This document shows positions 1 to 64,000 of a stretch of 64,000 bases of DNA, piece by piece. A program made the translations under genes and the position numbers. The notes under the pieces were generated by a model. That model did no database searches, had not been told where the DNA came from, and was given only the letters and a program-made list of their open reading frames with translations. The DNA comes from Rhizobium leguminosarum (lineage in GTDB: Bacteria > Pseudomonadota > Alphaproteobacteria > Rhizobiales > Rhizobiaceae), in assembly GCF_001652265.1 (NCBI RefSeq), contig NZ_LWBS01000121.1:54590-118589 (forward strand). Reading direction: 5' to 3'. The first letter of the stretch is position 1. Each line of letters opens with the position of its first letter.

Positions 1-678
1 GTCTGCTACCTTGGCGGATCCGCACGGCAGTCCGTCCGGATAGCGAGTGAATGTCACCTTGCTCATGTCCGCGCCAGCATAGGCGGCCGCGAGCTCGGCC
101 TTCGCTTCTTCATGCGTTAGATTGACGCGCTCACCCTTGTGGCGACGACCGGACACATACCGCGGCTTCTTCGTGTTCAGCATCTCGGAGAAGTATTCGT
201 TGCTGTCGACCACCTCTTGCGGGTTTTCGTCGCCGCCGAGGGCAACGTCGACCTTGTCGCGGCATCCAAGCATGGCGCCCGCCGGCATCCTGGCGGCGTA
301 CTCTTCGAGTTTGCCGTCGATCGTGTAGCGAAATGCTCGCTCAGTCTGCGCGCCATCGCTGAACCGCAATCTGCCGATTCTGGTGATTGGGCCTCGTACT
401 GTGTGTGTTTTATGCTCCACGCCGTTATAGGTCGTCATCTCGGTCGTAGTTTCACTGCGAACCGCTTCGCCTTCTTTGACGTTTCGCATAATTTCCGCAA
501 CCGACGGAGTAACTAGCCGTTTGCGATCGTGCTTGAGGTCGGCAACCTCTTCCGGATCGTTGTCATTGGCTGCGACCGTGGCCCAATTAGACTGAAGTGG
601 CTCAGGCGCATGGTCTGGCTGCTGAACAAAAGCACGAATAGCCTCTAGCTGTTCGGCAAGCGATGAGTGTCTAGCCAT
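1..678 (-). CDS. Phage hypothetical protein (C-terminus beyond window)
   Basis: An open frame of 226 codons starts with ATG at 678 (MARHSSLAEQLEAIRAF) and runs off the left edge without a stop. Its ATG overlaps the stop of the upstream nuclease gene as TAATG, so the two are probably translationally coupled. The visible part is hydrophilic and contains ANDND, a motif that recurs in several proteins of this prophage (for example in the proteins at 11383-13233 and 20430-21452). I do not recognise a domain. A DNA-metabolism role is suggested only by its position behind a nuclease gene. Confidence 0.7.
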   Translation of the reverse strand, partial: MARHSSLAEQLEAIRAFVQQPDHAPEPLQSNWATVAANDNDPEEVADLKHDRKRLVTPSVAEIMRNVKEGEAVRSETTTEMTTYNGVEHKTHTVRGPITRIGRLRFSDGAQTERAFRYTIDGKLEEYAARMPAGAMLGCRDKVDVALGGDENPQEVVDSNEYFSEMLNTKKPRYVSGRRHKGERVNLTHEEAKAELAAAYAGADMSKVTFTRYPDGLPCGSAKVAD

Positions 679-1352
679 TACGCGGCCTCCTGCTTCGGAG
701 TATTATCGTTAGCCGAAACAGCCAATCCGGTGTTTGGATCCATGCCTGTTATCTTGCGATAGATGAACCTGTGGATCTTGCGCAGCATCTCCTTTTCTCT
801 CTTCAGTAGGGCGCCGCCTTTATTGACTGGCTTTATCGCCACGCCGTAAAGAAAATCTATCTGCGACACAGTCAATTTGTCCTTGTGATGCTTGATCATC
901 CAGTGGCCGAAGAACGACCACTCATTTCTAGACATATCGTTGCGTGGGTGAAGGAAGCGCTGCCCAGTTGTTGGGTCGAACCAATGCATCTCAACAACTT
1001 CTTGGCGGTTCGCTTTTGCGATATCATTCCACCAAACGCAGTTTCCGTTGTCCATCACCACTAGGTACTTGAGGTCATCACCCTCATACCGTTTTGCTTG
1101 GTCTCGCTGGCCTTCGTTCATGGGTGCAAATCCGTCTAGGTCGAAACCTTCTGACTTTACGTCAATCGGCACCCAGCCAGATCCATCCCAATTGTTCGCT
1201 ACCAAGTCAGCCCTGCCTCTCGGAGAGGCGTTGCGGAACACGTCATAACCCTGCTTCATCAGCCAAGCTGTTGCGACATGCTCATTGATCGCACCCTTTG
1301 TATTGTGGTGAATTTCAATTTTTGCGCCCGTGTCGTCCAAGACAAATGCCAC
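678..1352 (-). CDS. PD-(D/E)XK nuclease-like protein
   Basis: A 224-residue protein. Near the N-terminus it has GAINEHVATAWLMKQGYDVF, then SPRGRADLVA and, about 15 residues on, PIDVKS. This is the spacing of a PD-(D/E)XK core (helix with E, catalytic D, then D-x-K), as in small Holliday-junction-resolvase or restriction-like nucleases. I place the start at GTG 1352 because AGGAGAC lies four bases upstream, as in the shared prophage leader; a TTG at 1367 in the same frame is possible. An ACAAATTTGT operator with an embedded TTGACA lies upstream at 1420. DNA cleavage is inferred from motifs; the target is unknown. Confidence 0.7.
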   Translation of the reverse strand: MAFVLDDTGAKIEIHHNTKGAINEHVATAWLMKQGYDVFRNASPRGRADLVANNWDGSGWVPIDVKSEGFDLDGFAPMNEGQRDQAKRYEGDDLKYLVVMDNGNCVWWNDIAKANRQEVVEMHWFDPTTGQRFLHPRNDMSRNEWSFFGHWMIKHHKDKLTVSQIDFLYGVAIKPVNKGGALLKREKEMLRKIHRFIYRKITGMDPNTGLAVSANDNTPKQEAA

Positions 1353-1419
1353 TTCCGTCTCCTGCAATCATGGTGGTCGATGGTGATTGCAGGATATATG
1401 GCGGCGACAACGGAAAATA

Positions 1420-1432
1420 ACAAATTTGTCAA
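1420..1432 (-). promoter_or_regulatory. ACAAATTTGT operator fused to -35 box
   Basis: The palindrome ACAAATTTGT at 1420-1429 reads TTGACAAATTTGT on the minus strand, so a -35 box overlaps the operator and points at the nuclease gene. It overlaps the stop codon of the neighbouring exported-protein gene. It is one of seven copies in the prophage. Confidence 0.6.
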
Positions 1433-1659
1433 GCTGCCGAGCGGCAAACCTTCTTCGTCTGCTGCTGGACGGTGCGAAGATAGACGCGCAAACCGTTCTT
1501 GAGCGGTGCCGACACGTTGTTGCGCTCAGCGTCGTCCACGGCCTGCCATGCGTAGGCTTCGATGAAGCGCGACAGCTGGCAGTCGTTGCTGACGACGGCT
1601 TGTGCGTTGGCGGTCAGCGGGAGGGCAATAAGGGCTGCTGCGATAAGGATGCGGGTCAT
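1429..1659 (-). CDS. Small exported protein
   Basis: A 76-residue protein with a clear Sec signal peptide (MTRILIAAALIALPLTANA, cleavage after ANA). The mature part has about 57 residues and two cysteines (NDCQ and KKVC) that could form a disulfide. It has its own full leader (CACCACACAGAGGAGAC, four bases before ATG) and two operator/-35 sites upstream, so it is a separately controlled gene rather than part of the nuclease operon. A periplasmic location is inferred; a role such as host-envelope modification or exclusion is only a guess from the signal peptide. Confidence 0.7.
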   Translation of the reverse strand: MTRILIAAALIALPLTANAQAVVSNDCQLSRFIEAYAWQAVDDAERNNVSAPLKNGLRVYLRTVQQQTKKVCRSAA

Positions 1660-1662
1660 GTT

Positions 1663-1680
1663 GGTCTCCTCTGTGTGGTG
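1663..1680 (-). promoter_or_regulatory. Shared leader motif (CACCAC + GAGGAGAC)
   Basis: The minus strand reads CACCACACAGAGGAGACC followed by AAC and the ATG at 1659. It is a full copy of the prophage-wide leader, without an obvious hairpin in front. Confidence 0.65.
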
Positions 1681-1711
1681 CGTTTCGGTAATTATGGTTT
1701 TACAGCATTCT

Positions 1712-1757
1712 ACAAATTTGTCAAGCTGGGTATCGTCGGCTTTCTACAAATTTGTCA
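1712..1757 (-). promoter_or_regulatory. Two tandem ACAAATTTGT operator/-35 sites
   Basis: ACAAATTTGT occurs at 1712-1721 and 1746-1755. Both read TTGACAAATTTGTAGAA on the minus strand and both face the exported-protein gene starting at 1659. The doubled site suggests tight repression or two start points. Confidence 0.6.
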
Positions 1758-1819
1758 AATCCACACACAGGCTCACTGGCGCTTGCGGAGACCGCAAACT
1801 CCCGACGACGCCAGACGAC

Positions 1820-2356
1820 CTATCCGTGCGCGCTGGTGGCCAACGTCGTGGCGCGGTGGTTGTCGTTTGCCGATAGCCATCCTCGCACGAGATCTACGGA
1901 CCGCGCTGCTGCCTCTTCAGGTGTGGCAGCACGAACCAGTGCCTGCCGAGTGAACCCCAGCGCAGCCAGCAGCGGGTGACGCTTTTTCTGATCCTTGCTG
2001 ACTGGCGTCTCGGCGCCCTTGAATTCGATTAGTCCAAGCTGGCCGCCAGCGATGTATAGTCGAAGGTCATGCTCGCCGCTTGTAAGCCCGGTTGCCTTTG
2101 CCTTGACCTGCTCGCGCATCGATCGCCGAGCCGCGTTGAAGTCGCCAGCCAATGTGAACGTGCCATGGCGGACATCCTTGGCGTCATCCACGTATTCCGG
2201 CATTGCGCGCAACTGGCGCACCGCCTCGGCTTGCAGCAGCCACTCCTCGACCGGTGCCGCGCTAACCTTCACGCTCGTACCGGTCGCCGTGACGCGGGTG
2301 ACGATCCTCACTCTGCGGCCGTCGATCTTCGTGGTCTGTGTGGTGGTCTTGGCCAT
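1820..2356 (-). CDS. VRR-NUC domain nuclease
   Basis: A 178-residue protein. Residues around 85-130 contain SGEHDLRLYI, LGLIEFKGAETPVSKDQKKRH and LLAALGF. This matches the VRR-NUC family layout: catalytic D, E-x-K, then a Q and an H before a GF turn. Stand-alone VRR-NUC proteins are common in phage replication modules and act on branched DNA. The N-terminal third is basic and unassigned; the tail contains SANDN. The start is fixed by the leader CACCACCACAGGAGAC just upstream. It lies directly downstream of the candidate origin, consistent with a role in replication or recombination intermediates. Confidence 0.8.
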   Translation of the reverse strand: MAKTTTQTTKIDGRRVRIVTRVTATGTSVKVSAAPVEEWLLQAEAVRQLRAMPEYVDDAKDVRHGTFTLAGDFNAARRSMREQVKAKATGLTSGEHDLRLYIAGGQLGLIEFKGAETPVSKDQKKRHPLLAALGFTRQALVRAATPEEAAARSVDLVRGWLSANDNHRATTLATSAHG

Positions 2357-2360
2357 GTCG

Positions 2361-2466
2361 GTCTCCTGTGGTGGTGGGTGGGCGGGTGGGTGGGTGGGTG
2401 GTGGTGGGTGGAGGTGGGGGGTGGTGGTGGGTGGGTGGTGGTGGGTGGGTGGTGGTGGGTGGAGGT
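2361..2466 (-). repeat. CACC/GGTG microsatellite in the 5' UTR of the VRR-NUC gene
   Basis: About 100 bases made almost only of GGTG/GGGT units on the plus strand. In the minus-strand transcript this is a run of CACC units that merges into the normal CACCAC leader. The plus (template) strand has many G3 runs with short T spacers and could form G-quadruplexes. It looks like slippage expansion of the leader's CACCAC half. Confidence 0.75.
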
Positions 2467-2479
2467 GAATTTGTCCTTT

Positions 2480-2710
2480 TCACCCCCCTATATTCTATCC
2501 CTACGGAACATAGTAAGAACATCACTTACTTATACTATACGATAAGAAAAAAGATCTATTCATATATATAGTATATAAGCCCTTGATTTCGTTACACTTT
2601 TTTGCATCCGATTTTGTCTTTTTCGCTTAGGATAAATTAAGGACAAATTCAGCGCCTCCGATTTTGTCCTAAGATCTGTCCTAGCGAAAAAGACACAAGA
2701 AAAGACAAAT
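2480..2710. other. Candidate phage replication origin
   Basis: The gap between the primase and VRR-NUC genes is very AT-rich at 2520-2600 (ATAAGAAAAAAGATC, then TATATATAGTATATAAG) and is followed by nested inverted repeats. GTCTTTTTCGCT near 2616 pairs with AGCGAAAAAGAC near 2683, and an inner TTAAGGACAAA/TTTGTCCTAA pair lies within. TCCGATTTTGTC is repeated directly at 2607 and 2657, 50 bases apart, and GACAAATTC also occurs twice. An easily melted stretch beside repeats and a primase gene is typical of an origin. Function is inferred. Confidence 0.45.
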
Positions 2711-5086
2711 TCACGCACCTAATTCGAGCCAAACATAGCGCCTCGTAGGCCGGCCTCTTTTGTTGTCATTGGCAGGCACGACGACACGATTTGCCTTCAG
2801 CAAATCCTTCAGAATGTCCTCGCGCTGCCACGCCTCGATGGCCTTGCATTTGTCCAGCAACTTGCCTTCTGTGATGCCATTAACGCCACCCTTGCGGATC
2901 AGGCCGGCGATCTTCTTGTAGTTCGCCTCTCGCTGGTTGTCGGCCAGCCTCTCGGTAACTTCGGAGAGCATGTCCGCGGCGCACGACCAGGCCACAGCAG
3001 TCGCCCAATCAAAGGTGGCCTCTGATATAACCGGCTCGTTCGGATCGATGCCCACGGCCACGATAAGCGCCAGCTTGATGGCGTTCTCGATGATGCGTCG
3101 CACGAATGGCTTGCCTTCGGCCGCCACAAGCCGCTCCTGCTCTTCCACGGCCACCTTGATGGATCGGAACAGCGTGAGTGCGTCCGGCGTCCAAGGCACG
3201 ATGTGAGGCTTGTTCTCCTGCCACGCAGCCACAGCGGGCAACTTGGTGGCGGATCTTCGCTTCACCACGTCTATACCCGCCACGGCCGCCATCTTCTCCA
3301 GCAGCAACGTGGGCACGTCCCGCACATCTCTGCGTGGCTTCACGGCCGTTGGCTTGTCGCCCTTGACGTGAAACAGGATCAGGCGCGGCAATAGACCGTC
3401 CTCGGCGCTGGCCGATGATAGGGCCGTCCAGAACTGTTCCGGCGTCGATGTTCCATGCAGGCACAGGTTCGGATTGTAGATGCGCTTCGGTGGTGTGCCA
3501 CGGTAGGCGGCGCCCTCAAAGTACGTCGTGCTGGCGCTGTAGTAGTCGCGCAAGTCGGTGGAGATGGCACGTTGATGGCTTCCCGCCTTGCGATCGGTTA
3601 TTTCTCGCACAAAGCCGCCGAACTCGTCGATCTGGCAATTGACGCTGGAATGGCGCTCGAGGACTTCACGCAGCGCCGATGCCGACATGATTCGGGCGGG
3701 GCCAGAGAAATCATCGAACACACCCTGGCTGGACATGAGCAACCGCTTTATCTGGCTGCGGGCATGCTCCTTGCCGAAACCGGATTCCGCCAGCGCCACC
3801 GTGTATAGGTTGGGGCGCGTGTCCTTGCTGCCCGTGCTATACCGCGCTCCGGCGAGCGTAGCCACCAACGGCAAGACCGCAGCGAGCGCCAGAGGCCTGC
3901 TCGGCTGCTCGGCGCTCGATGTGATCCAGTCTATCAGGTCTTCGACGAGGCCTCCGGGATAGGTGAGGCTTTCGAGGTCCGCGACCGTTGCCAGCGTGTA
4001 GTCGGCGGCCTCGTCGTCAGGTTCTGGTGGTGGTTCTGGTGCTGGCGGCAGTGGGGCGGACTGGGTAACAGCGGCAGCCTCACGTGCGGCTTTTTTTCGT
4101 ATGCTGTTCTCTACGAGTGCGCGATAGTCGACGTTACCCCATCCAGCCATGTCGTCCTGCTGTTGCTGTGGTATTTCGCGCGGCTGCTTCATGCCCGCGT
4201 CAAGGCCACGGCGGATCTTGGCGCGGATTTCCCGCTCGCCGTCCTTTGCCACCACGCCGTTTGCATAGGCCGCATCGAATAGACCGGCCTCGGCTTCCGA
4301 TCGCGATAAGACGTTAGCGCCGACAAGCGTTCCCAACGAGAACGCACTGCGGTTCACGGCCTCGCCGCGGCCTCCTTGTGAGGCGCCGGCCAACTCGCGC
4401 AATTCCGCCTCCACCGCGCGCTCAACGTAAGCCGTGTTTTCGCCTGCGTTGTGTGTGTAGTCGCCGCCACTGGTAGCCTGTTGCCGGGGCGGCAGGACAA
4501 GATCCAGCAGCCATGCCGGTGCCTCGGGTAGTGGCGGCAGGCCATCACCTTCGTAATCAAGCCAAATGTATTCCCTGCCTTCCGCCGTGACACTGCCTGG
4601 CATTATAACGAATCCGCCAACGCCCCTCACGTCCAAGCCCTGGCCGAGCCGCCCACGGTTGCGGACTCCTGCGGCGTAGCGGAAATAGTGGTGCTCTCCA
4701 CCTCCTGCAGTCTTGGCTACCGCCGTGCGCGGCAGCGGGCCATGCTTATCCTCAAGGGCCGCCATGGTCTCATAGCCGTTGATCACGTCTCCCTTGTCGT
4801 CCTTGTGGACGTCGATGTCCAAAACAAACGCACCCATGGACTCGCCAGTGGGTGCGCCGATCATGGCTTTCGGGTGGCGCTCGCCGAATAGAATATTGAT
4901 AATGCGTTCGTTTTTGGTTGCCGCCTTGAACCCGGTTCCAGTCAGAGGCGTCTTGGCCTTCAGAACTTCGAATTCGCCAGTGTCCGGATCGTATCTATCG
5001 GTGACTTCGTCGCGATCTCGTGCTGGAAAAACAGGAATCCCTGCCGCTATGTATGACTTTGCAACGTCAAGCGGAGTTCTGGTCAT
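2711..5086 (-). CDS. Bifunctional primase-polymerase / DUF3987 helicase fusion
   Basis: A 791-residue replication protein. Residues 1-200 match the prim-pol (AEP, PF09250) domain: IPVFPAR near 20, the metal-binding DID at 90-92 and GGGEHHYFRY at 128-137. A linker rich in Pro and Glu (about 345-360) leads to a DUF3987-type ATPase domain with a Walker-A-like ESGFGKE at about 434-440. Such fusions prime and unwind phage or plasmid origins. The ATG overlaps the stop of the HNH gene as ATGA, so it is coupled to it. The candidate origin lies directly downstream. No start alternative is needed. Confidence 0.88.
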   Translation of the reverse strand: MTRTPLDVAKSYIAAGIPVFPARDRDEVTDRYDPDTGEFEVLKAKTPLTGTGFKAATKNERIINILFGERHPKAMIGAPTGESMGAFVLDIDVHKDDKGDVINGYETMAALEDKHGPLPRTAVAKTAGGGEHHYFRYAAGVRNRGRLGQGLDVRGVGGFVIMPGSVTAEGREYIWLDYEGDGLPPLPEAPAWLLDLVLPPRQQATSGGDYTHNAGENTAYVERAVEAELRELAGASQGGRGEAVNRSAFSLGTLVGANVLSRSEAEAGLFDAAYANGVVAKDGEREIRAKIRRGLDAGMKQPREIPQQQQDDMAGWGNVDYRALVENSIRKKAAREAAAVTQSAPLPPAPEPPPEPDDEAADYTLATVADLESLTYPGGLVEDLIDWITSSAEQPSRPLALAAVLPLVATLAGARYSTGSKDTRPNLYTVALAESGFGKEHARSQIKRLLMSSQGVFDDFSGPARIMSASALREVLERHSSVNCQIDEFGGFVREITDRKAGSHQRAISTDLRDYYSASTTYFEGAAYRGTPPKRIYNPNLCLHGTSTPEQFWTALSSASAEDGLLPRLILFHVKGDKPTAVKPRRDVRDVPTLLLEKMAAVAGIDVVKRRSATKLPAVAAWQENKPHIVPWTPDALTLFRSIKVAVEEQERLVAAEGKPFVRRIIENAIKLALIVAVGIDPNEPVISEATFDWATAVAWSCAADMLSEVTERLADNQREANYKKIAGLIRKGGVNGITEGKLLDKCKAIEAWQREDILKDLLKANRVVVPANDNKRGRPTRRYVWLELGA

Positions 5087-5664
5087 GCTGCGATCCTTTT
5101 GCTAAACCACACACTCATTTCGTAAGCCTCTTCGGCAGTCTTGTTCCTAAGCGGGCCGCGTCTCTCTTTCTCCTCCCAATACGCCATCTTGAAAGCGCGC
5201 TCCGTTGCGTAAAGCCGGTAACAGTCGCCGCGGATATCGCTTACATCCACCATCTCGACGACTGTCGAGCTACCATCAAGAAACGAAAAGAGTTGGATAA
5301 TGCAGGTGTCGCTGCCCGCCATCCCAATGATACTGAATTGATTGTGGATGTGCCCGTCCTCGTCTAGCCTATGGCCGAACAATCCAACTAGGCCGGCATC
5401 ATTCTTGACGCGCACCGACGGTGCTCTGTTCACGTTTTTTGCTCCTTTCCCGAAGTTGCAATCCTCGCAGGCGGTTACAAGGTTTTCTTTGTCGTCGCTG
5501 CCGCCTTTCGAATGCGCCAACTTGTGGTCACAATGCAGCGTCACTTCCGGTGATCCTCGACCGCAATATACGCATGTGAAATTGTCGCGCCTGAACACGT
5601 CAAAGCGGACACCTTGCGGTATCCGCTCGCGCTTTCTGGTTTTTGCTAGCTCAATCGGCTGCAT
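5083..5664 (-). CDS. HNH endonuclease
   Basis: A 193-residue protein with an HNH core at about residues 20-75: FTCVYCGRG, then LHCDHKLAHSKGGSDDKENLVTAC as the H-N-H core with CEDCNFGKG completing the second zinc knuckle. The rest (about 85-190) is unassigned. The start is set at ATG 5664 with GAGGAA eight bases upstream; an in-frame TTG at 5688 is less likely. It overlaps the primase gene by ATGA. It could be a homing-type nuclease or a functional partner of the replication operon. The family supports DNA cleavage; the target is unknown. Confidence 0.85.
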   Translation of the reverse strand: MQPIELAKTRKRERIPQGVRFDVFRRDNFTCVYCGRGSPEVTLHCDHKLAHSKGGSDDKENLVTACEDCNFGKGAKNVNRAPSVRVKNDAGLVGLFGHRLDEDGHIHNQFSIIGMAGSDTCIIQLFSFLDGSSTVVEMVDVSDIRGDCYRLYATERAFKMAYWEEKERRGPLRNKTAEEAYEMSVWFSKRIAA

Positions 5665-5684
5665 CAAACATTCCTCATTTCTTG

Positions 5685-5697
5685 ACAAATTTGTATA
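5685..5697. promoter_or_regulatory. ACAAATTTGT operator upstream of the HNH-primase operon
   Basis: The palindrome lies about 20 bases upstream of the HNH start. Here the TTGACA half points to the plus strand, opposite to the genes, and a TTGACG lies a little further upstream on the minus strand. Binding could therefore block elongation or a weak minus-strand promoter. Confidence 0.5.
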
Positions 5698-5737
5698 TTG
5701 ACAGACGTCAATTTACGGTCTAAAACCAAGCTAGACA

Positions 5738-6922
5738 TTAAGCAGCAAGTTGGTTTTCATCCGCCTTTTCATCACGCACCCCGTCGTTGTCATTATTATT
5801 GGCAGCGACGGGTTTTTCGTTTTTGGTGATGGCGGCAAGTGCGCGCTCCACCCTTATAATGGCTCTGCCGATGGCTTCGGGGATTTGCGGGCAGACGGCG
5901 TCGCCGAACGCTTCGACGATAAGGCTGGCTGCAACCGTCCCTCTTGGACCGCCGACCGCAATGCGCGACTGAGCCACCCAGCCGGATACCCCATCATCCA
6001 CCCGTAGGTGATGGGCAAGGCCGCCGTTCCAGTCAGCCCATGGCTCTGCAGGAGTTGGGCTAGGGCACGAGCTCCCGCCCATTTCTGATCCCGAAGGTAG
6101 GTCGGCACGTTCTGGCTCTTGACCTTGCCGTTGCTCATCACTCCCAACGATCCCTTGTAGTCGCTGGCCAATGGTGTCGGCGCCAACTGCCGCTCGCCCA
6201 TGGCCATTGTCGTTACCAGCGATACGCCCGTTGTCTTTGCGCCCATGGCTTTCGTTATCTCCGGCCCATGATGCGCGCCCGACTTCCGTGGCGTCGGCAT
6301 AATGAAATGCACCATCTCTCCCGGATTCGGCGACCTGTCGAAGTCGTCCTCCGAATTGGTCATGCGGTCCTTCATGCGCCGAAGCACGGATCCACGCGGA
6401 GCCGGGTTTGCCGTCGGAGTTCCCATCATAGCCGATGAGCCAGCTTCGCTTGCGTTCGTGGTTGGCGCCGATGTCTCCAGCACTAACCACGAATGGCCAG
6501 CAGGCGTAGCCGATTGCCGCCAACGCATCGATGACCCGGTCTGCTCCTCGAGTTCTGAGATTAGCGCTATTTTCAAGAGCGAACCAACGAGGTCTGCATT
6601 CGTCGATGATGCGGACGGCTTCGAAGTAGAGGCTGGAGCGCTCTCCGTCGACGCCTTTGCCTTTTGTGTTGGCGCTGCTAATGTCCTGGCACGGCGGGCT
6701 GCCGACGACGATATCGGGAAGTCCGACACCATCCCGAATAAGTCTGTCTGCTGTGAGTGTAGTGACGTCGTCATAAACAGGAACTCCCGGATTGTTCTCG
6801 GAATAGAGGGCGCGCCGCCAGTCGATGACTTCGCAAGCGGCAATGGTGCGATAGCCGGCGCGATGCATGCCAAGTGACCAGCCGCCGGCCGCTTCGCTAA
6901 AGAGGTCCAGGACGCTGATCAA
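5738..6922 (-). CDS. DNA (cytosine-5) methyltransferase
   Basis: A 394-residue protein carrying the C5-methyltransferase motifs in order: motif I variant DLFSEAAGGWSLG at about 6-18, motif IV GSPPCQDIS with the catalytic Cys at about 98, motif VI as ENS (usually ENV) near 137, motif VIII-like HERKRSW near 165, and a motif X-like EAFGDAVCPQIPEAIG near the end. It transfers methyl groups from SAM to a cytosine in a specific site. No cognate restriction gene adjoins it, so a solitary phage methylase protecting DNA from host restriction is likely. It is coupled by ATGA overlap to the zinc-ribbon gene upstream. Confidence 0.92.
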   Translation of the reverse strand: MISVLDLFSEAAGGWSLGMHRAGYRTIAACEVIDWRRALYSENNPGVPVYDDVTTLTADRLIRDGVGLPDIVVGSPPCQDISSANTKGKGVDGERSSLYFEAVRIIDECRPRWFALENSANLRTRGADRVIDALAAIGYACWPFVVSAGDIGANHERKRSWLIGYDGNSDGKPGSAWIRASAHEGPHDQFGGRLRQVAESGRDGAFHYADATEVGRASWAGDNESHGRKDNGRIAGNDNGHGRAAVGADTIGQRLQGIVGSDEQRQGQEPERADLPSGSEMGGSSCPSPTPAEPWADWNGGLAHHLRVDDGVSGWVAQSRIAVGGPRGTVAASLIVEAFGDAVCPQIPEAIGRAIIRVERALAAITKNEKPVAANNNDNDGVRDEKADENQLAA

Positions 6923-7296
6923 AACGGCGCCTCCTTAAGCGCAGCCCTTAATCCCCGCGCGCACCCTTCCCACGCCGCCTTAACCAGCATCCTCTGATCG
7001 AGATCATCGTAGAGTGACAGGTCAGCCCCCAGACCGCGCTCCGCGATCCATTCCCCAACCGCGTCAACGCCGGCGTCGAGCGCAACCAACTCGTAGTCGT
7101 CAAGCCTCCTGATTTTCTTGTAGTCGTCGATCGCCACGGAACATCTCCTACAAATAAAATGTGGGTCTCCTTTGCCTGGATTGATACCAAGCGCCTGTGC
7201 CCTCATCCCACATACGAAACAGCACGTTGCTGATCCTGTTGAGTCAACGGTGGGAAGAAACGGCGTAGCGGACTTCATTCCTGGGATAGCGGCCAT
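6919..7296 (-). CDS. Zinc-ribbon phage protein (DUF6511-like)
   Basis: A 125-residue protein. CCFVCG near residue 26 and FICRRC near 48 form a four-cysteine zinc knuckle, followed by a helical domain (VALDAGVDAVGEWIAERG) resembling DUF6511-type phage proteins, usually annotated as of unknown function. The ATG at 7296 is chosen because AGG lies about ten bases upstream; a longer form starting at 7350 is possible. Its last bases overlap the methyltransferase start as ATGA, so both are probably made together. A DNA-binding accessory role is only inferred. Confidence 0.65.
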   Translation of the reverse strand: MAAIPGMKSATPFLPTVDSTGSATCCFVCGMRAQALGINPGKGDPHFICRRCSVAIDDYKKIRRLDDYELVALDAGVDAVGEWIAERGLGADLSLYDDLDQRMLVKAAWEGCARGLRAALKEAPF

Positions 7297-7421
7297 TATG
7301 CTGCACCTGCTTGGGCGCGAGCGGCAGAGAAGATATGGCGTATCGGCCACATCATTAGCGTGATAGGCTTGTTTGTCACGGCAACTCCTACTATATATCC
7401 AATGAACCAGGAGGTGATTTT

Positions 7422-8198
7422 TTGACCAAGGGAATTAACGGGAACAAGATGCGCACTATTGAGTGCGCCGCATGCGGCCAGTCCGTCACCAAGCGGATGC
7501 CTGAAGGCCGTAAATTTTGCTCGCTTGAATGCTATAGGAGCGGCGAAAGGCCAGATCGGCGCAGGGGCGAAGAGCGACCGTGTGAAGTGTGCGGCTTGGT
7601 CGTATATGTGAAGGCAACGCAGATTAAGAAGTCGTCCAATTTCTTCTGCTCGCCTGAACATGCAAACGAATGGCAACGCAGGAATAAAGACCGGTACTCC
7701 TGCAAAAACTGCGGCGTGATCTTCACGCGATCTCCCTCGAACAAGAACCACACGACTCCGACATATTGCTCGATACCATGTCGAGATGCCGACCCATCGC
7801 GTCGTGATCGGCTGATACAGATGAATGTTGAGCAAGCAGTCAAAAAGACCAACAAACTTGAGATGGCCGGATACGCGATACTCGACGAAATCGGAGAGGC
7901 ATACGAGCCCCAGAAACTCATGTTCGGCAAGTTCTGCGTCGATGCCATTTACGCTGATCTGCGCATTGTCGTGCAGTTTGATGGCGACTACTGGCATGGC
8001 CATCCCATCAACTTCCCCACGCCAGACGCACGGCAGGCTCGCCGCATGAATATCGACCGTAGTCAGGACGCGTACTTCACCAAGGCAGGATACACAGTGC
8101 TGCGCCTCTGGGAATCCGACATCAAGAAGAACCGGACTGGTGCGGTCGATAGCGTTAGGGACACAATTCATGCCGCCACCCTGCCGATGGCAGCCTGA
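7422..8198 (+). CDS. Triple zinc-ribbon protein fused to a Vsr/DUF559-like nuclease domain
   Basis: A 258-residue protein on the strand opposite to its neighbours. Three zinc knuckles fill residues about 12-125 (ECAACG..FCSLEC, PCEVCG..FCSPEH, SCKNCG..YCSIPC). The C-terminal domain, about 160-250, has VVQFDGDYWHGHP, then DRSQDAYFTKAGYTVLRLWESD, the pattern of Vsr-type PD-(D/E)XK nucleases that nick at T:G mismatches. The start codon is TTG, fixed by a strong AGGAGGTGA six bases upstream. The unusual orientation and its own TATATA-containing upstream region suggest a later-acquired cassette. Mismatch repair linked to the adjacent C5 methylase, or homing, are both possible. Confidence 0.82.
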   Translation: MTKGINGNKMRTIECAACGQSVTKRMPEGRKFCSLECYRSGERPDRRRGEERPCEVCGLVVYVKATQIKKSSNFFCSPEHANEWQRRNKDRYSCKNCGVIFTRSPSNKNHTTPTYCSIPCRDADPSRRDRLIQMNVEQAVKKTNKLEMAGYAILDEIGEAYEPQKLMFGKFCVDAIYADLRIVVQFDGDYWHGHPINFPTPDARQARRMNIDRSQDAYFTKAGYTVLRLWESDIKKNRTGAVDSVRDTIHAATLPMAA

Positions 8199-8815
8199 CC
8201 ATCGCTGAAAAGGTCTGGAGTCACGTTATCGTTCACGGCAACAATAGGGGCTGACACTATGTCAGCCTCGAACTTCCCGGTCTGGTTTCCCCATGCCGAC
8301 CAGTTCAGCCAAGCCTGACGCGAGAACATCTCGAGGTACGGCCCATCGACAAGCCGCTCGATGCGGTCGTACTGCTCATCTGGTTTTCTGGAATGCTCCC
8401 GGCGCGGCGCATCGATGATTTCGCGGACGCCTTTGTCTTTGCGCTTAACCTTGCCGCGGGTGAACAGCAGGCACATTTCAGTTTGCTTGCGGGTCCAGTA
8501 TCCCATACCAATGCGCGCATTGCCGTTTGCGGCGATCTTGCGCCATGTGAAGGCGCGCGTCTTGAGGGTGAAGCCCCACGCCTTTCCGAGATCTATGGCT
8601 GCATCGATATGGCTATCTACGACCCACATAAAGAGCGCGCAGTCAGGCAAGCAAACGCTGGCGACCGGAATGTCGCACAGCGCTGTTGTCTCTGTGGTAA
8701 TATAGTGGTCGTTCGCCGTTCTGTGCGGCGTCCCTGTCTTGCCAGACCACGTCTTGAATGACCAAGGCGGATCGGCCAATATGCAGCCAAACGGGCCGCT
8801 CGGTAGGTCGCTCAT
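8168..8815 (-). CDS. MT-A70 family adenine methyltransferase
   Basis: A 215-residue protein. The catalytic DPPW lies at residues 15-18, followed by WVVDSHIDAAIDLGKAWGF and, near the C-terminus, REHSRKPDEQYDRIERLVDGPYLEMFSRQ, which are hallmarks of phage MT-A70 enzymes (N6-methyladenine in DNA). The start is fixed by the leader CACCACAAGAGGAGAG with a GCGCGC hairpin upstream; longer in-frame starts to 8950 have no ribosome site. It converges with the zinc-ribbon/Vsr-like gene, overlapping its 3' end by 31 bases. With the C5 enzyme it gives the phage two kinds of methylation, probably anti-restriction. Confidence 0.9.
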   Translation of the reverse strand: MSDLPSGPFGCILADPPWSFKTWSGKTGTPHRTANDHYITTETTALCDIPVASVCLPDCALFMWVVDSHIDAAIDLGKAWGFTLKTRAFTWRKIAANGNARIGMGYWTRKQTEMCLLFTRGKVKRKDKGVREIIDAPRREHSRKPDEQYDRIERLVDGPYLEMFSRQAWLNWSAWGNQTGKFEADIVSAPIVAVNDNVTPDLFSDGQAAIGRVAA

Positions 8816-8856
8816 ATTCTCTCCTCTTGTGGTGTCCCGCGCGCTAGGTGGCGCGC
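8816..8856 (-). promoter_or_regulatory. Shared leader with hairpin (loop CACCTA)
   Basis: In the transcript a perfect GCGCGC-CACCTA-GCGCGC hairpin (8839-8856) is followed by CACCACAAGAGGAGAG and the ATG at 8815. Confidence 0.65.
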
Positions 8857-8934
8857 TAGGTGTGTGCAGTAGGCTGTACGTGAAGCGCTGTAATGTGCAG
8901 TTGAATGGACATATTTCATAAATGATACGTTGGC

Positions 8935-8959
8935 GCGTCATATCGGCCATTTATGACGC
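8935..8959. promoter_or_regulatory. Perfect 8-bp inverted repeat upstream of the methylase gene
   Basis: GCGTCATA and TATGACGC are separated by nine bases, in the promoter region of the MT-A70 gene just after the stop of the next upstream gene. It could be an operator or a hairpin. It has no T tract in either direction. Confidence 0.4.
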
Positions 8960-8966
8960 GTGAAGG

Positions 8967-9326
8967 TTACACTTGTGCGGGGTGGCGCGGACGGTCGTGG
9001 TGGTCGCACTTGATGCTCTGGACGATCTCGTAGGCAGGCAAATGGCTGCCGTCGCAGATGAGCGTGTAGAAATCGTCGGTCAAGTCAAGATGCGTTAGCC
9101 GAAAGATTGGCGTTCCGTCTCGGAACTTGTCGGCAATCGCCACCTGCTTATACATGAAGTGCTTCTTGCGCCGCAGGGCCGCCGTGAAATGATAGACCTT
9201 CAGCACGTCACCGACCACTATGGCTCGGCCGGTCTTGTCGTAGACGGCGGCCTTGTCCGAAGATTGTATATGTTCTTCGGACAGTGCCTCGTAACGATCC
9301 TGCATGCGGGCTTCCATGTATTCCAT
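8967..9326 (-). CDS. Phage hypothetical protein, 119 aa
   Basis: Starts MEYMEARMQDRYEALSEEH at ATG 9326, which overlaps the upstream stop as TGATG. The middle part (KTGRAIVVGDVLKVYHFTAALRRKKHFMYKQVA) looks like a small beta-barrel carrying a typical VGDVLKV turn. No domain is named with confidence. It belongs to the 10850-8967 coupled gene set. Confidence 0.6.
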   Translation of the reverse strand: MEYMEARMQDRYEALSEEHIQSSDKAAVYDKTGRAIVVGDVLKVYHFTAALRRKKHFMYKQVAIADKFRDGTPIFRLTHLDLTDDFYTLICDGSHLPAYEIVQSIKCDHHDRPRHPAQV

Positions 9327-9811
9327 CACAGGTACTCCCGTAGGTCGACGTGATCGAGTTTGGAATTGAAGATGCCGCCTTCGCTGTCGGTGTAGGTGAT
9401 TGCCTCCAAGACGTCCCGCTTGCCGCGGGCATAGGCTTCCTCCATGATCCACCACGAGATGCAGTGGCGCACGGTGATGTCCTGACATGCATAGCCGCGC
9501 TCCCATTTGCTCATTGCCTTGCTTGCCGCTAGTTCGATTTCGGCGAAGTCTTCTAGGGTTAATTCGGACATCGTCAGCCCGTAATTGGTGGAGGATGCAG
9601 GACGGATAATGGAAACCGTCACGATATCCAGGGGCGACGGCGGGGCGGCTGCAAGCATTGCTCGATAGGCGGCCTTGGCTGCGTCTGGTGTCGGACAATC
9701 CTCGTGATCAGGAGCGCACTCCATCTCCGTAGTCGGCTCTTTAGGAGCTAACTGCCAGCCTTCCGGTACTTTCACATTTGTCTCGTGCTCGTGGTTTTTG
9801 ATGCTTACCAT
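9326..9811 (-). CDS. Phage early hypothetical protein, 161 aa
   Basis: The N-terminal region VPEGWQLAPKEPTTEME followed by AAYRAMLAAAPP is a pattern seen in many uncharacterised early proteins of tailed phages. The C-terminal half (TLEDFAEIELAASKAMSKWERG) is helical. The start overlaps the upstream stop as TGATG. It is expressed as part of the coupled 10850-8967 set behind one leader. No function can be assigned. Confidence 0.65.
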   Translation of the reverse strand: MVSIKNHEHETNVKVPEGWQLAPKEPTTEMECAPDHEDCPTPDAAKAAYRAMLAAAPPSPLDIVTVSIIRPASSTNYGLTMSELTLEDFAEIELAASKAMSKWERGYACQDITVRHCISWWIMEEAYARGKRDVLEAITYTDSEGGIFNSKLDHVDLREYL

Positions 9812-10545
9812 CAGCTCGCCACCTTGCTCTCGACCACACGGAACCCCGGCACAACACGAACTCCACCACGGACAACTTCATCGGCATTCCTCTGCGCTAC
9901 GGCCAGCACCTCTTCCTTGGCGCGCGCCCACAGCCAATCCATAGCGGCTTCTTCATCTTCCAAGACGGCTTTCCAGATTGTCCGCAACCCTGTGCCCACC
10001 GTCGCCGCCTTGTCCGCCCGCTTCGCGGTCTTCTCCAGCCGCTTGGCTTCTGCCGCCAACTCTTCGGCGTCGGCTCGCGCCGTGAGGTTTCCCGATGACG
10101 CGCGCATAGCCTCCTGCGCGGCCACCCTAGCGGCATCTGCGGCTGCGGCCACGCGTGCGGCCTCCTGGGCCGCTGCTGCGGCCTTGGCTGTGCGGTAGGG
10201 GGTGAGCAACGTGTCGAGCGTGGACTTGGCCAGATCGACCTTGCCGCTTTTAGGTTTGATGTAGACGTTGTAGCGGTCCTGAATGGCTTTGACCTGATCG
10301 TCTAGCGGTTTCTTTTCCTCGACGCGCAGCGCATCGGCGCGCTTTCCCGCCTCGTGGATGCCGTCGCGCAGCTTCTCGATCGCATCATGTGTCGCTTGGT
10401 CTGATATCGGTTCGCCGTCCGCCCAATGGCAGGCTTCTTCGAAGAGATCCTCGATCTCCTGCTTGACGGCATCGAAAGGTGTCGGCTCGGGTTGATTGTG
10501 GCCGATGGTGGCCATGGCGGTGGGGTCGAACTCGGCGGCGGTCAT
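9811..10545 (-). CDS. Alanine-rich coiled-coil phage protein, 244 aa
   Basis: After a short N-terminus with IGHNQPEPTPFD, residues 25-215 are almost entirely helical with long Ala/Arg/Glu heptads (AKAAAAAQEAARVAAAADAA) and strong coiled-coil character. The C-terminus is GVRVVPGFRVVESKVAS. This layout recurs in phage proteins of unknown role next to recombination genes; I do not assign a name. Its ATG overlaps the upstream HTPGPW gene as ATGA. Confidence 0.65.
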   Translation of the reverse strand: MTAAEFDPTAMATIGHNQPEPTPFDAVKQEIEDLFEEACHWADGEPISDQATHDAIEKLRDGIHEAGKRADALRVEEKKPLDDQVKAIQDRYNVYIKPKSGKVDLAKSTLDTLLTPYRTAKAAAAAQEAARVAAAADAARVAAQEAMRASSGNLTARADAEELAAEAKRLEKTAKRADKAATVGTGLRTIWKAVLEDEEAAMDWLWARAKEEVLAVAQRNADEVVRGGVRVVPGFRVVESKVAS

Positions 10546-10850
10546 TTAGTCACCGCCTTTGCGATGGCGGAGCGTGCCTTGATGTACGCGGGACGATGGC
10601 AACCAAATTCATTGTCACCAATGATGTCTAGCAGCGCTTCCAGAAGTTCAGGTGCAGCGGCGATCAGGCGGGCATTGGCGCGCGCTTCGGCGTCGTTGTC
10701 CAACTCTTCAATCTTAGCGATATCCCAATCGCCCTGCACGCCGAACCTGCTGCAAGGCCAAGTTGGCCGCCCAACTATTTCAATGCCGTATCCATCGTTG
10801 TCGGAGTCTACTCGCCAAGGCCCAGGCGTATGTCTTCTCTCGCTCATCAT
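10542..10850 (-). CDS. HTPGPW-family phage protein
   Basis: A 102-residue member of a very common phage family recognised by HTPGPW near the start and ANARLIAAAPELLEAL in the middle; function unknown. A second, divergent copy is encoded at 26788 in the other arm of the prophage. Two in-frame ATG codons (10850, 10847) follow the leader CACCACCAGAGGAGAC; the second has the more usual spacing. It heads a four-gene coupled set. Confidence 0.75.
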   Translation of the reverse strand: MMSERRHTPGPWRVDSDNDGYGIEIVGRPTWPCSRFGVQGDWDIAKIEELDNDAEARANARLIAAAPELLEALLDIIGDNEFGCHRPAYIKARSAIAKAVTK

Positions 10851-10892
10851 CAGTCTCCTCTGGTGGTGTGGTGGTTGCGCTGGTGGGGCGCA
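10851..10892 (-). promoter_or_regulatory. Shared leader with hairpin (loop CCCACCA)
   Basis: The transcript has TGCGC-CCCACCA-GCGCA (10876-10892), then a CACCACACCACCAGAGGAGAC leader and the start codon at 10850. Confidence 0.65.
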
Positions 10893-10899
10893 GTCGTGG

Positions 10900-11295
10900 T
10901 TAGGCCGATAGAAGGACGGCTAGCGCCTTCTCGTATCGTGGCAAAAGATGCTCAGCGCCGGGGCGCATATTGTCCTTAATGTCGGCAATCTTAACGCGGC
11001 GCGCAATGCCGTTTGCCTTGGCCCGCAGGATGAAATCTTCGTATGTTTCGACGGGGTTGCGCGTCAGCGCCATCACGGCAGACCAGACATCTTCGCCGAA
11101 CAGCGCCAAGATGTCGCCATGGCCAGTGGTGCAGTCCTCGACGACATCATGAAGAACCCCGACAACCATATCCTGCTCGCCGTCAAGCGATAGCATAACC
11201 CGAAGAGGGTGCAGGATATATGGCTTGCCGCTTTTGTCAGTCTGACCCGCATGAAGTTTAACGGCTAGGCTTATGGCGCTCTCAAGGTCGGTCAT
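10900..11295 (-). CDS. HD-domain phosphohydrolase, MESH1/SpoT-hydrolase-like
   Basis: A 131-residue protein. HAGQTDKSGKPYILHPLRV (about 15-33), VVGVLHDVVEDC (about 43-54, the HD pair) and VKIADIKDNM (about 101-110) are the signature motifs of the HD_4 family, which removes the 3'-pyrophosphate from (p)ppGpp and includes MESH1 and the SpoT hydrolase domain. The length fits a stand-alone hydrolase domain, slightly short. It has its own operator/-35 site and leader, so it is an independently controlled early gene. Alarmone hydrolysis is inferred from motifs; countering a host alarmone response or growth arrest would fit. Confidence 0.8.
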   Translation of the reverse strand: MTDLESAISLAVKLHAGQTDKSGKPYILHPLRVMLSLDGEQDMVVGVLHDVVEDCTTGHGDILALFGEDVWSAVMALTRNPVETYEDFILRAKANGIARRVKIADIKDNMRPGAEHLLPRYEKALAVLLSA

Positions 11296-11298
11296 GCC

Positions 11299-11335
11299 TT
11301 CTCCTCTACGTGGTGCATTCGCGCTTGGTAGGCGC
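11299..11335 (-). promoter_or_regulatory. Shared leader with hairpin (loop CTACCAA)
   Basis: The transcript has GCGC-CTACCAA-GCGC (11321-11335), then CACCACGTAGAGGAGA and the ATG of the HD gene at 11295. Confidence 0.6.
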
Positions 11336-11361
11336 AGTTGATTGCGACCTTGGTGTAAATA

Positions 11362-11376
11362 TACAAATTTGTCAAC
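11362..11376 (-). promoter_or_regulatory. ACAAATTTGT operator/-35 of the HD hydrolase gene
   Basis: The minus strand reads TTGACAAATTTGTATATTT, about 65 bases upstream of the HD start and just after the helicase stop. The -35 box is inside the operator. Confidence 0.6.
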
Positions 11377-11382
11377 GCAGAA

Positions 11383-13233
11383 TCAGAAGGGAATTTCGTC
11401 TCGCTCCCAGTCTTCCGCGTAGCTACGGTTATCGTTTGCAGCCGGAGGCGCGTTGTCGTTGGCCGGTCCAATACGATGCGCCACGACATCGGGGTAGCGT
11501 GCATTGCGGGCGTAATCGAGCTGCACCTCCGCAGTTCCCGCTAACTCATGTTGGCGCTCTAAAAATTCTAGAACCGTACGAGGAAAAGGCCTTTGCCCGG
11601 AATGAGCAAGCCACCAGCGATCGGCCTTCGACTTCGGAAATCCAGTATGCGCGCAGCAGATCCATTCGTTGATCGCCTTCATCGACACGAGATATGTCAC
11701 CTTCACGCTGTCGGCCTTGCCATCTTTGCCAGGGTGGTGGCGGAACGACCGCGATGATACCGGATACCAAGGCTTTTCAGTTGAGAGGATGGGCGTGACG
11801 CTCGGCGCACGGGTGAGCTTTTCTTCCTCATTTGGCGGGAAGATGTAGCCGCATGCCGTGCAGGTCATGATGGAAATGTGCAAAAGCTCATCGCAGCCGC
11901 ACTTACCATTGATGTCGGTTTTGTCCGTCGGGCATTGCTTTATGGGCGCGTCGCCTTGACCAGAGCCGGCCACTCGCGGCTGCGCCCTATCAACGCTGCC
12001 GTGGTACTCGACGTTTTTCGCGAAATCGAGATATAGGCAATCTGGCTTTGGACCATTGGCAATCGCCGCCTTGCGATCTTCCTTGGTAACGCCTGGACCG
12101 TCGGGATTAAACCCTTTCGGATACACCGGGCGAGTGCCGCGGACCACTTTTTGCACAAACCTTGAACAACTTTTAGTCGGCCCCATGTCAACGATCATGT
12201 CGATGTTTGGAATGTTTGTGCCGACAGTCAGGACGGCGTCATTGGTGCAGCCCCACAACTTGCCCGACTTCAGGTCGGCGATGATGCGGCGGCGCACTGA
12301 TTTCGGAGTTAGCTTCAGGTCGCCAGTGATTGTTTCGCAGGTCTTTCCGTGCCGCCTGATCGCATCCCGAACATGAAGCGCGTGCTCGACGCCGGAGCAG
12401 AACCATAGCGCCGTCTTGCGGCCAGCCGACCATGATAAAGCTTCCGCTACAACCGCCTCCGTGATCTCTTCTTTGTCGACAGCCTTCTGCAGTTCGCCGG
12501 GTTTGTAGTCTCCACCCAGTGAGCGAACGCCATTCAGGTCGAACTTGGCGTGCATCCCCTTGCTAGATAGGGGCGCAAGGTAGCCGTCATCCATGCCCTG
12601 CGTTAGAGTGTACGTGTAGACGCACTTGTCCCACATGCGTCCCTCGCCTTCATCTAGGCGGCCAGACTTGGTCCGGTAGATGGTTGCGCTGAACCCGACG
12701 ATTTTCATGTCAGGATTGATGGCTAAGAGGTCACGGATTAGCCGACCGTACTGAGCCTTTTCGTCGTCAGAAATAACAACGGCTCCGTTGGTGATCTCCA
12801 TGGCCAATTCTGGAACGAGGTGGACCTCGTCGATCTCCAGCAAGTCTATCGGATTCGATGAAATGATCTTGCCATCCGCATCCCGCACAACCTGGCAAAT
12901 CTCGTCTGCCTTGTTGTAGATGGTTTGGATTTGGCCGAAGATCACCTTCGCACGCGAGTTGCGCTGCCCAAGGCTGGCCGCATAGATCCCGGCATTACCG
13001 AACGGCGCGATGCCGATGTATTCCTTGAAGTTGCCTTCGACGAGCTCTTCACGGTGCGCGCAATTGAGCACCCGCATGTCTTGGTACTGCTCGACGCATT
13101 CATAGGCGAGCGTTGCCATGGTCAGGGACTTGCCGCTGCCGCCGGCCATATCGACCAGGGCATTGCCATCGTTCTCTGACCAATACGAGAATACCGAGTC
13201 CACGGCTTCGCGCTGCATGTAGCGTAATGGCAT
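11383..13233 (-). CDS. SF2 DEAD/DEAH helicase with zinc ribbon
   Basis: A 616-residue helicase. Walker A is VDMAGGSGKSLT near 27-38, the DEAH-type box is EIDEVHL near 133, motif III is FSAT near 180, and the C-terminal RecA lobe includes VLTVGTNIPNIDMIV and VQKVVRGTRP. After about residue 420 comes a cysteine cluster (CGCDELLHISIMTCTACGYIFPP) forming a zinc ribbon, then a unique tail ending in NDNRSYAEDWERDEIPF, which resembles SSB-interaction tails. It probably unwinds branched DNA during phage replication. The start at 13233 overlaps the preceding stop as TGATG. Confidence 0.88.
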   Translation of the reverse strand: MPLRYMQREAVDSVFSYWSENDGNALVDMAGGSGKSLTMATLAYECVEQYQDMRVLNCAHREELVEGNFKEYIGIAPFGNAGIYAASLGQRNSRAKVIFGQIQTIYNKADEICQVVRDADGKIISSNPIDLLEIDEVHLVPELAMEITNGAVVISDDEKAQYGRLIRDLLAINPDMKIVGFSATIYRTKSGRLDEGEGRMWDKCVYTYTLTQGMDDGYLAPLSSKGMHAKFDLNGVRSLGGDYKPGELQKAVDKEEITEAVVAEALSWSAGRKTALWFCSGVEHALHVRDAIRRHGKTCETITGDLKLTPKSVRRRIIADLKSGKLWGCTNDAVLTVGTNIPNIDMIVDMGPTKSCSRFVQKVVRGTRPVYPKGFNPDGPGVTKEDRKAAIANGPKPDCLYLDFAKNVEYHGSVDRAQPRVAGSGQGDAPIKQCPTDKTDINGKCGCDELLHISIMTCTACGYIFPPNEEEKLTRAPSVTPILSTEKPWYPVSSRSFRHHPGKDGKADSVKVTYLVSMKAINEWICCAHTGFPKSKADRWWLAHSGQRPFPRTVLEFLERQHELAGTAEVQLDYARNARYPDVVAHRIGPANDNAPPAANDNRSYAEDWERDEIPF

Positions 13234-13601
13234 CAGGTGGCCTCCTTCTCGGCGGCCAACTTGGCTAAATGAGCCTCATTGAAATCCCGGCTCCACTGCA
13301 CTCTCGCTTCCCTCGCCGCACGCACGCGCTCTTTGGCGGCAAGCGCCTCCGGTTCGCCGCGATCGGTCAGGAAATAGAGTTCCATGCCTTTCCCAAACGA
13401 AAGGGCGCTGGCTTCCACCCATCCGTTGCGACGGATAGTTGTGAACGCGTGATAGGTCCATGAGCCCTCTGGGCGGAAACGACCACAGAAAGCGCCGTCT
13501 GCTTTGACGTAGTTGGCCAGCACTTCATCAACGATCTTGGGCATGGGTGGGCATGGCCTACCGCATATCTGCTCCGACCAACTCAACTTTTTCTTCGCCA
13601 T
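13233..13601 (-). CDS. Phage hypothetical protein, 122 aa
   Basis: Begins MAKKKLSWSEQICGRP at ATG 13601, overlapping the stop of the sigma-like gene as TGATG. A middle region (WTYHAFTTIRRNGWVEASALSFGKGMELYFLTDRGEPEAL) looks like a winged-helix fold with a DRG turn near the wing. The tail is a charged helix. A DNA-binding role is possible but not shown. Confidence 0.6.
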   Translation of the reverse strand: MAKKKLSWSEQICGRPCPPMPKIVDEVLANYVKADGAFCGRFRPEGSWTYHAFTTIRRNGWVEASALSFGKGMELYFLTDRGEPEALAAKERVRAAREARVQWSRDFNEAHLAKLAAEKEAT

Positions 13602-14104
13602 CAACCCGCCCTCCTCTTCAACAACCGCCCACGCTCCCTATTCTCGATCTGGCGCACGCGCTCGGCCGTGACGCCGATGGCAGCGCCGATTTCGGGAAGT
13701 GTGTGACCCATGGCGCGCCGCACCACCACACCGCCGCCACGGGCGCTCATGCTCCTCATGATCTGGCAGATCTCCACGTAATCCAGCTGCGACGGCGCAA
13801 TGCCACGGGTGGCGGCGAATACGCCATCGGAGTCCTGCACAAGCGTAATGCGGGCTTTCACGCCTTCCTTCTTGTTGCCGACTACGCCGCGCATCGACCA
13901 ATACAGCCAGTTCCAGAACCCGCCATCTTCGCGGAAGCTCTGCCAGTTTCGCAGGCAATAGATGATCGTGTCCGTTACGAGGTCGTGCCGCTCTTCGCTC
14001 GTGGTGGTGAACTTGCCTGCAAGCTTGAGCAGACCGGGACGGTATTGCATCAGTTTGGCGTCAAAAGCGGGCGGACGGCCTTCAACGTTGTGGTTGTTGC
14101 TCAT
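13601..14104 (-). CDS. Sigma-70-like protein A
   Basis: A 167-residue protein. The C-terminus, about 125-160, reads HTLPEIGAAIGVTAERVRQIENRERGRLLKR, a textbook sigma region 4.2 helix-turn-helix (compare TRERVRQIE in RpoD). The N-terminal half (KLAGKFTTTSEERHDLVTDTIIYCLRNWQSFREDGGFWNWLYWSMRGVVGNKK) has the layout of region 2. It may redirect host RNA polymerase to phage promoters or act as a modified DNA-binding protein. It lies directly behind a second sigma-like gene with ATGA overlap, so the two are probably made in similar amounts. Confidence 0.75.
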   Translation of the reverse strand: MSNNHNVEGRPPAFDAKLMQYRPGLLKLAGKFTTTSEERHDLVTDTIIYCLRNWQSFREDGGFWNWLYWSMRGVVGNKKEGVKARITLVQDSDGVFAATRGIAPSQLDYVEICQIMRSMSARGGGVVVRRAMGHTLPEIGAAIGVTAERVRQIENRERGRLLKRRAG

Positions 14105-14598
14105 GCCGCCACCTTCACGTGTCCGAGCTTGTCGTTAAGTCGCCCACGCGCCAGCTCGCGGCGCTGCCGCATTGCTTCACGGGAGATGCCACGTTCGCGC
14201 CCCATGTCCGTGAGCGTATCGCCCATAGCCTCGCGCAGGACGACGTTGCCGTCTGGGATGGCCGATAGGGCGGCAAGCACGGCGGAAAGCGTTGCAGCGC
14301 CCTCCTGGGCCGGCTGCACGCCAATAGTGGCCGCCATGGGAACGCAGATGCCGGCGCGCTTGGCCTGACGAGACGCGCGGATGAAGTTGCTTGCCGATCG
14401 ACGCAGGATGATCTGCGCCCAGGTGCGGAACGTGGCCATGCGGCATCTGTCGGCCAGGTGGAGCATGTCGGTCAGCGCGTCATGCAGTAGTTCCTCGCCG
14501 CGAAGGCCGGCCATATACAGGGCTTGCCGCCGCAGGTTGGGCAGATAGGCTATGAGGGCGGCGTCGAATTCTGGCGCGCGTGGGGGTGCGGTGGTCAT
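14101..14598 (-). CDS. Sigma-70-like protein B
   Basis: A 165-residue protein of the same layout as its neighbour. Region-2-like helices are LPNLRRQALYMAGLRGEELLHDALTDMLH and FRTWAQIILRRSASNFIR. The region-4-like end is DTLTDMGRERGISREAMRQRRELARGRL. Sequence identity between the two is low, so the duplication is old or they were recruited separately. The start ATG 14598 overlaps the 65-residue gene upstream as ATGA. Sigma function is inferred; loss of core-binding residues cannot be judged by eye. Confidence 0.68.
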   Translation of the reverse strand: MTTAPPRAPEFDAALIAYLPNLRRQALYMAGLRGEELLHDALTDMLHLADRCRMATFRTWAQIILRRSASNFIRASRQAKRAGICVPMAATIGVQPAQEGAATLSAVLAALSAIPDGNVVLREAMGDTLTDMGRERGISREAMRQRRELARGRLNDKLGHVKVAA

Positions 14599-14792
14599 GC
14601 TGTCACCTGCAAATGCGAGAGAGCGGCACGCTTCGCATCGTCGAGGAAAAGGAACCGCTTTCCGTTGAACCATATGCCGTTATGGTTCTCGACGATCGCA
14701 CGCCCATCGAGTGCATCGGCGTGCGTATAAATCCGAGCGCCGCCCTGATCGCTTCCCTTAAATTTCTTCTTCCATCCATCTGTCTGCGTCAT
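14595..14792 (-). CDS. Small phage protein, 65 aa
   Basis: Reads MTQTDGWKKKFKGSDQGGARIYTHADALDGRAIVENHNGIWFNGKRFLFLDDAKRAALSHLQVTA. The start is fixed by a full leader with hairpin. It heads the sigma-like pair, with ATGA overlap to the next gene, so its translation may set theirs. No known domain; a small alpha/beta fold is likely. Confidence 0.65.
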   Translation of the reverse strand: MTQTDGWKKKFKGSDQGGARIYTHADALDGRAIVENHNGIWFNGKRFLFLDDAKRAALSHLQVTA

Positions 14793-14794
14793 GG

Positions 14795-14850
14795 TTGTCT
14801 CCTCTTGTGGTGTGTCGTTTCCTCGACTTTGGGGTGGCAAGTGCCGAGGA
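14795..14850 (-). promoter_or_regulatory. Shared leader with hairpin
   Basis: The transcript has TCCTCG paired with CGAGGA (14820-14850) around a loop containing GCCACCCC, then CACACCACAAGAGGAGAC and the ATG at 14792. Confidence 0.6.
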
Positions 14851-14856
14851 TTTATA

Positions 14857-15792
14857 TCAAGTGGCGTTGGTGGCGCCGTCCACATAAATGTCACCGGTCG
14901 GTGACCTATAGGTAATAGTCTCTTCTTCCTCGCTGCAGTCGATTTGCTCATAACCAACCATCAATGCCGGTATCGTCAAATGAGCCGGACAGCCCGCGTC
15001 TTGCTCGGCCAAGGACAAAGGTTTGCTCCAGCGTGCGCAATCCCAGCCCGCGTTGCCATCCATGAGCGGAGTGGCGTGCAAGCACGATCTGCAATGGACC
15101 CTGGCGCGAACCTCTCCCCAGCACACTTCAGCCTGTCGGCAGAACATGCCGCGGAAGTCGTCGCGCTTGGTGCATAGCCGTGATGGCGGCTCCGGCGTGT
15201 TGATGATGCGTTCGATGCGCGCCACCTTCCGCATGGCGAACTCGGCATCGTATTCGACGCGCTCCATGTGGATGTCTTCGTCGTTCTTATTTGTCATAAC
15301 GTAGAGGACGCGGTTGACGCCAAGGCCGTGCATATAGAACTGGAACGTGGCGTAGTGCTCCGGCTTGCCGACCTTGACGCCTTCCTTGGCGACCTTGCGA
15401 AACACCTCCTGCTTTGCGGACTTGCATTCGACGATGTGCTCTGTCTTGCTGGCCTCAAGCAGGCCTAGAGCGCGCCCGTCAATTTTGCCACGCAGATGTC
15501 CGCCTGCCGCTCTGACGCGATCCTGCTCGCCCCAGACGGTCACGCCGACCATGCGCAGTAGATCGAGCAGGCGTTCTTCTTCGATGTTGCCGCGTTCGAA
15601 GATGCGGCGCTTCTGCCATGTGATGACTTCCGGCGCAGACGCGCGCCGAAAGGAAAGCCAGACTGCTCTGTCGCACTCCACGCCGATATCGCCGGCGGGC
15701 ACGCCGACAGATTCCCACTCATCACCGCTGGCGGCGAGTGCTTCGTGGACGGCGCGGAGCGTGCTGGGTACTGGACGTGGGATGGGTGCCAA
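14857..15792 (-). CDS. PD-(D/E)XK (Cas4/RecB-like) phage exonuclease
   Basis: A 311-residue protein. GKIDGRALG followed by EHIVECKSAKQEVFRKVAKEGV (about 105-135) gives the D and E-x-K catalytic pattern, and HYATFQFYMHGLG supplies the downstream Q/Y motif of RecB-type nucleases. Late cysteines (CTKRDDFRGMFCRQ, HCRSCLH) may bind a metal cluster as in Cas4-like enzymes. A TTG at 15792, three bases beyond the preceding stop, is my best start; longer forms up to 15894 overlap the upstream gene. It probably makes 3' overhangs for the Sak4/DUF669 annealing system. Confidence 0.78.
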   Translation of the reverse strand: MAPIPRPVPSTLRAVHEALAASGDEWESVGVPAGDIGVECDRAVWLSFRRASAPEVITWQKRRIFERGNIEEERLLDLLRMVGVTVWGEQDRVRAAGGHLRGKIDGRALGLLEASKTEHIVECKSAKQEVFRKVAKEGVKVGKPEHYATFQFYMHGLGVNRVLYVMTNKNDEDIHMERVEYDAEFAMRKVARIERIINTPEPPSRLCTKRDDFRGMFCRQAEVCWGEVRARVHCRSCLHATPLMDGNAGWDCARWSKPLSLAEQDAGCPAHLTIPALMVGYEQIDCSEEEETITYRSPTGDIYVDGATNAT

Positions 15793-15793
15793 T

Positions 15794-16057
15794 TTAGAAC
15801 ATCTTCTTGGTAGCCAAGCATCGTGCGGGATTGGCTGAATCTTCCTTGAAAGCGAGGCAGGCAGGCTGACCATCGCGATAGACCCACTCGTCAACCGGAC
15901 AGACGGATGCGCGCGAAAGGATGTTGCAGCTACCCTCTACGTCATTGCCGAATTCGTCTTCCCAGTTCTCACCCTTTTCGTGGATGCAATGAGCACACCA
16001 AGAGCGCTCAAATTGAGCGCCCTCAGTTGCGTTGGCTGGGTAGTATTGGCCGGTCAT
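15794..16057 (-). CDS. Cysteine-containing phage protein, 87 aa
   Basis: WCAHCIHEKGENWEDEF, then GSCNILSRAS, EWVYRDGQPACLAF resembles a widespread small phage protein family of unknown role with a presumed zinc site. It is coupled to dnaN by ATGA and lies just before the nuclease gene, so the three form one replication unit. Confidence 0.7.
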   Translation of the reverse strand: MTGQYYPANATEGAQFERSWCAHCIHEKGENWEDEFGNDVEGSCNILSRASVCPVDEWVYRDGQPACLAFKEDSANPARCLATKKMF

Positions 16058-17118
16058 CCGACACGCATGGGCATAATTACAAGCGTCAGGCCGCCAAAGC
16101 CTGGCGACGTGACCAAGCCTGGCGATCCGCTGTCTGCCAATGACATAACGACCGGCCCTGAGGGGAGAATGCCGAACAACTCACGCACATAACTGGCATT
16201 GAAACCGATCTCGATCGGCTCCCCGCTATATTCAGCCTCGATCTCGTCGGTGGCCGAAGCATCATGATTGCTGACGGTGAATCCCACTGATCCAGGCGCA
16301 ATGCTGAGTTTAACGGCGCGTCCGCGCTCAGTCGAAATAGTCGAGACGCGATCGGCCGCCTTCATGAACGCATCGCGATCGACCGTCACAATCTTATCGT
16401 TGCCCGTCGGGATGAAGCGCTGATAATCCGGGAAGGTGCCATCGATCAACTTGCTGGTCAGCACGAAGTCGCCGGCCGAGATGCGGATCTTGGCCTCCGA
16501 GACGGACACGGTGACAGTGCCCTTCGGGATGATGCCGACCGCCTTGCGAGGAATGATCACGCCAGCGAACGCGCTTTCGCCTGGGTAGGCAACCTGATGG
16601 CGCGAAAGCCTGTGGCCGTCCGTTGCCACTGCGCGGATGAACTCGTCTTGAAGGTGGACGAACACACCATTTAGATAGAAGCGCGTCTCCTCGGTAGACA
16701 TGGCGAACGAAGCCGGAGCCAGTAGCGCGGCCAGGTCGATGTCGAAGGTGGCGTCGAGTTTACCTGCGGCCAGCGACGGGAAGTCAGCAGCCGGCAGGGT
16801 CGCCAGCCTAAACACACTGCGGCCTGATTTCACAATAAGGCGATCAGACTCCAGCTTTAGCTCTACGTCACTGCGGGCTTTCTTGCTGATGTCCTGCAAA
16901 AGCTTTGCGTTGACGCAAATGGTGCCGGCTTCTTCTGTGTTGGCGTCGGCGCGATCGGTAGCGATGATATCAAGGTCGGTGCCGGTAACGCGCAGGCCGT
17001 CGGCATCTGCCTCAAGCAGAACATTGCAGAGGATCGGAATCGTATTCCTTGACTCGATGACGCGGCCGACGTTGGTCAGGACGCGCGCGAGGTCTTGTCT
17101 GGCGATGGTGAGTTTCAT
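16054..17118 (-). CDS. dnaN: DNA polymerase III beta subunit (sliding clamp), phage-encoded
   Basis: A 354-residue full-length clamp. It begins MKLTIARQDLARVLTNVGRVIESRNTIPIL, contains VRAVATDGHRLSRH-type and FPDYQRFIP motifs, and ends IMPMRVG, the expected clamp C-terminus (beta subunits usually end in MPMRL/V). Three clamp domains of about 120 residues are consistent with the length. It encircles DNA and tethers host polymerase. The start is set by the leader CACACAAGAGGAGACCC. Phages that depend on the host replicase rarely carry their own clamp, so this may alter partner choice. Confidence 0.93.
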   Translation of the reverse strand: MKLTIARQDLARVLTNVGRVIESRNTIPILCNVLLEADADGLRVTGTDLDIIATDRADANTEEAGTICVNAKLLQDISKKARSDVELKLESDRLIVKSGRSVFRLATLPAADFPSLAAGKLDATFDIDLAALLAPASFAMSTEETRFYLNGVFVHLQDEFIRAVATDGHRLSRHQVAYPGESAFAGVIIPRKAVGIIPKGTVTVSVSEAKIRISAGDFVLTSKLIDGTFPDYQRFIPTGNDKIVTVDRDAFMKAADRVSTISTERGRAVKLSIAPGSVGFTVSNHDASATDEIEAEYSGEPIEIGFNASYVRELFGILPSGPVVMSLADSGSPGLVTSPGFGGLTLVIMPMRVG

Positions 17119-17119
17119 A

Positions 17120-17174
17120 GGGTCTCCTCTTGTGTGGTGTGGGGTGGCCGTAGGCGGTGCAAACACCTACGGCC
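17120..17174 (-). promoter_or_regulatory. Shared leader with hairpin before dnaN
   Basis: A perfect 9-bp stem GGCCGTAGG/CCTACGGCC (17146-17174) with an 11-base loop containing GCACC precedes CACACCACACAAGAGGAG, ACCCT and the ATG. The segment GAGGAGACCC here is complementary over ten bases to the open segment of the candidate sRNA at 22880. Confidence 0.65.
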
Positions 17175-17177
17175 CTA

Positions 17178-17195
17178 CTGGTGCGCTAACACCAG
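17178..17195. other. Perfect 6-bp hairpin
   Basis: CTGGTG-CGCTAA-CACCAG lies just beyond the dnaN leader hairpin. There is no T tract, so it is not a typical terminator. It may be a processing or stability element. Confidence 0.4.
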
Positions 17196-17207
17196 CGAGG
17201 TGTCTGT

Positions 17208-17315
17208 TTAAGCGGCTAGGCCGAAGAGCGATTGCGTAACGCGTACCGGCGGCTCATAGCCGACAGGGTATCCGTCTCCGTTCTCGCCATCCTCAAAGCG
17301 GCGCTCGTCGAAGTC
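17208..17315 (-). other. In-frame 35-codon extension behind the stop of the nucleotidyltransferase gene
   Basis: Directly after the TAA at 17318-17316 the same frame continues for 35 protein-like codons (DFDERRFEDGENGDG, then YPVGYEPPVRVTQSLFGLAA) to a second TAA at 17210-17208. No start codon or ribosome site lies within it. It is either a C-terminal tail cut off by a recent nonsense mutation or a readthrough extension. Confidence 0.55.
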
Positions 17316-18050
17316 TTAACCGCGCAAGGCGGCAAGCTTCTTCTGCAGCAGGATGGCACTGCTAGGTTGTTCTTCGTTGTCCTTCGCGATGAACTGCTCT
17401 TTGCCGTCTTCGTCGACCGTCAACGCAGCGATCGCAGCGTCCAGGCTGAACTCCCGCCCCTCGCCGGCCAATACGACCTTCTCGCCGTATGCGCCGCCGA
17501 TCTGGTCTTTCAGCTCTTCCCAGGTGTCGATCTTTTGCTTGCGGCTCGCCAGCGCGATCTTGAGGATGTCGCCCTTGCCGATGGTGTAGCCGCGATCCTG
17601 ATATTTCAGAACGCGGGTGGCCGACGCGAGCGGGTAGCGTGTGCCGGGATGAAAGCGCAGGAAGCGCTGCGAGTTGTGTTTCAGGAAGTCATCATGGAAG
17701 ATGAATTCCTTGGCGTCGAAGTCGTAGGCACCCATAACGACCGTAAAGTCGAAGGCGTCGAAAATCGCCTGCGCCGTCGGGAAGAAATCGAAGTGCATGA
17801 ACTGGATCGGCACGCCACCTTGGTCGCTGAACGTAACGGCGCGCTTCGTGGCAGAGACGCACCACCAGCCGCTTTCGTAGGCCATTGCGACCTGATATTC
17901 GAACGCTTCACGGCTCTTGAAATAGACGTCGACGTCGTTGATATCCTTGCCGGTGAATACGCTTGTTACCGCTCCGCCGGCCGCGAATGCGTCGGGGATC
18001 GGGTAGCAGGCTTGCGTGATCTTCGCGGCTTCCGCCTTGTAGTTGGTCAT
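17316..18050 (-). CDS. Nucleotidyltransferase-fold phage protein
   Basis: A 244-residue protein. AGGAVTSVFTGKDINDVDVYF near residues 24-44 is the GG...D-x-D signature of the polymerase-beta-type nucleotidyltransferase fold, and FDFTVVMGAYD near 100 could supply the third acidic residue. LKYQDRGYTIGKGDILKIALA is a probable helical second domain. Phage members of this group are uncharacterised; substrates could be nucleotides or RNA. It has its own leader and hairpin. The frame continues in a protein-like manner after the stop (see 17208-17315), so the original protein may have had 280 residues. Confidence 0.75.
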   Translation of the reverse strand: MTNYKAEAAKITQACYPIPDAFAAGGAVTSVFTGKDINDVDVYFKSREAFEYQVAMAYESGWWCVSATKRAVTFSDQGGVPIQFMHFDFFPTAQAIFDAFDFTVVMGAYDFDAKEFIFHDDFLKHNSQRFLRFHPGTRYPLASATRVLKYQDRGYTIGKGDILKIALASRKQKIDTWEELKDQIGGAYGEKVVLAGEGREFSLDAAIAALTVDEDGKEQFIAKDNEEQPSSAILLQKKLAALRG

Positions 18051-18054
18051 TTTC

Positions 18055-18099
18055 GCTCCTCTTGGTGGTGAATGGCGGGCCGCTGGTAGACGACCCGCC
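18055..18099 (-). promoter_or_regulatory. Shared leader with hairpin
   Basis: GGCGGG pairs with CCCGCC (18074-18099) around a loop containing CTACCAG, followed in the transcript by CACCACCAAGAGGAG and the ATG at 18050. Confidence 0.6.
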
Positions 18100-18105
18100 T
18101 ATTTT

Positions 18106-18318
18106 TTAGTCGTCAGAGTCGTTGGGATAAGTTTCGAAATAGATCTCGTCATAGGCTTCATCCTCGCCTACGCACTCGTCCTGAGTATCCCAATCAGAAT
18201 CCTCCAGCGCCCCAATGATGGGGCGATAGATTGCCTTTCGGCTATCCTTGTCGGCCACCACCGGCTTTACGCCGGCAATGACCTTGCTCATGATTTCGCT
18301 TCCAGATGCCCAGCCCAT
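18106..18318 (-). CDS. Small acidic phage protein, 70 aa
   Basis: Reads MGWASGSEIMSKVIAGVKPVVADKDSRKAI at the start and ends in a strongly acidic tail (DWDTQDECVGEDEAYDEIYFETYPNDSDD). ATG 18318 overlaps the DUF669 stop as TGATG. A DNA-mimic or SSB-partner role is conceivable from its acidity and its place beside ssDNA genes, but this is conjecture. Confidence 0.6.
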   Translation of the reverse strand: MGWASGSEIMSKVIAGVKPVVADKDSRKAIYRPIIGALEDSDWDTQDECVGEDEAYDEIYFETYPNDSDD

Positions 18319-18947
18319 CACTTCTGCCCCCAGGGACGCCGGCCAGCCGGCGCAGCAGATGCCGCAGCGGGCTTGGCGGCAGCAGCCGGGCGGTTGTCGT
18401 TCGCAGCAGGTGCCGACGCCGGACGATCTTCGTTCAGCTTCTTGCCCTGCGTGCCGTCGCCGATGACGCCGAGTTCCGGAACGGGATCCTTGGCGCCGGC
18501 ATCCTCGAAGAAGAACTTATCGATCTGGTTCTTGTCCTTGTAGAAGCCGCCTTCCGGCTTTTTGTTGCCGACCTGAATGCCGACTTCAGCAACGAACGAC
18601 TTGAACAGCAGATGGTCCGTGTCCGGGTCTCTGCTGAACTCTTCAGCGTCGTTGCCCGTGGCGCGGACGAGGCGATCGAGCATCGGCTTGCCGTACTTAT
18701 ATGCGCCGTGCTGGTAGCCGTCGGCATGCGCCACGGTCCAGTATGCCCAGAACTTGCGCCCGGCGAGTTCTGCCGGCCCGATGACCTCGAAAGTCAGTTC
18801 GACCTGCGTGCCTTTGGCGTCTTTGGTGTCGGTCGGAGTGGCGGACTCGACCTGCAGGCGGGCATACATGTGGGGCAGAATGCCACCGCTTCCGCCCTGC
18901 TTGTCGGTGTCCGAGTCAACCTGATAATCAAAACCTAGCTTAGCCAT
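18318..18947 (-). CDS. DUF669 family, probable ssDNA-binding protein
   Basis: A 209-residue protein. Residues 1-140 match DUF669: MAKLGFDYQVDSDT, then ARLQVESATPTDTKDAKGTQVELTFEVIGPAELAGRKFWAYWTV and KPMLDRLVRATG. The family is found beside phage recombinases and is thought to bind single-stranded DNA. The tail is Ala/Pro-rich with NDN and ends RRPWGQK, a flexible tail like those of SSBs. The start is fixed by a leader (CACCACAACAAGGAGAC). It follows the Sak4-like gene, giving a recombination pair. Confidence 0.82.
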   Translation of the reverse strand: MAKLGFDYQVDSDTDKQGGSGGILPHMYARLQVESATPTDTKDAKGTQVELTFEVIGPAELAGRKFWAYWTVAHADGYQHGAYKYGKPMLDRLVRATGNDAEEFSRDPDTDHLLFKSFVAEVGIQVGNKKPEGGFYKDKNQIDKFFFEDAGAKDPVPELGVIGDGTQGKKLNEDRPASAPAANDNRPAAAAKPAAASAAPAGRRPWGQK

Positions 18948-18950
18948 GCG

Positions 18951-18973
18951 TAGTCTCCTTGTTGTGGTGTGGT
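18951..18973 (-). promoter_or_regulatory. Shared leader motif before the DUF669 gene
   Basis: The transcript reads CCACCACCACACCACAACAA, then GGAGAC, four bases and the ATG at 18947. The CACCAC part is extended and overlaps the stop region of the upstream ATPase gene. Confidence 0.55.
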
Positions 18974-18978
18974 GGTGG

Positions 18979-19752
18979 TTAGGCTGCGACGCCGGTAGGC
19001 GCAGGCATGTATTTCGAAAGCTCGTCCCAGCCTTTGCCCTTCTTGTAAATGATGGCAGGCGGCGTCGAATAGCGGGACTTGGCAAGGAAGCCAGGCCGCT
19101 CCTCGAGGTGGATCTGACGCTCGCCGCTGCCTTCGGCGTGCGCCACCTTCTTATTGAAACCGACTTCCTTCTCCTTCAGGGTGTGCCGGTAGTTGACGAA
19201 GCCGACGAACTGCGCCGTTTCCTGCACCAGCGCCGAGGCGCGCTTGTGCAGCTTGATGCCGTAACGCGAGTACGGATCGCTAGTCGGGCTGTCGAATCTG
19301 GATATCTCGGTATGAGCCAGAAGAACGACAGCAATGCCGGCGTCACGGAGAGCCTGCAGGCCGCCGAGCAGTTCGCGCCATTCGGTGTCGGCCTCAACGT
19401 AGCCCTTTCCGAATCCTGCATCCTCAATGCTGTTCAGGCCGAGCCGAGCGCTGGTGGCGCGCCATACAAGATTTTCGGCGCCATCGACCGAGTCGAGAAT
19501 TAACGTCTTGCGGTCATGCTCAGCGGTAAGCAGCCAACCGATGACATCAAGGATGTCTTCGAAGCTCTCGGCGCCACCTGGTGAGGGCATGTCGACGCCG
19601 TCGGGCGGTTCCTCGCCCATGGTCGGCAGGTAGTAGGGATCGGGGAACTCCGATGCCAGCAAGGTCTTGCCGACGCCGTGAACGCCGTAGATCACCCCGA
19701 TGGGCGGCTTGTTGTTTTTGGTACTGTTTAGGCTACCAAGCGAAATTGCCAA
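18979..19752 (-). CDS. Sak4-like RecA-fold ATPase (single-strand annealing)
   Basis: A 257-residue ATPase. Walker A GVIYGVHGVGKTLLA lies near residues 18-32, Walker B TLILDSVDG near 85, and AVVLLAHTEI is the following sensor strand. It matches the AAA_24/Sak4 group of phage recombinases that anneal or exchange strands with an SSB partner. I place the start at TTG 19752 because AAGGAGAAGAC lies just upstream; no ATG is available downstream of it before the Walker motif. The DUF669 gene follows within about 30 bases. Confidence 0.82.
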   Translation of the reverse strand: MAISLGSLNSTKNNKPPIGVIYGVHGVGKTLLASEFPDPYYLPTMGEEPPDGVDMPSPGGAESFEDILDVIGWLLTAEHDRKTLILDSVDGAENLVWRATSARLGLNSIEDAGFGKGYVEADTEWRELLGGLQALRDAGIAVVLLAHTEISRFDSPTSDPYSRYGIKLHKRASALVQETAQFVGFVNYRHTLKEKEVGFNKKVAHAEGSGERQIHLEERPGFLAKSRYSTPPAIIYKKGKGWDELSKYMPAPTGVAA

Positions 19753-19766
19753 TTGTCTTCTCCTTC

Positions 19767-19907
19767 CTAGAGGTAAAGCGCCGCGATGATGATGACCACG
19801 GCCAAAGCCACCGGCCACCAGCTGAACGGGTCTGGCCAGCCATCGGGCGGCCCGCCGTGCAGGGTCGTGTGCGCGGGCGGTTCGGCGTATGGGGTGTTAT
19901 TCGCCAT
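19767..19907 (-). CDS. 46-aa membrane peptide
   Basis: Begins MANNTPYAEPPAHTTLHG and ends with one hydrophobic helix, WWPVALAVVIIIAALYL. It overlaps the end of the upstream membrane-protein gene by 11 bases and ends 15 bases before the Sak4-like gene. The unbroken frame, hydrophobic C-terminus and tight packing support a real small gene. Confidence 0.6.
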   Translation of the reverse strand: MANNTPYAEPPAHTTLHGGPPDGWPDPFSWWPVALAVVIIIAALYL

Positions 19908-20196
19908 GGGTGTCGATCACCTTGATGAGCTTGTCGGTTCCCCAGACGCAGCCGCTGACAAACATGATTGCGATCGCGGCGACGAACAGAAACGGCGCGA
20001 AGACGAAGGACGCGACGGCCACGCCTGCGACTATGGCTGCGATTGAGGCGCGGCGAAGGGTTGGCGCCTTGAACTGGGTCGGCGTCGTGGGCGCGATGGT
20101 GGCGTTGATTGGCACGTAGTCGAGCGGCGTGCCTGTGATTGGCGGGAGGATGGTTGGTGTGTCGTCTGTTGGCGCTAGCCAGGGTGACTTGGTCAT
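19897..20196 (-). CDS. Small membrane protein, 99 aa
   Basis: A hydrophilic N-terminus (MTKSPWLAPTDDTPTILPP) is followed by two adjacent hydrophobic segments (ASIAAIVAGVAVASFVF and FLFVAAIAIMFVSGCVWG) at about 50-85. The start overlaps the 57-residue gene upstream as ATGA. Inner-membrane location is inferred; function unknown. Confidence 0.65.
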   Translation of the reverse strand: MTKSPWLAPTDDTPTILPPITGTPLDYVPINATIAPTTPTQFKAPTLRRASIAAIVAGVAVASFVFAPFLFVAAIAIMFVSGCVWGTDKLIKVIDTHGE

Positions 20197-20366
20197 TCGG
20201 CGTCACCAATAGCGCGCAGTGCCTCGATAACGGCCTGTGCGTCATCCTTCGCGATGAAGACAGTGTCAGTGCGTCCGCCCTTGCCGGTGATGCTCCATTC
20301 AGGAGAAGGGCAGGCTTGGGAAATGGTGATGCCGTCGTCGGCGGTTTCGATCTTGATGTTGGTCAC
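20193..20366 (-). CDS. 57-aa phage protein with GTG start
   Basis: Reads as an acidic alpha/beta mini-protein: TNIKIETADDGITISQACPS, then PEWSITGKGGRTDTVFIAKD and DAQAVIEALRAIGDAE. GTG 20366 is placed behind AAGAGGAGATTATT and a strong 9-bp hairpin, matching the shared leader. It is coupled to the membrane-protein gene by ATGA. No known family. Confidence 0.68.
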   Translation of the reverse strand: MTNIKIETADDGITISQACPSPEWSITGKGGRTDTVFIAKDDAQAVIEALRAIGDAE

Positions 20367-20368
20367 AA

Positions 20369-20406
20369 TAATCTCCTCTTAGCCGTGCGGTTGGTGGCCG
20401 CACGGC
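20369..20406 (-). promoter_or_regulatory. Shared leader with hairpin (loop CCACCAA)
   Basis: The transcript has GCCGTGCGG-CCACCAA-CCGCACGGC (20382-20406), a perfect 9-bp stem, followed directly by TAAGAGGAGA and the GTG at 20366. The loop itself supplies the CACCA motif that is elsewhere in the linear part. Confidence 0.7.
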
Positions 20407-20429
20407 GTTGCTGTGGTGGCTGTTGGTGG

Positions 20430-21452
20430 TTAGGCGGCGCGAAGAACCGTTTTCTTCACGACTTCCTCGACGACATCAGCGATCTTGCTATCCGCAAGAA
20501 CGAAAACGCCGAACTCCTGGCCGGGATGCAGTAGCGCGAGGCGGCTGGCCTCGGTAGTGGCCGCTTCCTGGCTGGCGTGTACAACGGGCCGTGTACTTGG
20601 AAGGGCGACGCCGTTTTCGATGAGGGCGACGATGGCGGGGGTGGTGGTGAACAGCGCAGGAAACTGGGCTTCTTCGGCGCGAAGCCACCATTCGTTGTCG
20701 TTGGTTCCGTGGCCGTCATCGAAACCTTCGAACCGCACGATGTACTGCGCTTCCGACTTGTCATCGCCGATGATGACACCGAAGAGACCTTTGGTTGGGC
20801 CGTCTTCCGCAGAGACAATACGATCACCCACCTTGAACTTGGCCGGCGCAGCGTTGTCGTTGCTGGCAATAACGGTGGGCTCGTCGACCCATTCGGCGAT
20901 GAGGTCGATATTGCGATCCTTGAAATGGTGGGTGCCATCCCGATTGAACAGTTTGGAGTTGCCATCGACTTGCGCGATTGACAGATCTTCACCCGGCGCT
21001 GCACCATAGTCTTCCATAGGCCCGACCTTCCGACCGTCGCGCGTCTTGTAGTAGCGGCCGGCGGTGATGGTGAGGGGTGTGGGTGCTGCGAACTGATCGC
21101 TGCGCAGGTACTGGTGGTGGCCAAGCAGCATTACGGCATGCCCACCAGCGCTATCTTTGCAGGTGCTGGTGACGGTGTACTCCTTGCCGACTTCATATTT
21201 CTTGATCGGCGATCCTCCCGGCGTAATGTTGTCTGTGACGACCACACGATCGCCGACCTTCGGCTGCCATTCAGCGGAGGCAACTGGCACGAGTTCGATA
21301 CGGCTGAAATTGCAGCTGTGATTGACGGTTTTGTGGGTGACAACAGCGCCATCCTCCGCCAAGAAGCTGACTATGGTGCCCTCGTCACCCTTCTTGGCGT
21401 AACCATAATCCATCACGAACCGCACTCTATCGCCAACCTTAAACTTTCCCAT
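20430..21452 (-). CDS. Triple SH3-like (KVGDRV) repeat protein
   Basis: A 340-residue protein built of repeated small barrels. KFKVGDRVRF at residue 3, PKVGDRVVVTDN near 64 and KFKVGDRIVSAED near 205 begin three units, each with following G/T-rich strands. Between them is a GRYYKTRDGRKVGPM strand set near 132. The C-terminal 90 residues are helical and differ. KOW/SH3-like barrels bind nucleic acid or protein; which applies here is unknown. The start overlaps the previous stop as TAATG. Confidence 0.65.
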   Translation of the reverse strand: MGKFKVGDRVRFVMDYGYAKKGDEGTIVSFLAEDGAVVTHKTVNHSCNFSRIELVPVASAEWQPKVGDRVVVTDNITPGGSPIKKYEVGKEYTVTSTCKDSAGGHAVMLLGHHQYLRSDQFAAPTPLTITAGRYYKTRDGRKVGPMEDYGAAPGEDLSIAQVDGNSKLFNRDGTHHFKDRNIDLIAEWVDEPTVIASNDNAAPAKFKVGDRIVSAEDGPTKGLFGVIIGDDKSEAQYIVRFEGFDDGHGTNDNEWWLRAEEAQFPALFTTTPAIVALIENGVALPSTRPVVHASQEAATTEASRLALLHPGQEFGVFVLADSKIADVVEEVVKKTVLRAA

Positions 21453-21739
21453 TACGCTGCTCCTTCCGTTGGTGTGCCCGGCGTAAAAACCCGACGCTTG
21501 GTGAAGTCGACCTGAATGACGTTGTCGTCCACGGGCTGCTCTGCCCCTGCGGGCGGCACCTCGTCATCTTCGACGATCTCAAGCTCCCACTCGTGGAACG
21601 ACAGAACGGCAAGCGACGGGCTGACGCGGATGTAGATGAGAGATCCGCCAATGGCGATGACGACGCCGAAAACGTTGGTGTTCATCTTGTGCTGGACGAC
21701 GTCGCCGACACTGATGCAGTCGCACTCAGCGCAGCTCAT
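21452..21739 (-). CDS. Small barrel phage protein, 95 aa
   Basis: MSCAECDCISVGDVVQHKM followed by FGVVIAIGGSLIYIRVS resembles one unit of the SH3-like repeats in the next protein, with an N-terminal cysteine cluster (CAECDC) and an acidic tail. It is coupled on both sides (ATGA to the upstream gene, TAATG to the downstream one). It may share a function with the repeat protein. Confidence 0.62.
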   Translation of the reverse strand: MSCAECDCISVGDVVQHKMNTNVFGVVIAIGGSLIYIRVSPSLAVLSFHEWELEIVEDDEVPPAGAEQPVDDNVIQVDFTKRRVFTPGTPTEGAA

Positions 21740-22077
21740 GCCGCCACCTGCAGTTCATCCAGCCGCAACTCGCTGGCGGAAAGCGCGACCTCGGCAACGT
21801 CAAGGGTGGGGATGCGCTTGACAGACACGGGAACGACGCCACTCCAAGTGGAGCAGCCACCGTTGTGCGGCGTCATCTGCGTGGTGACGTTGGGATTGTT
21901 ATCGTTGGCCGCCGCGACGTTCGCAGCCCTTGATTGACGCAAACCCAACTCTCTCCGCAGGCGCTGGTAAACGGTGATGGGCTTGAGGCGATATCTGGAC
22001 GCAATGCTGGCGTTGCTTTCGCCGCTCAGTCTGCGCGCATGCATATCGGCCAGCATCTCGCTGGTAATGATTGTCAT
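21736..22077 (-). CDS. Helix-turn-helix protein, first gene of the leftward early operon
   Basis: A 113-residue protein. Residues 1-45 (MLADMHARRLSGESNASIASRYRLKPITVYQRLRREL) form a homeodomain-like or resolvase-type helix-turn-helix. The rest contains AANDNNPN and is unstructured. It is the first gene transcribed leftward from the promoter divergent to repressor 1, the position of Cro or an early activator. The start at 22077 is fixed by CACCACAGAGGAGAC. Confidence 0.7.
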   Translation of the reverse strand: MTIITSEMLADMHARRLSGESNASIASRYRLKPITVYQRLRRELGLRQSRAANVAAANDNNPNVTTQMTPHNGGCSTWSGVVPVSVKRIPTLDVAEVALSASELRLDELQVAA

Positions 22078-22080
22078 ATT

Positions 22081-22127
22081 GTCTCCTCTGTGGTGATGTC
22101 GGCAAAACGGTGAACTTGCCAACCGAC
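22081..22127 (-). promoter_or_regulatory. Shared leader with hairpin at the start of the early operon
   Basis: GTCGG and CCGAC (22098-22127) enclose a loop containing TTCACCG, followed in the transcript by ATCACCACAGAGGAGAC and the ATG at 22077. Confidence 0.6.
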
Positions 22128-22132
22128 TGTCA

Positions 22133-22162
22133 TAGTGTTATCGATTTACAAATTTGTCAAAG
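22133..22162 (-). promoter_or_regulatory. Leftward early promoter with repressor-1 operator
   Basis: The minus strand reads TTGACA, 17 bases, CACTAT. The operator palindrome ACAAATTTGT (22148-22157) shares bases with the -35 box. It lies between the early operon and the divergent repressor gene, so one bound dimer could control both. Confidence 0.65.
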
Positions 22163-22175
22163 TGTAGCGGTAAAG

Positions 22176-22781
22176 ATGGCCCCCTCTAAATCAAGATTCG
22201 CGCAGATGTTGGAGACCGAGCAAATGCGACTTGGTTATTCCGACCGACACGTTGCTGTTGGCCACGGATGGCTGCAGCAAACCTTCAGCCGGTGGAAAAT
22301 GGGAAGTCTCCCTCGTCCGAACATGTATGCGGCTATCGGTCAGTTCCTTGGCGTGCCCACAGACACGGTCAAGGAGCTCGTCGAGGAGGCTAGGGAATCT
22401 ATGGGAAACGAAAAAGTCCCAAAGGTTTCGGTGTTCGCGACATCCTCCGTCTACGGCAAGATGGCCGACAGGAAGGAGGGGAAGTTTAAATTTGCTGTGC
22501 CCCTCCCAGCGGGACGGTATGCAATCCAGATGGATACGCCAATTATGGAACCAGCATTGATTTTCGGTTCCAAGGCATGGGTGGATCCATCTGTGTGGCC
22601 CAAGGTGGGCAATGAAGTTTTGGTTCACGCCAGAAATGGAGTTGCCTGGATCGGTCGACTGGAAAGTCACGACAACGATACTGCGGTCATCAGCCAGTAT
22701 GCTTTTGAGGACAAAATTACCGTCCGCAATGTCGAAGCAATCCACACAATTGTCCTTTCTGAGCGCGTGACGTCAAAATAA
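22176..22781 (+). CDS. Phage repressor 1 (HTH plus degenerate S24-like domain)
   Basis: A 201-residue protein starting MAPSKSRFAQMLETEQMRL at ATG 22176. The N-terminal half has a Cro/CI-type helix-turn-helix (SDRHVAVGHGWLQQTFSRWKMGSLPRPNMYAAIGQFL). The C-terminal half keeps the S24 fold pattern (MDTPIMEPALIFGSKAWVDP, KVGNEVLV) but the serine of the usual DSM motif is replaced (PIM) and the lysine position reads WIGRL instead of a K. It probably dimerises but cannot self-cleave. ACAAATTTGT sites flank the gene at 22148 and 22788, fitting autoregulation. That this protein binds those sites is inferred. Confidence 0.8.
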   Translation: MAPSKSRFAQMLETEQMRLGYSDRHVAVGHGWLQQTFSRWKMGSLPRPNMYAAIGQFLGVPTDTVKELVEEARESMGNEKVPKVSVFATSSVYGKMADRKEGKFKFAVPLPAGRYAIQMDTPIMEPALIFGSKAWVDPSVWPKVGNEVLVHARNGVAWIGRLESHDNDTAVISQYAFEDKITVRNVEAIHTIVLSERVTSK

Positions 22782-22784
22782 AGG

Positions 22785-22813
22785 TTGACAAATTTGTTGA
22801 AAACGGAGTACAC
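22785..22813 (+). promoter_or_regulatory. Rightward promoter with operator, ahead of candidate sRNA
   Basis: TTGACA at 22785-22790, 17 bases, then GTACAC (weak -10). The operator ACAAATTTGT (22788-22797) overlaps the -35 box. It begins four bases after the repressor stop. Confidence 0.5.
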
Positions 22814-22940
22814 GAGAGTCGTTTCGGGTGGTGCCGAAATATCGAACGCTCTCGTGCAAAGCCATGCGGTTGGTCCCGCGGGTCTCCTCCGAGAAGTTAG
22901 TAGGCAGAGGGGGATGGGGCTACACTCATCCCCCCTTTTT
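22811..22940 (+). ncRNA. Candidate prophage small RNA complementary to the shared leader
   Basis: No convincing coding frame occupies this 160-bp gap. CACGAGAG (22811) pairs perfectly with CTCTCGTG (22849); inside it TTTCGG-GTGGTG-CCGAAA makes a second perfect hairpin with loop GTGGTG. An open segment GGGTCTCCTCC follows at 22880, and the unit ends in a strong terminator. GTGGTG is complementary to CACCAC and GGTCTCCTC to GAGGAGACC, the two halves of the leader in front of many prophage genes. Estimated length about 125 nt. Regulation by base pairing is a hypothesis. Confidence 0.55.
22909..22940 (+). terminator. Rho-independent terminator
   Basis: Stem GGGGGATG/CATCCCCC with a ten-base loop (GGGCTACACT) followed by C and five T. 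It works for the plus strand only: no T tract follows on the minus strand. Confidence 0.85.
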
Positions 22941-22941
22941 G

Positions 22942-23397
22942 TTATTTCTCCGTAATTAGAAACAGCGGCGCAACGACGCCTACCACTTCTCGCATAGCGT
23001 CGACCGCATCGGTTAGCGCCTCTAGCGGAGCAAGGCCACGACCAAATGATGACAGCCGTTTCCCCTCCTTGGCTTGGCGAGAAATTTCGAACTGGAACAC
23101 AGTCTTGTCGGACCTGTGGGGGATACGGGTAACAGCAATATCCATTCCGCTCGCGACAAGTTTTCCCATCAGCGCCTCAACTGTCTTATCCTGCTCCGCC
23201 TTGATTTCGTCCACGACCGCAAACATGCGGTCGCTGTCTGCTGTAGCTTTCAGCCGGCTCTCCGGAATTCCGCGACCGATAAGATCGATATACGCGTCTT
23301 CTATCTCAACGATGCGCGCCGTGCTCAGGCCGCACATTCTGGACATCAGTTCTACGCTGATGCCGTATTTTTCGCGCTCAAACTTATTGAATCTCAT
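22942..23397 (-). CDS. Phage hypothetical protein, 151 aa
   Basis: The N-terminus MRFNKFEREKYGISVELMSRMCGLSTARIVEIEDAYIDLIGRG looks helical with an HTH-like turn; the C-terminal half has DIAVTRIPHRSDKTVFQFEISRQ strands. The leader CCACCACAGAGAAGGAGAC sets the start. It is the last gene of the unit that begins at 25387, ending two bases from the sRNA terminator. Function unknown. Confidence 0.6.
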   Translation of the reverse strand: MRFNKFEREKYGISVELMSRMCGLSTARIVEIEDAYIDLIGRGIPESRLKATADSDRMFAVVDEIKAEQDKTVEALMGKLVASGMDIAVTRIPHRSDKTVFQFEISRQAKEGKRLSSFGRGLAPLEALTDAVDAMREVVGVVAPLFLITEK

Positions 23398-23401
23398 TTC
23401 A

Positions 23402-23420
23402 GTCTCCTTCTCTGTGGTGG
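23402..23420 (-). promoter_or_regulatory. Shared leader motif
   Basis: The transcript reads CCACCACAGAGAAGGAGACT, then GAA and the ATG at 23397. It is a slightly longer variant, with AGAA between the two halves. Confidence 0.55.
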
Positions 23421-23594
23421 TTAGCGCCGGCGACCGAAGATCGCGGCGAACGAAAACTTGTCAAATGTGTCGTAGTTCTCTTTCATGAACTTCGCGGCCC
23501 AACTCTCTCCAAATGCCTCAGCCAGCTTCGCGTGGATGTCGCTTTTTGCTTCGGTGATTTTGTCTGCAATCGCAGTCATTGTTGATTTCTTCAT
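23421..23594 (-). CDS. 57-aa phage protein
   Basis: Reads MKKSTMTAIADKITEAKSDI, then HAKLAEAFGESWAAKFMKEN and YDTFDKFSFAAIFGRRR, a single helical mini-protein with a basic end. ATG 23594 overlaps the upstream stop as TGATG, which supports that it is translated. No family recognised. Confidence 0.62.
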   Translation of the reverse strand: MKKSTMTAIADKITEAKSDIHAKLAEAFGESWAAKFMKENYDTFDKFSFAAIFGRRR

Positions 23595-24124
23595 CACGCC
23601 GCCTTGCCCGCCAGCGCGCGCAGAACAGCTTTCGAAATCTCTTCCTGGGTCGGCGGCTTTTGGTACTTTTCCTCGTGACGCTCAGCCTCACGGTACGCTT
23701 TGGCGGCCGCGCCACGTCCAGCCGCCATGCGGATCATCCCGAGAATGCCAAGCTCTGCGTGCGCCTTGATGCGCTCGCCGTTGGTCATTGAATTTGAATT
23801 GGTGGAGAGAACAGCCAGGATCTTCTTGGAGCCTCGCTTCACTTTGCCACGAATGCTATGGCGCGTCTGCGTGCCGACGCGGTGCACATCGCCAGCGGCA
23901 ATGCGGCGATAGCCGGTGCCGCGAATATTTTCAAAGACGATACCGTGCTCGTCTGAGGCGACGCGAAAGGCCGAGTGCTTTATCGCGTCCGGCGAAGTGG
24001 TCTTTTTGCCGATCAGGTCGGCGATTTCCTTATGGGTAATCAGTCCTTGAGCGGACACCTGAAGAAAGGCGTCAACAAGTTTGTTTCTGATCTCCAATCT
24101 TACTGGCGTGCTTTCATAGGCCAT
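23594..24124 (-). CDS. Phage hypothetical protein, 176 aa
   Basis: The N-terminal part (RLEIRNKLVDAFLQVSAQGLITHKEIADLIGKKTTSPDAIKHSAFRVASDEHGIVFENIRGTGYRRI) has a winged-helix pattern: recognition helix, then a hairpin wing with GTGYRR. The rest is basic and helical (RGKVKRGSKKIL), ending in KAVLRALAGKAA. A DNA-binding role is likely by appearance. The start follows the leader CACCACCACATGAGGAGAC. The repeat array lies directly upstream in its transcript. Confidence 0.62.
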   Translation of the reverse strand: MAYESTPVRLEIRNKLVDAFLQVSAQGLITHKEIADLIGKKTTSPDAIKHSAFRVASDEHGIVFENIRGTGYRRIAAGDVHRVGTQTRHSIRGKVKRGSKKILAVLSTNSNSMTNGERIKAHAELGILGMIRMAAGRGAAAKAYREAERHEEKYQKPPTQEEISKAVLRALAGKAA

Positions 24125-24126
24125 AG

Positions 24127-24150
24127 TGTCTCCTCATGTGGTGGTGATGG
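24127..24150 (-). promoter_or_regulatory. Shared leader motif after the repeat array
   Basis: The transcript reads CCATCACCACCACATGAGGA, then GACACT and the ATG at 24124. The array's last unit head (CATCTCAACG) lies seven bases upstream of it. Confidence 0.55.
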
Positions 24151-24157
24151 TTAGGTG

Positions 24158-24790
24158 CGTTGAGATGATGGGCGCAGCGACATGTTGTGACGCGGATCGC
24201 GGCGTTGCAGGGCGCAGTGGTTCCTGCGAACCGCAAGTTGCCCGAAGGCAACCGACGCTTAGCAGGTATTCGTTGAGATGCCTTTCGTCGCGACGGGCTG
24301 CCTCGTGACGCGCAAAGATGCGAAACCATTGTGGCGGGACAAGCCCACCAATGACCGCACGAATGCGGTCGCTGCTGAGTTTGGTATTCGTTGAGATGCT
24401 ATACGGAGCGTAAAGACGCGGTTCGCAGCGGGTCGTTGACCGGAGTCGTTGGCAGTTTCCCACCACAAGGCGGCTCTCAAAAGAGCCGACCAAGCTAGGA
24501 AACGTTGAGAAGAGGCGCGCTGCGCTGCGTAAAGACGCAGAGCCATAAGGTTGGCGGTTGCCCACCGCTATAAGTCTTCTTGGCTGATAATGCTGGGCAA
24601 CGGTTGTCATGGTAGTTCCTTGCGTTGAGATGAGGCACGTAACGACGCGGAAATGCGTGAGGCGGGACGAAGTGGAAAGCAATGCACTCCATGAACTGGC
24701 TCCCGAAAGAGCCAGTCTTGCAGAGCGTTGATGTGCGGAACGATGCGCTAAGCTGCGAAGCGCCGTGTAGCGCAGTCGTGTCGTTGTAAA
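24158..24790 (-). repeat. Six-unit array (period about 115 bp) of hairpin-bearing units
   Basis: The head CGTTGAGATG or a close variant starts at 24158, 24271, 24389, 24503, 24623 and 24726: spacings 113, 118, 114, 120 and 103. Read on the minus strand, most units hold a hairpin with a CTTT-type loop (for example CTGCGT-CTTT-ACGCAG) and a second one with a UUCG-type loop (GTTGCC-TTCG-GGCAAC, GACCGCA-TTCG-TGCGGTC, GGCTCT-TTTG-AGAGCC). Stems differ while loops are kept. The gap of about 660 bases has no credible gene. It is best read as a transcribed structured RNA array. Confidence 0.6.
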
Positions 24791-25387
24791 CTATGCCGCA
24801 AACTTGCGGTTATCTTCCCACTGAAGCTTATCGATGATGAACCGGCCGTTCATCCCGCCGTTCATGACTGGCCGCCAGCGGCCGATGCCGATGAACATGC
24901 CAGCGAGCTCGACCATCTCGCGGAAGATTTCTTCGGTGATGATCGGGTCGAGTATCCAGACTTGGAAAGTTGCCGACCATTCAGGAACCTGCGGAAAGCG
25001 GCGCGGTACGCGGCTGCTAACGGCGGAGCCGGTCTTTCCTTGAGCGTCGCACATGATGTCGACGAAGTCGGTGTCTTTGAGAGTGATTCCGGTGTCGATG
25101 AAGCTATCGACGAGCATGATGCCGCTCTTGAATTTGGCGGTCCATGTTGCCTTACCCTGGCCGGGGATTTGCTTCTTTGAGTATTTTGCGGCCTCGGCGA
25201 TGGCCTGCGTCATGGACGCGGCGGGGATGCCGAGTGTGCCGTCTTTGGTGATGTGCGCCTTGGATTTCCATGTGCGCTTGTCGTAGTCGCCCTTGCCCTC
25301 GCCCTTGAGGGTGGGCTCGTCATGCTGCTTGCTCTGGCTGTAGGGGGAAAAACTTCTGAGCGTCACGGTTGCTACGGAAAAATCCAT
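24791..25387 (-). CDS. Conserved phage protein of unknown function, 198 aa
   Basis: Begins MDFSVATVTLRSFSPYSQSK and contains KSKAHITKDGTLGIPAASMTQAIAEAAKYSKKQIPGQGKATWTAKF and, near the end, AGMFIGIGRWRPVMNGGMNGRF. I recall this pattern from proteins of proteobacterial phages annotated as hypothetical; no function is known to me. The start is fixed by CACCACAGAGGAGAC. It is first in the leftward unit from the repressor-2 region, so it is probably an early protein. Confidence 0.7.
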   Translation of the reverse strand: MDFSVATVTLRSFSPYSQSKQHDEPTLKGEGKGDYDKRTWKSKAHITKDGTLGIPAASMTQAIAEAAKYSKKQIPGQGKATWTAKFKSGIMLVDSFIDTGITLKDTDFVDIMCDAQGKTGSAVSSRVPRRFPQVPEWSATFQVWILDPIITEEIFREMVELAGMFIGIGRWRPVMNGGMNGRFIIDKLQWEDNRKFAA

Positions 25388-25389
25388 GT

Positions 25390-25406
25390 TAGTCTCCTCT
25401 GTGGTG
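25390..25406 (-). promoter_or_regulatory. Shared leader motif
   Basis: The transcript reads TTCACCACAGAGGAGACT, then AAC and the ATG at 25387. No hairpin directly in front. Confidence 0.6.
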
Positions 25407-25439
25407 AATGGTCGTTGCGTTGACTTGCGGGGAGGAGAG

Positions 25440-25625
25440 CTGCGGTGAGTAGTGGTGTGCAGCGCCGGTATCCTTTGTGGGCTCCCCACAAGAAAGCGCT
25501 TTTGCGTTTTCCTGACGGGAGCCGGGGCGCTATGCCCCGGCATCTTCGGTCGTCATCTTCTTCTGGGCGGTCCGCGCCCCTTCGGCGCTACTTGTCTTCT
25601 GTCTTTGTCTTTCGCGTTATTCCGC
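25440..25625 (-). other. Structured untranslated region between promoter and first gene
   Basis: This 340-bp gap (25388-25728) has no gene. It holds several strong hairpins, among them GCCGGGGC/GCCCCGGC (near 25530), CTTGTGGG/CCCACAAAG (near 25483) and GCGCC-GAAG-GGGCGC (near 25590). They would lie in the long 5' leader of the transcript from the leftward promoter at 25741. Confidence 0.45.
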
Positions 25626-25723
25626 ATTGTCATTCTCCAAAATTGGGGGTTGTCGAGAAATCTGTTGTTGTGAAGTGTTGCTCTTTGAAACGTTCGGCTA
25701 CCTGTTTACGAATGTGGTTTTAC

Positions 25724-25785
25724 CGCGTTACCGATTTAGTGTCAACGATAAATCGGTTATCATTCGAAAAATAATTCGGTATAAG
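25724..25785. promoter_or_regulatory. Divergent promoters and operators of repressor 2
   Basis: Leftward: TTGACA, 17 bases, TAAAAC (minus strand, 25746 to 25718). Rightward: TTATCA at 25757, 17 bases, TATAAG at 25780. An inverted repeat ACCGATTTA-N10-TAAATCGGT covers 25730-25757 and a further half-site ATTCGGTA lies at 25774. The repeats overlap both promoters, as expected for an immunity switch. Confidence 0.65.
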
Positions 25786-25791
25786 TGTGCC

Positions 25792-26484
25792 ATGACAAAA
25801 CTCGCCGAGATAACAAAGAAAAAGAGGGCCGAACTTGCCATCAACCAAACCGAGTTTGGTCGCAGGTTCGGTGCGAGCCAGCAGACCGTCTCTGATTTAG
25901 AGGACGGCAAGAAGGCATATCCGCGCGCATGGAAGAAGCTAGCCGCGTTGCTGGGTATCAACGAATACGAAATCACAGACCTGATGGATGAAGCGGCGGC
26001 AGATATCGGCAAGGATCAGCGCAGGCCCCTCGATTTACCGGCGCGCCGGTTTAGGTCGGCTCAGAGTAACCCAGTCATAATGGAGGGGATGCACGCCGAT
26101 GTTCACATCCTCGGCCAGGCGGTCGGCGGAGATGATGGGGAATACGTATTCAACGGAGAGGTGATTGGATATATGCCGAGGCCGTCAGTGCTGGCCGGAG
26201 TTGCACATCCATACGCAGTGTATGTGGCTGGTACTTCTATGGCTCCGCGATTCGTTCAAGAAGAAATTGTTTTCGTCGATCCAAACATTATGCCGAAACG
26301 CGGCGACATCGTTATTATTCAGTTGCGCCCTTCCGATGAGGCGATGCCGTCACGCGGCTTCTTAAAGCAATTTTGGGGTTGGACGCCTAGCGATCTATTG
26401 GTCCGCCAGATCAACCCGGAAAAGGTGATTCGGTATCCTCGTGTCGACGTTGATAAGGTTCATGTGGTCGTCTACCCGACTTAA
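25792..26484 (+). CDS. Phage repressor 2 (XRE HTH plus S24 peptidase)
   Basis: A 230-residue CI/LexA-like protein. Residues 1-55 are an XRE helix-turn-helix (RAELAINQTEFGRRFGASQQTVSDLEDGKKAYP). The C-terminal S24 domain has VAGTSMAPRFV (catalytic Ser), DPNIMPKRGDIVII and SRGFLKQFWG (catalytic Lys), so it can probably self-cleave on RecA activation. The start ATG 25792 is only seven bases past the -10 hexamer and has no ribosome site, indicating a leaderless mRNA as in lambda cI. Operators ATTCGGTA/TACCGATT lie on both sides of the gene. Confidence 0.85.
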   Translation: MTKLAEITKKKRAELAINQTEFGRRFGASQQTVSDLEDGKKAYPRAWKKLAALLGINEYEITDLMDEAAADIGKDQRRPLDLPARRFRSAQSNPVIMEGMHADVHILGQAVGGDDGEYVFNGEVIGYMPRPSVLAGVAHPYAVYVAGTSMAPRFVQEEIVFVDPNIMPKRGDIVIIQLRPSDEAMPSRGFLKQFWGWTPSDLLVRQINPEKVIRYPRVDVDKVHVVVYPT

Positions 26485-26537
26485 TTCGGTAAGATACCGA
26501 TTTAGACGTTGACTGTATTTCGGTAAAGCATTATACA
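26484..26537 (+). promoter_or_regulatory. Rightward promoter with repressor-2 operators
   Basis: TTGACT (26509-26514), 17 bases, TATACA (26532-26537) is the best promoter in the region. ATTCGGTAAGATACCGATT (26484-26502) lies just upstream and TTTCGGTAAA lies between the two hexamers, so a repressor bound here would block it. Confidence 0.72.
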
Positions 26538-26545
26538 TCTCCTCA

Positions 26546-26584
26546 CAGCCGCACCATGGCTGGGCACCGCTTGAGGAGACCGAC
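26546..26584 (+). promoter_or_regulatory. Shared leader with hairpin at the probable 5' end
   Basis: CAGCC-GCACCAT-GGCTG (26546-26562) begins about nine bases after the -10 box, hence at the very 5' end of the RNA, and is followed by TTGAGGAGACC and the ATG at 26585. It ties the hairpin to a transcript start. Confidence 0.6.
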
Positions 26585-26791
26585 ATGCTCGGCAGAAGAT
26601 TTATCGACCCGGAAGAATTGCTGGCAGTAGAAGCCGCCGCCATTGTGGCTGGCAGCGTTGAGCCCTTCCGCAGACCTGACCACAAAGCAAAACGCCACCC
26701 GAAGCCGCGCAACGTTGATTGCCGCGGCCGCTTTGCGTTGCGTCACCAGAAGCCCGGCCGCGTGCTGGCCGAGATGGGCGGTGAGGAATGA
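26585..26791 (+). CDS. Small basic phage protein, 68 aa
   Basis: Reads MLGRRFIDPEELLAVEAAAI, then VAGSVEPFRRPDHKAKRHPK and PRNVDCRGRFALRHQKPGRV. It is strongly basic in the second half. It is the first gene behind the rightward promoter and leader, and its stop overlaps the next start as ATGA. No known domain; the opposite-strand frame is also open here, so this call rests mainly on leader and coupling. Confidence 0.6.
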   Translation: MLGRRFIDPEELLAVEAAAIVAGSVEPFRRPDHKAKRHPKPRNVDCRGRFALRHQKPGRVLAEMGGEE

Positions 26792-27066
26792 GTGTGCACA
26801 CACCGGGCCCGTGGAAATTTAAGACGGATCACCTCAAGGGTGATTGCGGTATCCATGCGGAGGGTACGGGAATATTCGCCGAAGCATTCACGGATATCCG
26901 ACATGCCGGCGAAGGCAATAGGACCGAGGCACTGGCGAATGCCCGTCTGATCGCCGCCGCTCCCGACTTACTGGACGCCCTCAAGGGCCTTTTGTCCAGC
27001 CCAACGCACGAAGGATGGCAAGGGGAAGCCCGCGCAGCCATCGCCAAGGCGGAGGGCAGATCATGA
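26788..27066 (+). CDS. HTPGPW-family phage protein, second copy
   Basis: A 92-residue protein with SVHTPGPWKFKTDH at the start and EALANARLIAAAPDLLDALKGLL in the middle, the same family as the gene at 10542 but clearly diverged. Coupled to both neighbours by ATGA. Function of the family is unknown. Having one copy in each of the oppositely directed early operons suggests each operon needs its own. Confidence 0.75.
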   Translation: MSVHTPGPWKFKTDHLKGDCGIHAEGTGIFAEAFTDIRHAGEGNRTEALANARLIAAAPDLLDALKGLLSSPTHEGWQGEARAAIAKAEGRS

Positions 27067-27281
27067 CCAACCACATCGACACCAGCAAGCTCGACGAGCC
27101 AATCCTCGACGACAGAGACCCCGTTTACGCCGACTATATGTATGTCGCCGACGGGAAGGTCGTACTTAGCGACTGGCACGCCATCACGGCTCGCGAATTC
27201 AAGATCCGCATCGACGCCAAGGAAATCCGCCGCTGCGATATCTACGGCCGGTCGGAACAGTTTTTCGGGAGGGCCGCATGA
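27063..27281 (+). CDS. Phage hypothetical protein, 72 aa
   Basis: MTNHIDTSKLDEPILDDRDP followed by VYADYMYVADGKVVLSDWHAITAREFKIRIDAKEIRRCDIYGR. The motif DPVYADYMYVADGKV suggests a small beta-hairpin protein. ATGA overlaps at both ends place it firmly in the rightward operon. No known family. Confidence 0.65.
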   Translation: MTNHIDTSKLDEPILDDRDPVYADYMYVADGKVVLSDWHAITAREFKIRIDAKEIRRCDIYGRSEQFFGRAA

Positions 27282-27430
27282 TGACCAACCGCGCTGTAGC
27301 CCGCCTGCCCTACGACGACGACCGCATCACGCTTCGCGGCTTTCTTTATGACGCGCTCGCCGCCATATCTGCTGGCAGCTTCGTCTGGGCCGTTTCCGTC
27401 TGGCTGCCGTACATCGCGCAGCATCAGTAA
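27278..27430 (+). CDS. 50-aa membrane peptide
   Basis: Starts MMTNRAVARLPYDDDRITLR and continues GFLYDALAAISAGSFVWAVSVWLPYIAQHQ, one membrane helix at residues 21-45. ATG overlaps the preceding stop as ATGA. A TTGCCC-AA-GGGCAA hairpin follows the stop directly. Confidence 0.6.
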   Translation: MMTNRAVARLPYDDDRITLRGFLYDALAAISAGSFVWAVSVWLPYIAQHQ

Positions 27431-27444
27431 TTGCCCAAGGGCAA

Positions 27445-27525
27445 TAGAGCGCGGTCGGTGATGATGGCTGCAACTATTCGTTTCCGTGCCGCGCTCTAAC
27501 CAATCACCACAGAGGATGACCAGCC
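27445..27525 (+). promoter_or_regulatory. Shared leader with 10-bp stem
   Basis: TAGAGCGCGG (27445-27454) pairs perfectly with CCGCGCTCTA (27489-27498), followed by AATCACCACAGAGGATGACC and the ATG at 27526. This copy has a larger loop and a GAGGATGAC variant. Confidence 0.6.
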
Positions 27526-27609
27526 ATGAAAGAACTACTGGTGAATTTTGCGTTTATCTTCTTCGCCCACGGATCGTTGTGGGCAGCCGTCTGCCTAACC
27601 GGCGGCTGA
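27526..27609 (+). CDS. 27-aa hydrophobic peptide
   Basis: MKELLVNFAFIFFAHGSLWA followed by AVCLTGG. A full leader with hairpin stands before it, which is the main support. The product would be a single-span membrane peptide. Its stop lies inside the hairpin of the next leader, so its translation would open that hairpin; a leader-peptide role is possible. Confidence 0.5.
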   Translation: MKELLVNFAFIFFAHGSLWAAVCLTGG

Positions 27610-27649
27610 TCTACCAACCAGCCGACCACCACCACAAGAGGAGACACAC
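27603..27649 (+). promoter_or_regulatory. Shared leader with hairpin (loop ATCTACCAAC)
   Basis: CGGCTG-ATCTACCAAC-CAGCCG (27603-27624) then ACCACCACCACAAGAGGAGA, CACAC and ATG 27650. It is the clearest full copy on the plus strand. Confidence 0.7.
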
Positions 27650-27862
27650 ATGACCAACGATATCAGACCAGCATACAACGGCACGGGCACCGAAGTCGTC
27701 GACAGCCTGACGCCCGCCACCGATATCCCCGCAGGCCGACTGTCCTCCGTTGCGGACTGGCATAGCCAGTCGAGCAAGCGCGCTCGCCGTCATGCAGCGA
27801 TCGCCAGCAAGTTGCGCGAAGTCGCAAGGATGATCGCCAACGACAATCGTGTGCAGCCATGA
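27650..27862 (+). CDS. Phage hypothetical protein, 70 aa
   Basis: MTNDIRPAYNGTGTEVVDSL at the start, a basic helix SSKRARRHAAIASKLREVAR in the second half, and the recurrent NDN near the end. Full leader with hairpin upstream. The stop overlaps the lipoprotein start as ATGA. No known family. Confidence 0.65.
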   Translation: MTNDIRPAYNGTGTEVVDSLTPATDIPAGRLSSVADWHSQSSKRARRHAAIASKLREVARMIANDNRVQP

Positions 27863-28035
27863 GCGGGCGAGTGATGACGGACGACAAGTTCGCGCGCGGC
27901 ATGTGGATCGGCTTGCCTATATGCCTCTTGCTGTGGGGGCTGCTGGCTTTGGCCGCAGTCTCGCTGGCCGGTTGCGAGACGTACCAGCCACCGGCCGGTG
28001 GCTTGGAAGGTGGTGTTCGGGAGGTGTTGGGGTGA
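27859..28035 (+). CDS. Small lipoprotein, 58 aa
   Basis: After MSGRVMTDDKFARGMWIG comes a hydrophobic stretch ending in a lipobox (LAAVSLAGC), so the mature part would be only about 20 residues (CETYQPPAGGLEGGVREVLG). Coupled to both neighbours (ATGA and GTGA). Possible roles include superinfection exclusion or a spanin-like part, but lysis genes are not expected here. Membrane anchoring is inferred from the lipobox. Confidence 0.6.
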   Translation: MSGRVMTDDKFARGMWIGLPICLLLWGLLALAAVSLAGCETYQPPAGGLEGGVREVLG

Positions 28036-28364
28036 CGACTAGGCAACCAGCAAACGATAACAAGCCGCTCGGCAGGGTCTACACCCTTGCCGAGGCGGCG
28101 GACCACCTTCGCCTGACCAACCGTGGCGTTGCCAAGATTGCCAAGCAACACGGCTTCTGCATGGTGCGCGGCAGGGATATTCTGTTAACCGATAGCGATA
28201 TCGAGTCTATAAAGGACATTCTGCGATGCCCCTCAAGCTCTACAAGCGTGGTGACGTCTGGTGGATCAGCGGCTCCCATCTCAAACAATCTGTACGCCGA
28301 ACTACAGGAACTAGTGAAAAAGAAGTCGCCGAAGCCATCCTCGCTAAAACGATCGCGAGCATAA
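28032..28364 (+). CDS. Excisionase-like helix-turn-helix protein
   Basis: A 110-residue protein starting at GTG 28032, which overlaps the lipoprotein stop as GTGA, with GGGAGG upstream. RVYTLAEAADHLRLTNRGVAKIAKQHGFCMVRGRDILLTDSDIESIKDIL (about 14-63) is the excisionase/MerR-type HTH_17 pattern. The remaining 47 residues are encoded in the 139-base overlap with the integrase gene and look unstructured. Position directly before int supports a directionality-factor (Xis) role. Confidence 0.78.
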   Translation: MTTRQPANDNKPLGRVYTLAEAADHLRLTNRGVAKIAKQHGFCMVRGRDILLTDSDIESIKDILRCPSSSTSVVTSGGSAAPISNNLYAELQELVKKKSPKPSSLKRSRA

Positions 28365-29395
28365 CCAGCGACAAAGTGTTCGGCCCGAAAGCTACGCGCA
28401 CATTCGGCGAAGCCATCAAGTCTTATATGAAAGCCGGCGGCGAGACCAAGTATCTCGGGATTCAATATGGCAAACCGCCATCTGGTCTCTTTGCGCGTTT
28501 CGAAAAGAAGCCTCTCAAAGACATCCAGCAAAACGATCTCGACGAGGCGGCGCGCGCCCTTTACCCGACGGCGCTGCCGGAGACGCGCAACCGGCAATGC
28601 TACACGCCGTTCATTGCGGTCTGGAACCACGCCGTAAAGAACGGCTGGGCTGACATGCGCCTCTGGTCCCGACCGAAGAAGCCGAAGGGAACAAATGTCG
28701 TCCGCATAGCAAAGCGCCGCGCCGGTACGTTCCCGGTCGACTATGAGCATGCAGCCAAGTTCATTGCGGCCATGTCTCCTGGCCCTGCCATGCTGATGAC
28801 CACGCTGTTTTATACCGGCATGCGTCCAATCGAGATTTTTGCCCTTGAAGCACAGGAAGTGAACGTCGCTGGCCGGTGGATAACGCTGACAAAGACAAAG
28901 ACCGGCGAGCCGCGCGGCATACCGATCCACGAGTTCCTTGTGCCAATCTTTGAATCGCTGCTCAAGAGGAATTCTCTCGCAGAAGATCCGCGCCTATTCC
29001 GGACACCAAAAGGCGAGCCGTACGGCACGATTGTCACCGATATAGAAGGCAAGGGCGGCGGAGGCCTGAAGACGGCAATCGTTGGCGCCCGCAAGAGGTC
29101 CGGCATCAAGGATATCGCGCCGTACACTGGCCGCCACTCTTGCTCTACTGGACTGGTCGTCGCCGGCGTGCACCCGCACATAAAGGATCAGATACTAGGC
29201 CACGCTGCGGACGACATGAGCCGCCACTACACCAACGTGCCACAGGCGCCGTTGATCGAGGCAATCAACAAACTGCCGGTGCCAGAGCTTTGGGCTCGGT
29301 TACCGTGGCTCGATGACCCGTTGGCGTGGTCCGGCAAGTTTGCCGAGGGCATGGGTAAGCGGACTGATTTGGACAGGAAGAGGAGGGAAGGGTGA
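28226..29395 (+). CDS. int: Tyrosine-family phage integrase
   Basis: A 389-residue tyrosine recombinase. The catalytic set is R200 (TGMRPIE), a beta-hairpin lysine near 223-225 (TKTKTGE), R303/H304 (YTGRHSCST; the usual HxxR His is replaced by Tyr), H326 (LGHAADD) and the nucleophile Y335 (SRHYTNV). The N-terminal arm-binding part begins MPLKLYKRGDVWWISG. AAAGGA is upstream. attR, a tRNA-Thr 3' end, lies 296 bases beyond the stop. It inserts and excises the prophage at tRNA-Thr(GGU). Confidence 0.95.
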   Translation: MPLKLYKRGDVWWISGSHLKQSVRRTTGTSEKEVAEAILAKTIASITSDKVFGPKATRTFGEAIKSYMKAGGETKYLGIQYGKPPSGLFARFEKKPLKDIQQNDLDEAARALYPTALPETRNRQCYTPFIAVWNHAVKNGWADMRLWSRPKKPKGTNVVRIAKRRAGTFPVDYEHAAKFIAAMSPGPAMLMTTLFYTGMRPIEIFALEAQEVNVAGRWITLTKTKTGEPRGIPIHEFLVPIFESLLKRNSLAEDPRLFRTPKGEPYGTIVTDIEGKGGGGLKTAIVGARKRSGIKDIAPYTGRHSCSTGLVVAGVHPHIKDQILGHAADDMSRHYTNVPQAPLIEAINKLPVPELWARLPWLDDPLAWSGKFAEGMGKRTDLDRKRREG

Positions 29396-29565
29396 TGAAC
29401 AACGAATATACATACAGGATCGTGATCACCTTCGAGGATGGTCAGTCATCGATCATCACGGAGGATGAGGTCAACTCATTGGAGTTGAACCTAGAGCACG
29501 GTCACGACGTCGACAGCATCATAGGCGAGGTATTCCGAAAACGTGAGATCGATTCCAGAGACTGA
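29395..29565 (+). CDS. 56-aa acidic protein behind integrase
   Basis: MNNEYTYRIVITFEDGQSSI then ITEDEVNSLELNLEHGHDVD, a small acidic alpha/beta protein. ATG overlaps the integrase stop as TGATG and GGAGGGAAGGG lies upstream; a terminator follows ten bases after its stop. It is co-expressed with int; function unknown. Confidence 0.65.
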   Translation: MNNEYTYRIVITFEDGQSSIITEDEVNSLELNLEHGHDVDSIIGEVFRKREIDSRD

Positions 29566-29574
29566 CAGCAAGAA

Positions 29575-29594
29575 GCCCGCGATTGCGGGCTTTT
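29575..29594 (+). terminator. Rho-independent terminator of the int operon
   Basis: GCCCGC-GATT-GCGGGC followed by TTTTCC. It ends the rightward prophage operon just before the attachment region. Confidence 0.9.
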
Positions 29595-29613
29595 CCTTGT
29601 CTAAATCACCGAA

Positions 29614-29632
29614 TTGTACAAAACTTGTACAA
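29614..29632. promoter_or_regulatory. Two TTGTACAA palindromes (candidate integrase arm sites)
   Basis: TTGTACAA at 29614-29621 and 29625-29632, three bases apart, 60 bases from the att core. Their place in the phage arm of attR suggests integrase or Xis binding sites. Confidence 0.45.
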
Positions 29633-29690
29633 GCCAATTATGCATATAGCCACAATCCCTATGGCGTATACACTTTTATACTTCCAACAA

Positions 29691-29740
29691 TTCCCTTGGT
29701 AAGGGTGAGGTCGGTGGTTCAATCCCACTCGGCAGCACCA
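29691..29740 (+). other. attR: 50-nt 3' fragment of tRNA-Thr(GGU)
   Basis: The segment begins in the anticodon stem, has anticodon loop TTGGTAA (anticodon GGT), the T arm GGTGG-TTCAATC-CCACT and an acceptor end CGGCAGC-A-CCA. No 5' half (GCTGCCG...) precedes it: upstream is AT-rich phage DNA. It is therefore the duplicated 3' end left by integration; the whole tRNA should be at attL, outside the window. Confidence 0.9.
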
Positions 29741-30195
29741 GTTTTCTCGCTAGAAATCAAGCTGATAGCGTCGGTGACGCGGCCTCACACGCTGTGAAAC
29801 TCAGCACCAAAACACAGAACTGACGAGAACTGCACTGAAAATCCGTGCAATTCCCTGCAGTCCGTTCCTTGAACGTTCGCTTTCCTACCCAAAACTGAAG
29901 CATTCTCTCCGGCCGCCGATCGATAAACGCTCGAATCTGAGTTCGCAGCCTATCGCGCCAGGGAAGAAGACATAGCTACCGTTGGTGAGCGAGCCAAAAA
30001 ATCAAGGAATAAGCAGGCGTGTCGACCATCGCGTGATCCGCATTCATCCTTCACCATGCGAACGAAGCAGGTCGCTGTGGAGCAAGTTTCAGCGCCCAAC
30101 GATGAGGGCCTGCAGAACTTCCGCGCTGAATGTTGATGCGTTTTTCCGCCGTGAGATAATTGGAGGCAGCGGACGCGTTTTCGTCAAGCATTCCA
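29741..30195. other. Host DNA beyond attR with no recognisable gene
   Basis: About 455 bases with short open frames only, none with a good ribosome site or known domain. I see no terminator, tRNA or IS end here. A decayed gene is possible. Confidence 0.5.
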
Positions 30196-30708
30196 TCATT
30201 TTATGAAGGGGATCTTCAAAACAGTTGCAACCATCTTTATCGGCAACGTTGCGACGGCTGCGATCACCCGAGCAGCTATCCGAATATTGAGATCTATGAG
30301 AACCACTTTTGCTTGCCAAGCGTCTCTTTCCGAAAGAGCCGTCGCGTGGTCATCGCGCGCCTGATCAATCAACTCTCCAAATTGCGAACGATAAACCCTC
30401 TTTGTCAGGACACGGCTTAGAAAGCGGTGAGCAACGAATCCCGGAGGCTTGGAAACCTTCCCTCCGGTCCATCCAAAAACAATTGCGGCGATGAGAACCC
30501 CGACTAACACCACGAATGCAAGCGCGAACGGAGTTGCGACGATCCAGACTCCGATGATAGACCCGAAGAAAAACCACGGCAGAAAAGCGATCAACGCAAA
30601 AAGGATCAGGCCGAGCAAAGCTGACGCAGCCTGATCATAGGGACCATCTTCATCAATGACACGAGGCTTGATTTCTTCCGAAGTAGCCGACTTCTGCGTT
30701 TTTTCCAT
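30196..30708 (-). CDS. Two-span membrane protein, 170 aa
   Basis: Starts MEKTQKSATSEEIKPRV at ATG 30708. Two strong membrane helices cover about 32-80 (ASALLGLILFALIAFLPWFFFG and GVWIVATPFALAFVVLVGVLIAAIVFG), followed by a basic cytoplasmic domain (SRVLTKRVYRSQFGELIDQARDDHATALSERDAWQAKV) and a hydrophobic end. I do not recognise the family. The gene for a small exported protein lies ten bases upstream, so they are probably one operon. Confidence 0.65.
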   Translation of the reverse strand: MEKTQKSATSEEIKPRVIDEDGPYDQAASALLGLILFALIAFLPWFFFGSIIGVWIVATPFALAFVVLVGVLIAAIVFGWTGGKVSKPPGFVAHRFLSRVLTKRVYRSQFGELIDQARDDHATALSERDAWQAKVVLIDLNIRIAARVIAAVATLPIKMVATVLKIPFIK

Positions 30709-30718
30709 GAATAATTTT

Positions 30719-30928
30719 CTACCTGGAGCCAAGCTGCTCTAGCAAGCACCCAACAGATGAAGACAGGGGAGCCCGCAAATATTCCCGCTGCAGCCTTGGG
30801 ACGGTTTCAATGGAGAAACGAGTCAGGAGAGCGTCGTCAGCATACACCTCCGCCCCGCGGGCGAGAGCCGGTATTGCCAGCGCCCCGCAGAGAAAAACAG
30901 CCTGGATCAGATTTCGACCTAAACCCAT
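30719..30928 (-). CDS. Small exported protein, 69 aa
   Basis: MGLGRNLIQAVFLCGALAIPALARG is a typical signal peptide; the mature part is about 45 residues (AEVYADDALLTRFSIETV, then one cysteine). The start at 30928 fits the signal peptide better than longer frames to 30994. It precedes the membrane-protein gene. Function unknown. Confidence 0.55.
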   Translation of the reverse strand: MGLGRNLIQAVFLCGALAIPALARGAEVYADDALLTRFSIETVPRLQREYLRAPLSSSVGCLLEQLGSR

Positions 30929-31233
30929 GTTGAGCTCTCGCTTGCGGAACATGGTAGCGATGAGACCGCGCCAGCGGCACAGGACTGGATGCACCTTCCA
31001 AAAATTCCCTTCTCCTTGTGCGTCATGGTTGCAAATAGCAACGAAATTTTAGTCCTCGCCGGCCCGATCGCTTCGTGAATCTCACAAGCAGACAATTCGC
31101 CTAATCAGCCGCAATGCATTCCACCATTGCTGACGGCAAAAATCACGCTAGAGTATTAACTATCGCAAAGTCTCCCCGGAGGAACTGGGAGATGCTGCGC
31201 TTCGTTTCTGTCGAAAATCGTGGAGGAGCGTCG

Positions 31234-31476
31234 ATGGCAACTGAAAGATGGAACAGCCCGGTCAAGGTTGGATTCGAAGATACCGATGCGCGAACGGTCA
31301 ATGGTCCGTTCGATGCGCTGAAGTGCCTGGCTGATCTGTGGCCGAGTGTGCGCGGGCTTCGTTACATCAAGGCGCGCAGCACCTGCCGGGCAGCGCTCGA
31401 TGGGCGCAAGAGCGTGGAAGAAGCAAGAGCCGAGTTCCTGGCGGCGGCCGAAGAGGCGAAGCTGAAGCTGCATTAG
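31234..31476 (+). CDS. DUF982 domain protein
   Basis: An 80-residue protein starting MATERWNSPVKVGFED behind GGAGGAG. WNSPVKV, then FDALKCLADLWPSVRGLRYIKARSTCRAALDGRKSVEEARAEFLAAAEEA matches DUF982, a family largely confined to Rhizobiales and present in many copies per genome. Function is unknown; members are small cytoplasmic proteins. Its presence supports a rhizobial host. Confidence 0.85.
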   Translation: MATERWNSPVKVGFEDTDARTVNGPFDALKCLADLWPSVRGLRYIKARSTCRAALDGRKSVEEARAEFLAAAEEAKLKLH

Positions 31477-31714
31477 CAGTTCGGCAAGGAATTTCGGGCG
31501 ATTTTCGCCTTCTGGGCGCGCAAGCGTGCCGGAACGGGGCAATGCTTTAATTTTGGTTTAACCCTGCAACAAGTGCGTGCCGGGTTTCGGTGCAAAGGGC
31601 GTTGCGCCTGGCATAGCTGCATCAATAGAAGACGACCAGCCATCATGATGATGGTTAGAGGCTCGTCACCTCTGCGGAAACGCAGGCGAGCCTCGTCCGA
31701 GCAAAGCGGACGCC

Positions 31715-31978
31715 TCAGCAGTCTGTGCCGCCCTCACTCTCCACTTCGATATAACCGACACCGATGATCGTGCCATCCGCCGCGCGGATGAAGGACGGCA
31801 AATACTGAGGCTCTGCCGGCGTGCAGGCGACGGTCCCGGTATATTCGTTGAGGGCGATTTGGTCCTTCGGCAAAGCGGAATAATTCGTGCCGGTTTCCAG
31901 CGAGGCATTGGCGGAGCCGGCAAAGACACCGCAACCCAGTATCAAGGTCGTTGCCCAGAGGCGAGGAAGCAACTGCAT
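31715..31978 (-). CDS. Small exported protein, 87 aa
   Basis: The signal peptide MQLLPRLWATTLILGCGVFAGSANA is followed by a mature part of about 62 residues with two cysteines (TVACTP and GTDC end) that may pair. The mature sequence (ALNEYTGTVACTPAEPQYLPSFIRAADGTIIGVGYIEVES) looks like a small beta protein. Not recognised. It is a single gene with gaps of about 240 and 385 bases on either side. Confidence 0.6.
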   Translation of the reverse strand: MQLLPRLWATTLILGCGVFAGSANASLETGTNYSALPKDQIALNEYTGTVACTPAEPQYLPSFIRAADGTIIGVGYIEVESEGGTDC

Positions 31979-32103
31979 GAGAGTCTCCAGCGTTTAGGTC
32001 CGGCCTTTCAACACGCGAGCGAGCATTTTGGTTCCCTTCATGCATCGCAAAGACATGCGCGCGAGCCGGCGCAGCGTTTCCTTCGCCGGCCTTTTATTTG
32101 ATA

Positions 32104-32149
32104 CATGTCGTTATCCCAAAACCGCTGCACAGTTTTAGGCGAGATGCAT
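32104..32149. repeat. Rhizobial short intergenic palindrome
   Basis: CATGTCGTTATCCCAAAACC to TTTTAGGCGAGATGCAT: an imperfect inverted repeat around a GCTGCACA centre. It is of the same type as the element at 59000 (CCGAAAACC-GCTCACAC-TTTTCGG). Such elements are common between rhizobial genes. Confidence 0.6.
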
Positions 32150-32363
32150 CAGCGTCGCAGCAGGCGGCTGCGCACATAGCCTCGGCCGACGACGCTCTCG
32201 GCAATCTCGATCGCCCGCTCGACATCACTCCGCCGGCACACGAAACCTTCGAGAATGAACCGAGGGCCTGGCCCCCAAAGTCGTGGACCTTGACGCTCGG
32301 AGGCGCCCTCCGGCGGAGCCGGCCGAACGGCCAGGCGGCAATGGCGCCGCCCGGCCTGATCCT

Positions 32364-32900
32364 CTATTGGCTTGGGGCGGCCGTCGGATCGCATGACACC
32401 TTCGGATTCATGTCGGCGAAAGTACCGGTCGGGTTGCCCTTCCAGGCCCAGACATGCAGTTCATAAAATTCACCCAGGCCGTAGCGGTTGGGCGCGCTGT
32501 TGAAATTGAACAGATGTCCGTCCAGCGCGGCCGGCCCCTTCGAGGTAATGTATTCGACCGCTAGCAGCTTGAGCGTGCCGTCGGCCATCGGCTCGTACAT
32601 GACGGCTTCGGGGCGAGCCAGATCGATCTTGTCGTCCTTCAGATACTGGCCATTGACATAGTGGATGCCCATGGCCCCGCCGGTGATGCCGCTGGCGCAG
32701 GGGATGGGCGCATAGCCCTCCGATGTGGCAGCCTTGACGTCAAGAAAACGGCTGTTCGCAGCCCGAACCTTGTCGGCCAGCGGATTGGGACCGGTTTCAG
32801 GCGCGGCGGCCTCCTGATGCGCCTGTGCGAATGTGGCGCAGGCGGACAGCACGGCCGCGGCCATGAGAAGCCTGGTGTAAAAGTTGATTATCATATTCAT
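32364..32900 (-). CDS. Exported hypothetical protein, 178 aa
   Basis: Signal peptide MNMIINFYTRLLMAAAVLSACATFAQA, then LADKVRAANSRFLDVKAATSEGYAPIPCASGITGGAMGIHYVNGQYL, PEAVMYEPMADGTLKLLAVEYI and FYELHVWAWKGNPTGTFADMNPKVSC. It belongs to a family of exported bacterial proteins of unknown role with a conserved GAMGIH and a histidine near HVW. Two cysteines may form a disulfide. Periplasmic location is inferred. Confidence 0.7.
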   Translation of the reverse strand: MNMIINFYTRLLMAAAVLSACATFAQAHQEAAAPETGPNPLADKVRAANSRFLDVKAATSEGYAPIPCASGITGGAMGIHYVNGQYLKDDKIDLARPEAVMYEPMADGTLKLLAVEYITSKGPAALDGHLFNFNSAPNRYGLGEFYELHVWAWKGNPTGTFADMNPKVSCDPTAAPSQ

Positions 32901-33021
32901 TCCATTCTTCTTGAGAAAGCACAGCGGGCCGGCCGTCGAAAATAGAGAGGCCCGATAGGCAAGCGCTGTGACTGTTGTTGCTTGGTGATCCCGAATTCGA
33001 GGCTACGAGTGCCGGGAAGAA

Positions 33022-33348
33022 TCACCCCTTCGGCAGATAGGAAATCGTTCCAGCCAGATCGGTGTTGTCGATCAACTGGAAACGGCTGTCGCTGCCGCCC
33101 TGACGGGCCGACACGAAGGGAGCGTAGGCGGGATCGTTGGTGAAGGCGCGCGCCGCCACCTCTGACGGGAACTCCATCAGGGCGATCAGGGTTGTGTCGA
33201 GCGGCTTGCCTTCAAGCGTTTTCACGTTGCCGCTGCGCGACAGATATCTGCCTCCGTGCTTGTGAACGAGGTCGTGGACCGAAGCGGCGTAGGCCGGCAT
33301 CCACTGTGGGTCCTTCACCTTGATGTCTGCAATGACGTAAACGGTCAT
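33022..33348 (-). CDS. DUF1330 family protein
   Basis: A 108-residue protein with MTVYVIADIKVKDPQWMPAY at the start and GGRYLSRSGNVKTLEGKPLDTTLIALMEFPSEVAARAFTNDPAY, matching DUF1330 (dimeric alpha+beta barrel, function unknown). It is divergent from an HxlR regulator with a palindromic operator between them, so it is the likely target gene of that regulator. Confidence 0.82.
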   Translation of the reverse strand: MTVYVIADIKVKDPQWMPAYAASVHDLVHKHGGRYLSRSGNVKTLEGKPLDTTLIALMEFPSEVAARAFTNDPAYAPFVSARQGGSDSRFQLIDNTDLAGTISYLPKG

Positions 33349-33437
33349 GGGTTATGTCTCCTGGTTGCCGCGCACGGGCCATCCCGTGCACCGGACAAAG
33401 GGCTCGCATGGTAAGGCCCGCGTCAGCCAGTCCGCGA

Positions 33438-33466
33438 ACTGTACTGGGCCGGTACAGTTTCTGTAC
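33438..33466. promoter_or_regulatory. Palindromic operator between DUF1330 and HxlR genes
   Basis: ACTGTAC-TGGGCCG-GTACAGT is a perfect 7+7 inverted repeat at 33438-33458, followed by a further CTGTAC. It lies in the divergent promoter region and is the probable HxlR binding site. Confidence 0.65.
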
Positions 33467-33526
33467 TCGCCGCACCGCAGGCGAAGGCCTATGGTTTCCG
33501 AGAGGTTGGAAGGAGAGGCTAAAATC

Positions 33527-34219
33527 ATGACTCAGCACGGATACAAACAGTTCTGCCCGCTATCGATGGCCGCCGAGGTGCTGTGCACCCGCTGGACGAT
33601 GGTGTTGATGCGCGAATTGGTGGCGGGGTCGACCCGTTTCAACGATCTGCGCCGCGGCGTGCCAAAAATGTCGCCGACCCTTCTGTCGCAACGGCTCAAG
33701 GAGCTGGAGCTGGCGGGGATCGTCGTGCGCAAGGAGATCCAGGGCGAGAAAGGCATCTTCGAATACCAGCTGACGGAAGCGGGCCGTGATTTGCGCCCCG
33801 TCGTCGAAGCGATGGGCTTCTGGGGACAGAAATGGGTCGAATCCCGGCTGTCCCTGAAGAATCTCGATCCGTCGCTCCTGATGTGGGACATGCGGCGCAA
33901 TTTGAACCCCTCCCCGCTACCCGAGGGCAGAACGGTGATACAATTTCTGTATCAGGACCTGCCGGCGTCCAAACGGTCGTGGTGGCTGATCGTCGAAAAG
34001 CATGGTGAGGTCGATCTGTGCTGGTACGATCCGGGGTTCGACGTTGACCTCTATGTTTCGACCGACCTGCACACGATGACCGAAATCTGGATGGGGCTGA
34101 TCACGGTCGAGAAGGCCGGAGCGAAGGTCGCCTTGACCGGCGAGCATGATATCGCAAGGAAAATGCAGACATGGCTGGGGCTCAGCCCCTTTGCGATCGA
34201 ACCGAAGCGCGCGGCCTAG
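33527..34219 (+). CDS. HxlR-family transcriptional regulator
   Basis: A 230-residue protein. CPLSMAAEVLCTRWTMVLMRELVAGSTRFNDLRRGVPKMSPTLLSQRLKELELAGIVVRKE is the HxlR winged helix. The conserved N-terminal Cys (C10 in QFCPLS) can sense oxidants or aldehydes in this family. The C-terminal half is longer than in minimal members and may bind a ligand. The start at 33527 is chosen because the frame upstream runs through the operator. Divergent to DUF1330. Confidence 0.85.
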   Translation: MTQHGYKQFCPLSMAAEVLCTRWTMVLMRELVAGSTRFNDLRRGVPKMSPTLLSQRLKELELAGIVVRKEIQGEKGIFEYQLTEAGRDLRPVVEAMGFWGQKWVESRLSLKNLDPSLLMWDMRRNLNPSPLPEGRTVIQFLYQDLPASKRSWWLIVEKHGEVDLCWYDPGFDVDLYVSTDLHTMTEIWMGLITVEKAGAKVALTGEHDIARKMQTWLGLSPFAIEPKRAA

Positions 34220-34546
34220 CAGAGGCGAGTGCTCCCCTGCCCGAAAGTGGCTGCAGGTCTCCGGCCTCAATCCCGGCCAGATCGAGGCAGACCGCGGATT
34301 ACATCATGCGCATGCGTAATCCGACCACAACGTCATCTTCGCCAGCGCTTGGAAAGACTAACCTGGGCGGGCTCCAGTACCGCTTCCTGCGAGCCGACAG
34401 CCTCCCAACGCTGGCGACTGGCGTCTGCGTCGATCATCCAAAACACTTACGCCCGTTCGATCCTTTGAAGAATCCCCCAAAGCCGAGTCACTCTGACGCA
34501 CGCGATTCAATAATTGTTTCGGAGCATCCTAAAAAGGATGACGACG

Positions 34547-34813
34547 ATGAAAGCGCTTCTGCCCGCCTTGTTCGCCGGGGCATTGCTAGCCGGCTGCTCC
34601 TCGGCCGATACGCCGGCGCTGGAACCCATTCCCGGCAGCATTACCTATGGCGGGCAGCCGCGAACGAAGCTCACCAAATCGCCGGTCGGCAGCGCCGTCT
34701 ACAACCAGTTCTACAACGGGACGGGCCAGCGTGTGGAGGAAACCTATATTCTTCAGCCGGACCGCAGCCTGAAGCTGGTGCGGCGCGAGATCGGCCCGGA
34801 TTTCCCCGACTGA
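34547..34813 (+). CDS. Small lipoprotein, 88 aa
   Basis: MKALLPALFAGALLAGCSSA is a lipoprotein signal with lipobox LAGC; the mature part has about 70 residues (TYGGQPRTKLTKSPVGSAVYNQFYNGTGQRVEETYILQPDRSLKLVRRE). AAAGGATG lies before ATG 34547; ATG 34538 lacks a usable site. Function unknown; envelope location inferred. Confidence 0.7.
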   Translation: MKALLPALFAGALLAGCSSADTPALEPIPGSITYGGQPRTKLTKSPVGSAVYNQFYNGTGQRVEETYILQPDRSLKLVRREIGPDFPD

Positions 34814-34920
34814 GATGTTGCTCGCGCGCCAGATCGCTTGACAGAGGCGACAATCGCGAACATTCAAGGAACATCTAATCTTTCCCCAGTGATTCTGCGG
34901 GAGCCCAACCGGACGGCTGG

Positions 34921-36978
34921 ATGTATCTCGAAAAGCTCAATCCGCAGCAGCGCATGGCCGTCGAACACGGCACGCTCATCGACGGAAACCATATTGCCGG
35001 GCCGCTGCTGGTCATTGCCGGCGCCGGCTCCGGCAAGACGAATACCTTGGCGCATCGCGTCGCCCATCTGATCGTCAAAGGCGCCGATCCCCGCCGCATC
35101 CTGCTGATGACCTTCTCGCGCCGGGCAGCCGCCGAGATGGCGCGACGCGTCGAGCGCATCTGCCGCGATGTGCTTGGTGCAAATGCCGGCGTCATGGCGG
35201 ATGCGCTTTCCTGGTCCGGCACCTTCCACGGCATCGGCGCGCGGCTGTTGCGCGATTATGCGGAGCAGATCGGTCTCGGTCCTGGGTTTACCATCCACGA
35301 CCGCGAAGACAGCGCCGATCTGATGAACCTGATCCGGCACGACCTCGGCTTCTCGAAGACGGAAAGCCGCTTTCCCACAAAGGGCACCTGTCTTGCCATC
35401 TATTCCAGGGCGGTGAATTCGGAAACCGCGCTCGACCACGTGCTGCGCGATGCCTTTCCCTGGTGCGCGGCGTGGGAGAAACAGCTGCGCGAACTTTTCG
35501 CCTGTTATGTCGAGGCCAAGCAGAGCCAGAACGTACTCGATTACGACGATCTGCTGCTCTACTGGGCGCAGATGGTTGGCGAGACTGTCATTGCCGAGGA
35601 CATCGGCAGCCGCTTCGACCATGTGCTGGTCGACGAATATCAGGATACCAACCGGTTGCAGGCCTCGATCCTGCTGGCGCTGAAGCCCCAAGGCCAGGGG
35701 CTGACCGTCGTCGGCGACGATGCGCAGTCGATCTATTCCTTCCGTGCCGCGACGGTGCGCAATATCCTCGATTTTCCCGCCGCCTTCAGCCCAGCGGCCG
35801 ATATCGTCACGCTCGACCGCAACTACCGCTCGACGCAGCCGATCCTCGCCGCCGCCAACGCCGTCATCGATCTCGCCTCGGAGCGCTTCACCAAGAACCT
35901 CTGGACCGAGCGGCAATCGTCCGAGCGGCCCCGCCTCGTCACGGTGCGGGACGAGGCCGAGCAGGCGCGCTACATCACCGACATGGTGCTCGACAACCGC
36001 GAGGAAGGCGTGACACTTAAGCAGCAAGCCGTGCTCTTCCGCGCCTCGCATCATAGCGGGCCGCTGGAGGTCGAGTTGACCCGGCGCAACATTCCCTTCG
36101 TCAAATTCGGCGGGCTGAAGTTTCTCGACAGCGCGCATGTGAAGGACTTGCTTGCCGTCCTTCGCTTCGCGCAGAACCCGCGCGACCGGGTGGCGGGCTT
36201 CCGGCTGATGCAGATCCTGCCGGGCGTCGGGCCGTCGACGGCGCAAAAGGCGCTCGACCTGATGGCCGAGGATGCCAGCCCGATTTCTGCTCTTGCCGCC
36301 ATGCCGGCACCGCCGCGCTCCGGCGAGGACTGGACGACTTTCGTTTCGATGCTGCAGGAGCTGAAGACCGGCAAGGCCGGCTGGCCGGCGGAAATCGGCC
36401 TGGCGCGACAATGGTACGCGCCGCATCTGGAACGGCTTCATGAGGACGCGACGACGCGGCAGGCCGATCTGCTGCAGCTCGAGCAGATCGGCGGCGGTTA
36501 TGCCTCGCGCGAGCGATTTCTGACCGAACTCACCCTCGATCCGCCGGATGCGACTAGCGACCAGGCGGGCGTGCCGCTTCTCGACGAGGACTACCTCATC
36601 CTTTCCACAATCCATTCCGCCAAGGGCCAGGAATGGACGAAGGTATTCATGCTGAACGTCGTCGACGGATGCATACCGAGCGATCTCGCCGTCGGCACCA
36701 CCGCCGAAATCGAGGAGGAACGCCGGCTGCTCTATGTCGCGATGACGCGCGCCAGGGATGGTCTCGACCTCGTCGTGCCACAGCGCTTCTTCACCTATGG
36801 GCAGAACTCACAGGGCGACCGGCACGTCTATGCCTCGCGCAGCCGCTTCATTCCCGCGACCCTGCTGCAGTTCTTCGAGGCCTGCAGCTGGCCGCAGGGA
36901 AAATCGGAGGCCGCGCAAGCGCAGGCGCGGCAGGTGCGCATCGATGTCGGCGCCCGCATGCGCGGCATGTGGCGATAG
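34921..36978 (+). CDS. UvrD/Rep-family SF1 helicase
   Basis: A 685-residue 3'-5' helicase. Motif Ia follows Walker A AGAGSGKTNTL (about 34-44) and MTFSRRAAAEMARR; motif II is VLVDEYQDTNRLQ (about 235-247); motif III GDDAQSIYSFRAA; motif V/VI STIHSAKGQEW and LLYVAMTRARD near the C-terminus. It is a little shorter than UvrD and lacks a clear C-terminal Tudor region, so it is an accessory UvrD-like helicase rather than UvrD proper. It ends 11 bases from the convergent CoA-hydrolase gene. Confidence 0.92.
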   Translation: MYLEKLNPQQRMAVEHGTLIDGNHIAGPLLVIAGAGSGKTNTLAHRVAHLIVKGADPRRILLMTFSRRAAAEMARRVERICRDVLGANAGVMADALSWSGTFHGIGARLLRDYAEQIGLGPGFTIHDREDSADLMNLIRHDLGFSKTESRFPTKGTCLAIYSRAVNSETALDHVLRDAFPWCAAWEKQLRELFACYVEAKQSQNVLDYDDLLLYWAQMVGETVIAEDIGSRFDHVLVDEYQDTNRLQASILLALKPQGQGLTVVGDDAQSIYSFRAATVRNILDFPAAFSPAADIVTLDRNYRSTQPILAAANAVIDLASERFTKNLWTERQSSERPRLVTVRDEAEQARYITDMVLDNREEGVTLKQQAVLFRASHHSGPLEVELTRRNIPFVKFGGLKFLDSAHVKDLLAVLRFAQNPRDRVAGFRLMQILPGVGPSTAQKALDLMAEDASPISALAAMPAPPRSGEDWTTFVSMLQELKTGKAGWPAEIGLARQWYAPHLERLHEDATTRQADLLQLEQIGGGYASRERFLTELTLDPPDATSDQAGVPLLDEDYLILSTIHSAKGQEWTKVFMLNVVDGCIPSDLAVGTTAEIEEERRLLYVAMTRARDGLDLVVPQRFFTYGQNSQGDRHVYASRSRFIPATLLQFFEACSWPQGKSEAAQAQARQVRIDVGARMRGMWR

Positions 36979-36989
36979 GTCAGATGGGT

Positions 36990-38042
36990 TCAGAGTGAAA
37001 GCGGCGGCTCGGCCGGTTTCAGGAAATGCTCGACCGTTTGGGCCCTCACAGCCTCGACAGTTGCCGGCGACCATTGCGGATTGCGGTCCTTGTCGATGAC
37101 GGCGGCGCGGATACCCTCGAAGAAATCGGGATTATCAAGCATCTGCAGACAGGCGCCGAGTTCACGGCCGAGGCATTCGGCCAGCGAGGCGCTGCGGCGG
37201 CCGGCCCTCAGCAGCCGCAAAGCGAGCTTTAGGCTGGTCGGTGAACGCGTCAGCAGCACCCGGCGCGTCTCGGCGGCGAATTCGCCCTCCTCCGCGGCAA
37301 GCGCTGCCAGGATCTCCTCGACGCTGTCGAACCGAAATGCGCGATCGATCATCGCCGCGTTCTGCTTGAGCCGCCCTTCTCCTTGAGGTTCAGAAAGCGC
37401 CTGCAGCACGGCATCGACATCGCCGGATGAGCTGGCGCGCGGCAGGCCCGAGAGAGCGTCGACCACCTCGCCGAGCCGCGACGAAGCGATCTGGAGATCG
37501 GCAAGCCCAGCGTGGATCGCATCGGCAGCACCAATATCGAGCCCGGTCAGGCCGAGCCATGTTCCGGCTTCACCGGGCGCGCGTGGCAGTAGCCAGGTGG
37601 CGCCGACATCCGGGACATAGCCGATGCCGGTTTCGGGCATGGCCAGCCGTGTGCGCTCGGTGACGATGCGGTGGCGGCCGTGCGACGACAGGCCGACGCC
37701 GCCGCCCATGGTGATGCCGTCCATCAGCGCGACATAGGGTTTGGGGTAGGAGGCAATCATATGGTTGAGGCGGAATTCCTCACGCCAGAAGGTACCTGCG
37801 AGGCCATCGCCGGCGCGGGCGCTCTCATGCAGGGCGCGGACATCGCCGCCGGCACAGAAGCCGCGTTCACCCTCTCCCGTCGCCACGACGCCTGCCACCT
37901 CGGGGTCATCGGCAAAATCGTGAAGGGCCGCAGTAATCGCACCGATCATCGGCAGCGTCAGGCTGTTCAGCGCCCGCGGCCGGTTGAGCCGGATGACGCC
38001 CGCAGTCCCTCGCCGTTCAATGATGACTTCGCCGTCTTGCAT
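36990..38042 (-). CDS. 3-hydroxyisobutyryl-CoA hydrolase (enoyl-CoA hydratase/isomerase family)
   Basis: A 350-residue crotonase-fold protein. VIRLNRPRALNSL, then GFCAGGDVRALHESA, FRLNHMIASYPKPYVALMDGITMGGGVGLS and MPETGIGYVPDVGATWLL are the motifs of HIBCH-type hydrolases, which release 3-hydroxyisobutyrate from its CoA ester in valine breakdown. The length (about 350) and the ECH_2-type C-terminal region separate it from simple hydratases of about 260 residues. Cytoplasmic. Confidence 0.85.
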   Translation of the reverse strand: MQDGEVIIERRGTAGVIRLNRPRALNSLTLPMIGAITAALHDFADDPEVAGVVATGEGERGFCAGGDVRALHESARAGDGLAGTFWREEFRLNHMIASYPKPYVALMDGITMGGGVGLSSHGRHRIVTERTRLAMPETGIGYVPDVGATWLLPRAPGEAGTWLGLTGLDIGAADAIHAGLADLQIASSRLGEVVDALSGLPRASSSGDVDAVLQALSEPQGEGRLKQNAAMIDRAFRFDSVEEILAALAAEEGEFAAETRRVLLTRSPTSLKLALRLLRAGRRSASLAECLGRELGACLQMLDNPDFFEGIRAAVIDKDRNPQWSPATVEAVRAQTVEHFLKPAEPPLSL

Positions 38043-38124
38043 GGTTCACCTCAATTGTTACGACCATGAATAGACGACCACGTAGCTTCGCTCCAGTCGA
38101 TTTAAGACCGGTCGGGAGATTGGT

Positions 38125-40086
38125 TCAGGCAGACAGCGAATTGCGGGCGGAGGCTTCGGCCTCGCACCGGGCGGCGTAATCGATGGCAAGTTCGAGCGGC
38201 AGCGGCCGCGAGAAATGATAGCCCTGGGCCAGACGAACGCCCATCGCCTTCAATCCCTCGGCGATCTCTTCGCTTTCGACGCCTTCGGCGACGGAGGCAA
38301 TGCCGAGATTCTGGCAGAGATTGGCGACCGAGCGGGTGATGTTCATACAGCGGGCGTCGCGATCGAAATTCATCACGAAGGACTTGTCGATCTTCAGCTT
38401 GTCGAAGGCGAGACGATGAATATGGCTGAGGCTCGAATAGCCGGTGCCGAAATCATCAAGCGCGATCGAGATGCCGGCAGCGCGCAGCATTGATATCACC
38501 TGGTCGGCGGTGTCGAAATCGGAGAGCAGTGCTGTCTCGGTAATCTCGAATTCGATGCGCCTGGGATCGATACCGGAGCGGGTGATCATGGCAAGCAGCG
38601 CCATCGAGGTTTCGTGGTCGCAGATATCGCGCGCCGAGAGATTGAAGGACAGCCTGAGATGCCGTGGAATGATCGCCAGCGCTTCGAGCGCCTTGGCGAA
38701 GAGGATGCGTGTCATGCGGCCGATGACCGCCGTGCGCTCGGCAGCGGGGATGAAGGCGTCTGGGCTGATACGGCCGAAGCGGGCGCTGTCCCAGCGGGCA
38801 AGCGCCTCGTAAGCGACGACGCGGCCGCTCTTCAATTCGACGATCGGCTGATAGTCGAGTTTTAATTCCTTGGCGAAATCGTTCGCCTGCAGCTCGAGTT
38901 CGATCAGGTGGCGCTGCGTCAGGATCTTCTCGTGCTCGGCCGAGAAGAATTCGACGCCGCTGCTGCGCTTGCTCTTGACCTGGTAGAGGGCGAAATCCGC
39001 TTTCTCGTAGAGATCCTCGGCGGTGTATGCGCCGATATCGGGGTAGACGATGCCGCAGGAGCCGAAGACGCGGACCGAACCGTCGGGGATTTCGAAAGGG
39101 TCGCGGACGGCAGCACAAAGCGCCTGGCCGAGATCGGCGATCGCCTGGCGTGTCATCGAGCAGGGAAAGATGATGCCGAACTCATCGCCGCCAAGACGGG
39201 AGACAATGCCCTCTTCGCCGACCAGCGCGACGAAGCGGCGGGCCGTCTCCTTGAGGACGAGATCGCCGGCGGCATGGCCAAAGACGTCGTTGACGGGCTT
39301 GAAGCCGTCGAGATCGAGAATGCCGAGGACGGGTGGCGAGGATGGATCCTTCTGCAGCCGTTTTTCCAGCGAGAGAAAGAAACTGCGGCGATTGGCAAGG
39401 CCGGTCAACTGGTCATGCAGGGCATTGCGGCTGTTGACGAGGTTCAGTTCCTCGGCTTCCGCCTGCTTCTGCTTCAGTTCCTCGGTCAATTGCACGAGAC
39501 CCACGAAATTCTGGAAATAGCTGTTGATCACCCTGAGGAAGGGCAGGATCAGGAAGAGGCCGCTGACGGCGGTCGCGACAAAAACGGGATTGCCCGAGAA
39601 CATGAAGGTGGCGATCATGGCCGAGAAGGTGATGACCGTGGTGAGGGCCGCCGCCATCGGCAGGTGCATCAGACAAAAGATGCAAGAGATGCCCGTCACG
39701 ACGAGGAAATAGGCGATCTGGCCCTGCTGGGAAGCATCGCCATATTGGTAAAGCGCAATCGCCCAGCCGCCGAAAGCGACGGCCAGGATGCCGGCCCCCG
39801 ATATCGTCACTTTCATCAGCCTGTAGGCCCGCTCGGCGGTCACATCTTCCTTGCCCCGGATCTCCCACCAGCAGAGACGGAAGACGCAGACGACGCTCAA
39901 GACCACTGGAATGTAGAGCGAGAGCCAAAGGGGTGCGGATTTGAGGTGGGTGATCGCCACCGCAAGAGCGTTGATGATCAGCAGGACATAGAGAATGGGG
40001 ATCTGCGACGACAAGGCCCGGAACTGCGCCGTCAGAAGCGTCGGATTGTCTTTTTGCAGCTGCAATGAGGCCAGAAAGTTCTTCAT
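38125..40086 (-). CDS. Membrane GGDEF-EAL protein (c-di-GMP turnover)
   Basis: A 653-residue protein. Five or six membrane helices fill residues about 30-190. A short coiled coil (TEELKQKQAEAEELN) leads to the GGDEF domain with an intact GGDEF at about 299-303, then an EAL domain with YEALARWDS (about 426-434), NLSARDICD, FEITETALL and DDFGTGYSSLSHIHRL. Both motifs look intact, so it could both make and degrade c-di-GMP, or one half may be regulatory. The start at 40086 is favoured by AAAGGAGACG; the in-frame codon at 40143 lacks this. Confidence 0.9.
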   Translation of the reverse strand: MKNFLASLQLQKDNPTLLTAQFRALSSQIPILYVLLIINALAVAITHLKSAPLWLSLYIPVVLSVVCVFRLCWWEIRGKEDVTAERAYRLMKVTISGAGILAVAFGGWAIALYQYGDASQQGQIAYFLVVTGISCIFCLMHLPMAAALTTVITFSAMIATFMFSGNPVFVATAVSGLFLILPFLRVINSYFQNFVGLVQLTEELKQKQAEAEELNLVNSRNALHDQLTGLANRRSFFLSLEKRLQKDPSSPPVLGILDLDGFKPVNDVFGHAAGDLVLKETARRFVALVGEEGIVSRLGGDEFGIIFPCSMTRQAIADLGQALCAAVRDPFEIPDGSVRVFGSCGIVYPDIGAYTAEDLYEKADFALYQVKSKRSSGVEFFSAEHEKILTQRHLIELELQANDFAKELKLDYQPIVELKSGRVVAYEALARWDSARFGRISPDAFIPAAERTAVIGRMTRILFAKALEALAIIPRHLRLSFNLSARDICDHETSMALLAMITRSGIDPRRIEFEITETALLSDFDTADQVISMLRAAGISIALDDFGTGYSSLSHIHRLAFDKLKIDKSFVMNFDRDARCMNITRSVANLCQNLGIASVAEGVESEEIAEGLKAMGVRLAQGYHFSRPLPLELAIDYAARCEAEASARNSLSA

Positions 40087-40194
40087 CGTCTCCTTTCCGT
40101 CGGCCAGGGCCAGCCAGAGAAAGCTTGATTTTTCCTTATTCACGTCACGGCATGCGGTCCCCGCAGGCGCGGGGATGGTAAATAGGCTTCTGCA

Positions 40195-41229
40195 TCAGAA
40201 CGAAGCGGCGGCCAATGCCCGGTGGATGCTATGCAGGTCGTCGACGCTCTTGTTCGACAGGAACAGTTCCCAATCGAGCGAGCTCTGGACGATGGTTTCC
40301 AGAGAATCGTATCTAGGCTTCCAGTCGAGCACCTGCCGGGCGAGCGAAGCGTCTGCGACGACGCTTGCCGAATCGCCGGCGCGCCGCGGCGCCATGTGGA
40401 TCTTGAAGGAATGCCCGTGCAGGCGGGTGACCATGTTCAGCACGTCGAGCACCGAATAGCCGCTGCCATAACCGCAATTGGCAACGAGCGAGCCCTTGTC
40501 CCTGCGCAGGTGCTGCAGCGCTTTCAGATGCGCATCCGTGAGATCGCTGACGTGGATGTAGTCGCGCACGCCGGTACCGTCATGGGTGGGATAGTCGATG
40601 CCGTAGACATTGACACTGTCGCGCCTGCCGAGCGCTGCCTCGCAGGCGACCTTGATGAGGTGCGTGGCGCCTGAGGTCGACTGGCCGGCACGGTGATGCG
40701 GGTCGGCGCCGGCGACGTTGAAATAGCGCAGCGCGACATAGTTGAAATCATAGGCGGCGGCGGCATCGCGCAGCATGAACTCGGTCATCAGCTTCGACTG
40801 GCCGTAAGGATTTTCCGGATTGAGAGGGGCCGTCTCCTTCACCGGCAGGTCGGTCTTTTGCTGACCGTAGACGGCCGCCGTCGAGGAGAAGACGAAGTTG
40901 CGGATACCGGCCTTGACCGAAGCACTCAGCAACGCCCGGGTCTTGCCGGAATTGTTGTCGTAGTAGGAGAGCGGATCGGTGACCGAGACCGGGACGACGG
41001 CGGAACCGGCGAAATGGATGATCGCCTCGATGTCGTTTTCTATGAAGACCTTTTTCAATATGTCGGGATCGGCAATGTCGCCGAGATAGAAACGCGCCGC
41101 CGGCGCCACGGCCCAGCGAAAGCCCGTGGAGAGGCGGTCGAGCACGACCACGTCCTCGCCCGCATCGAGCAGCGCCCAAACCATGTGACTGCCGATATAT
41201 CCGGCCCCGCCCGTCACCAAAACCGCCAT
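40195..41229 (-). CDS. galE: UDP-glucose 4-epimerase
   Basis: A 344-residue extended SDR enzyme. VTGGAGYIGSH (4-14) binds NAD, FSSTAAVYG supplies the Ser/Thr, and the catalytic YGQSK follows; GYGSGYSVLDV and RAGDSASVVAD match GalE C-terminal motifs. It interconverts UDP-glucose and UDP-galactose for exopolysaccharide and LPS (in rhizobia also called exoB). The start at ATG 41229 is supported by the nucleotide-binding motif position. Confidence 0.92.
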   Translation of the reverse strand: MAVLVTGGAGYIGSHMVWALLDAGEDVVVLDRLSTGFRWAVAPAARFYLGDIADPDILKKVFIENDIEAIIHFAGSAVVPVSVTDPLSYYDNNSGKTRALLSASVKAGIRNFVFSSTAAVYGQQKTDLPVKETAPLNPENPYGQSKLMTEFMLRDAAAAYDFNYVALRYFNVAGADPHHRAGQSTSGATHLIKVACEAALGRRDSVNVYGIDYPTHDGTGVRDYIHVSDLTDAHLKALQHLRRDKGSLVANCGYGSGYSVLDVLNMVTRLHGHSFKIHMAPRRAGDSASVVADASLARQVLDWKPRYDSLETIVQSSLDWELFLSNKSVDDLHSIHRALAAASF

Positions 41230-41427
41230 GTCCCGCGTCCCTGCTTTCGTTTTTATAAGCAGGGGCATCAGGCGCCGGTTTTTCTTTCCAATTTTCTTAT
41301 CGAACGGCCATTGGAAGGCCCGTGAACGGGTATGTTTGGAGTCGTGGTTAGAGGCCGATTTCGGGCTTTGCTAGAGTTTTATCGATCCGGCGATTCCGGC
41401 ACAAAATCGCGGCATTCGCGGCTGATG

Positions 41428-41539
41428 GCTGCCCCTCACCCTAACCCTCTCCCCGTTCTGACGGGGCGAGGGGACGTGCCATGCGGGACGTTGGCGAGGG
41501 ACGGAGAGGGCGCAGCATACAGCCGGATGAGGGGCAGCC
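41428..41539. repeat. RIME-like mosaic palindrome
   Basis: An element of about 110 bp bounded by inverted ends (GGCTGCCCCTCACC and ATGAGGGGCAGCC) with an inner CTCTCCCCGTTC/GGGGCGAGGGG hairpin. A close relative in the opposite order lies at 63657-63789. It is of the rhizobial intergenic mosaic type. Confidence 0.75.
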
Positions 41540-41595
41540 CTCGCCGATCTCCTGGGCCGTGGATGACGCTCCTTTTCGCAGCAGGCCGACTGATG

Positions 41596-42762
41596 TCAGA
41601 GCTTGAGGATATAGTCGCAGAGACGCTCGGCCGCGGTCGCCACCTGCGCGGGGTCGCGCAGGAAACAGGCGCGCAGGAAGAGTTCGCCGCCTCGGCCGAA
41701 AGCAGTTCCGGGGGCAAGGCCAACGCCGGTCTTGTCGACGATATCGAGCGCTGCACTGCGGCTATCGGCGACGCCGTCGATCTTCAGGAAGGCGTAGATC
41801 GCGCCGTCCGGCTTCAGCGTCTCGACGCGGTTGGTGGCGACAAGCGCATCGCAGAGAATATCGCGGGAGCGGGCCGCCTTGGCGATATTGGCGGCGACGA
41901 AATCGTCGCCTTGATCAAGGGCTGCGACGGCGCCCTTCTGCATGAACTGCGCCACCCCCGATGTCGAATACTGGATGAGGTTTTCGAGCACTTGGCCCAT
42001 CGCAGGGGGTGCTGCGATCCAGCCGACGCGCCAGCCGGTCATCGACCAGTTCTTCGAGAAGGAATTGACGAAGATGACCTTGTCGCCCTCTTCCATCACA
42101 TCGAGGAAAGAGGGTGCGCGGCCGCCGGCAAAATAGTAGCGGGCGTAGATTTCATCCGCCATGATCCAGAGGTCATGCCTGCGGGCAAGCGCCAGGATAT
42201 CGCCAAGATCCTGCTTCGTCGCCGTCCAGCCCGTCGGGTTCGACGGCGTGTTGATGAAGATGCCCTTGGTCTTCGGGGTGATCGCGGTTTCGATGCGGTT
42301 CAGATCGACCGCCCATTTACCGCCTTCGAACTGTAGCTCGACACTGAGCGAGCGCGCGCCGGATATTTCGAGAGCGGCGGCGATATTCGGCCAGGAGGGG
42401 GAGAGGTAAACAAGCTCGTCGCCCGGCGAGGTCAGCGCCTGCACGGCGATCTGGATCGCCTGCATGCCGGAACCGGTGACGTAGAAATGCTCGACCGCAA
42501 GCCGGATTCCGAAATGCCTGGTGTAATAATCGGACAGCGCCTGGCGAAGCTCCGGAATGCCGCGCTGCCAGGTATAGAAGGTCTCGCCGGCGGCAAGCGC
42601 GTCCATTGCCGCCTGGCTGATGAAATCCGGCGTCGGCAGATCGCCTTCACCCACCCAGAGCGGCAGCAGGCCTTCGCGGCCACGGGCATAATTGACGACT
42701 TCGACGATCCCGCTTTCGGGCGCCGCCAAGGCGCGCGGGCTGAGGCTGCTGACGATCGACAT
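41596..42762 (-). CDS. Class I/II PLP-dependent aminotransferase
   Basis: A 388-residue enzyme. PLP-binding features are N175 (NTPSNPTGW), D203 and Y206 (MADEIYARY), the Schiff-base K237 (NSFSKNWSMTGWR) and a late arginine (FLRACF). This is the aspartate/aromatic aminotransferase fold. The exact substrate cannot be read from the sequence. It is a single gene between galE and mscL. Cytoplasmic. Confidence 0.88.
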   Translation of the reverse strand: MSIVSSLSPRALAAPESGIVEVVNYARGREGLLPLWVGEGDLPTPDFISQAAMDALAAGETFYTWQRGIPELRQALSDYYTRHFGIRLAVEHFYVTGSGMQAIQIAVQALTSPGDELVYLSPSWPNIAAALEISGARSLSVELQFEGGKWAVDLNRIETAITPKTKGIFINTPSNPTGWTATKQDLGDILALARRHDLWIMADEIYARYYFAGGRAPSFLDVMEEGDKVIFVNSFSKNWSMTGWRVGWIAAPPAMGQVLENLIQYSTSGVAQFMQKGAVAALDQGDDFVAANIAKAARSRDILCDALVATNRVETLKPDGAIYAFLKIDGVADSRSAALDIVDKTGVGLAPGTAFGRGGELFLRACFLRDPAQVATAAERLCDYILKL

Positions 42763-42868
42763 GCATATCTCCGGTTTCCGCCTTCATAGAGGATTTGCGC
42801 CGGCAAATCTCATGACATCCAGTGATGGCCTATCGATTTTCGTGATGATTGAGCCGGAGCGGACGGGA

Positions 42869-43306
42869 TCAAGCCGTCGGGCGCTTGGCGAGAAGATCGC
42901 GGATTTCCGTCAGCAGCTGAACGTCTGCCGGCGGCGGCGGCAACTCTTCCGGTGCGGCCTTTTCCTGGCGCTCGACCTGGGCACGCAGGGTGTTCACGCC
43001 CTTGACCATCAGGAAGATGATCCAGGCGAGAATGAGGAAGTTGATGAGCACGGTGAGGAAACTGCCATAGGCAAAGACCGCTCCCTGGGCGCGGGCGGCG
43101 GCAAGTGTCGGCGCGTTGACGGCCGACGAGAGTGGGAGGAAGTAATTCGAAAAATCGAAGCCGCCGAAAATGGCACCGACGATCGGCATGATAAGGTCAT
43201 CCACCAAAGATTTGACGATGCCACCGAAGGCGCCGCCGATGATGACGCCGACCGCAAGATCCATGACATTGCCGCGGGCGATAAAGGCCTTGAACTCATT
43301 GATCAT
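42869..43306 (-). CDS. mscL: Large-conductance mechanosensitive channel MscL
   Basis: A 145-residue protein. [41 protein letters not shown] is the MscL N-terminus and first transmembrane helix; FGSFLT-like [25 protein letters not shown] is the second. The C-terminus is a charged helix ([15 protein letters not shown]). It opens at high membrane tension on hypo-osmotic shock. The start ATG 43306 is fixed by the conserved N-terminus. Confidence 0.95.
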
Positions 43307-43513
43307 CGGATCCGTCTCCCTTCGATACAATTGTTTTTATTAGCTACATCTTCATTGCAATTAATCAATCGGCAATCGTTATTATTTGGGGATACCCCCG
43401 TGCGGTCTTTGACTTAAGGCCTAGACCGGCGGGAATTCTCAAAGTGCCTGAAATAACTTAAGCTGACCGATGTTGCGGGAGGTCCCGGCGGGTTTTCCGC
43501 CGGCGGAGGGTCA

Positions 43514-46500
43514 ATGCTTCCAGGCTGGGTCATATTCGCGTCTGCCTTCGGCTATCTGCTCCTGCTTTTCGCCGTGGCAAGCTATGGCGACCGCAAGAAC
43601 CGCGGCCAGGGCATGCGGAAAGGCGGCCCGGGCACGCTGGAAGGCGGATGGCCGGTGGTCTATGCGCTAAGCCTTGCGATCTACTGCACTTCCTGGACCT
43701 ATTTCGGCAGCGTCGGGCTTGCGGCGCAGCGGGGCCCGGAATTTGCCGGCATCTATATCGGCCCGATCCTGGTCTTCACGCTCGGCATGCCGCTGCTTCG
43801 CCGTATCATCGAGCTTGCCAAGGCGGAGAAGCTCACATCGGTTGCAGACTTCGTCGCCGCCCGCTACGGCAAGAACTCGACGGTCGCAACGATCGTCGCA
43901 TTGATCTCGCTGATCGGCGCCATTCCTTATATTGCGCTGCAGCTCAAAGCGATCTCCAGCACCGTCAGCGCCATGGTCAATCCGTCCGATTACGGCATCG
44001 GCAGCGGCAATCTCTATTTCCTCGACCTGCCGCTCGTCGCAACGCTGGTGCTTGCCTGCTTCGCCATCATGTTCGGCACGCGGCATACGGATGCGACGGA
44101 GCATCAGGACGGCCTCATCCTCGCCGTTTCGATGGAATCGGTGGTCAAGCTCGTCGCCTTCCTGACGGCCGGCGTCTGCGTCATCTGGTTTCTCTTCGAT
44201 GGCCCGACCGATCTCTGGCGCAAGACCATCGACAATGAGCTGGTCATGTCGGCGCTCAGCTACCACACGCCGATCAGCCGCTGGATCACCCTGATCATCT
44301 TGTCGGCCTTTGCGATCATCCTGCTGCCGCGGCAATTCCACGTGACGGTTGTCGAAAACCGAACCCCGAAACAGCTGAAACTCGCGGGCTTCCTGTTTCC
44401 CACCTATCTCATATCAATCAATCTCTTCGTGCTGCCGGTGGCGATCGGCGGGCTGTTGACCTTCGGCGGCAGCGGCAATGCCGATTTCTACATGCTGTCA
44501 CTGCCGCTTGCCGGCCAGATGCCCGTCATTTCGCTGATCATCTTCATCGGCGGTTTCTCCGCCGCAACGGCGATGGTCATCGTCGATTCCGTCGCGCTGT
44601 CGATCATGGTGTCGAACGACATCATCATGCCGATCTTCCTCAGGCGCAAACTCGCCGGCCGCGCCAGCCAGCGCGACAATTTCGCCAAGACGCTGCTCAA
44701 CATCCGCCGCAGCGCCATTTTCGCCGTGCTGCTGTTCGGCTACGCCTATTACCGTTCGACCGACAGCACCGCCGGCCTTGCCTCGATCGGTCTTCTTTCC
44801 TTTGCGGCGATCGCGCAAATCGCCCCGGCGCTGTTCGGCGGGCTGATCTGGCGGCGAGCGAACGCGCGCGGCGCGATCCTCGGGCTGACCTCCGGTTTCG
44901 TCATCTGGATCTACCTGCTGTTCCTACCCTCGCTCGGCGGCCCCGATTATTCCTATGTGGCGAGCGCCGTGCTCGGCTTCATCTTCCCCGGGACGACATT
45001 GTTCACCGCAGCCGACGCCGATCCGCTGGTCAATGCGACAGCGATGAGCCTGCTCGTCAACACCGCCTTCTTTATTGTCGGCTCGCTCACCCGCAACGCC
45101 AGGCCGCTGGAACGCATCCAGGCCGGCATCTTCGTCAAGCGGCATTCGCGCTCACAATTTGCCACGCGCGGCTGGAAGACCCGCATCAGCGTCGGCGATC
45201 TCAAGGCGGCGATCTCGCGCTATCTCGGCGAAGAGCGCATGCAGCGCTCATTGACGACCTACGAACAAAGCTCCGGCCGCAAGCTGGAGGACGAACAGCC
45301 GGCAGACATGGCGCTCATCCATTTCAGCGAACAGCTGCTCGGCAGCGCCATCGGCTCGTCTTCGGCCCGGCTGGTGCTGTCGTTGATCCTGCAGAAGATC
45401 GAGGATGCCTCTTCCGATACCGCCTGGCTGCTCGACCAGGCGAGCGAGGCACTGCAATATAACCAGGACATGCTGCAGACGGCACTTTCGCAGATGGATC
45501 AGGGCATTGCGGTCTTCGACAGTTCCAACCGGCTGACGATCTGGAACCGGCGCTTCCGGCAATTGCTGGATCTGCCGGAAAGTGCCGGCCAGGTCGGTTT
45601 TCCCTTGTCCGAAATCGTCACCACACTCAGCCAGCGCGGCGACATCGCGCCCGACGATCTCAGCCAGACGGTGCGGCATTTCCTGACGCTCGACAAACCT
45701 TTTTCGCTGGTGCTCGGCGGCGGCGAGCGGATCATCGAGGTGCGCTCCAACGCCATGCCCGACAAGGGCATCGTCGCCACCTTCACCGACATCACCCAGC
45801 GCGTGAGTGCCGACCAGGCGCTGAAACAGGCGAATGAGACTCTGGAGCAGCGCGTTGCCGAACGTACGGCCGAGCTTACCCGCGTCAACCACGAACTCGG
45901 CGAGGCACGCGCCGCCGCCGACGAAGCGAATATTGGTAAGACGCGCTTTTTTGCCGCCGCCGGCCACGATATCCTGCAGCCGCTCAATGCCGCCAGGCTC
46001 TATTCCTCGGCATTGGTCGAGCGCATGGCGCAATCCGACAACAGTTCGATCGTGCGCAACATCGATTCCGCGCTGGAATCGGTCGAGACCATTCTCGGCG
46101 CGGTGCTCGATATCTCCAGGCTCGATACCGGCGCCATGCGGCCGCGGCTCGCCTCGGTCGCGCTGTCCGACCTGCTGGAGCGTATCCAGACGGATTTCGC
46201 GCCGATCGCCCGCGAAAAACAGCTGAAGCTGGTGGTGATGCCGACGTCGCTCAGGGTCCGTTCCGATCCCAACCTGCTGCGCCGGCTGGTGCAGAACCTT
46301 GTCTCCAACGCCATCAAATATACGATCAACGGCAAGGTGCTGGTTGGGGCGCGGCGGCGCGGCAACCAGGTGATCATCCAAGTGATCGATTCAGGCATCG
46401 GCATTCCGCCGTCGAAATTCCGCACCGTGTTCAAGGAATTCGCGCGGCTGGACGAAGGCGCGAAGACCGCTTCCGGCCTCGGGCTCGGCCTGTCGATCGT

Positions 46501-47038
46501 CGACCGCATCGCCCGCGTGCTCAACCATCCGGTCGAGCTACAGTCGACGCATGGCAAAGGCACGGAATTCCGGATCGCCATGCCGCTCGACGTCTCGCGC
46601 CCAGCCGCGGCCGCAGCGGCAATCACCCCTGCCGACCGTCCGGGGCAGTCGCTGAGCGGGTTGAAGATCCTCTGCATCGACAATGAGCCGAAGATCCTCG
46701 AAGGGATGCGGCTCCTGATCAGCGGCTGGGGCTGCGAGGTGGCGGCGCTGGATTGCCTCGCCGACGTGATATCAAGCGACGGTCGGGACGGACCGCCAGA
46801 TATCGTCATCGCCGATTATCATCTCGGCGACGGCACCGGCATTGCCGCTATTCTGCATCTGCGCCGGCAATTCGGCGCCGATATTCCCGCTTTGCTGATC
46901 ACGGCCGACCGCACGCCGGAGGTGCGCAGCGAGGCCGAGCGATACGGCATCGCCGTTCAGCACAAACCGGTGCGGCCGGCGGCGCTGCGCGCCTATATCA
47001 CCCAGATTTCCGGCCTCAAGCGCGCAGCCGCAGAGTAA
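43514..47038 (+). CDS. SSS-transporter/hybrid histidine kinase (CbrA/NahK-type)
   Basis: A 1174-residue fusion. Residues about 1-500 hold some 13 membrane helices of the sodium:solute symporter family; a PAS-like region (ALSQMDQGIAVFDSSNRLTIWNRRFRQLL) is near 655-685; the HisKA box AAGHDILQPLNAARL has its His near 818; HATPase motifs are VSNAIKYT and GLGLSIVDRIA; a receiver domain (LKILCIDNEPKILEG, IADYHLGDGTG with Asp near 1100) ends the protein. It probably senses a transported solute and signals through a partner regulator not present here. GGAGGGTCA precedes the ATG. Confidence 0.9.
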   Translation: MLPGWVIFASAFGYLLLLFAVASYGDRKNRGQGMRKGGPGTLEGGWPVVYALSLAIYCTSWTYFGSVGLAAQRGPEFAGIYIGPILVFTLGMPLLRRIIELAKAEKLTSVADFVAARYGKNSTVATIVALISLIGAIPYIALQLKAISSTVSAMVNPSDYGIGSGNLYFLDLPLVATLVLACFAIMFGTRHTDATEHQDGLILAVSMESVVKLVAFLTAGVCVIWFLFDGPTDLWRKTIDNELVMSALSYHTPISRWITLIILSAFAIILLPRQFHVTVVENRTPKQLKLAGFLFPTYLISINLFVLPVAIGGLLTFGGSGNADFYMLSLPLAGQMPVISLIIFIGGFSAATAMVIVDSVALSIMVSNDIIMPIFLRRKLAGRASQRDNFAKTLLNIRRSAIFAVLLFGYAYYRSTDSTAGLASIGLLSFAAIAQIAPALFGGLIWRRANARGAILGLTSGFVIWIYLLFLPSLGGPDYSYVASAVLGFIFPGTTLFTAADADPLVNATAMSLLVNTAFFIVGSLTRNARPLERIQAGIFVKRHSRSQFATRGWKTRISVGDLKAAISRYLGEERMQRSLTTYEQSSGRKLEDEQPADMALIHFSEQLLGSAIGSSSARLVLSLILQKIEDASSDTAWLLDQASEALQYNQDMLQTALSQMDQGIAVFDSSNRLTIWNRRFRQLLDLPESAGQVGFPLSEIVTTLSQRGDIAPDDLSQTVRHFLTLDKPFSLVLGGGERIIEVRSNAMPDKGIVATFTDITQRVSADQALKQANETLEQRVAERTAELTRVNHELGEARAAADEANIGKTRFFAAAGHDILQPLNAARLYSSALVERMAQSDNSSIVRNIDSALESVETILGAVLDISRLDTGAMRPRLASVALSDLLERIQTDFAPIAREKQLKLVVMPTSLRVRSDPNLLRRLVQNLVSNAIKYTINGKVLVGARRRGNQVIIQVIDSGIGIPPSKFRTVFKEFARLDEGAKTASGLGLGLSIVDRIARVLNHPVELQSTHGKGTEFRIAMPLDVSRPAAAAAAITPADRPGQSLSGLKILCIDNEPKILEGMRLLISGWGCEVAALDCLADVISSDGRDGPPDIVIADYHLGDGTGIAAILHLRRQFGADIPALLITADRTPEVRSEAERYGIAVQHKPVRPAALRAYITQISGLKRAAAE

Positions 47039-47047
47039 AAGACACGC

Positions 47048-47605
47048 TTAAAGCGCCGCGCCCATGACGCGCGAAACGAGATCGCGCACGCGCGCTGCAT
47101 CCGGTACATCGCCGAACAGGATGCGGTACATGATCGGCGCCACGACCTGGTCCATGACGCGCTCGACATCCGGAAAGGCCTCGCCGCGGGCCCTCGCCCT
47201 CTCGGCGATGAGACCGACCTGCTGGCGGGTAAATTCAGCGCATTTACACGCATTTGCGCTCGCCTGCGCCGCCAGTACGTCACGGATCATCTCGCGGCCC
47301 GGGCCGGAGGACATTTCCTCGGCATATTGCTCGGCCCAGGCTTCGAGATCGGCCTTGCCGCTGCCGGCATCAATTGGCTGCATATCCGGCCGCAGCCGAT
47401 CGACGGCGACATCGGCGAGAAGCTGTTGCAGGTCGCCCCAGCGGCGATAGATGGTCGACGGCGTCACCCCCGCCTTGCTGGCAATCAGCGGGATCGTCAC
47501 CTCGGCGCGGCTCATATCCGCCAGCAGTTCACGGACCGCCTTGTGCACCGATGCCTGAACCCGGGCGCTTCTGCCGCCCGGACGGAGGTTCTCTTTGACT
47601 GTCAT
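47048..47605 (-). CDS. TetR-family regulator
   Basis: A 185-residue protein. ASVHKAVRELLADMSRAEVTIPLIASKAGVTPSTIYRRWGDLQQLLADVA is the TetR helix-turn-helix; the C-terminal ligand domain contains QASANACKCAEFTRQQVGL. It is divergent to an MFS transporter gene with about 140 bases between, so it most likely represses that pump until a ligand binds. The ATG at 47605 gives the standard N-terminus; the ribosome site is weak. Confidence 0.85.
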   Translation of the reverse strand: MTVKENLRPGGRSARVQASVHKAVRELLADMSRAEVTIPLIASKAGVTPSTIYRRWGDLQQLLADVAVDRLRPDMQPIDAGSGKADLEAWAEQYAEEMSSGPGREMIRDVLAAQASANACKCAEFTRQQVGLIAERARARGEAFPDVERVMDQVVAPIMYRILFGDVPDAARVRDLVSRVMGAAL

Positions 47606-47743
47606 GACTGCAACCCGACTTTCGCCCCTTGACACCGTTTGGTTCAAAATCTTTGATAGAATTATTAACGCAAATAATTTGCTTTTATAAGGCGCTCGCT
47701 CTACATAAGCTAACGCAACGGCTTAGCTTTAAGGGGCTTATAT

Positions 47744-48946
47744 ATGTTCGCCGCAGCCAAATCCACCGAGAATTCGCCGCGTCCCTCGATCGGCTTTCAT
47801 GCGCTGACGCTCGCGACCTTTTTCGGCGCCTCCGCGGCGCCAACGCCGCTTTACCGGATCTATCAGGAAAACTTCTCCGTCTCGCCGGTGCTGATCACGG
47901 TGATCTTTGCGGTCTACGCCTTTGCGCTGCTGGCGGCGCTGCTGACCGCCGGTTCGATCTCGGATCATCTCGGCCGCAAGCCGGTGATCTTTTTCGCCCT
48001 CGTGCTCGAAATCGTCGCCATGGCGCTCTTCGTCGTCGCAAGCGGTCCCGGCTGGCTGATCGCAGCGCGGATCGTGCAGGGACTGGCAACGGGAGTCGCC
48101 GGCGCCTCGCTCGGAGCGGCGCTCGTCGATGTCGACCGGGCAAAGGGACAGATCGTCAACTCTATCGCGCCGCTTTCCGGCATGGCGGTGGGTGCGGTCG
48201 GCACCAGTGCCTTGATCCAATACGGCCCCTTCCCGATGCATCTGGTCTATGCGCTGCTGCTCGTCGCCTTCACGCTGCAGGCGGCCGCCATATGGCTGAC
48301 AGGCGAGACCGGCGGCACGCGGCCGGGCGCACTCGGCTCGCTGATACCGCGGGTCACCGTTCCGCCGCAGGTGAAGCGACCGCTCTCGCTGGTGACGCCG
48401 ATCAACATCGCCAACTGGACGCTTGCCGGCTTCTATCTCTCGCTGGTCCCGTCCTTGGTCGCCACCACGACCGGCAGCCGGATGCCGCTGACGGGCGGGG
48501 CCGTCGTCACCGCATTGATGGTGAGCGGGGCGATCGCCGTCTATCTCAGGCGCAGCAAGACGGCATCGGCCAATCTCGCTTTCGGCGTGTCGGCCAAGAC
48601 GCTCGGCATCCTGACCGTCGTTGCCGGCGTACATCTCGCCAATGTGCCGCTACTGCTCATCGGCACGATTTTTACCGGCGCCGGATTTGGCACCAATTTC
48701 CTCGGTTCGATCGGCACCATCATGCCGCTCGCCAAACCGGATGAGCGGGCCGGGCTGCTGTCGGCCTTCTATGTCCAGAGCTACCTCGCCTTCAGCCTGC
48801 CGGCGATCCTGGCCGGGTTCCTGGCAAAATCGGCCGGCTACGCGCTGACGACGGATATCTATGCGACGGCGATCCTGCTTTTGATGGGCGTCGGACTGAT
48901 GAGCATTCGCGCCGACCGGCGGAAGGTCGCGGGGAGTGCTGCCTGA
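47744..48946 (+). CDS. MFS efflux transporter
   Basis: A 400-residue protein with about 12 hydrophobic helices and the MFS loop signature SISDHLGRKPVIFFAL between helices 2 and 3. FFGASAAPTPLYRIYQENF at the N-terminus is seen in a group of MFS pumps adjacent to TetR regulators. Drug or metabolite export is inferred from family and neighbour. It ends six bases from the convergent NTF2-like gene. Confidence 0.88.
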   Translation: MFAAAKSTENSPRPSIGFHALTLATFFGASAAPTPLYRIYQENFSVSPVLITVIFAVYAFALLAALLTAGSISDHLGRKPVIFFALVLEIVAMALFVVASGPGWLIAARIVQGLATGVAGASLGAALVDVDRAKGQIVNSIAPLSGMAVGAVGTSALIQYGPFPMHLVYALLLVAFTLQAAAIWLTGETGGTRPGALGSLIPRVTVPPQVKRPLSLVTPINIANWTLAGFYLSLVPSLVATTTGSRMPLTGGAVVTALMVSGAIAVYLRRSKTASANLAFGVSAKTLGILTVVAGVHLANVPLLLIGTIFTGAGFGTNFLGSIGTIMPLAKPDERAGLLSAFYVQSYLAFSLPAILAGFLAKSAGYALTTDIYATAILLLMGVGLMSIRADRRKVAGSAA

Positions 48947-48952
48947 CATTAT

Positions 48953-49396
48953 TCACGGCTTGAGATCGAGCAGCGCCCGGCCGCTGCCATCCATGGCGAA
49001 GGGCACCGAGGCGTGCTGGTGGGCAACCAGCCATCGGCCATCCTGCTTGACGAGGCCGAGGGTCTGGCGGAACCAGAGATCGACGGCGGTGCCGTCGGTC
49101 TTGGTCCCGGTCATGCGCGTGAGGCCGCTCCAGAAAGCGACATCCTCGCCAACCGTCAGTCTGGCATCGCGCACATCGCCGCCGATCGGGCCTTCCCAGG
49201 TATCGAACCAGGCCTGCAGGCTCGCCTCATCCTTGCCATTGCCGACCAGCGGTGGCGCCAGCGAAAATTCGATCTCATCGTCGGTCTCGTAGGAAAGCGC
49301 ATCCTTGGCGTTCTTTTCGCCCAGCGCCTTGGCGCGCATCATCAGCATGGCGATGATCGCCTCTTCCTCGATCTTGGCATTCGCTTCGTCTTTCAC
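48953..49396 (-). CDS. SnoaL/NTF2-like protein
   Basis: A 147-residue protein. After a helix (EEEAIIAMLMMRAKALGEKNAKDALSYETDD) come strands with FDTWEGPIGGDVRDARLTVGEDVAFWSGLTRMTG and DLWFRQTLGLVKQDGRWLVAHQHASVPF, the cone-shaped SnoaL/DUF4440 fold. Such proteins are small enzymes or ligand binders; the role here is unknown. Confidence 0.78.
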   Translation of the reverse strand: MKDEANAKIEEEAIIAMLMMRAKALGEKNAKDALSYETDDEIEFSLAPPLVGNGKDEASLQAWFDTWEGPIGGDVRDARLTVGEDVAFWSGLTRMTGTKTDGTAVDLWFRQTLGLVKQDGRWLVAHQHASVPFAMDGSGRALLDLKP

Positions 49397-49508
49397 GATC
49401 GTTCTCCTTTTCCGTTATGGACAGAGGACGAAGGGGAGGATCCGACAGGGATGCATTTCCGTTTGCGCAATTCCAGCAAGACTGCTGTGCAGCTTCGCTG
49501 GAATTGCT

Positions 49509-49913
49509 TCAAAGATAACTCGTCACCGCCGGTTCGTTCCACCAGGCGTCGTGCCTGCCGTCGGAGTAACGGACAGGCAGTGCTGCCAGTTCCTCAGGGG
49601 TGATATCGTCCAGGCAGGCGATATTGATCGAGACATAGGCGCCGCCGATTTGTTCGACATAACCGTCGCCATAGGCCGGCACACCGCAGGTGCGGCAGAA
49701 GCGGTGATGACCGCTCATGGTGTTGAACTGGTAGTCGGCCATTTCCGCCTGGTCGCACATTAGCCGGAAATCCTCCGGCTTGACGTTGGCGCCCCAATAG
49801 CGCCGCTTGGCGCAGATCGAGCAATTGCAGCGGCCGGTGCCCTCCTCGAGATCCATGTCCACCTCGTAGTGCACTTTGCCGCAATGGCAGCTTCCTCTGT
49901 AGGTCTTCTTCAC
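49509..49913 (-). CDS. GFA/CENP-V family zinc protein
   Basis: A 134-residue protein with start GTG 49913 behind AGGAGGAGAG. Zinc ligands are [11 protein letters not shown] near residue 8, CNCSICAK near 30 and [11 protein letters not shown] near 75, the GFA family pattern (related to glutathione-dependent formaldehyde-activating enzyme). Divergent to a MarR regulator with two palindromic operators, which suggests aldehyde or electrophile response. The catalytic role is inferred and many members are unproven. Confidence 0.85.
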
Positions 49914-49953
49914 GGCACTCTCCTCCTTCGGCGTTGCCTTCAATCTCCAGATA

Positions 49954-50004
49954 TGACAATATGTTGTCATTATGGATGAGATACAAAATCGACAACATGT
50001 TGTC
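49954..50004. promoter_or_regulatory. Two MarR-type operators
   Basis: TGACAATATGTTGTCA (49954-49969) and GACAACATGTTGTC (49991-50004) are near-perfect palindromes sharing GACAA(T/C)ATGTTGTC, 22 bases apart. They lie between the divergent GFA and MarR genes. Confidence 0.8.
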
Positions 50005-50028
50005 AAACAAAATCGACCGGAGCGGACG

Positions 50029-50472
50029 ATGGAGGGGGATGCTTTCTCCGCTTTCGCGATCACCGCCCTTCGCCTCGCCGGCCATTTGACGGCGGCAGGC
50101 GACCAGTTGGCAAAGCCGGCAGGACAGACGAGCGCGCGCTGGCAGGTGCTGGCGGCGGCACGACGCGGCGGCATGTCGGTGGCGCAGATCGCCCGTGCGC
50201 TCGGCATCGCCCGCCAGGGCGTCCAGCGGCTCGCCGACGTGCTGGAGGTCGAAGGGCTGATCGCCTATGCCGACAACCCGCAGCATCAACGCGCCAAACT
50301 GGTGCGGCTGACCGAAGAAGGGGCCGCGCGGCTCGGTGTCATCGAGATCGCGCAAGCCGGATGGGCCGACGGGCTGGGCGCCGCTTTCACGTCAGCCGAA
50401 CTCGATGCGGCACGGGCGGTGATGGCGCGGGTGATGGAGATGCTGGAGGCTGGCGAGACGGCAGGCGGTTGA
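50029..50472 (+). CDS. MarR-family regulator
   Basis: A 147-residue protein from ATG 50029 ([16 protein letters not shown]); an upstream ATG at 49972 would place the second operator inside the coding region. [64 protein letters not shown] is the MarR winged helix. It probably represses itself and the GFA gene through the two palindromes. Confidence 0.87.
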
Positions 50473-50508
50473 GCGCGTTACCAAAGATTCTTTAAGATCG
50501 TGCCGTGG

Positions 50509-50679
50509 CCGCCCCCCTCTGCCCTGCCGGGCATCTCCCCCACAGGTGGGGAGATCGGCAAGAAGCCATACCTCGCCCTCAATTTACGATTCATGTGACG
50601 GCTAGTTGTTTGGGGAAACCATCGCGCCCATCCAATCTCCCTCCTTGTGGGGGAGATGCCCGGCAGGGCAGAGGGGGGT
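50509..50679. repeat. RIME-like palindrome, copy 1
   Basis: Long inverted ends (CCCCTCTGCCCTGCCGGGC and its complement) flank a unit of about 170 bp with inner CCCCACAGGTGGGGAGAT hairpins. A near copy lies at 51281-51449, so the pair brackets the cold-shock gene. Confidence 0.85.
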
Positions 50680-50729
50680 CTTGCGGACGCATTTCTTGGG
50701 AAAAGGCACAGCATCAGCCGGCCAGACAC

Positions 50730-50757
50730 AAAAAAAGGCCGGGGTAACCCGACCTTC
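50730..50757 (-). terminator. Rho-independent terminator of the cold-shock gene
   Basis: On the minus strand GGTCGGG-TTAC-CCCGGCC is followed by seven T, about 75 bases past the stop of the cold-shock gene. Confidence 0.75.
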
Positions 50758-50830
50758 CCTGCTATCTCAACGAACCGTGCCAGTACATCCGTGGTCACGA
50801 TCCGGAGATGATATTTAGAGCCTTAAAGGC

Positions 50831-51040
50831 TCAGGCCGCCTGGAGGCGGTCTGCCGACATCTTGCCGGACTTGTTGTCGCGGACGAGCTCGTAAGACAGC
50901 TTCTGGCCATCCTTGAGATCGCGCATGCCAGCGCGTTCAACAGCAGAGATGTGGACGAAAACGTCGGCTGCGCCGTCATCCGGCTGAATGAAGCCGAAGC
51001 CCTTGGTTGCGTTGAACCACTTTACGGTACCTGTGCTCAT
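50831..51040 (-). CDS. Cold-shock domain protein
   Basis: A 69-residue CspA-type protein: [69 protein letters not shown] in outline, with RNP1 KGFGFI and RNP2 VFVHIS. It binds single-stranded RNA/DNA as a chaperone. AAAGGA precedes ATG 51040. The long untranslated leader of about 150 bases up to the RIME could hold cold-shock control. Confidence 0.94.
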
Positions 51041-51280
51041 GACGATATCCTTTTCGAATCGTTCATAGAAGATTGCAGCTCGGATAAATGCCAAGCGGCG
51101 ATGAAAACCGATTTTGGAGGAAGTTCGCCAGGAACGACGCAAGCCGTTTCAAAGTTCATCTAGCAAGATCGATGCGCGGATATGTAATCGGAAATTGTGT
51201 CGATGACAAGGCCGCAGCTAGGGAAAGTCAAATTCAGCTGGCGAGGTGAAGTCGAATAACTCTTGAACGTCGTACGTGGG

Positions 51281-51449
51281 CCGCCCCCTCTGGCCTGCCG
51301 GCCATCTCCCCCACAGGTGGGGAGATCGGCAAGTAGCTGGCTTGCCGGACCTCTCAAGCGTCTTGCCGTAACGGATAAGATAGGGAAAGCCGTAGCGCCC
51401 AGCCAATCTCCCCACCTGTGGGGGAGATGCCCGGCAGGGCAGAGGGGGC
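51281..51449. repeat. RIME-like palindrome, copy 2
   Basis: Same architecture as 50509-50679, with inner CCCCACAGGTGGGGAGATCG and its mirror CCCCACCTGTGGGGGAGAT. It ends about 30 bases before the FadJ-like stop. Confidence 0.85.
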
Positions 51450-51476
51450 GCCGCAAGGCACGATGGCAGAGACGCC

Positions 51477-53690
51477 TTATGCCGCCTTCTCCACCTTCGC
51501 ATAGGGGTCGAACCGGCCGTAGAACGTCTCGCCCTTGGCGGCCATGTCCTTCAGCAGCGGCGTCGGCTTGAAATGACCTCCGTAAGCACTAGCTAACCTT
51601 TCAGCCAATTCCACGAAAGCCTTTGCGCCCATCCCGTCGATATAGCTCAGCGCCCCGCCGGTATAGGGCGCGAAGCCGAAGCCCAAGATCGAGCCGACAT
51701 CCGCCTCGCGCGGATCGGTGACGATGCCTTCCTCGACCGTGCGGGCAGCTTCCAGCGCGATGGTGACGAGGAAGCGTTGCTTGAGGACGTTGACGTCGAC
51801 CTCATCCGCCTGCTTCTGAGGATAGAAGGACTTGAGGTCGGGCCAGAGGGACTTCTTCGCCGGCTTCGGCGGGTAGTCGTAGAAGCCCTTGGAATTCTTG
51901 CGGCCGAAACGGCCCTCCTTTTCCACCATGCGGGAGATGAGTTCCATATGCCTGGGGTCGATGGCTTTTTCGCCGAGATCGGCAACCGTCGCCTTGAGGA
52001 TTTTCAGCGAGAGGTCGATGGCGACCTCGTCGTTGAGCGCCAGCGGTCCCACAGGCATGCCAGCCATCTTGGCGGCATTCTCGATCATGACAGGCGGCAC
52101 GCCCTCGATCAGCATGTCGTAGCTTTCCGACATGTAGCGCAGCACGCAGCGATTGACGAAGAAGCCGCGGGTGTCATTGACGACGATCGGCGTCTTCTTG
52201 ATGGCCGCGACATAGTCGAGAGCGACAGCCAGCGCCCTGTCGCCGGTGTCGCTTCCGAGGATGACCTCGGTCAGCATCATCTTCTCGACAGGCGAGAAGA
52301 AGTGGATGCCGATGAAATCGGCAGGGCGTTTCGAATTCCTGGCGAGACCTGAGATCGGCAGGGTCGAGGTATTGGAGGCGAAGACCGCGCCTTCCGGCAG
52401 CACGGCTTCGACCGCCTCGATGACCGCTTTCTTCACCTCGCGATCCTCGAACACCGCCTCGATGACGAGATCGGCATTGGCGAGGTCGGCATAGTCTGCC
52501 GAGGGCGTGATGCGGGAGAGCAGTGCAGCCGCCTCGTCCTGCGTAAGACGTCCCTTACCGATAGAATCCTTGACCAGACTTTCCGAGACGGACTTGCCCT
52601 TGGTCGCCGCTTCGATGTCGCGGTCGATCAGCGTCACCGGAATGCCGGCGGCGGCCGTGACATAAGCGATCGAGGCGCCCATGAAGCCGGCACCGACGAC
52701 GCCGACATGTTTCAGCTCGGTCTTCGCGTGACCTGCCGGGCGGCGGGCGCCCTTGCCGAGCTCCTGCATGGAGATGAACAGCGAGCGGATCATCGAGAAG
52801 GCTTCGCGGGTCTGCAGCACTTCGGTGAAATAACGCTGCTCGATCTTCAGGCCGGTGTCGAACGGCACCTGCAAGCCTTCATAGACGCATTTCAGGATGG
52901 CAAGCGCCGCCGGATAATTGCCCGATGTTTCCCGGCGCAGGATCGCCGGGGCTGCCGGCCAGAGCTGGGCGGAAGCCGGCGTCCAGATGCCGCCGCCCGG
53001 TGCCTTGAAGCCCTTCTCGTCCCAGGGGGCGATCGGCTTCAGGCCATCCTTGATCATCTGCTTGGCGGCCGGGATGAGCAGATCCGGCTCGACCACCTGA
53101 TGCACGAGGTTCATCGCCTTGGCGCGGGAGCCGGTCAACGACTGGCCCGTCGTCATCATCTGCAGCGCATCCTGGGCGTTCGCCAGCCGTGGCACACGCT
53201 GCGTGCCGCCGGCGCCGGGGAAGATACCGACCTTCACCTCGGGCAGCGCGATCTTGACGCTCTTGGCATTGGAGGCGACGCGGCCGTGGCAGGCGAGCGA
53301 CAGTTCGAAAGCGCCGCCCATGCAGGTGCCGTTGATGGCGGAAACCCAGGGCTTGCCCGACGTTTCGAGCTTGCGGAACAGGCCGCTCATGCGGCCGACC
53401 AGACCGAAGAGGTTCTGCACGGCCGTCTCTGGGCTCTTTGCCTTTTCCTCCTGATAGGAGCTGAACATCGATTTGATCATCGACAGATCGGCGCCGCCGG
53501 AGAAGGAGGACTTGCCCGAGGTGAAGACGACACCCTTGACGGCAGCATCAGCAGTCGTGGCGTCGATGATGGCGTCGAGTTCGGCCATCACCTCGGCGGT
53601 GAAGACGTTCATCGATTTGCCGGGCATGTCCCAGGTGACGAGAGCGATGCCGTCGGCGTCGGTTTCGAGCGTGAAATTGGTGTAGGTCAT
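51477..53690 (-). CDS. Fatty-acid oxidation complex alpha subunit (FadJ/FadB-like)
   Basis: A 737-residue multifunctional enzyme. Residues 1-190 are the enoyl-CoA hydratase domain (GKSSFSGGADLSMI, GTCMGGAFELSLACHGRV); VGVVGAGFMGASIAYVTAAAGIPVTLID near 330 is the NAD-binding site of 3-hydroxyacyl-CoA dehydrogenase; FASNTSTLPIS and GIHFFSPVEKMMLTEVI follow, with a repeated C-terminal domain. It carries out two middle steps of beta-oxidation. It is transcribed behind acyl-CoA dehydrogenase, thiolase and cupin genes as one cluster. Confidence 0.93.
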   Translation of the reverse strand: MTYTNFTLETDADGIALVTWDMPGKSMNVFTAEVMAELDAIIDATTADAAVKGVVFTSGKSSFSGGADLSMIKSMFSSYQEEKAKSPETAVQNLFGLVGRMSGLFRKLETSGKPWVSAINGTCMGGAFELSLACHGRVASNAKSVKIALPEVKVGIFPGAGGTQRVPRLANAQDALQMMTTGQSLTGSRAKAMNLVHQVVEPDLLIPAAKQMIKDGLKPIAPWDEKGFKAPGGGIWTPASAQLWPAAPAILRRETSGNYPAALAILKCVYEGLQVPFDTGLKIEQRYFTEVLQTREAFSMIRSLFISMQELGKGARRPAGHAKTELKHVGVVGAGFMGASIAYVTAAAGIPVTLIDRDIEAATKGKSVSESLVKDSIGKGRLTQDEAAALLSRITPSADYADLANADLVIEAVFEDREVKKAVIEAVEAVLPEGAVFASNTSTLPISGLARNSKRPADFIGIHFFSPVEKMMLTEVILGSDTGDRALAVALDYVAAIKKTPIVVNDTRGFFVNRCVLRYMSESYDMLIEGVPPVMIENAAKMAGMPVGPLALNDEVAIDLSLKILKATVADLGEKAIDPRHMELISRMVEKEGRFGRKNSKGFYDYPPKPAKKSLWPDLKSFYPQKQADEVDVNVLKQRFLVTIALEAARTVEEGIVTDPREADVGSILGFGFAPYTGGALSYIDGMGAKAFVELAERLASAYGGHFKPTPLLKDMAAKGETFYGRFDPYAKVEKAA

Positions 53691-53705
53691 TGGGTTCCTC
53701 CCCGA

Positions 53706-54089
53706 TCAGGCCGGCAAATGGCTGCGCTGCGCGTCTAAGGTCTTCGTCTTTTCGGTGACGACATCGCCGGTATGCTTGGTCAGCGACGGCTCGAAAAGCA
53801 CGATCCAGCATTCCTCCGGCGCAACCGGATTATGCTCGACGCCCCTCGGCACGACATGAAAATCACCGGCGCTCAGATGCACATGCGGGCGGTCGCGATA
53901 TTCGATGGTAAGCGACCCCTTCCAGATGAGGAAAAGCTCGTCCTCGTCGCGGTGAGAATGCCAGGCGAGCTGGCCTTGGACCTTGGCGAGCTTGACGCTC
54001 TGGCCGTTGAGATCAGCGATGACGCGGGGCGACCAGTGCTCGGTGACCTCGGCATATTCGGTTTCGATCGTGCCGGTGTTGAAGCCCAT
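53706..54089 (-). CDS. Cupin-domain protein
   Basis: A 127-residue single-domain cupin. [22 protein letters not shown] and [20 protein letters not shown] carry the two cupin motifs with metal-binding His/Glu residues. It lies between thiolase and FadJ-like genes with short spacers, so it is co-expressed with beta-oxidation; an accessory or regulatory role is inferred. Confidence 0.85.
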
Positions 54090-54091
54090 CG

Positions 54092-55300
54092 TCAGACCCT
54101 TTCGATAACCGTTGCCGTGCCCATGCCGGCGCCGATGCAGAGCGTCACCAGCGCGGTGTTGAGGTCGCGGCGTTCGAGTTCATCCAGCACCGTGCCGAGG
54201 ATCATCGCGCCGGTGGCGCCGAGCGGATGGCCCATGGCGATGGCGCCGCCATTGACGTTGATCCTGTCATGGTCGATGTCGAAGGCCTGCATGTAGCGCA
54301 GCACCACGGCAGCGAAGGCCTCATTCAACTCGAAGAGGTCGATGTCGGAAAGGCTCATGCCTGATCGTTTCAACAGCTTCTCGGTGACGTCGACGGGCCC
54401 GGTCAGCATCAGGGCCGGATCGGAGCCGATATTGGCGAAAGCCTTGATGCGGGCGCGCGGCTTTATGCTCATGCTCTCACCGCCGGCTTTGGAGCCGAGC
54501 AGGACGACACTGGCGCCATCGACGATGCCGGAGGAATTACCGGCATGATGAACATAGTTGATGCGCTCGATCTCAGGATGGGCCTGGATGCCGACAGCCT
54601 CGAAGCCGCCCATCTCGCCGGGCATCTGGAAGGACGGATTGAGGGAGGCGAGCGCCTGCATATCGGTGCCGGGGCGCATGTGTTCATCCTTTGCCAGGAT
54701 CGTCAGGCCGTTCTGGTCCTTGACCGGGATGACCGACTTGTCGAACCAGCCCCGTTCCCAGGCATGGGCGGCACGCTTCTGGCTCTCGACCGCGTAAGCG
54801 TCGACATCGGTTCTGCTGAAGCCGTATTTGGTGGCGATCAGATCGGCCGAGACGCCCTGCGGCATGAAATAGGCCGGGAAATTCACGGAAGGATCCATGA
54901 ACCAGGCGCCGCCGGACATGCCGAGGCCGACGCGGGACATGCTTTCGACGCCGCCCGCGATGACGATATCGTCGGCTCCTTGGGCGATCTTGCCGGCACC
55001 GAAATTGACGGCATCGAGGCCGGAGGCGCAGAAGCGGGAGATCTGCATGCCGGGCGCCTTGGTGGAGTAACCGGCTTCGAAGGCGGCGGCCTTGGGGATG
55101 ACGGCGCCGGCATCCATGACCGGATCGACGCAGCCCATGATGATGTCGTCGACGGTTTCTGTATTGAGCCCGTTGCGCTCGCGGATCGCTTCCAGCGTCT
55201 TCGCGGCGAGGCGGACGGAGGGCACCTCATGCAGGGCGCCGTCCTTCTTGCCGCGGCCGCGCGGCGTACGCACGTGGTCGTAAATGAAAACCTCGGTCAT
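54092..55300 (-). CDS. Acetyl-CoA acetyltransferase (thiolase)
   Basis: A 402-residue thiolase. The nucleophile is C91 ([14 protein letters not shown]); [18 protein letters not shown] gives the active-site His and CIGAGMG the second Cys. It is closest in layout to FadI/FadA-type acetyl-CoA C-acetyltransferases that cleave 3-ketoacyl-CoA, consistent with the adjacent genes. The ATG at 55300 follows GGGAGATGAGACG. Confidence 0.92.
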
Positions 55301-55441
55301 CGTCTCATCTCCCTGACGGCGCGGCGGCGCCGGTGAATTTCGTTCTTCCCTCTTCTGCCCAACGGGCCACCTCTGCCTGGGCCGAGCCACCGGTCTCGAC
55401 CCGTCCTTCGGACCCCCGCTGGGGAGAAGAGGGAATTCGTC

Positions 55442-57238
55442 TCAAAACGCTTCGGCGGCCAGTTCCATCATCGTGTCGGCGCCGGCTTCGATGCGGGCCT
55501 TGCGAAGCGCGGTTTCCGGCATCAGGCGTTCCATGAAGAAGCGGGCGGTGACCAGCTTGTTCTTCAGGTAATCCTCGCGGGCCGCATCGCCTGATGCAAG
55601 CCCATCCTCGGCGGCTTTGGCCATCTTTGCCCACATATAGCCGAGAATGACGAGGCCGAAGAGGTGCATGTAGTCGGTCGAGCCGGCGCCGGCATTGTCG
55701 GGCTTGGCCATGGCGTTCTGCATGAACCACATGGTCGCGCCCTGGACGTCGTTCAAGCCCTTCTTCAGATGCTTGGTGAAGAAGGATAGCTTTTCGTTGC
55801 TGCGGTTCTCCTCGCAGAAATCGCCGATCTCCTTGAAGAGGGCCATGGCGGCGCGGCCGCCGTTCAAGGCGAGCTTGCGGCCGACGAGATCGAGCGCCTG
55901 AATGCCGTTGGCGCCTTCATAAATCATGGCGATGCGGGCATCGCGCACATACTGGCTCATGCCGTGTTCTTCGATATAGCCGTGGCCACCGAAGACCTGC
56001 TGGGCCATGACGGCATGATCGAAGCCCTTGTCGGTCATCACGCCCTTGAGGATCGGGGTGACGAGGCCGAGAATATCGTCGGCCGTCTGGCGCTCCTTCT
56101 CGTCGGCGGCGCGGTGGGCGATATCAGACTTGAGCGCGGTCCACAGCAGGAAGGCGCGGCCGCCCTCGTTGAAAGCACGGATGGTCATCAGCGTCCGGCG
56201 AATGTCCGGATGGACGATGATCGGATCGGCCTTCTTGTCCGGCGCCTTGGGGCCGGACAGCGAGCGGCCCTGGATGCGATCGCGGGCGTAGCTGGCGGCG
56301 TTCTGATAGGCGATCTCGGAAATGGCGACGCCCTGCAGGCCGACCATCAGGCGAGCCTCGTTCATCATCACGAACATGGCGTTGAGGCCGCGGTTTTCGG
56401 CGCCGATCAGGAAGCCGGTCGCCTCGTCGTAATTCATCACGCAGGTGGCGTTGGCGTGGATGCCCATCTTGTGCTCGATGGCGCCGCAGGAGACGGCGTT
56501 GCGGGCGCCGACCGCGCCGTCCTTGCCGACGAGGAATTTCGGAACGATGAAGAGCGAGATGCCCTTGGTGCCCTCGGGCGCACCCTCGATGCGGGCCAGC
56601 ACCAGATGGATGATATTGTCGGTCAGATCGTGCTCGCCGGCGGAGATGAAGATCTTCTGGCCGGAGATCTTGTAGCTGCCGTCAGCCTGCGGCACCGCCT
56701 TGGTGCGCAGCATGCCGAGATCGGTGCCGCAATGCGGCTCGGTCAGGTTCATGGTGCCGGACCACGTGCCGTCCACCATCTTCGGCAGATAGGTGGCCTT
56801 CTGCTCGTCGGAGCCGTGGACGAGGAGTGCTGCGATCGCGCCCTGCGTCAGGCCCGGATACATCATCAGCGACATGTTGGCGGCCGAGGTATATTCGCCG
56901 ACGGCGGTATGCAGCGTGTAGGGAAGCCCCTGCCCGCCGAATTCCTCCGGCACCGCAAGGCCGATCCAGCCGTCTTCGCGATAGGCTTTATAAGCCTCCT
57001 TGAAGCCCTTCGGCGTCGAGACGCTGGCATCGTCGTGACGAGCGCAGCCTTCCTGATCGCCGGAATAGTTCAATGGAAAGAGAGCTTCCTCGGCAACCCT
57101 TCCGGCCTCGCCGAGGATCGCTTCGATCATATCGGGGGTCGCGTCGGCAAAACCCGGCAGATTGTTGTAGCGTTCGAGGCCCAGCACGTCGTTCAGGACG
57201 AAGAGCGTATCGTTCACCGGGGCCTTGTAGACTGGCAT
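55442..57238 (-). CDS. Acyl-CoA dehydrogenase (long form)
   Basis: A 598-residue flavoprotein. EEFGGQGLPYTLHTAVGEYTSAANMSLMMYPGLTQGA, MNLTEPHCGTDLGMLRTKA, GQKIFISAGEHDLTDNI, QVFGGHGYIEEHGMSQYVRDARIAMIYEGANGIQALDLVGRKL are the conserved FAD- and substrate-binding motifs; the length and the C-terminal extra domain fit the class of about 600 residues with a C-terminal DUF. It carries out the first step of beta-oxidation. It is the first gene of the cluster, so the promoter is probably upstream of 57238. Confidence 0.93.
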   Translation of the reverse strand: MPVYKAPVNDTLFVLNDVLGLERYNNLPGFADATPDMIEAILGEAGRVAEEALFPLNYSGDQEGCARHDDASVSTPKGFKEAYKAYREDGWIGLAVPEEFGGQGLPYTLHTAVGEYTSAANMSLMMYPGLTQGAIAALLVHGSDEQKATYLPKMVDGTWSGTMNLTEPHCGTDLGMLRTKAVPQADGSYKISGQKIFISAGEHDLTDNIIHLVLARIEGAPEGTKGISLFIVPKFLVGKDGAVGARNAVSCGAIEHKMGIHANATCVMNYDEATGFLIGAENRGLNAMFVMMNEARLMVGLQGVAISEIAYQNAASYARDRIQGRSLSGPKAPDKKADPIIVHPDIRRTLMTIRAFNEGGRAFLLWTALKSDIAHRAADEKERQTADDILGLVTPILKGVMTDKGFDHAVMAQQVFGGHGYIEEHGMSQYVRDARIAMIYEGANGIQALDLVGRKLALNGGRAAMALFKEIGDFCEENRSNEKLSFFTKHLKKGLNDVQGATMWFMQNAMAKPDNAGAGSTDYMHLFGLVILGYMWAKMAKAAEDGLASGDAAREDYLKNKLVTARFFMERLMPETALRKARIEAGADTMMELAAEAF

Positions 57239-57516
57239 CTCTCAAATTCCTCCCATTCGACTGACCGGATCGCGCCGGCCTTGGGCACTGTCTTACAAAA
57301 TATTGACGTTTGCGTAAACGTCAAATTCTGCGCCTTGGCCGTCTTTTCATGAAAAAATTCGAACGCGCGAATCCGTTGGGCAATGAAAGTGCGACGCGTG
57401 AAGCGTCACGCGTGGGAAGGAAGAGACGCCATCTCATCTTCCTTGTCCATCGCAGAACGGCGTATAAATGGAAGCGTCGTTCAACCCGCAATCGGGTGAT
57501 GTTTCAGGAGGGCCGC

Positions 57517-58200
57517 ATGATCAGTTTCGAGGCGATAAGGCAGCGTGCGGAGGAACGAAAGGGCGGAGCGGCCGCGTTGCAGGCCTTGCTGGAGAAACAC
57601 CGACCGGATCACGAGCGGCTGCGCGCCATGCCCGACGATCGCATCCTGGCAGACATGACCCGGCGCATATTCTACAGCGGTTTCGTCCAGAAGGTGATCG
57701 ACAGCAAGTGGCCAGGTTTCGAGGCAGCGTTTTCCGGTTTTGATCCGGCGATGCTGAATATCGCGTCCGACGACTATTGGCACGCCCTCACCTCGGATGA
57801 GCGGATCATCCGCAACGGCGCCAAGATCATATCGGTTCGGGCCAATGCGGCCTTCATCAGGGAATTGGCAAAGGAATATGGCAGCGCCGGCGTCTTCTTC
57901 GCCGACTGGCCTGAGGATGACCAGATCGGCCTTCTCGACCTGCTGAGCAAACGCGGCAACCGGCTCGGCGGCATGACCGGACAATATTTCCTGCGTGGCA
58001 TCGGCCGCGACAGCTTCATCGCCACGATCGACGTGCTCGCCTGCCTCCGATCGGCCGGCGTGCCGCTCTCCTCCTCCGGCACGACGAAGAAGGACCAGCA
58101 GCTGATCCAGCAGGCCTTCAATGACTGGGCGGAGGAAACGGGCCTTTCCTTCATCCATCTCTCGCGCATCAGCGCCTATTCGATCGATTCAGCGCACTGA
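57517..58200 (+). CDS. DNA-3-methyladenine glycosylase I family (Tag-like)
   Basis: A 227-residue protein. FEAIRQRAEERKGGAAAL, ADMTRRIFYSGFVQKVIDSKWPGFEAAFSGFDP, IIRNGAKIISVRANAAFI and GRDSFIATIDVLACLRSAGVP match the adenine glycosylase family PF03352, a helix-hairpin-helix base-excision fold. Compared with E. coli Tag (187 residues) it is longer and diverged, so substrate range is uncertain. CAGGAGG precedes ATG 57517. Confidence 0.8.
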   Translation: MISFEAIRQRAEERKGGAAALQALLEKHRPDHERLRAMPDDRILADMTRRIFYSGFVQKVIDSKWPGFEAAFSGFDPAMLNIASDDYWHALTSDERIIRNGAKIISVRANAAFIRELAKEYGSAGVFFADWPEDDQIGLLDLLSKRGNRLGGMTGQYFLRGIGRDSFIATIDVLACLRSAGVPLSSSGTTKKDQQLIQQAFNDWAEETGLSFIHLSRISAYSIDSAH

Positions 58201-58273
58201 AATTCCGGTCGGGTGGTGGCGCCGGCCGTTCGGACTTCCTAAGTCTTTCGGACGATTCATCGAGGAAGACATC

Positions 58274-58975
58274 ATGACCGACTTTCCCTATGAGAGCGCG
58301 CTTATCGTCGGCGCGGGCTCCGGCATCAGCGCATCGCTTGCCCGGCAATTGTCGGCGCAGGGTGTCAAGGTCGGGCTCGCCGCCCGCAATATCGAGAAAC
58401 TGCAAGGGCTGATCGAGGAGACCGGCGCCAGCGCCTTTACAACGGATGTCTCGCAACCTGCGAGCGTCGCAGCACTCTTCGAAGAGGCTGCCGCTGCGAT
58501 CGGCGGGCCTGACGTGGTGATCTTCAATGCCAGCGCCCGTCAGCGCGGACCGCTCGCCGAACTCGATCCCGCCGATGTCGAGAAGGCGATTGCGACCACC
58601 GCTTTCGGCGGTTTCCTGGTGGTGCAGCAGGCGGCGCGGCGGATGATCCCGCGCGGCCGCGGCGCCATCCTCATCACCGGCGCGTCGGCAAGCGTGAAGG
58701 GCTTTGCGCAATCGGCACCCTTTGCGATGGGCAAGTTCGCGCTGCGTGGCCTTGCCCAGAGTGCTGCCCGCGAACTCGGGCCGATGGGCATCCATGTCGC
58801 CCATTTCGTCATCGACGGCGCGGTGCGCTCGCAGACCCGGCCGGACCGGGTGGAGAAGCCGGATGGCACGCTGCTGCCGGATTCGATCGCCCAGACCTAT
58901 ATCGACGTGCTTCGCCAGCACCGCAGCGCATGGTCGTTGGAGGTGGAGGTCCGGCCCTGGACGGAGAGCTTCTGA
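58274..58975 (+). CDS. SDR-family protein with Phe at the catalytic Tyr position
   Basis: A 233-residue short-chain dehydrogenase-like protein. ALIVGAGSGISASLARQLSAQGVKVGLAAR is the nucleotide-binding motif and FNASARQRGP the N-A-S-type loop. Where Y-x-x-x-K is expected it reads FAMGK (APFAMGKFALRGLAQSAAREL), so the catalytic Tyr is replaced. It may have altered catalysis or a structural/regulatory role. GAGGAAG precedes ATG 58274. Separated by 73 bases from the Tag-like gene. Confidence 0.82.
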   Translation: MTDFPYESALIVGAGSGISASLARQLSAQGVKVGLAARNIEKLQGLIEETGASAFTTDVSQPASVAALFEEAAAAIGGPDVVIFNASARQRGPLAELDPADVEKAIATTAFGGFLVVQQAARRMIPRGRGAILITGASASVKGFAQSAPFAMGKFALRGLAQSAARELGPMGIHVAHFVIDGAVRSQTRPDRVEKPDGTLLPDSIAQTYIDVLRQHRSAWSLEVEVRPWTESF

Positions 58976-58999
58976 GCTTCAGTTTTAGATTAAACAATC

Positions 59000-59052
59000 A
59001 GAGCATGATGTCGTCCGAAAACCGCTCACACTTTTCGGCATTATTATGCTCT
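59000..59052. repeat. Rhizobial short intergenic palindrome
   Basis: AGAGCATGATGTCG to ATTATGCTCT with inner CCGAAAA/TTTTCGG: nested inverted repeats centred on CCGCTCACAC. It is related in form to 32104-32149. Confidence 0.65.
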
Positions 59053-59140
59053 GGCGGCGGCATACTGCCACGGCGAGGCAACTTTCGCGGCGACGTCAAA
59101 CAGATTATGTTCATTCTCGGAGTTGGCCGGGAGGACACTG

Positions 59141-59506
59141 ATGCCGCGTCTGGACCATGTCACCATCGAGACCCGCGATGCGCCCGGGATGATCGGCTTC
59201 CTGGAGACCGTGCTCGGCGTTAGCGAGGGCTATCGGCCGCCCTTCGCCTCGCCCGGCCACTGGCTCTATCTGGACGAACGCCCGGTCATCCATCTCAGCC
59301 TGACATCGCGCAGCACCGATTTTCCACCCGGCATCTTCAATCATGTCGCCTTCAGCCTCTACGAATTCGGGCCGGCGCTGGAGCGCATCAAGGCGGGCGG
59401 TTATCGCTACGAATATTACGATATCCCCGACACCGATCTCGGTCAGGTCTTCGTCTACGGACCCGAAGGCGTGAAAATCGAGCTGCAATATCCCAGGCCC
59501 GCCTGA
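59141..59506 (+). CDS. VOC (glyoxalase/dioxygenase) family protein
   Basis: A 121-residue protein starting MPRLDHVTIETRDAPGMIGF behind GGGAGG. The H6 in LDHV, FNHVAF in the middle and VKIELQYP at the end give the metal-binding H-H-E pattern of single-repeat VOC proteins, which act as dimers. The substrate is unknown. Confidence 0.82.
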   Translation: MPRLDHVTIETRDAPGMIGFLETVLGVSEGYRPPFASPGHWLYLDERPVIHLSLTSRSTDFPPGIFNHVAFSLYEFGPALERIKAGGYRYEYYDIPDTDLGQVFVYGPEGVKIELQYPRPA

Positions 59507-59837
59507 GCGCGCGAGTGGCCATTCGATGTGACGCGTTCGGGGGCAATTGCCGCCAAAAACGGCGTTTTGAACACAAACGTTAAAAAATTCCCATCGGCAT
59601 TAACGGCTTGTTTACCACGTTTCGTGAAAGGTGCGGATTGAGCAGTAGCGATCCGCATTCCTTTTCCCAGTCTCGCGTTCCTTAAGGATGCCGCTACATC
59701 GTTCAGCTTGAGGAAAGTCTAATTGACTATCGTCTTATGAATGGTGCGCTCCGGTCCGCGTAAAGAGGCGGGCAGCAGACGGAAAAGCCAAAGATCGAGC
59801 TCTGACGAGAGGTCGAGCAGTCGAAGCGAGCAAGAAC

Positions 59838-62800
59838 ATGAACGGATCGCGATCAAATCCTTCCCGACAGTCCGACAGGACCTCGCTCGATGCGCTGAAC
59901 CGCACGATCGAAGGGCTGGAGGCGCGCATCGAAGGGCTGATGGGCAGCGGGCGCGAACAGCGGCCGCGCACGGCAACGGCCGAGCGCGATCCTTATGCCG
60001 GCTCCCATGCTCCCCGGCCCGCAAAGGCCCCGCCCGAGCCGCGGCCCGATCCGCTCGCCGAAATCCGTCAACGCCAGCGCACGCTCGAAGCCAGCCGCGA
60101 GCGGCCCTACGCACGCGAACAGGCCCCGCAGCTTCGCGAACCTCTGCCGCGCGCCGCCGCTCCAGTGCCGGCGCCGGCCTTGCGTGCCGGCGACGATACG
60201 ATGACGGAGATTGCCCAGGCCCTCGTCAACCTGCGTCAGGACCTGAAGCGCGACATTTCCGAGGGCGTTACCCGTGAGATGAACGCGCTGCGCGCCGAGC
60301 TGCGCGAGATCAAGACAAATGCTGGCGACGGCCGTTTCGCCGACGACATGCGCGCCGACATGGGCCGCCTTGCCCAGAGCATCACGCAGCTGACCGGCCG
60401 CTCCGCCGCGCCGGAGGCCACAGGCCTGCGCGAGGATTTCGAGGAGCTGCGCTCGCTGATGGACGGGCTGGCGCGCGAGGATTCGCTGCGCCATATGGAA
60501 AACCGTTGGGACGGTTTCGAGAACCGGCTTGCGGCGCTCGATACCGAAGGGCTGCAGGAAGAGCTCGTTTCGCTTGCCTATCGGCTCGACGACATCAAAC
60601 GCCATATCGGCGGCATGGGCGAAAGCCCGGCGGTTCGGGCGCTGGAAGACAAGCTGATCTCGATCGCCACGGCGATGGAGCACTTCGGCAACATGATCCA
60701 GCCGCACGACCGGGTGATGTCCGAACAGTTCGCCGCCATGGACATGCGGCTCGACGAGATCAGCCGGGCGATCGCGGCAAGCGGGCGCACGGCCACTGCG
60801 AATGATCCGGGCCTGATGCAGCGGCTGGAAAACCGGCTGGAGGCGCTGGCCGATCAGATCGACCTGATGAGCCATGATGCGGCCAGCCGCGTGAACCCGG
60901 CCGACGAGCTGGCGATGCGGCTGGAGGCGCTGACGGGACGCGTCGAGGAGATGACGAAGGCGGAAGCGACGTCGCGGCTCGACGAACGGCTGGAACATCT
61001 TTCCTATCTGCTGGAGCGCACGCAGGAGACGGCACCGCAGCCCGACCTCACCGGCACGCTTTCCGACATTTCCCGCAAGATCGACGCGCTTGAGAATGGC
61101 GCCGTCAACGACGTGCTGGCGCAGCGGCTCGACCATCTCGCCCGGCGCATCGACGAGATGGCCTATCAGCAGCAGGCGCCGGCACCGGCCGCGGTAGTCG
61201 ACGACAGCGCCTTCCTGCGTCTCGAAGGACGGCTGAGCGACATCGCCGCCCGGCTGGAGGAGAGCACATCGGCGGCGCCGACCGATCCGCGGGCGCTGAA
61301 GAACCTCGAAGACCAGATCGCCAACCTTTCGGCACTGATGAGCGCGCCGCGCGAAAGCGCTGCGATACCTCCCGAATTCGACCAGCGCATGGGCGCGATC
61401 GAAGACTATATGGCGACGAGCGATGAATATATCATCGAGGCGGCACGCCAGGCGGCAGAGGCTGTCGTCGAAGCCTATTCGCGCCATGGCGGTCCGCAGG
61501 GTGTCATGCCCGCCGCTGACATGTCGGCGCTGACGGCGCTGGCCGAGGATCTGCGCCACCTCGAGGATCTCAGCCGCGACAGCGAGGAACGCACGCACAA
61601 GACTTTCCAGGCGCTGCACGAGACGCTGGTGCATATCGCCGACCGCCTCGACGGCATGGAAGATCGCGGCCGGCCGCTCGCCCAGATGCCGGTCGCCGAC
61701 GTCGATTTCGATGTCGATCCCTATGCGCTGATGGTGGCCGAAGCCGAGATGAACAAGACGCCGGCCGCTGCCCCGACAGCGAAGGCTTCCCCTGTTATCC
61801 GCACGGCCGAGGTCGCAACAGAGCCTGCCGCCCCGGCACAAGCCACCGCCATGAGCGAAACGAGCGCGATCGCCATCGAAGCCGCGACCAGGACGACGGA
61901 GGTTGCGACAGCGGCACGGACACGGGCCCCGGCGAAGGCCAGCCTGCTCGCCAGCCTCGGCAAGCGGCTGCTGCCCGGCAAGAAAGCCGAGAGCCGGGCG
62001 ACCGAACGTCCGATGATCGATCCCGCGCCGTCGATCGATCCCACCGACGTGGTGCCGACGGATGCGGCAAACGAACTGCTCGAGCCGGGCTCGGGCGCAC
62101 CTGACGTGAAGAAGATCCTTGAACGGGTTCGGGCCAGCCAGAGTGCGGCACGCGGCAAACCTGCCGGCGAAACCGATCGCGCCGATTACATCGCTGCAGC
62201 GCGCCGTGCGGCGCAGGCGGCCGCGATGGAGGTGGATGCGAATCCGAAGCAGGCAGTCGTCAAGGCCGAGAAGAAGGGCGCGAATGCCGACAAGGCCGGC
62301 AAGGCCGAGAAGACGGGCAAGACCAGCGCCTTTTCGCGCTACCGGCGGCCGATCCTGCTGGCGGTCGGCGCCGTGCTGCTTGCGATCATGGCCTTTCCGC
62401 TTGCCCGAACGCTGACGAGCGGCGAGCGCGCGCCGCAGCCGCCAGCCGAAGTCTCGGCGCTGACGGGTGCTGCGGAAAACCCGGCGCCGGCCTTGCCCGA
62501 AGCGACACCTGCCCAGCCGGATGCCGCCGCTCTCGGAACGACCGCTCCGGCAGCGGAAGCGGTACCGCCCGCCGCCGAACAGGCGCAGCCGGAAGCAACC
62601 CCGCCTGACGCCGGCGAGCATCTGACCGACGTGGCGCCGCTTGACGGCGAAGGGGCAGCGACCCTTGCCCCTCCCGCTCCGTCCGGCGCGGCACAGGAGA
62701 CATCGGGCTTCGTTCCCGCACCCGCACCGCAGGCCGCCATCACCATTCCAGACACCGTCCAGCCGAAATCGCTTGCCGATGCGGCGAGCAGCGGCGATGC

Positions 62801-63614
62801 GCTGGCGCTGTTCGAGATTGGCGCGCGTTATTCGGACGGCCGCAACGGCATGACGGTCGATCAGAAGCAGGCGGCGAGCTGGTACCAGCTTGCGGCCGAC
62901 AAGGGCTTTGCGCCGGCCGAATACCGACTCGGCAGCATGTACGAGAAGGGCAATGGCGTCGAACGCGACATCGCCAAGGCGAAGGTTTTCTACGAGCAGG
63001 CGGCAAACCAGGGCAATGCCAGCGCCATGCACAATCTCGCCGTGCTCTACGCCTCCGGCGCGCTCGGCCAGCAGGATTATGCGACGGCCGCCTCGTGGTT
63101 CACCAAGGCTGCAAACCTCGGCATCACCGACAGTCAGTTCAACCTGGCAATCCTCTGCGCACGCGGCAACGGTGTTCCGGCGGATCTCGAAGAGTCTTAC
63201 AAGTGGTTTGCGATCGCCGCCAAGGGCGGCGACAAGGATGCGGCGCAGAAGCGCGACGAAGTGGCCAAAGCCATGAAGCCCGACCAGCTCGAACGGGCGC
63301 GCGCCAAGGCCGATCTCTGGAAGCCGGAGCCGGTCGACCACCGCACAAACGCCATCGACATCCCCGACGAATGGGCCGGCACCGGTGTGAAGACGGCGAC
63401 CGTCGACATGAAGAAGGCGGTCCGCAACATCCAGGCGATCCTCAACAATAACGGCTTCGACGCGGGCGTGCCGGATGGCGAAATGGGCGCCAAGACCGTG
63501 ACCGCGATCAAAAACTTCCAGAAGTCCGTTGGCCAGGAGCCGGACGGCAAAGTGACCGACGCGACCGTGAAGGCGCTGCTCGAACTCAACAAGCAGGCCG
63601 GCAAGGCAATCTGA
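59838..63614 (+). CDS. PodJ-like polar localisation protein with Sel1 repeats and peptidoglycan-binding domain
   Basis: A 1258-residue bitopic protein. Residues 1-600 are coiled-coil rich (repeated LENRLEALADQIDLM-like heptads); about 600-830 is an Ala/Pro/Lys-rich linker; one membrane helix RPILLAVGAVLLAIMAFPLA is at about 836-855; the periplasmic part has Sel1-like repeats (ALFEIGARYSDGRNG, APAEYRLGSMYEKGNGV, AMHNLAVLYASGA, SQFNLAILCARGNGV) at about 985-1110 and ends in a peptidoglycan-binding domain (VRNIQAILNNNGFDAGVPDGEMGAKT). This is the PodJ layout, linked to cell-pole maturation in Alphaproteobacteria. Confidence 0.88.
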   Translation: MNGSRSNPSRQSDRTSLDALNRTIEGLEARIEGLMGSGREQRPRTATAERDPYAGSHAPRPAKAPPEPRPDPLAEIRQRQRTLEASRERPYAREQAPQLREPLPRAAAPVPAPALRAGDDTMTEIAQALVNLRQDLKRDISEGVTREMNALRAELREIKTNAGDGRFADDMRADMGRLAQSITQLTGRSAAPEATGLREDFEELRSLMDGLAREDSLRHMENRWDGFENRLAALDTEGLQEELVSLAYRLDDIKRHIGGMGESPAVRALEDKLISIATAMEHFGNMIQPHDRVMSEQFAAMDMRLDEISRAIAASGRTATANDPGLMQRLENRLEALADQIDLMSHDAASRVNPADELAMRLEALTGRVEEMTKAEATSRLDERLEHLSYLLERTQETAPQPDLTGTLSDISRKIDALENGAVNDVLAQRLDHLARRIDEMAYQQQAPAPAAVVDDSAFLRLEGRLSDIAARLEESTSAAPTDPRALKNLEDQIANLSALMSAPRESAAIPPEFDQRMGAIEDYMATSDEYIIEAARQAAEAVVEAYSRHGGPQGVMPAADMSALTALAEDLRHLEDLSRDSEERTHKTFQALHETLVHIADRLDGMEDRGRPLAQMPVADVDFDVDPYALMVAEAEMNKTPAAAPTAKASPVIRTAEVATEPAAPAQATAMSETSAIAIEAATRTTEVATAARTRAPAKASLLASLGKRLLPGKKAESRATERPMIDPAPSIDPTDVVPTDAANELLEPGSGAPDVKKILERVRASQSAARGKPAGETDRADYIAAARRAAQAAAMEVDANPKQAVVKAEKKGANADKAGKAEKTGKTSAFSRYRRPILLAVGAVLLAIMAFPLARTLTSGERAPQPPAEVSALTGAAENPAPALPEATPAQPDAAALGTTAPAAEAVPPAAEQAQPEATPPDAGEHLTDVAPLDGEGAATLAPPAPSGAAQETSGFVPAPAPQAAITIPDTVQPKSLADAASSGDALALFEIGARYSDGRNGMTVDQKQAASWYQLAADKGFAPAEYRLGSMYEKGNGVERDIAKAKVFYEQAANQGNASAMHNLAVLYASGALGQQDYATAASWFTKAANLGITDSQFNLAILCARGNGVPADLEESYKWFAIAAKGGDKDAAQKRDEVAKAMKPDQLERARAKADLWKPEPVDHRTNAIDIPDEWAGTGVKTATVDMKKAVRNIQAILNNNGFDAGVPDGEMGAKTVTAIKNFQKSVGQEPDGKVTDATVKALLELNKQAGKAI

Positions 63615-63656
63615 GGCGACGCGGCGTCATCGTCGATCTAGGAGATTGCCGACGTC

Positions 63657-63789
63657 AGCCCCTCATCCGGCTGCCGCCACCTTCTCCCCGCCTGCGGGGA
63701 GAAGGGGATATGCCGCAACCTCTCCGTCCCCACTTCGCTCTCGCAGGGTACGTCCCCTCGCCCCGTTTACGGGGAGAGGGTTAGGGTCA
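63657..63789. repeat. RIME-like mosaic palindrome
   Basis: CAGCCCCTCATCCGGCTG at the left, CCCCGTTTACGGGGAGAGGG at the right. It is related to 41428-41539 in inverse order. Confidence 0.75.
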
Positions 63790-63844
63790 TATGCGCTAGG
63801 TTTAGCGCTGGACATAAGGAATCTGGTTGTGATTCAAGCTTTGG

Positions 63845-64000
63845 ATGAAGATTCGTCCTGAGATTTTGGATCATTGGCCGGAAGTGCGCGCGCGGCTTCC
63901 GGCGGGTTTTGACTTGGAAGCAACGGCGCGGTTGCGCGGTGCTTTCACGCGGGTGCGGGAAATCAAGAACGCTGAGACGCTGTTGCGGCTGGCACTTGCC
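63845..64000 (+). CDS. IS4-like transposase, N-terminal fragment (runs off window)
   Basis: 52 codons are visible: MKIRPEILDHWPEVRARLPA, then GFDLEATARLRGAFTRVREI and KNAETLLRLALA. The pattern F-D-L-E-A-T-A-R...AETLLRLALA is typical of the N-terminus of a group of IS4-family transposases. The frame is open at the window end; terminal repeats cannot be judged. It follows a RIME element. Confidence 0.7.
   Translation, partial: MKIRPEILDHWPEVRARLPAGFDLEATARLRGAFTRVREIKNAETLLRLALA

Follow-up and report, generated by a model that had tools for sequence, protein, structure and literature searches.

Our analysis suggests that the leaders standing before many genes of a Rhizobium leguminosarum prophage are targets of one phage-encoded small RNA (sRNA), which, as we consider likely, acts in trans from the immunity region, pairs with them and represses translation at their starts. 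On each leader, as many as three sites would be available for contact: the hairpin loop with ACCA, CACCAC in single-stranded form and the Shine-Dalgarno (SD) sequence GAGGAGAC. The candidate sRNA would answer them with GUGGUG and a second GUGGUG in hairpin loops (the second is UUGGU in the window, as we call the 64,000-nucleotide stretch of DNA analysed here) and with GUCUCC(UC) between or after the loops. Sequence comparison establishes the leaders, the covariation, the conservation and synteny of the sRNA, the complementarity and the co-occurrence.

Leaders of a 16-3-like prophage

By its predicted proteins, the window prophage is related to Rhizobium phage 16-3. It encodes homologues of the 16-3 C repressor, p070, p072-p074, helicase, Cas4-like exonuclease, DnaN-like and sigma genes (phmmer, window positions 1-30000; the virion genes lie to the left of the window, outside this comparison), and its helicase has its best matches in named rhizobial phages. 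The pattern CACCACN{0,8}GAGGAGAC has 12 matches in the 8.18-Mb host genome, 11 of them (10 distinct sites) at 15985-82234 of the prophage contig, a region that comprises the prophage and, probably, its portion left of the window; a single match falls elsewhere. The leader is real, family-wide and, in this genome, nearly confined to the prophage. Five named relatives have 11-14 copies each, mostly at non-coupled genes outside the virion genes, and another relative, RHph_X2_26, has none. In 16-3, the motif precedes two starts in the first 30 kb (p029 and p046, neither annotated as virion) and 11 starts between 30 and 60 kb. According to the initial annotation, a gene that lacks the leader is usually coupled to one upstream. 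This holds in the relatives that are annotated (6 loci from 5 phages): of 162 starts whose gap exceeds 12 nt, 55 have the motif, vs 6 of 192 coupled starts. These numbers also imply that most non-coupled starts lack a leader.

All 18 window starts listed in that annotation have a purine-rich SD at the place and on the strand described. The SD is exactly GAGGAGAC at nine of them and a variant at the others, such as AAGGAGAC, GAGGAGAT or GAGGATGA, and CACCAC lies at most 22 nt from it at 15, the exceptions being 1352, 20366 and 26585. With up to three mismatches, CACCACNNNNGAGGAGAC has 20 matches in the window vs 5.6 ± 2.5 in shuffles, none of 100 of which reach 20. The hairpins with differing stems were likewise recovered, with at least five pairs and ACC in the loop, at 11 of the 18 starts. 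The leaders are on the minus strand up to start 25387 and on the plus strand from 26585 onwards. Hairpin (given as stem-loop-stem), CACCAC and SD follow one another at 8815 (leader 8816..8875; GCGCGC-CACCTA-GCGCGC, GAGGAGAG), 10850 (10851..10910; TGCGC-CCCACCA-GCGCA, GAGGAGAC), 11295 (11296..11375; TGCGC-CTACCAA-GCGCG, GAGGAGAA, with TTGACAAATTTG upstream), 17118 (17119..17178; GGCCGTAGGT-GTTTGCACC-GCCTACGGCC, GAGGAGAC), 18050 (18051..18110; GGCGGGTCGT-CTACCA-GCGGCCCGCC, GAGGAGCG), 18947 (18948..19007; CTGCG-CCTACCGGCGT-CGCAG, AAGGAGAC), 22077 (22078..22160; GTTGGCAAG-TTCACCGT-TTTGCCGAC, GAGGAGAC, with TTGACAAATTTG upstream) and 27650 (27590..27649; CGGCTG-ATCTACCAAC-CAGCCG, GAGGAGAC). At 1352 (1353..1412), the hairpin TCCTGCAATCA-loop-TGATTGCAGGA holds ACCACCA, and thus ACCACC, within its loop and part of the SD within its stem. 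At 20366 (20367..20426), GCCGTGCGG-CCACCAA-CCGCACGGC stands directly 5' of GAGGAGAT without an intervening CACCAC, an arrangement also seen in 16-3, AP-16-3, NV1.1.1 and TM3_3_14B. At 26585 (26530..26584), the SD can be masked in cis by TCTCCTCA...TGAGGAGA, with CAGCCG-CACCA-TGGCTG as an inner hairpin.

The remaining seven leaders are without such an ACC-loop hairpin. That of 1659 (1660..1724) has TTGACAAATTTG followed by CACCAC and GAGGAGAC; that of 2356 (2357..2416), a CACC-rich tract and AGGAGAC; that of 14792 (14793..14852), CACCAC, GAGGAGAC and a hairpin whose loop lacks ACC (GTCG-AGGAAA-CGAC); that of 23397 (23398..23457), CACCAC and AAGGAGAC; that of 24124 (24125..24184), CACCACCAC and GAGGAGAC; that of 25387 (25388..25447), CACCAC and GAGGAGAC, with an upstream CTCTCCTC that can pair in cis with the SD; and that of 27526 (27466..27525), CACCAC and GAGGATGA.

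The changing stems had been read as selection on RNA structure, to be checked in a larger alignment. There we found strong covariation, with compensatory pairs around a constant ACCA loop, which supports that reading; the compensatory changes persist when leader matches are picked by sequence alone. A strong stem is present in 46 of 119 ACCA-bearing leaders vs 8.9 ± 2.8 by permutation. Rfam 15 covariance models had no match in the window at gathering score. The leader might also be merely a good ribosome-binding context, in which a stretch without structure and a strong SD are combined with a hairpin that insulates them. It is C/A-rich in composition and adjoins the SD at non-coupled starts, as such a context would, but we find this explanation very improbable: it predicts neither the sense-strand ACCA loop behind these counts, nor the frequent AC after AGGAG, nor a complementary RNA, and the host genome outside the prophage region has almost no exact leader (1 of 12 matches).

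A candidate complementary RNA gene beside a repressor-like gene

Either an RNA-binding protein or an sRNA had been suggested as the partner of the leader. Our search led to a candidate sRNA: a phage RNA gene that is conserved and complementary to the leader. The window copy is unannotated and, with predicted ends, spans 22812..22941 on the plus strand, the strand of the HTH repressor-like gene directly upstream (22071..22781, +; true start probably about 22176), which is a homologue of 16-3 p070 (phmmer 2e-60). A promoter-like region (22785..22808, +) combines TTGACA with the operator-like ACAAATTTG. It is followed on the same strand by the hairpin TTTCGG-GTGGTG-CCGAAA (22822..22839), whose loop is complementary to the leader CACCAC (unpaired probability 0.98), and by the hairpin GCGG-TTGGTC-CCGC (22866..22879), whose loop is complementary to the leader loop ACCAA (unpaired probability of TTGGT 0.99). 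An anti-SD, GTCTCCTC (22882..22889, +), is complementary to GAGGAGAC and has a predicted unpaired probability of 0.20 when the window copy is folded alone. A putative intrinsic terminator (22909..22941, +) has a 10-pair stem and then CTTTTT. As RNA, the copy thus carries GUGGUG, UUGGU (the complement of the ACCAA loop) and GUCUCCUC.

The window copy is weak and rearranged, and a weak model match: covariance model R1 places it at 22817-22942 with 21.7 bits (E=4.7e-4 in 0.9 Mb), its fold has z=-2.15, and it was not listed in the model search of its own genome (150 of 2704 candidates scored) nor in two further searches. For the corresponding stretch of TM3_3_14B, the best Rfam 15 match had E=0.14 and 16.7 bits vs a cut-off of 44. 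The consensus promoter scan of the window did not list the promoter-like region, whose -10 box was placed by eye. The box TTGACAAATTTG occurs exactly at seven window places and with up to two mismatches at 16 vs 2.9 expected, the 16 being eight near-palindromic sites each read on both strands. It precedes the sRNA copies of the window, 16-3, AP-16-3, NV1.1.1, TM3_3_14B and X2_25; for copies beyond these six genomes it was part of the search pattern.

In the relatives, the putative sRNA has GUGGUG in two hairpin loops, complementary to CACCAC, and GUCUCC, complementary to GGAGAC. The longest invariant blocks of 26 aligned copies are TGTGGTG, GTCTCCT, AGTA and GTGGTG, where the choice of copies partly favoured the first GTGGTG and GTCTCCT, the second GTGGTG being unselected. 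By this alignment, the most conserved segments of the candidate are complementary to the leaders; the invariant AGTA is an exception for which we have no explanation. Fourteen of 20 consensus pairs show two-sided changes (26 sequences, kinship ignored). A selection-free test used loci fetched for their leaders only, with two further loci left out as cut off: at least two GTGGTG and at least one GTCTCC lie within 320 nt downstream of the p070-like gene in 12 of 12 loci. The GTGGTG pair and GTCTCC are found in 1/12 and 0/12 of the controls from the last 320 nt of that gene, and in 0/12 and 1/12 of the next 320 nt. A p070-like gene lies directly upstream, on the same strand, at 46 of 47 sRNA loci (near-duplicates included).

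Alternatively, the sRNA locus would not specify an RNA but would be an element acting as DNA, or else the leader of an unannotated opposite-strand gene in reverse complement. Seen from the opposite strand, a leader does show GTCTCC and GTGGTG, and in that orientation AGGAG with a start codon 3-9 nt further on occurs in 10 of 26 copies. Yet the leader regex matches none of the 26 copies on that strand, the sRNA stems covary, and the terminator of the window copy points in the sRNA direction. The distance from the promoter box to GTCTCCT (78-97) varies by single bases, so that the stretch is unlikely to be coding. We leave this reading a barely plausible standing. The absence of the regex from the opposite strand and the upstream p070-like genes place the sRNA away from its putative targets. 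Cis-antisense RNA of the sar or OOP type was rejected on the same 0 of 26 copies opposite a leader by regex, the sRNA being on the strand of the repressor gene.

The candidate sRNA and the leaders occur together. Of 16 viral records with four or more leader matches, 14 contain the sRNA by the covariance model at E<1e-6, vs 1 of 34 with fewer (8 of the 14 supplied model sequences, which were chosen regardless of leaders). All five named leader-bearing phages have it, and RHph_X2_26 gives only a chance-level model match. Two leader-rich records, G695 (9 matches) and G699 (8), which may be incomplete, yielded no sRNA by the model, no p070-like protein and no match to GTGGTGN{25,55}GTCTCC, and two genomes of the family (L268 and L269) have the sRNA with no regex leader within 3.1 kb. 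Some proteins, among them p072 and the SH3-like p073 and p074, are common to the window and all five phages with leaders but missing in X2_26. An RNA-binding protein of phage or host might read ACCA or CACC in the loop and near the SD, in the way that CsrA recognises GGA, with the sRNA as a second regulator or antagonist; a short core that recurs in loop and linear sites, and leader modules that are separable, agree with this. But such a reader leaves a conserved RNA with leader-complementary blocks, SD included, without explanation, and a protein sponge would carry the leader sequence itself, not its complement. A Pfam scan of the window copies of p072-p074 gave no match for p072 and p073 and only SH3_12 for p074. 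We hold a protein reader to be quite unlikely.

Predicted pairing and its probable effect

Under the preferred reading, repression by the sRNA, pairing probably begins at the loops, after which the anti-SD would cover the SD and repress the translation start. Several leader genes have the same TTGACAAATTTG promoter box as the sRNA, so joint transcription once repression is lifted is probable. In that case the sRNA would damp the leader genes as a set, either as negative feedback with a delay or as an additional layer of immunity. We infer all four of these elements, transcription of the sRNA, pairing, repression and timing, from sequence.

When only exposed sRNA pieces are used, leaders in five phages score -39 to -42.5 kcal/mol vs -27 to -32 for other starts, and in the window -41.3 vs -32.3 kcal/mol, both comparisons being near-circular. 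In the piece-wise ranking, leader genes take 5/12 of the top places in AP-16-3 and 9/11, 8/11, 10/13 and 11/12 in the other phages. Duplexfold with the whole sRNA did not separate leaders (-35.9) from other starts (-38.5), a failure that we attribute to the G-rich terminator. Single-sequence folding gives the contacts mean unpaired probabilities of 0.48, 0.51 and 0.43 vs 0.31-0.44 for whole molecules, a moderate exposure, and the order of the sRNA elements does not match one continuous antiparallel duplex. At one locus (L202), where the anti-SD is GCCTCC, AC follows AGGAG in 3 of 11 leaders vs 191 of 256 elsewhere (p=0.0018, post hoc).

Pairing at the SD usually represses. The sRNA might nevertheless activate or time the leaders, by opening a cis-sequestered SD as at 26585 or by directing RNase III to process sites between genes, a reading that we judge unlikely. 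An upstream CTCCTC able to pair with the SD of its own leader would fit it, but is present in 8 of 157 leaders and lacking in 149, where the anti-SD would cover a free SD; activation is also at odds with the usual outcome of such pairing. The promoter box common to the sRNA and some targets agrees with activation, as does p077 of 16-3, a leader gene reported as scarce in an hfq mutant (PMC3484140). This scarcity is contrary to the prediction of a simple Hfq-dependent repressor.

Known systems and meaning

The SAS/ESAS of cluster K mycobacteriophages resemble the leaders as a family-wide repeat over the SD, in the non-structural half, with 11-19 copies per genome and an inverted repeat upstream at about half of the sites. 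The distribution of leaders in 16-3 follows the same restriction to the non-structural half. The sequences differ: SAS/ESAS have a 13-bp GGGATAGGAGCCC at starts, whereas the leaders have CACCAC, a short spacer and GAGGAGAC or a variant, and we did not retain them as members. The SAS/ESAS paper found little support for RNA pairing of the inverted repeats and favoured DNA-binding proteins, unlike the present leaders with their covarying stems and complementary candidate phage RNA. CsrA/RsmA-type leaders have two sites, with a GGA core once in a hairpin loop and once adjoining the SD, and are read by a protein; ours are similar in layout but have the core ACCA and a complementary RNA.

P1/P7 C4 and P4 CI are phage immunity RNAs. 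Other phage sRNAs include P22 sar, lambda OOP and aQ, VpdS, PreS, 24B_1 and DicF; several act at the lysis-lysogeny decision, sar by disturbing the translation start of its target, and most are described as acting on single phage genes or host genes (PMC12197685, available text). Among those covered there, none targets a repeated leader common to a dozen genes of its own phage. A non-phage RNA, Staphylococcus aureus RNAIII (PMC2837412), has several targets and is not known to resemble the candidate sRNA in sequence; on coa mRNA it forms a duplex over the SD and a separate loop-loop contact, as the candidate sRNA would. The targets proposed here have a common leader and are genes of the phage that encodes the sRNA. 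The leader/sRNA system did not turn up in search listings of CC-licensed PMC papers, nor in a word search of the AP-16-3 genome paper.

As the most constant parts of the candidate sRNA are complementary to the shared leader, one sRNA may control a whole set of viral genes. We see about even chances that a temperate rhizobial phage family runs many non-virion genes as one RNA regulon, with a single immunity-region sRNA, 11-18 leaders per genome and three contacts (loop-loop kiss, CACCAC and SD). If true, an RNA-level immunity or early-to-late switch would operate alongside the protein repressors of these phages. Phage 16-3 of Sinorhizobium meliloti, a classical model phage, appears, like its relatives, to possess an sRNA dedicated to this purpose, with a matching leader at a dozen genes. 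This would make both parts of the system accessible in a laboratory phage and its host, provide sRNA-leader pairs from nature, and offer a point of comparison for the mycobacteriophage SAS/ESAS, which are unexplained.

Leaders and hairpins in the prophage and its relatives

The first 29.7 kb of the window (G000:C121:54590-118589, within an assembly of 8.18 Mb), as read from the sequence, form the right part of a prophage that ends after the integrase gene (28226-29395). Its proteins include a primase, methyltransferases, an SF2-type helicase, a Cas4-like exonuclease, a DnaN-like processivity factor, Sak4 and a sigma-like factor. Many window proteins have matches in phage 16-3, and the helicase is closest to those of AP-16-3, NV1.1.1, RHph_TM3_3_14B, 16-3, RHph_X2_25 and RHph_X2_26 (41-49% identity). 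Of 12 matches to CACCACN{0,8}GAGGAGAC in the host genome, 11 (10 distinct sites) lie at 15985-82234 of the same contig, so the prophage probably reaches well left of the window. A stretch beyond the integrase gene (about 29700-29742) resembles the remnant of a tRNA 3' end and is probably the attachment site; ARAGORN found no intact tRNA. Adjoining the stop end of the primase gene, 87 nt (2612-2698) match their own reverse complement at 79%, forming a large palindrome. Another 650 nt (24134-24790) lack a convincing gene and hold several copies or close forms of CATCTCAACG on the minus strand, each followed by a different sequence; the leader of 24124 also contains this word.

The leader combines up to three parts, an ACCA-loop hairpin, CACCAC and a Shine-Dalgarno (SD) element, and all 18 window starts reported to carry it were read and counted for these parts. 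Scanning IMG/VR with CACCACN{0,4}GAGGAGACN{0,6}ATG returned at least 120 stretches, and several of those listed hold 4-10 leaders each under a looser regular expression. Regex leaders number 13 in 16-3, 11 in AP-16-3, 13 in NV1.1.1, 14 in TM3_3_14B, 14 in X2_25 (63.0 of 68.8 kb covered) and 0 in X2_26. In five phages with annotated records, the motif precedes 6 of 192 coupled starts versus 55 of 162 non-coupled ones, bearing out the initial annotation's claim that genes without a leader are mostly coupled. In 16-3 the first 30 kb contain two starts with the motif, both of genes not annotated as virion genes, and the other half contains 11. Another phage (locus L090 and contig G298) has 11 CACCAC leaders, seven of them with TC after the SD (AGGAGTC).

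The hairpin was assessed in 157 non-redundant leaders, taken from loci with at least three regex matches after removal of near-duplicates (303 instances in total, 190 in those loci); among the source loci, L049, L091, L118 and L090 seem unrelated. Hairpins of at least five pairs occur in 129 of these leaders versus 77.2 +- 5.1 in dinucleotide shuffles (largest of 100 sets, 89), and ACC lies in the loop of the best hairpin in 67 versus 18.3 +- 3.5 (largest, 27). When the ACCA core was held fixed and right flanks were swapped among leaders, strong stems fell from 46 of 119 ACCA-bearing leaders to 8.9 +- 2.8 (largest of 200 permutations, 17); they occur in 15 of 239 ACCA-bearing random stretches, and in 1 of 9 for an opposite-strand TGGT loop. 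As an independent test, a scan of genome contigs with a pattern free of any stem (loop, CACCAC and SD) gave 38 loci: a clear stem (score of at least 8) stands in 18 of the 20 hits assigned to Rhizobiales, with many different stem sequences and one hit (L155) seemingly within a gene, and in none of the 18 others (largest score, 6). Among 183 SD sites without a nearby ACCAC, 57 hold ACCA and 23 of these have the hairpin, and in 16-3 and its relatives some hairpins adjoin the SD directly, CACCAC being absent; the leader modules are thus separable. In 16-3, for instance, the leader of p096 has a CCACCAA hairpin, that of p077 has linear CACCAC alone, and that of p075 has the hairpin alone.

Selection on RNA structure, which the initial annotation had read from changing stems around a constant loop, found support in covariation. 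Two-sided changes occur at all seven pairs of an alignment (A3) of 28 hairpins (25 distinct), only hairpins with at least four pairs and a 7-nt loop being admitted, so its paired percentage is partly circular because the hairpins were selected for pairing. Covariation reached 0.861 in this alignment; shuffles gave 0.200 +- 0.038, and sliding the alignment gave no more than 0.212. We also considered the leader as a promoter element and rejected this reading, since stem sequences change freely and the motif adjoins the SD. Readings entertained as conjecture only are RNase P or tRNA-like mimicry by the CCA-like loop, and recognition of ACC by Hfq, S1 or Era. The nearest known named motif, SAS/ESAS of cluster K mycobacteriophages, has the same placing and a different sequence, and the cited work reports little support for RNA pairing by these repeats (PMC3203893, PMC12699233). 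A word search of the main text of the AP-16-3 genome paper found no mention of hairpins, leaders or ribosomes, or of small or antisense RNA (PMC10460002).

A candidate RNA downstream of p070

Sense-strand TGGTG, sought in the non-coding stretches between same-strand genes of five phages, marked about a dozen stretches, one of which recurs in AP-16-3, NV1.1.1 and TM3_3_14B, flanked by the HTH gene p070 and the gene of the C repressor. Reading at that place revealed it also in 16-3, X2_25 and the window, where the candidate small RNA (sRNA) gene probably spans 22812-22941 (+). In 16-3 (NC_011103) its transcript, of about 130-200 nt, would be predicted to start near position 37,030 on the minus strand. 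All six copies hold TTGACAAATTTG followed by a GUGGUG-loop hairpin with differing stem, and GUCUCC (the anti-SD) then UAGUA; a later GUGGUG is present in five. The order is rearranged in the window (GUGGUG loop, a UUGGU loop complementary to ACCAA, GUCUCCUC, UAGUA, terminator), and in the type represented by loci L028 and L071 the second GUGGUG lies within the terminator loop. Five loci (L173, L181, L193, L221, L248) with 0-2 regex leaders hold a variant RNA after TTGACAAATTTG, with GTGGTG-type loops and no GTCTCC.

An IMG/VR scan with TTGACAAATTTGN{24,40}GTGGTG gave 92 stretches. Among 99 instances in all the loci covered, 40 also hold GTCTCCT; near-duplicates included, their loci carry 4.03 leaders per 10 kb versus 0.36 for the 59 without. 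Instances matching the pattern and holding GTCTCCT were aligned as A1 (26 copies) and A2 (29 copies). Both omit the window copy, and each also omits near-identical copies (two in A2). The longest invariant blocks of A1 are TGTGGTG, GTCTCCT, AGTA and GTGGTG, with shorter or scattered positions besides. Because the copies were found by GTGGTG and kept for GTCTCCT, the second GTGGTG and AGTA are the only ones of these blocks that were not selected for. The AGTA block, 3' of the anti-SD and mostly within UAGUA, matches no visible leader element. Of the 20 pairs in the consensus fold, 14 show changes on both sides (kinship ignored), and Rfam holds no fitting family.

A selection-free check came from loci fetched for their leaders only, in which tblastn found 14 p070-like genes, two of them truncated where the locus ends. 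Each of the 12 remaining genes, among them one near-duplicate, is followed within 320 nt by at least two copies of GTGGTG and one of GTCTCC. In the final 320 nt of the gene itself, GTGGTG is present in one case and GTCTCC in none; in the 320 nt beyond the first downstream 320 nt, the counts are none and one, respectively. Whereas the selection of copies weakens the argument from the alignment, this check strengthens that from complementarity. Forty-six of 47 sRNA loci (near-duplicates included) have the end of a p070-like gene at most 400 nt upstream on the same strand. Read on the other strand, none of 26 sRNA copies matches the leader regex, and in 10 a start codon follows AGGAG at a distance of 3-9 nt.

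Co-occurrence of the sRNA with leaders

A covariance model built from 29 copies was run on 60 chosen sources. It found the sRNA in each of the five named phages with leaders, four of which had contributed sequences, in L040, L161 and L202, and in diverged form in six more leader-bearing loci (L028, L071, L089, L095, L106, L112; E 1e-10 to 1e-12). The window gave a hit at E=4.7e-4, and the leaderless X2_26 only 10.9 bits, which is chance level. When the window's own genome was searched, its copy was absent among the hits listed from the 150 of 2704 candidates that were scored.

Whole records were compared in 50 viral entries (L003-L053 minus L048) drawn from the at least 120 IMG/VR leader stretches, overlapping leader matches being counted twice. 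At E<1e-6 the model detected the sRNA in 14 of the 16 records holding four or more leader matches, and in one of the 34 below that number. Eight of these 14 had contributed sequences to the model; of the six that had not, two are near-identical to contributors. Two of the 34 leader-poor records have weak hits (E 0.003-0.006), and record G710 has the sRNA with a single leader match. The model found no sRNA in G695 and G699 (nine and eight leader matches), where there is also no match to the p070-like protein of TM3_3_14B and no GTGGTGN{25,55}GTCTCC, an empty answer that proves little. Among host genomes the sRNA occurs in 7 of 297 at the family level, with a regex leader in five of these loci (3.1 kb each) and none in two, and in 5 of 397 at the order level (one shared, three partial). 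In the searched part of the L090 contig we found no sRNA with a change complementary to AGGAGTC, the form in 7 of its 11 leaders.

Predicted pairing and a proposed model of group regulation

Duplexfold with the full-length sRNA did not separate leaders from other gene starts. When the sRNA was reduced to its exposed pieces, leaders outscored other starts by 9-12 kcal/mol in each of the five phages and also in the window, and they pair better with these pieces than with shuffled ones; in AP-16-3 leader genes make up only 5 of the top 12. This piece-wise test is supportive and not independent, because it followed the full-length null, with hand-chosen pieces and leaders defined by motif. Exposure of the sRNA elements is predicted to be only moderate by single-sequence folding. 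In the sole phage noticed with an altered anti-SD (GCCTCC for GTCTCC), the AC after AGGAG is kept in 3 of 11 leaders versus 191 of 256 elsewhere, a post hoc statistic that may hint at co-evolution of sRNA and leaders.

In eight of the 157 leaders, and in that of 26585 in the window, a CTCCTC within the leader itself can close it in cis, a built-in version of the same anti-SD. The leader of the first gene that diverges from the C repressor (window 26530-26584; L028, L071, L025, L040, L038, L092, L264) has a cis pairing of TCTCCTCA with TGAGGAGA, or of CTCCTCTTG with CAAGAGGAG, that can occlude the SD around an inner hairpin with ACC in its loop, and the arms vary together from phage to phage.

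A protein partner might read the leaders instead. The candidates p072, p073, p074 and p076 are common to leader-bearing phages and missing in X2_26; p072 and p073 had no match in Pfam, p074 matched only SH3_12, and the sRNA explained more. The window homologues of p072-p074 (20430-22077) comprise a small protein whose tail, PHNGGCST, is conserved, an SH3-like protein, and a rapidly changing protein containing repeated FKVGDRV units.

Pairing at the SD usually represses. The sRNA might instead activate or process the leader genes, a rival that we keep. The 16-3 leader gene p077 was reported lost in an hfq mutant of S. meliloti, in the available text of PMC3484140, which suggests a link to Hfq, with a sign opposite to that of a simple Hfq-dependent repressor. 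The mechanism nearest to sRNA-leader pairing is that of RNAIII, as the accessible part of PMC2837412 describes it, and among the phage sRNAs covered in the consulted portion of a 2025 review none has a repeated set of leaders in its own phage (PMC12197685).

For repression by the sRNA, the source of coordination may be TTGACAAATTTG, which stands in exact form at seven window places (1421, 1713, 1747, 5682, 11364, 22149, 22785), among them sites at the sRNA and between p070 and p072. From their shared word these sites are a probable regulon of one repressor, for which p070 would be the natural candidate, and since the word is common to the sRNA and several leader genes, one repressor probably controls both. 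After derepression, leader mRNAs and sRNA would appear together, the sRNA loops would seize the leaders, and the sRNA would then cover the SD, so that the leader genes would be turned down as a group.
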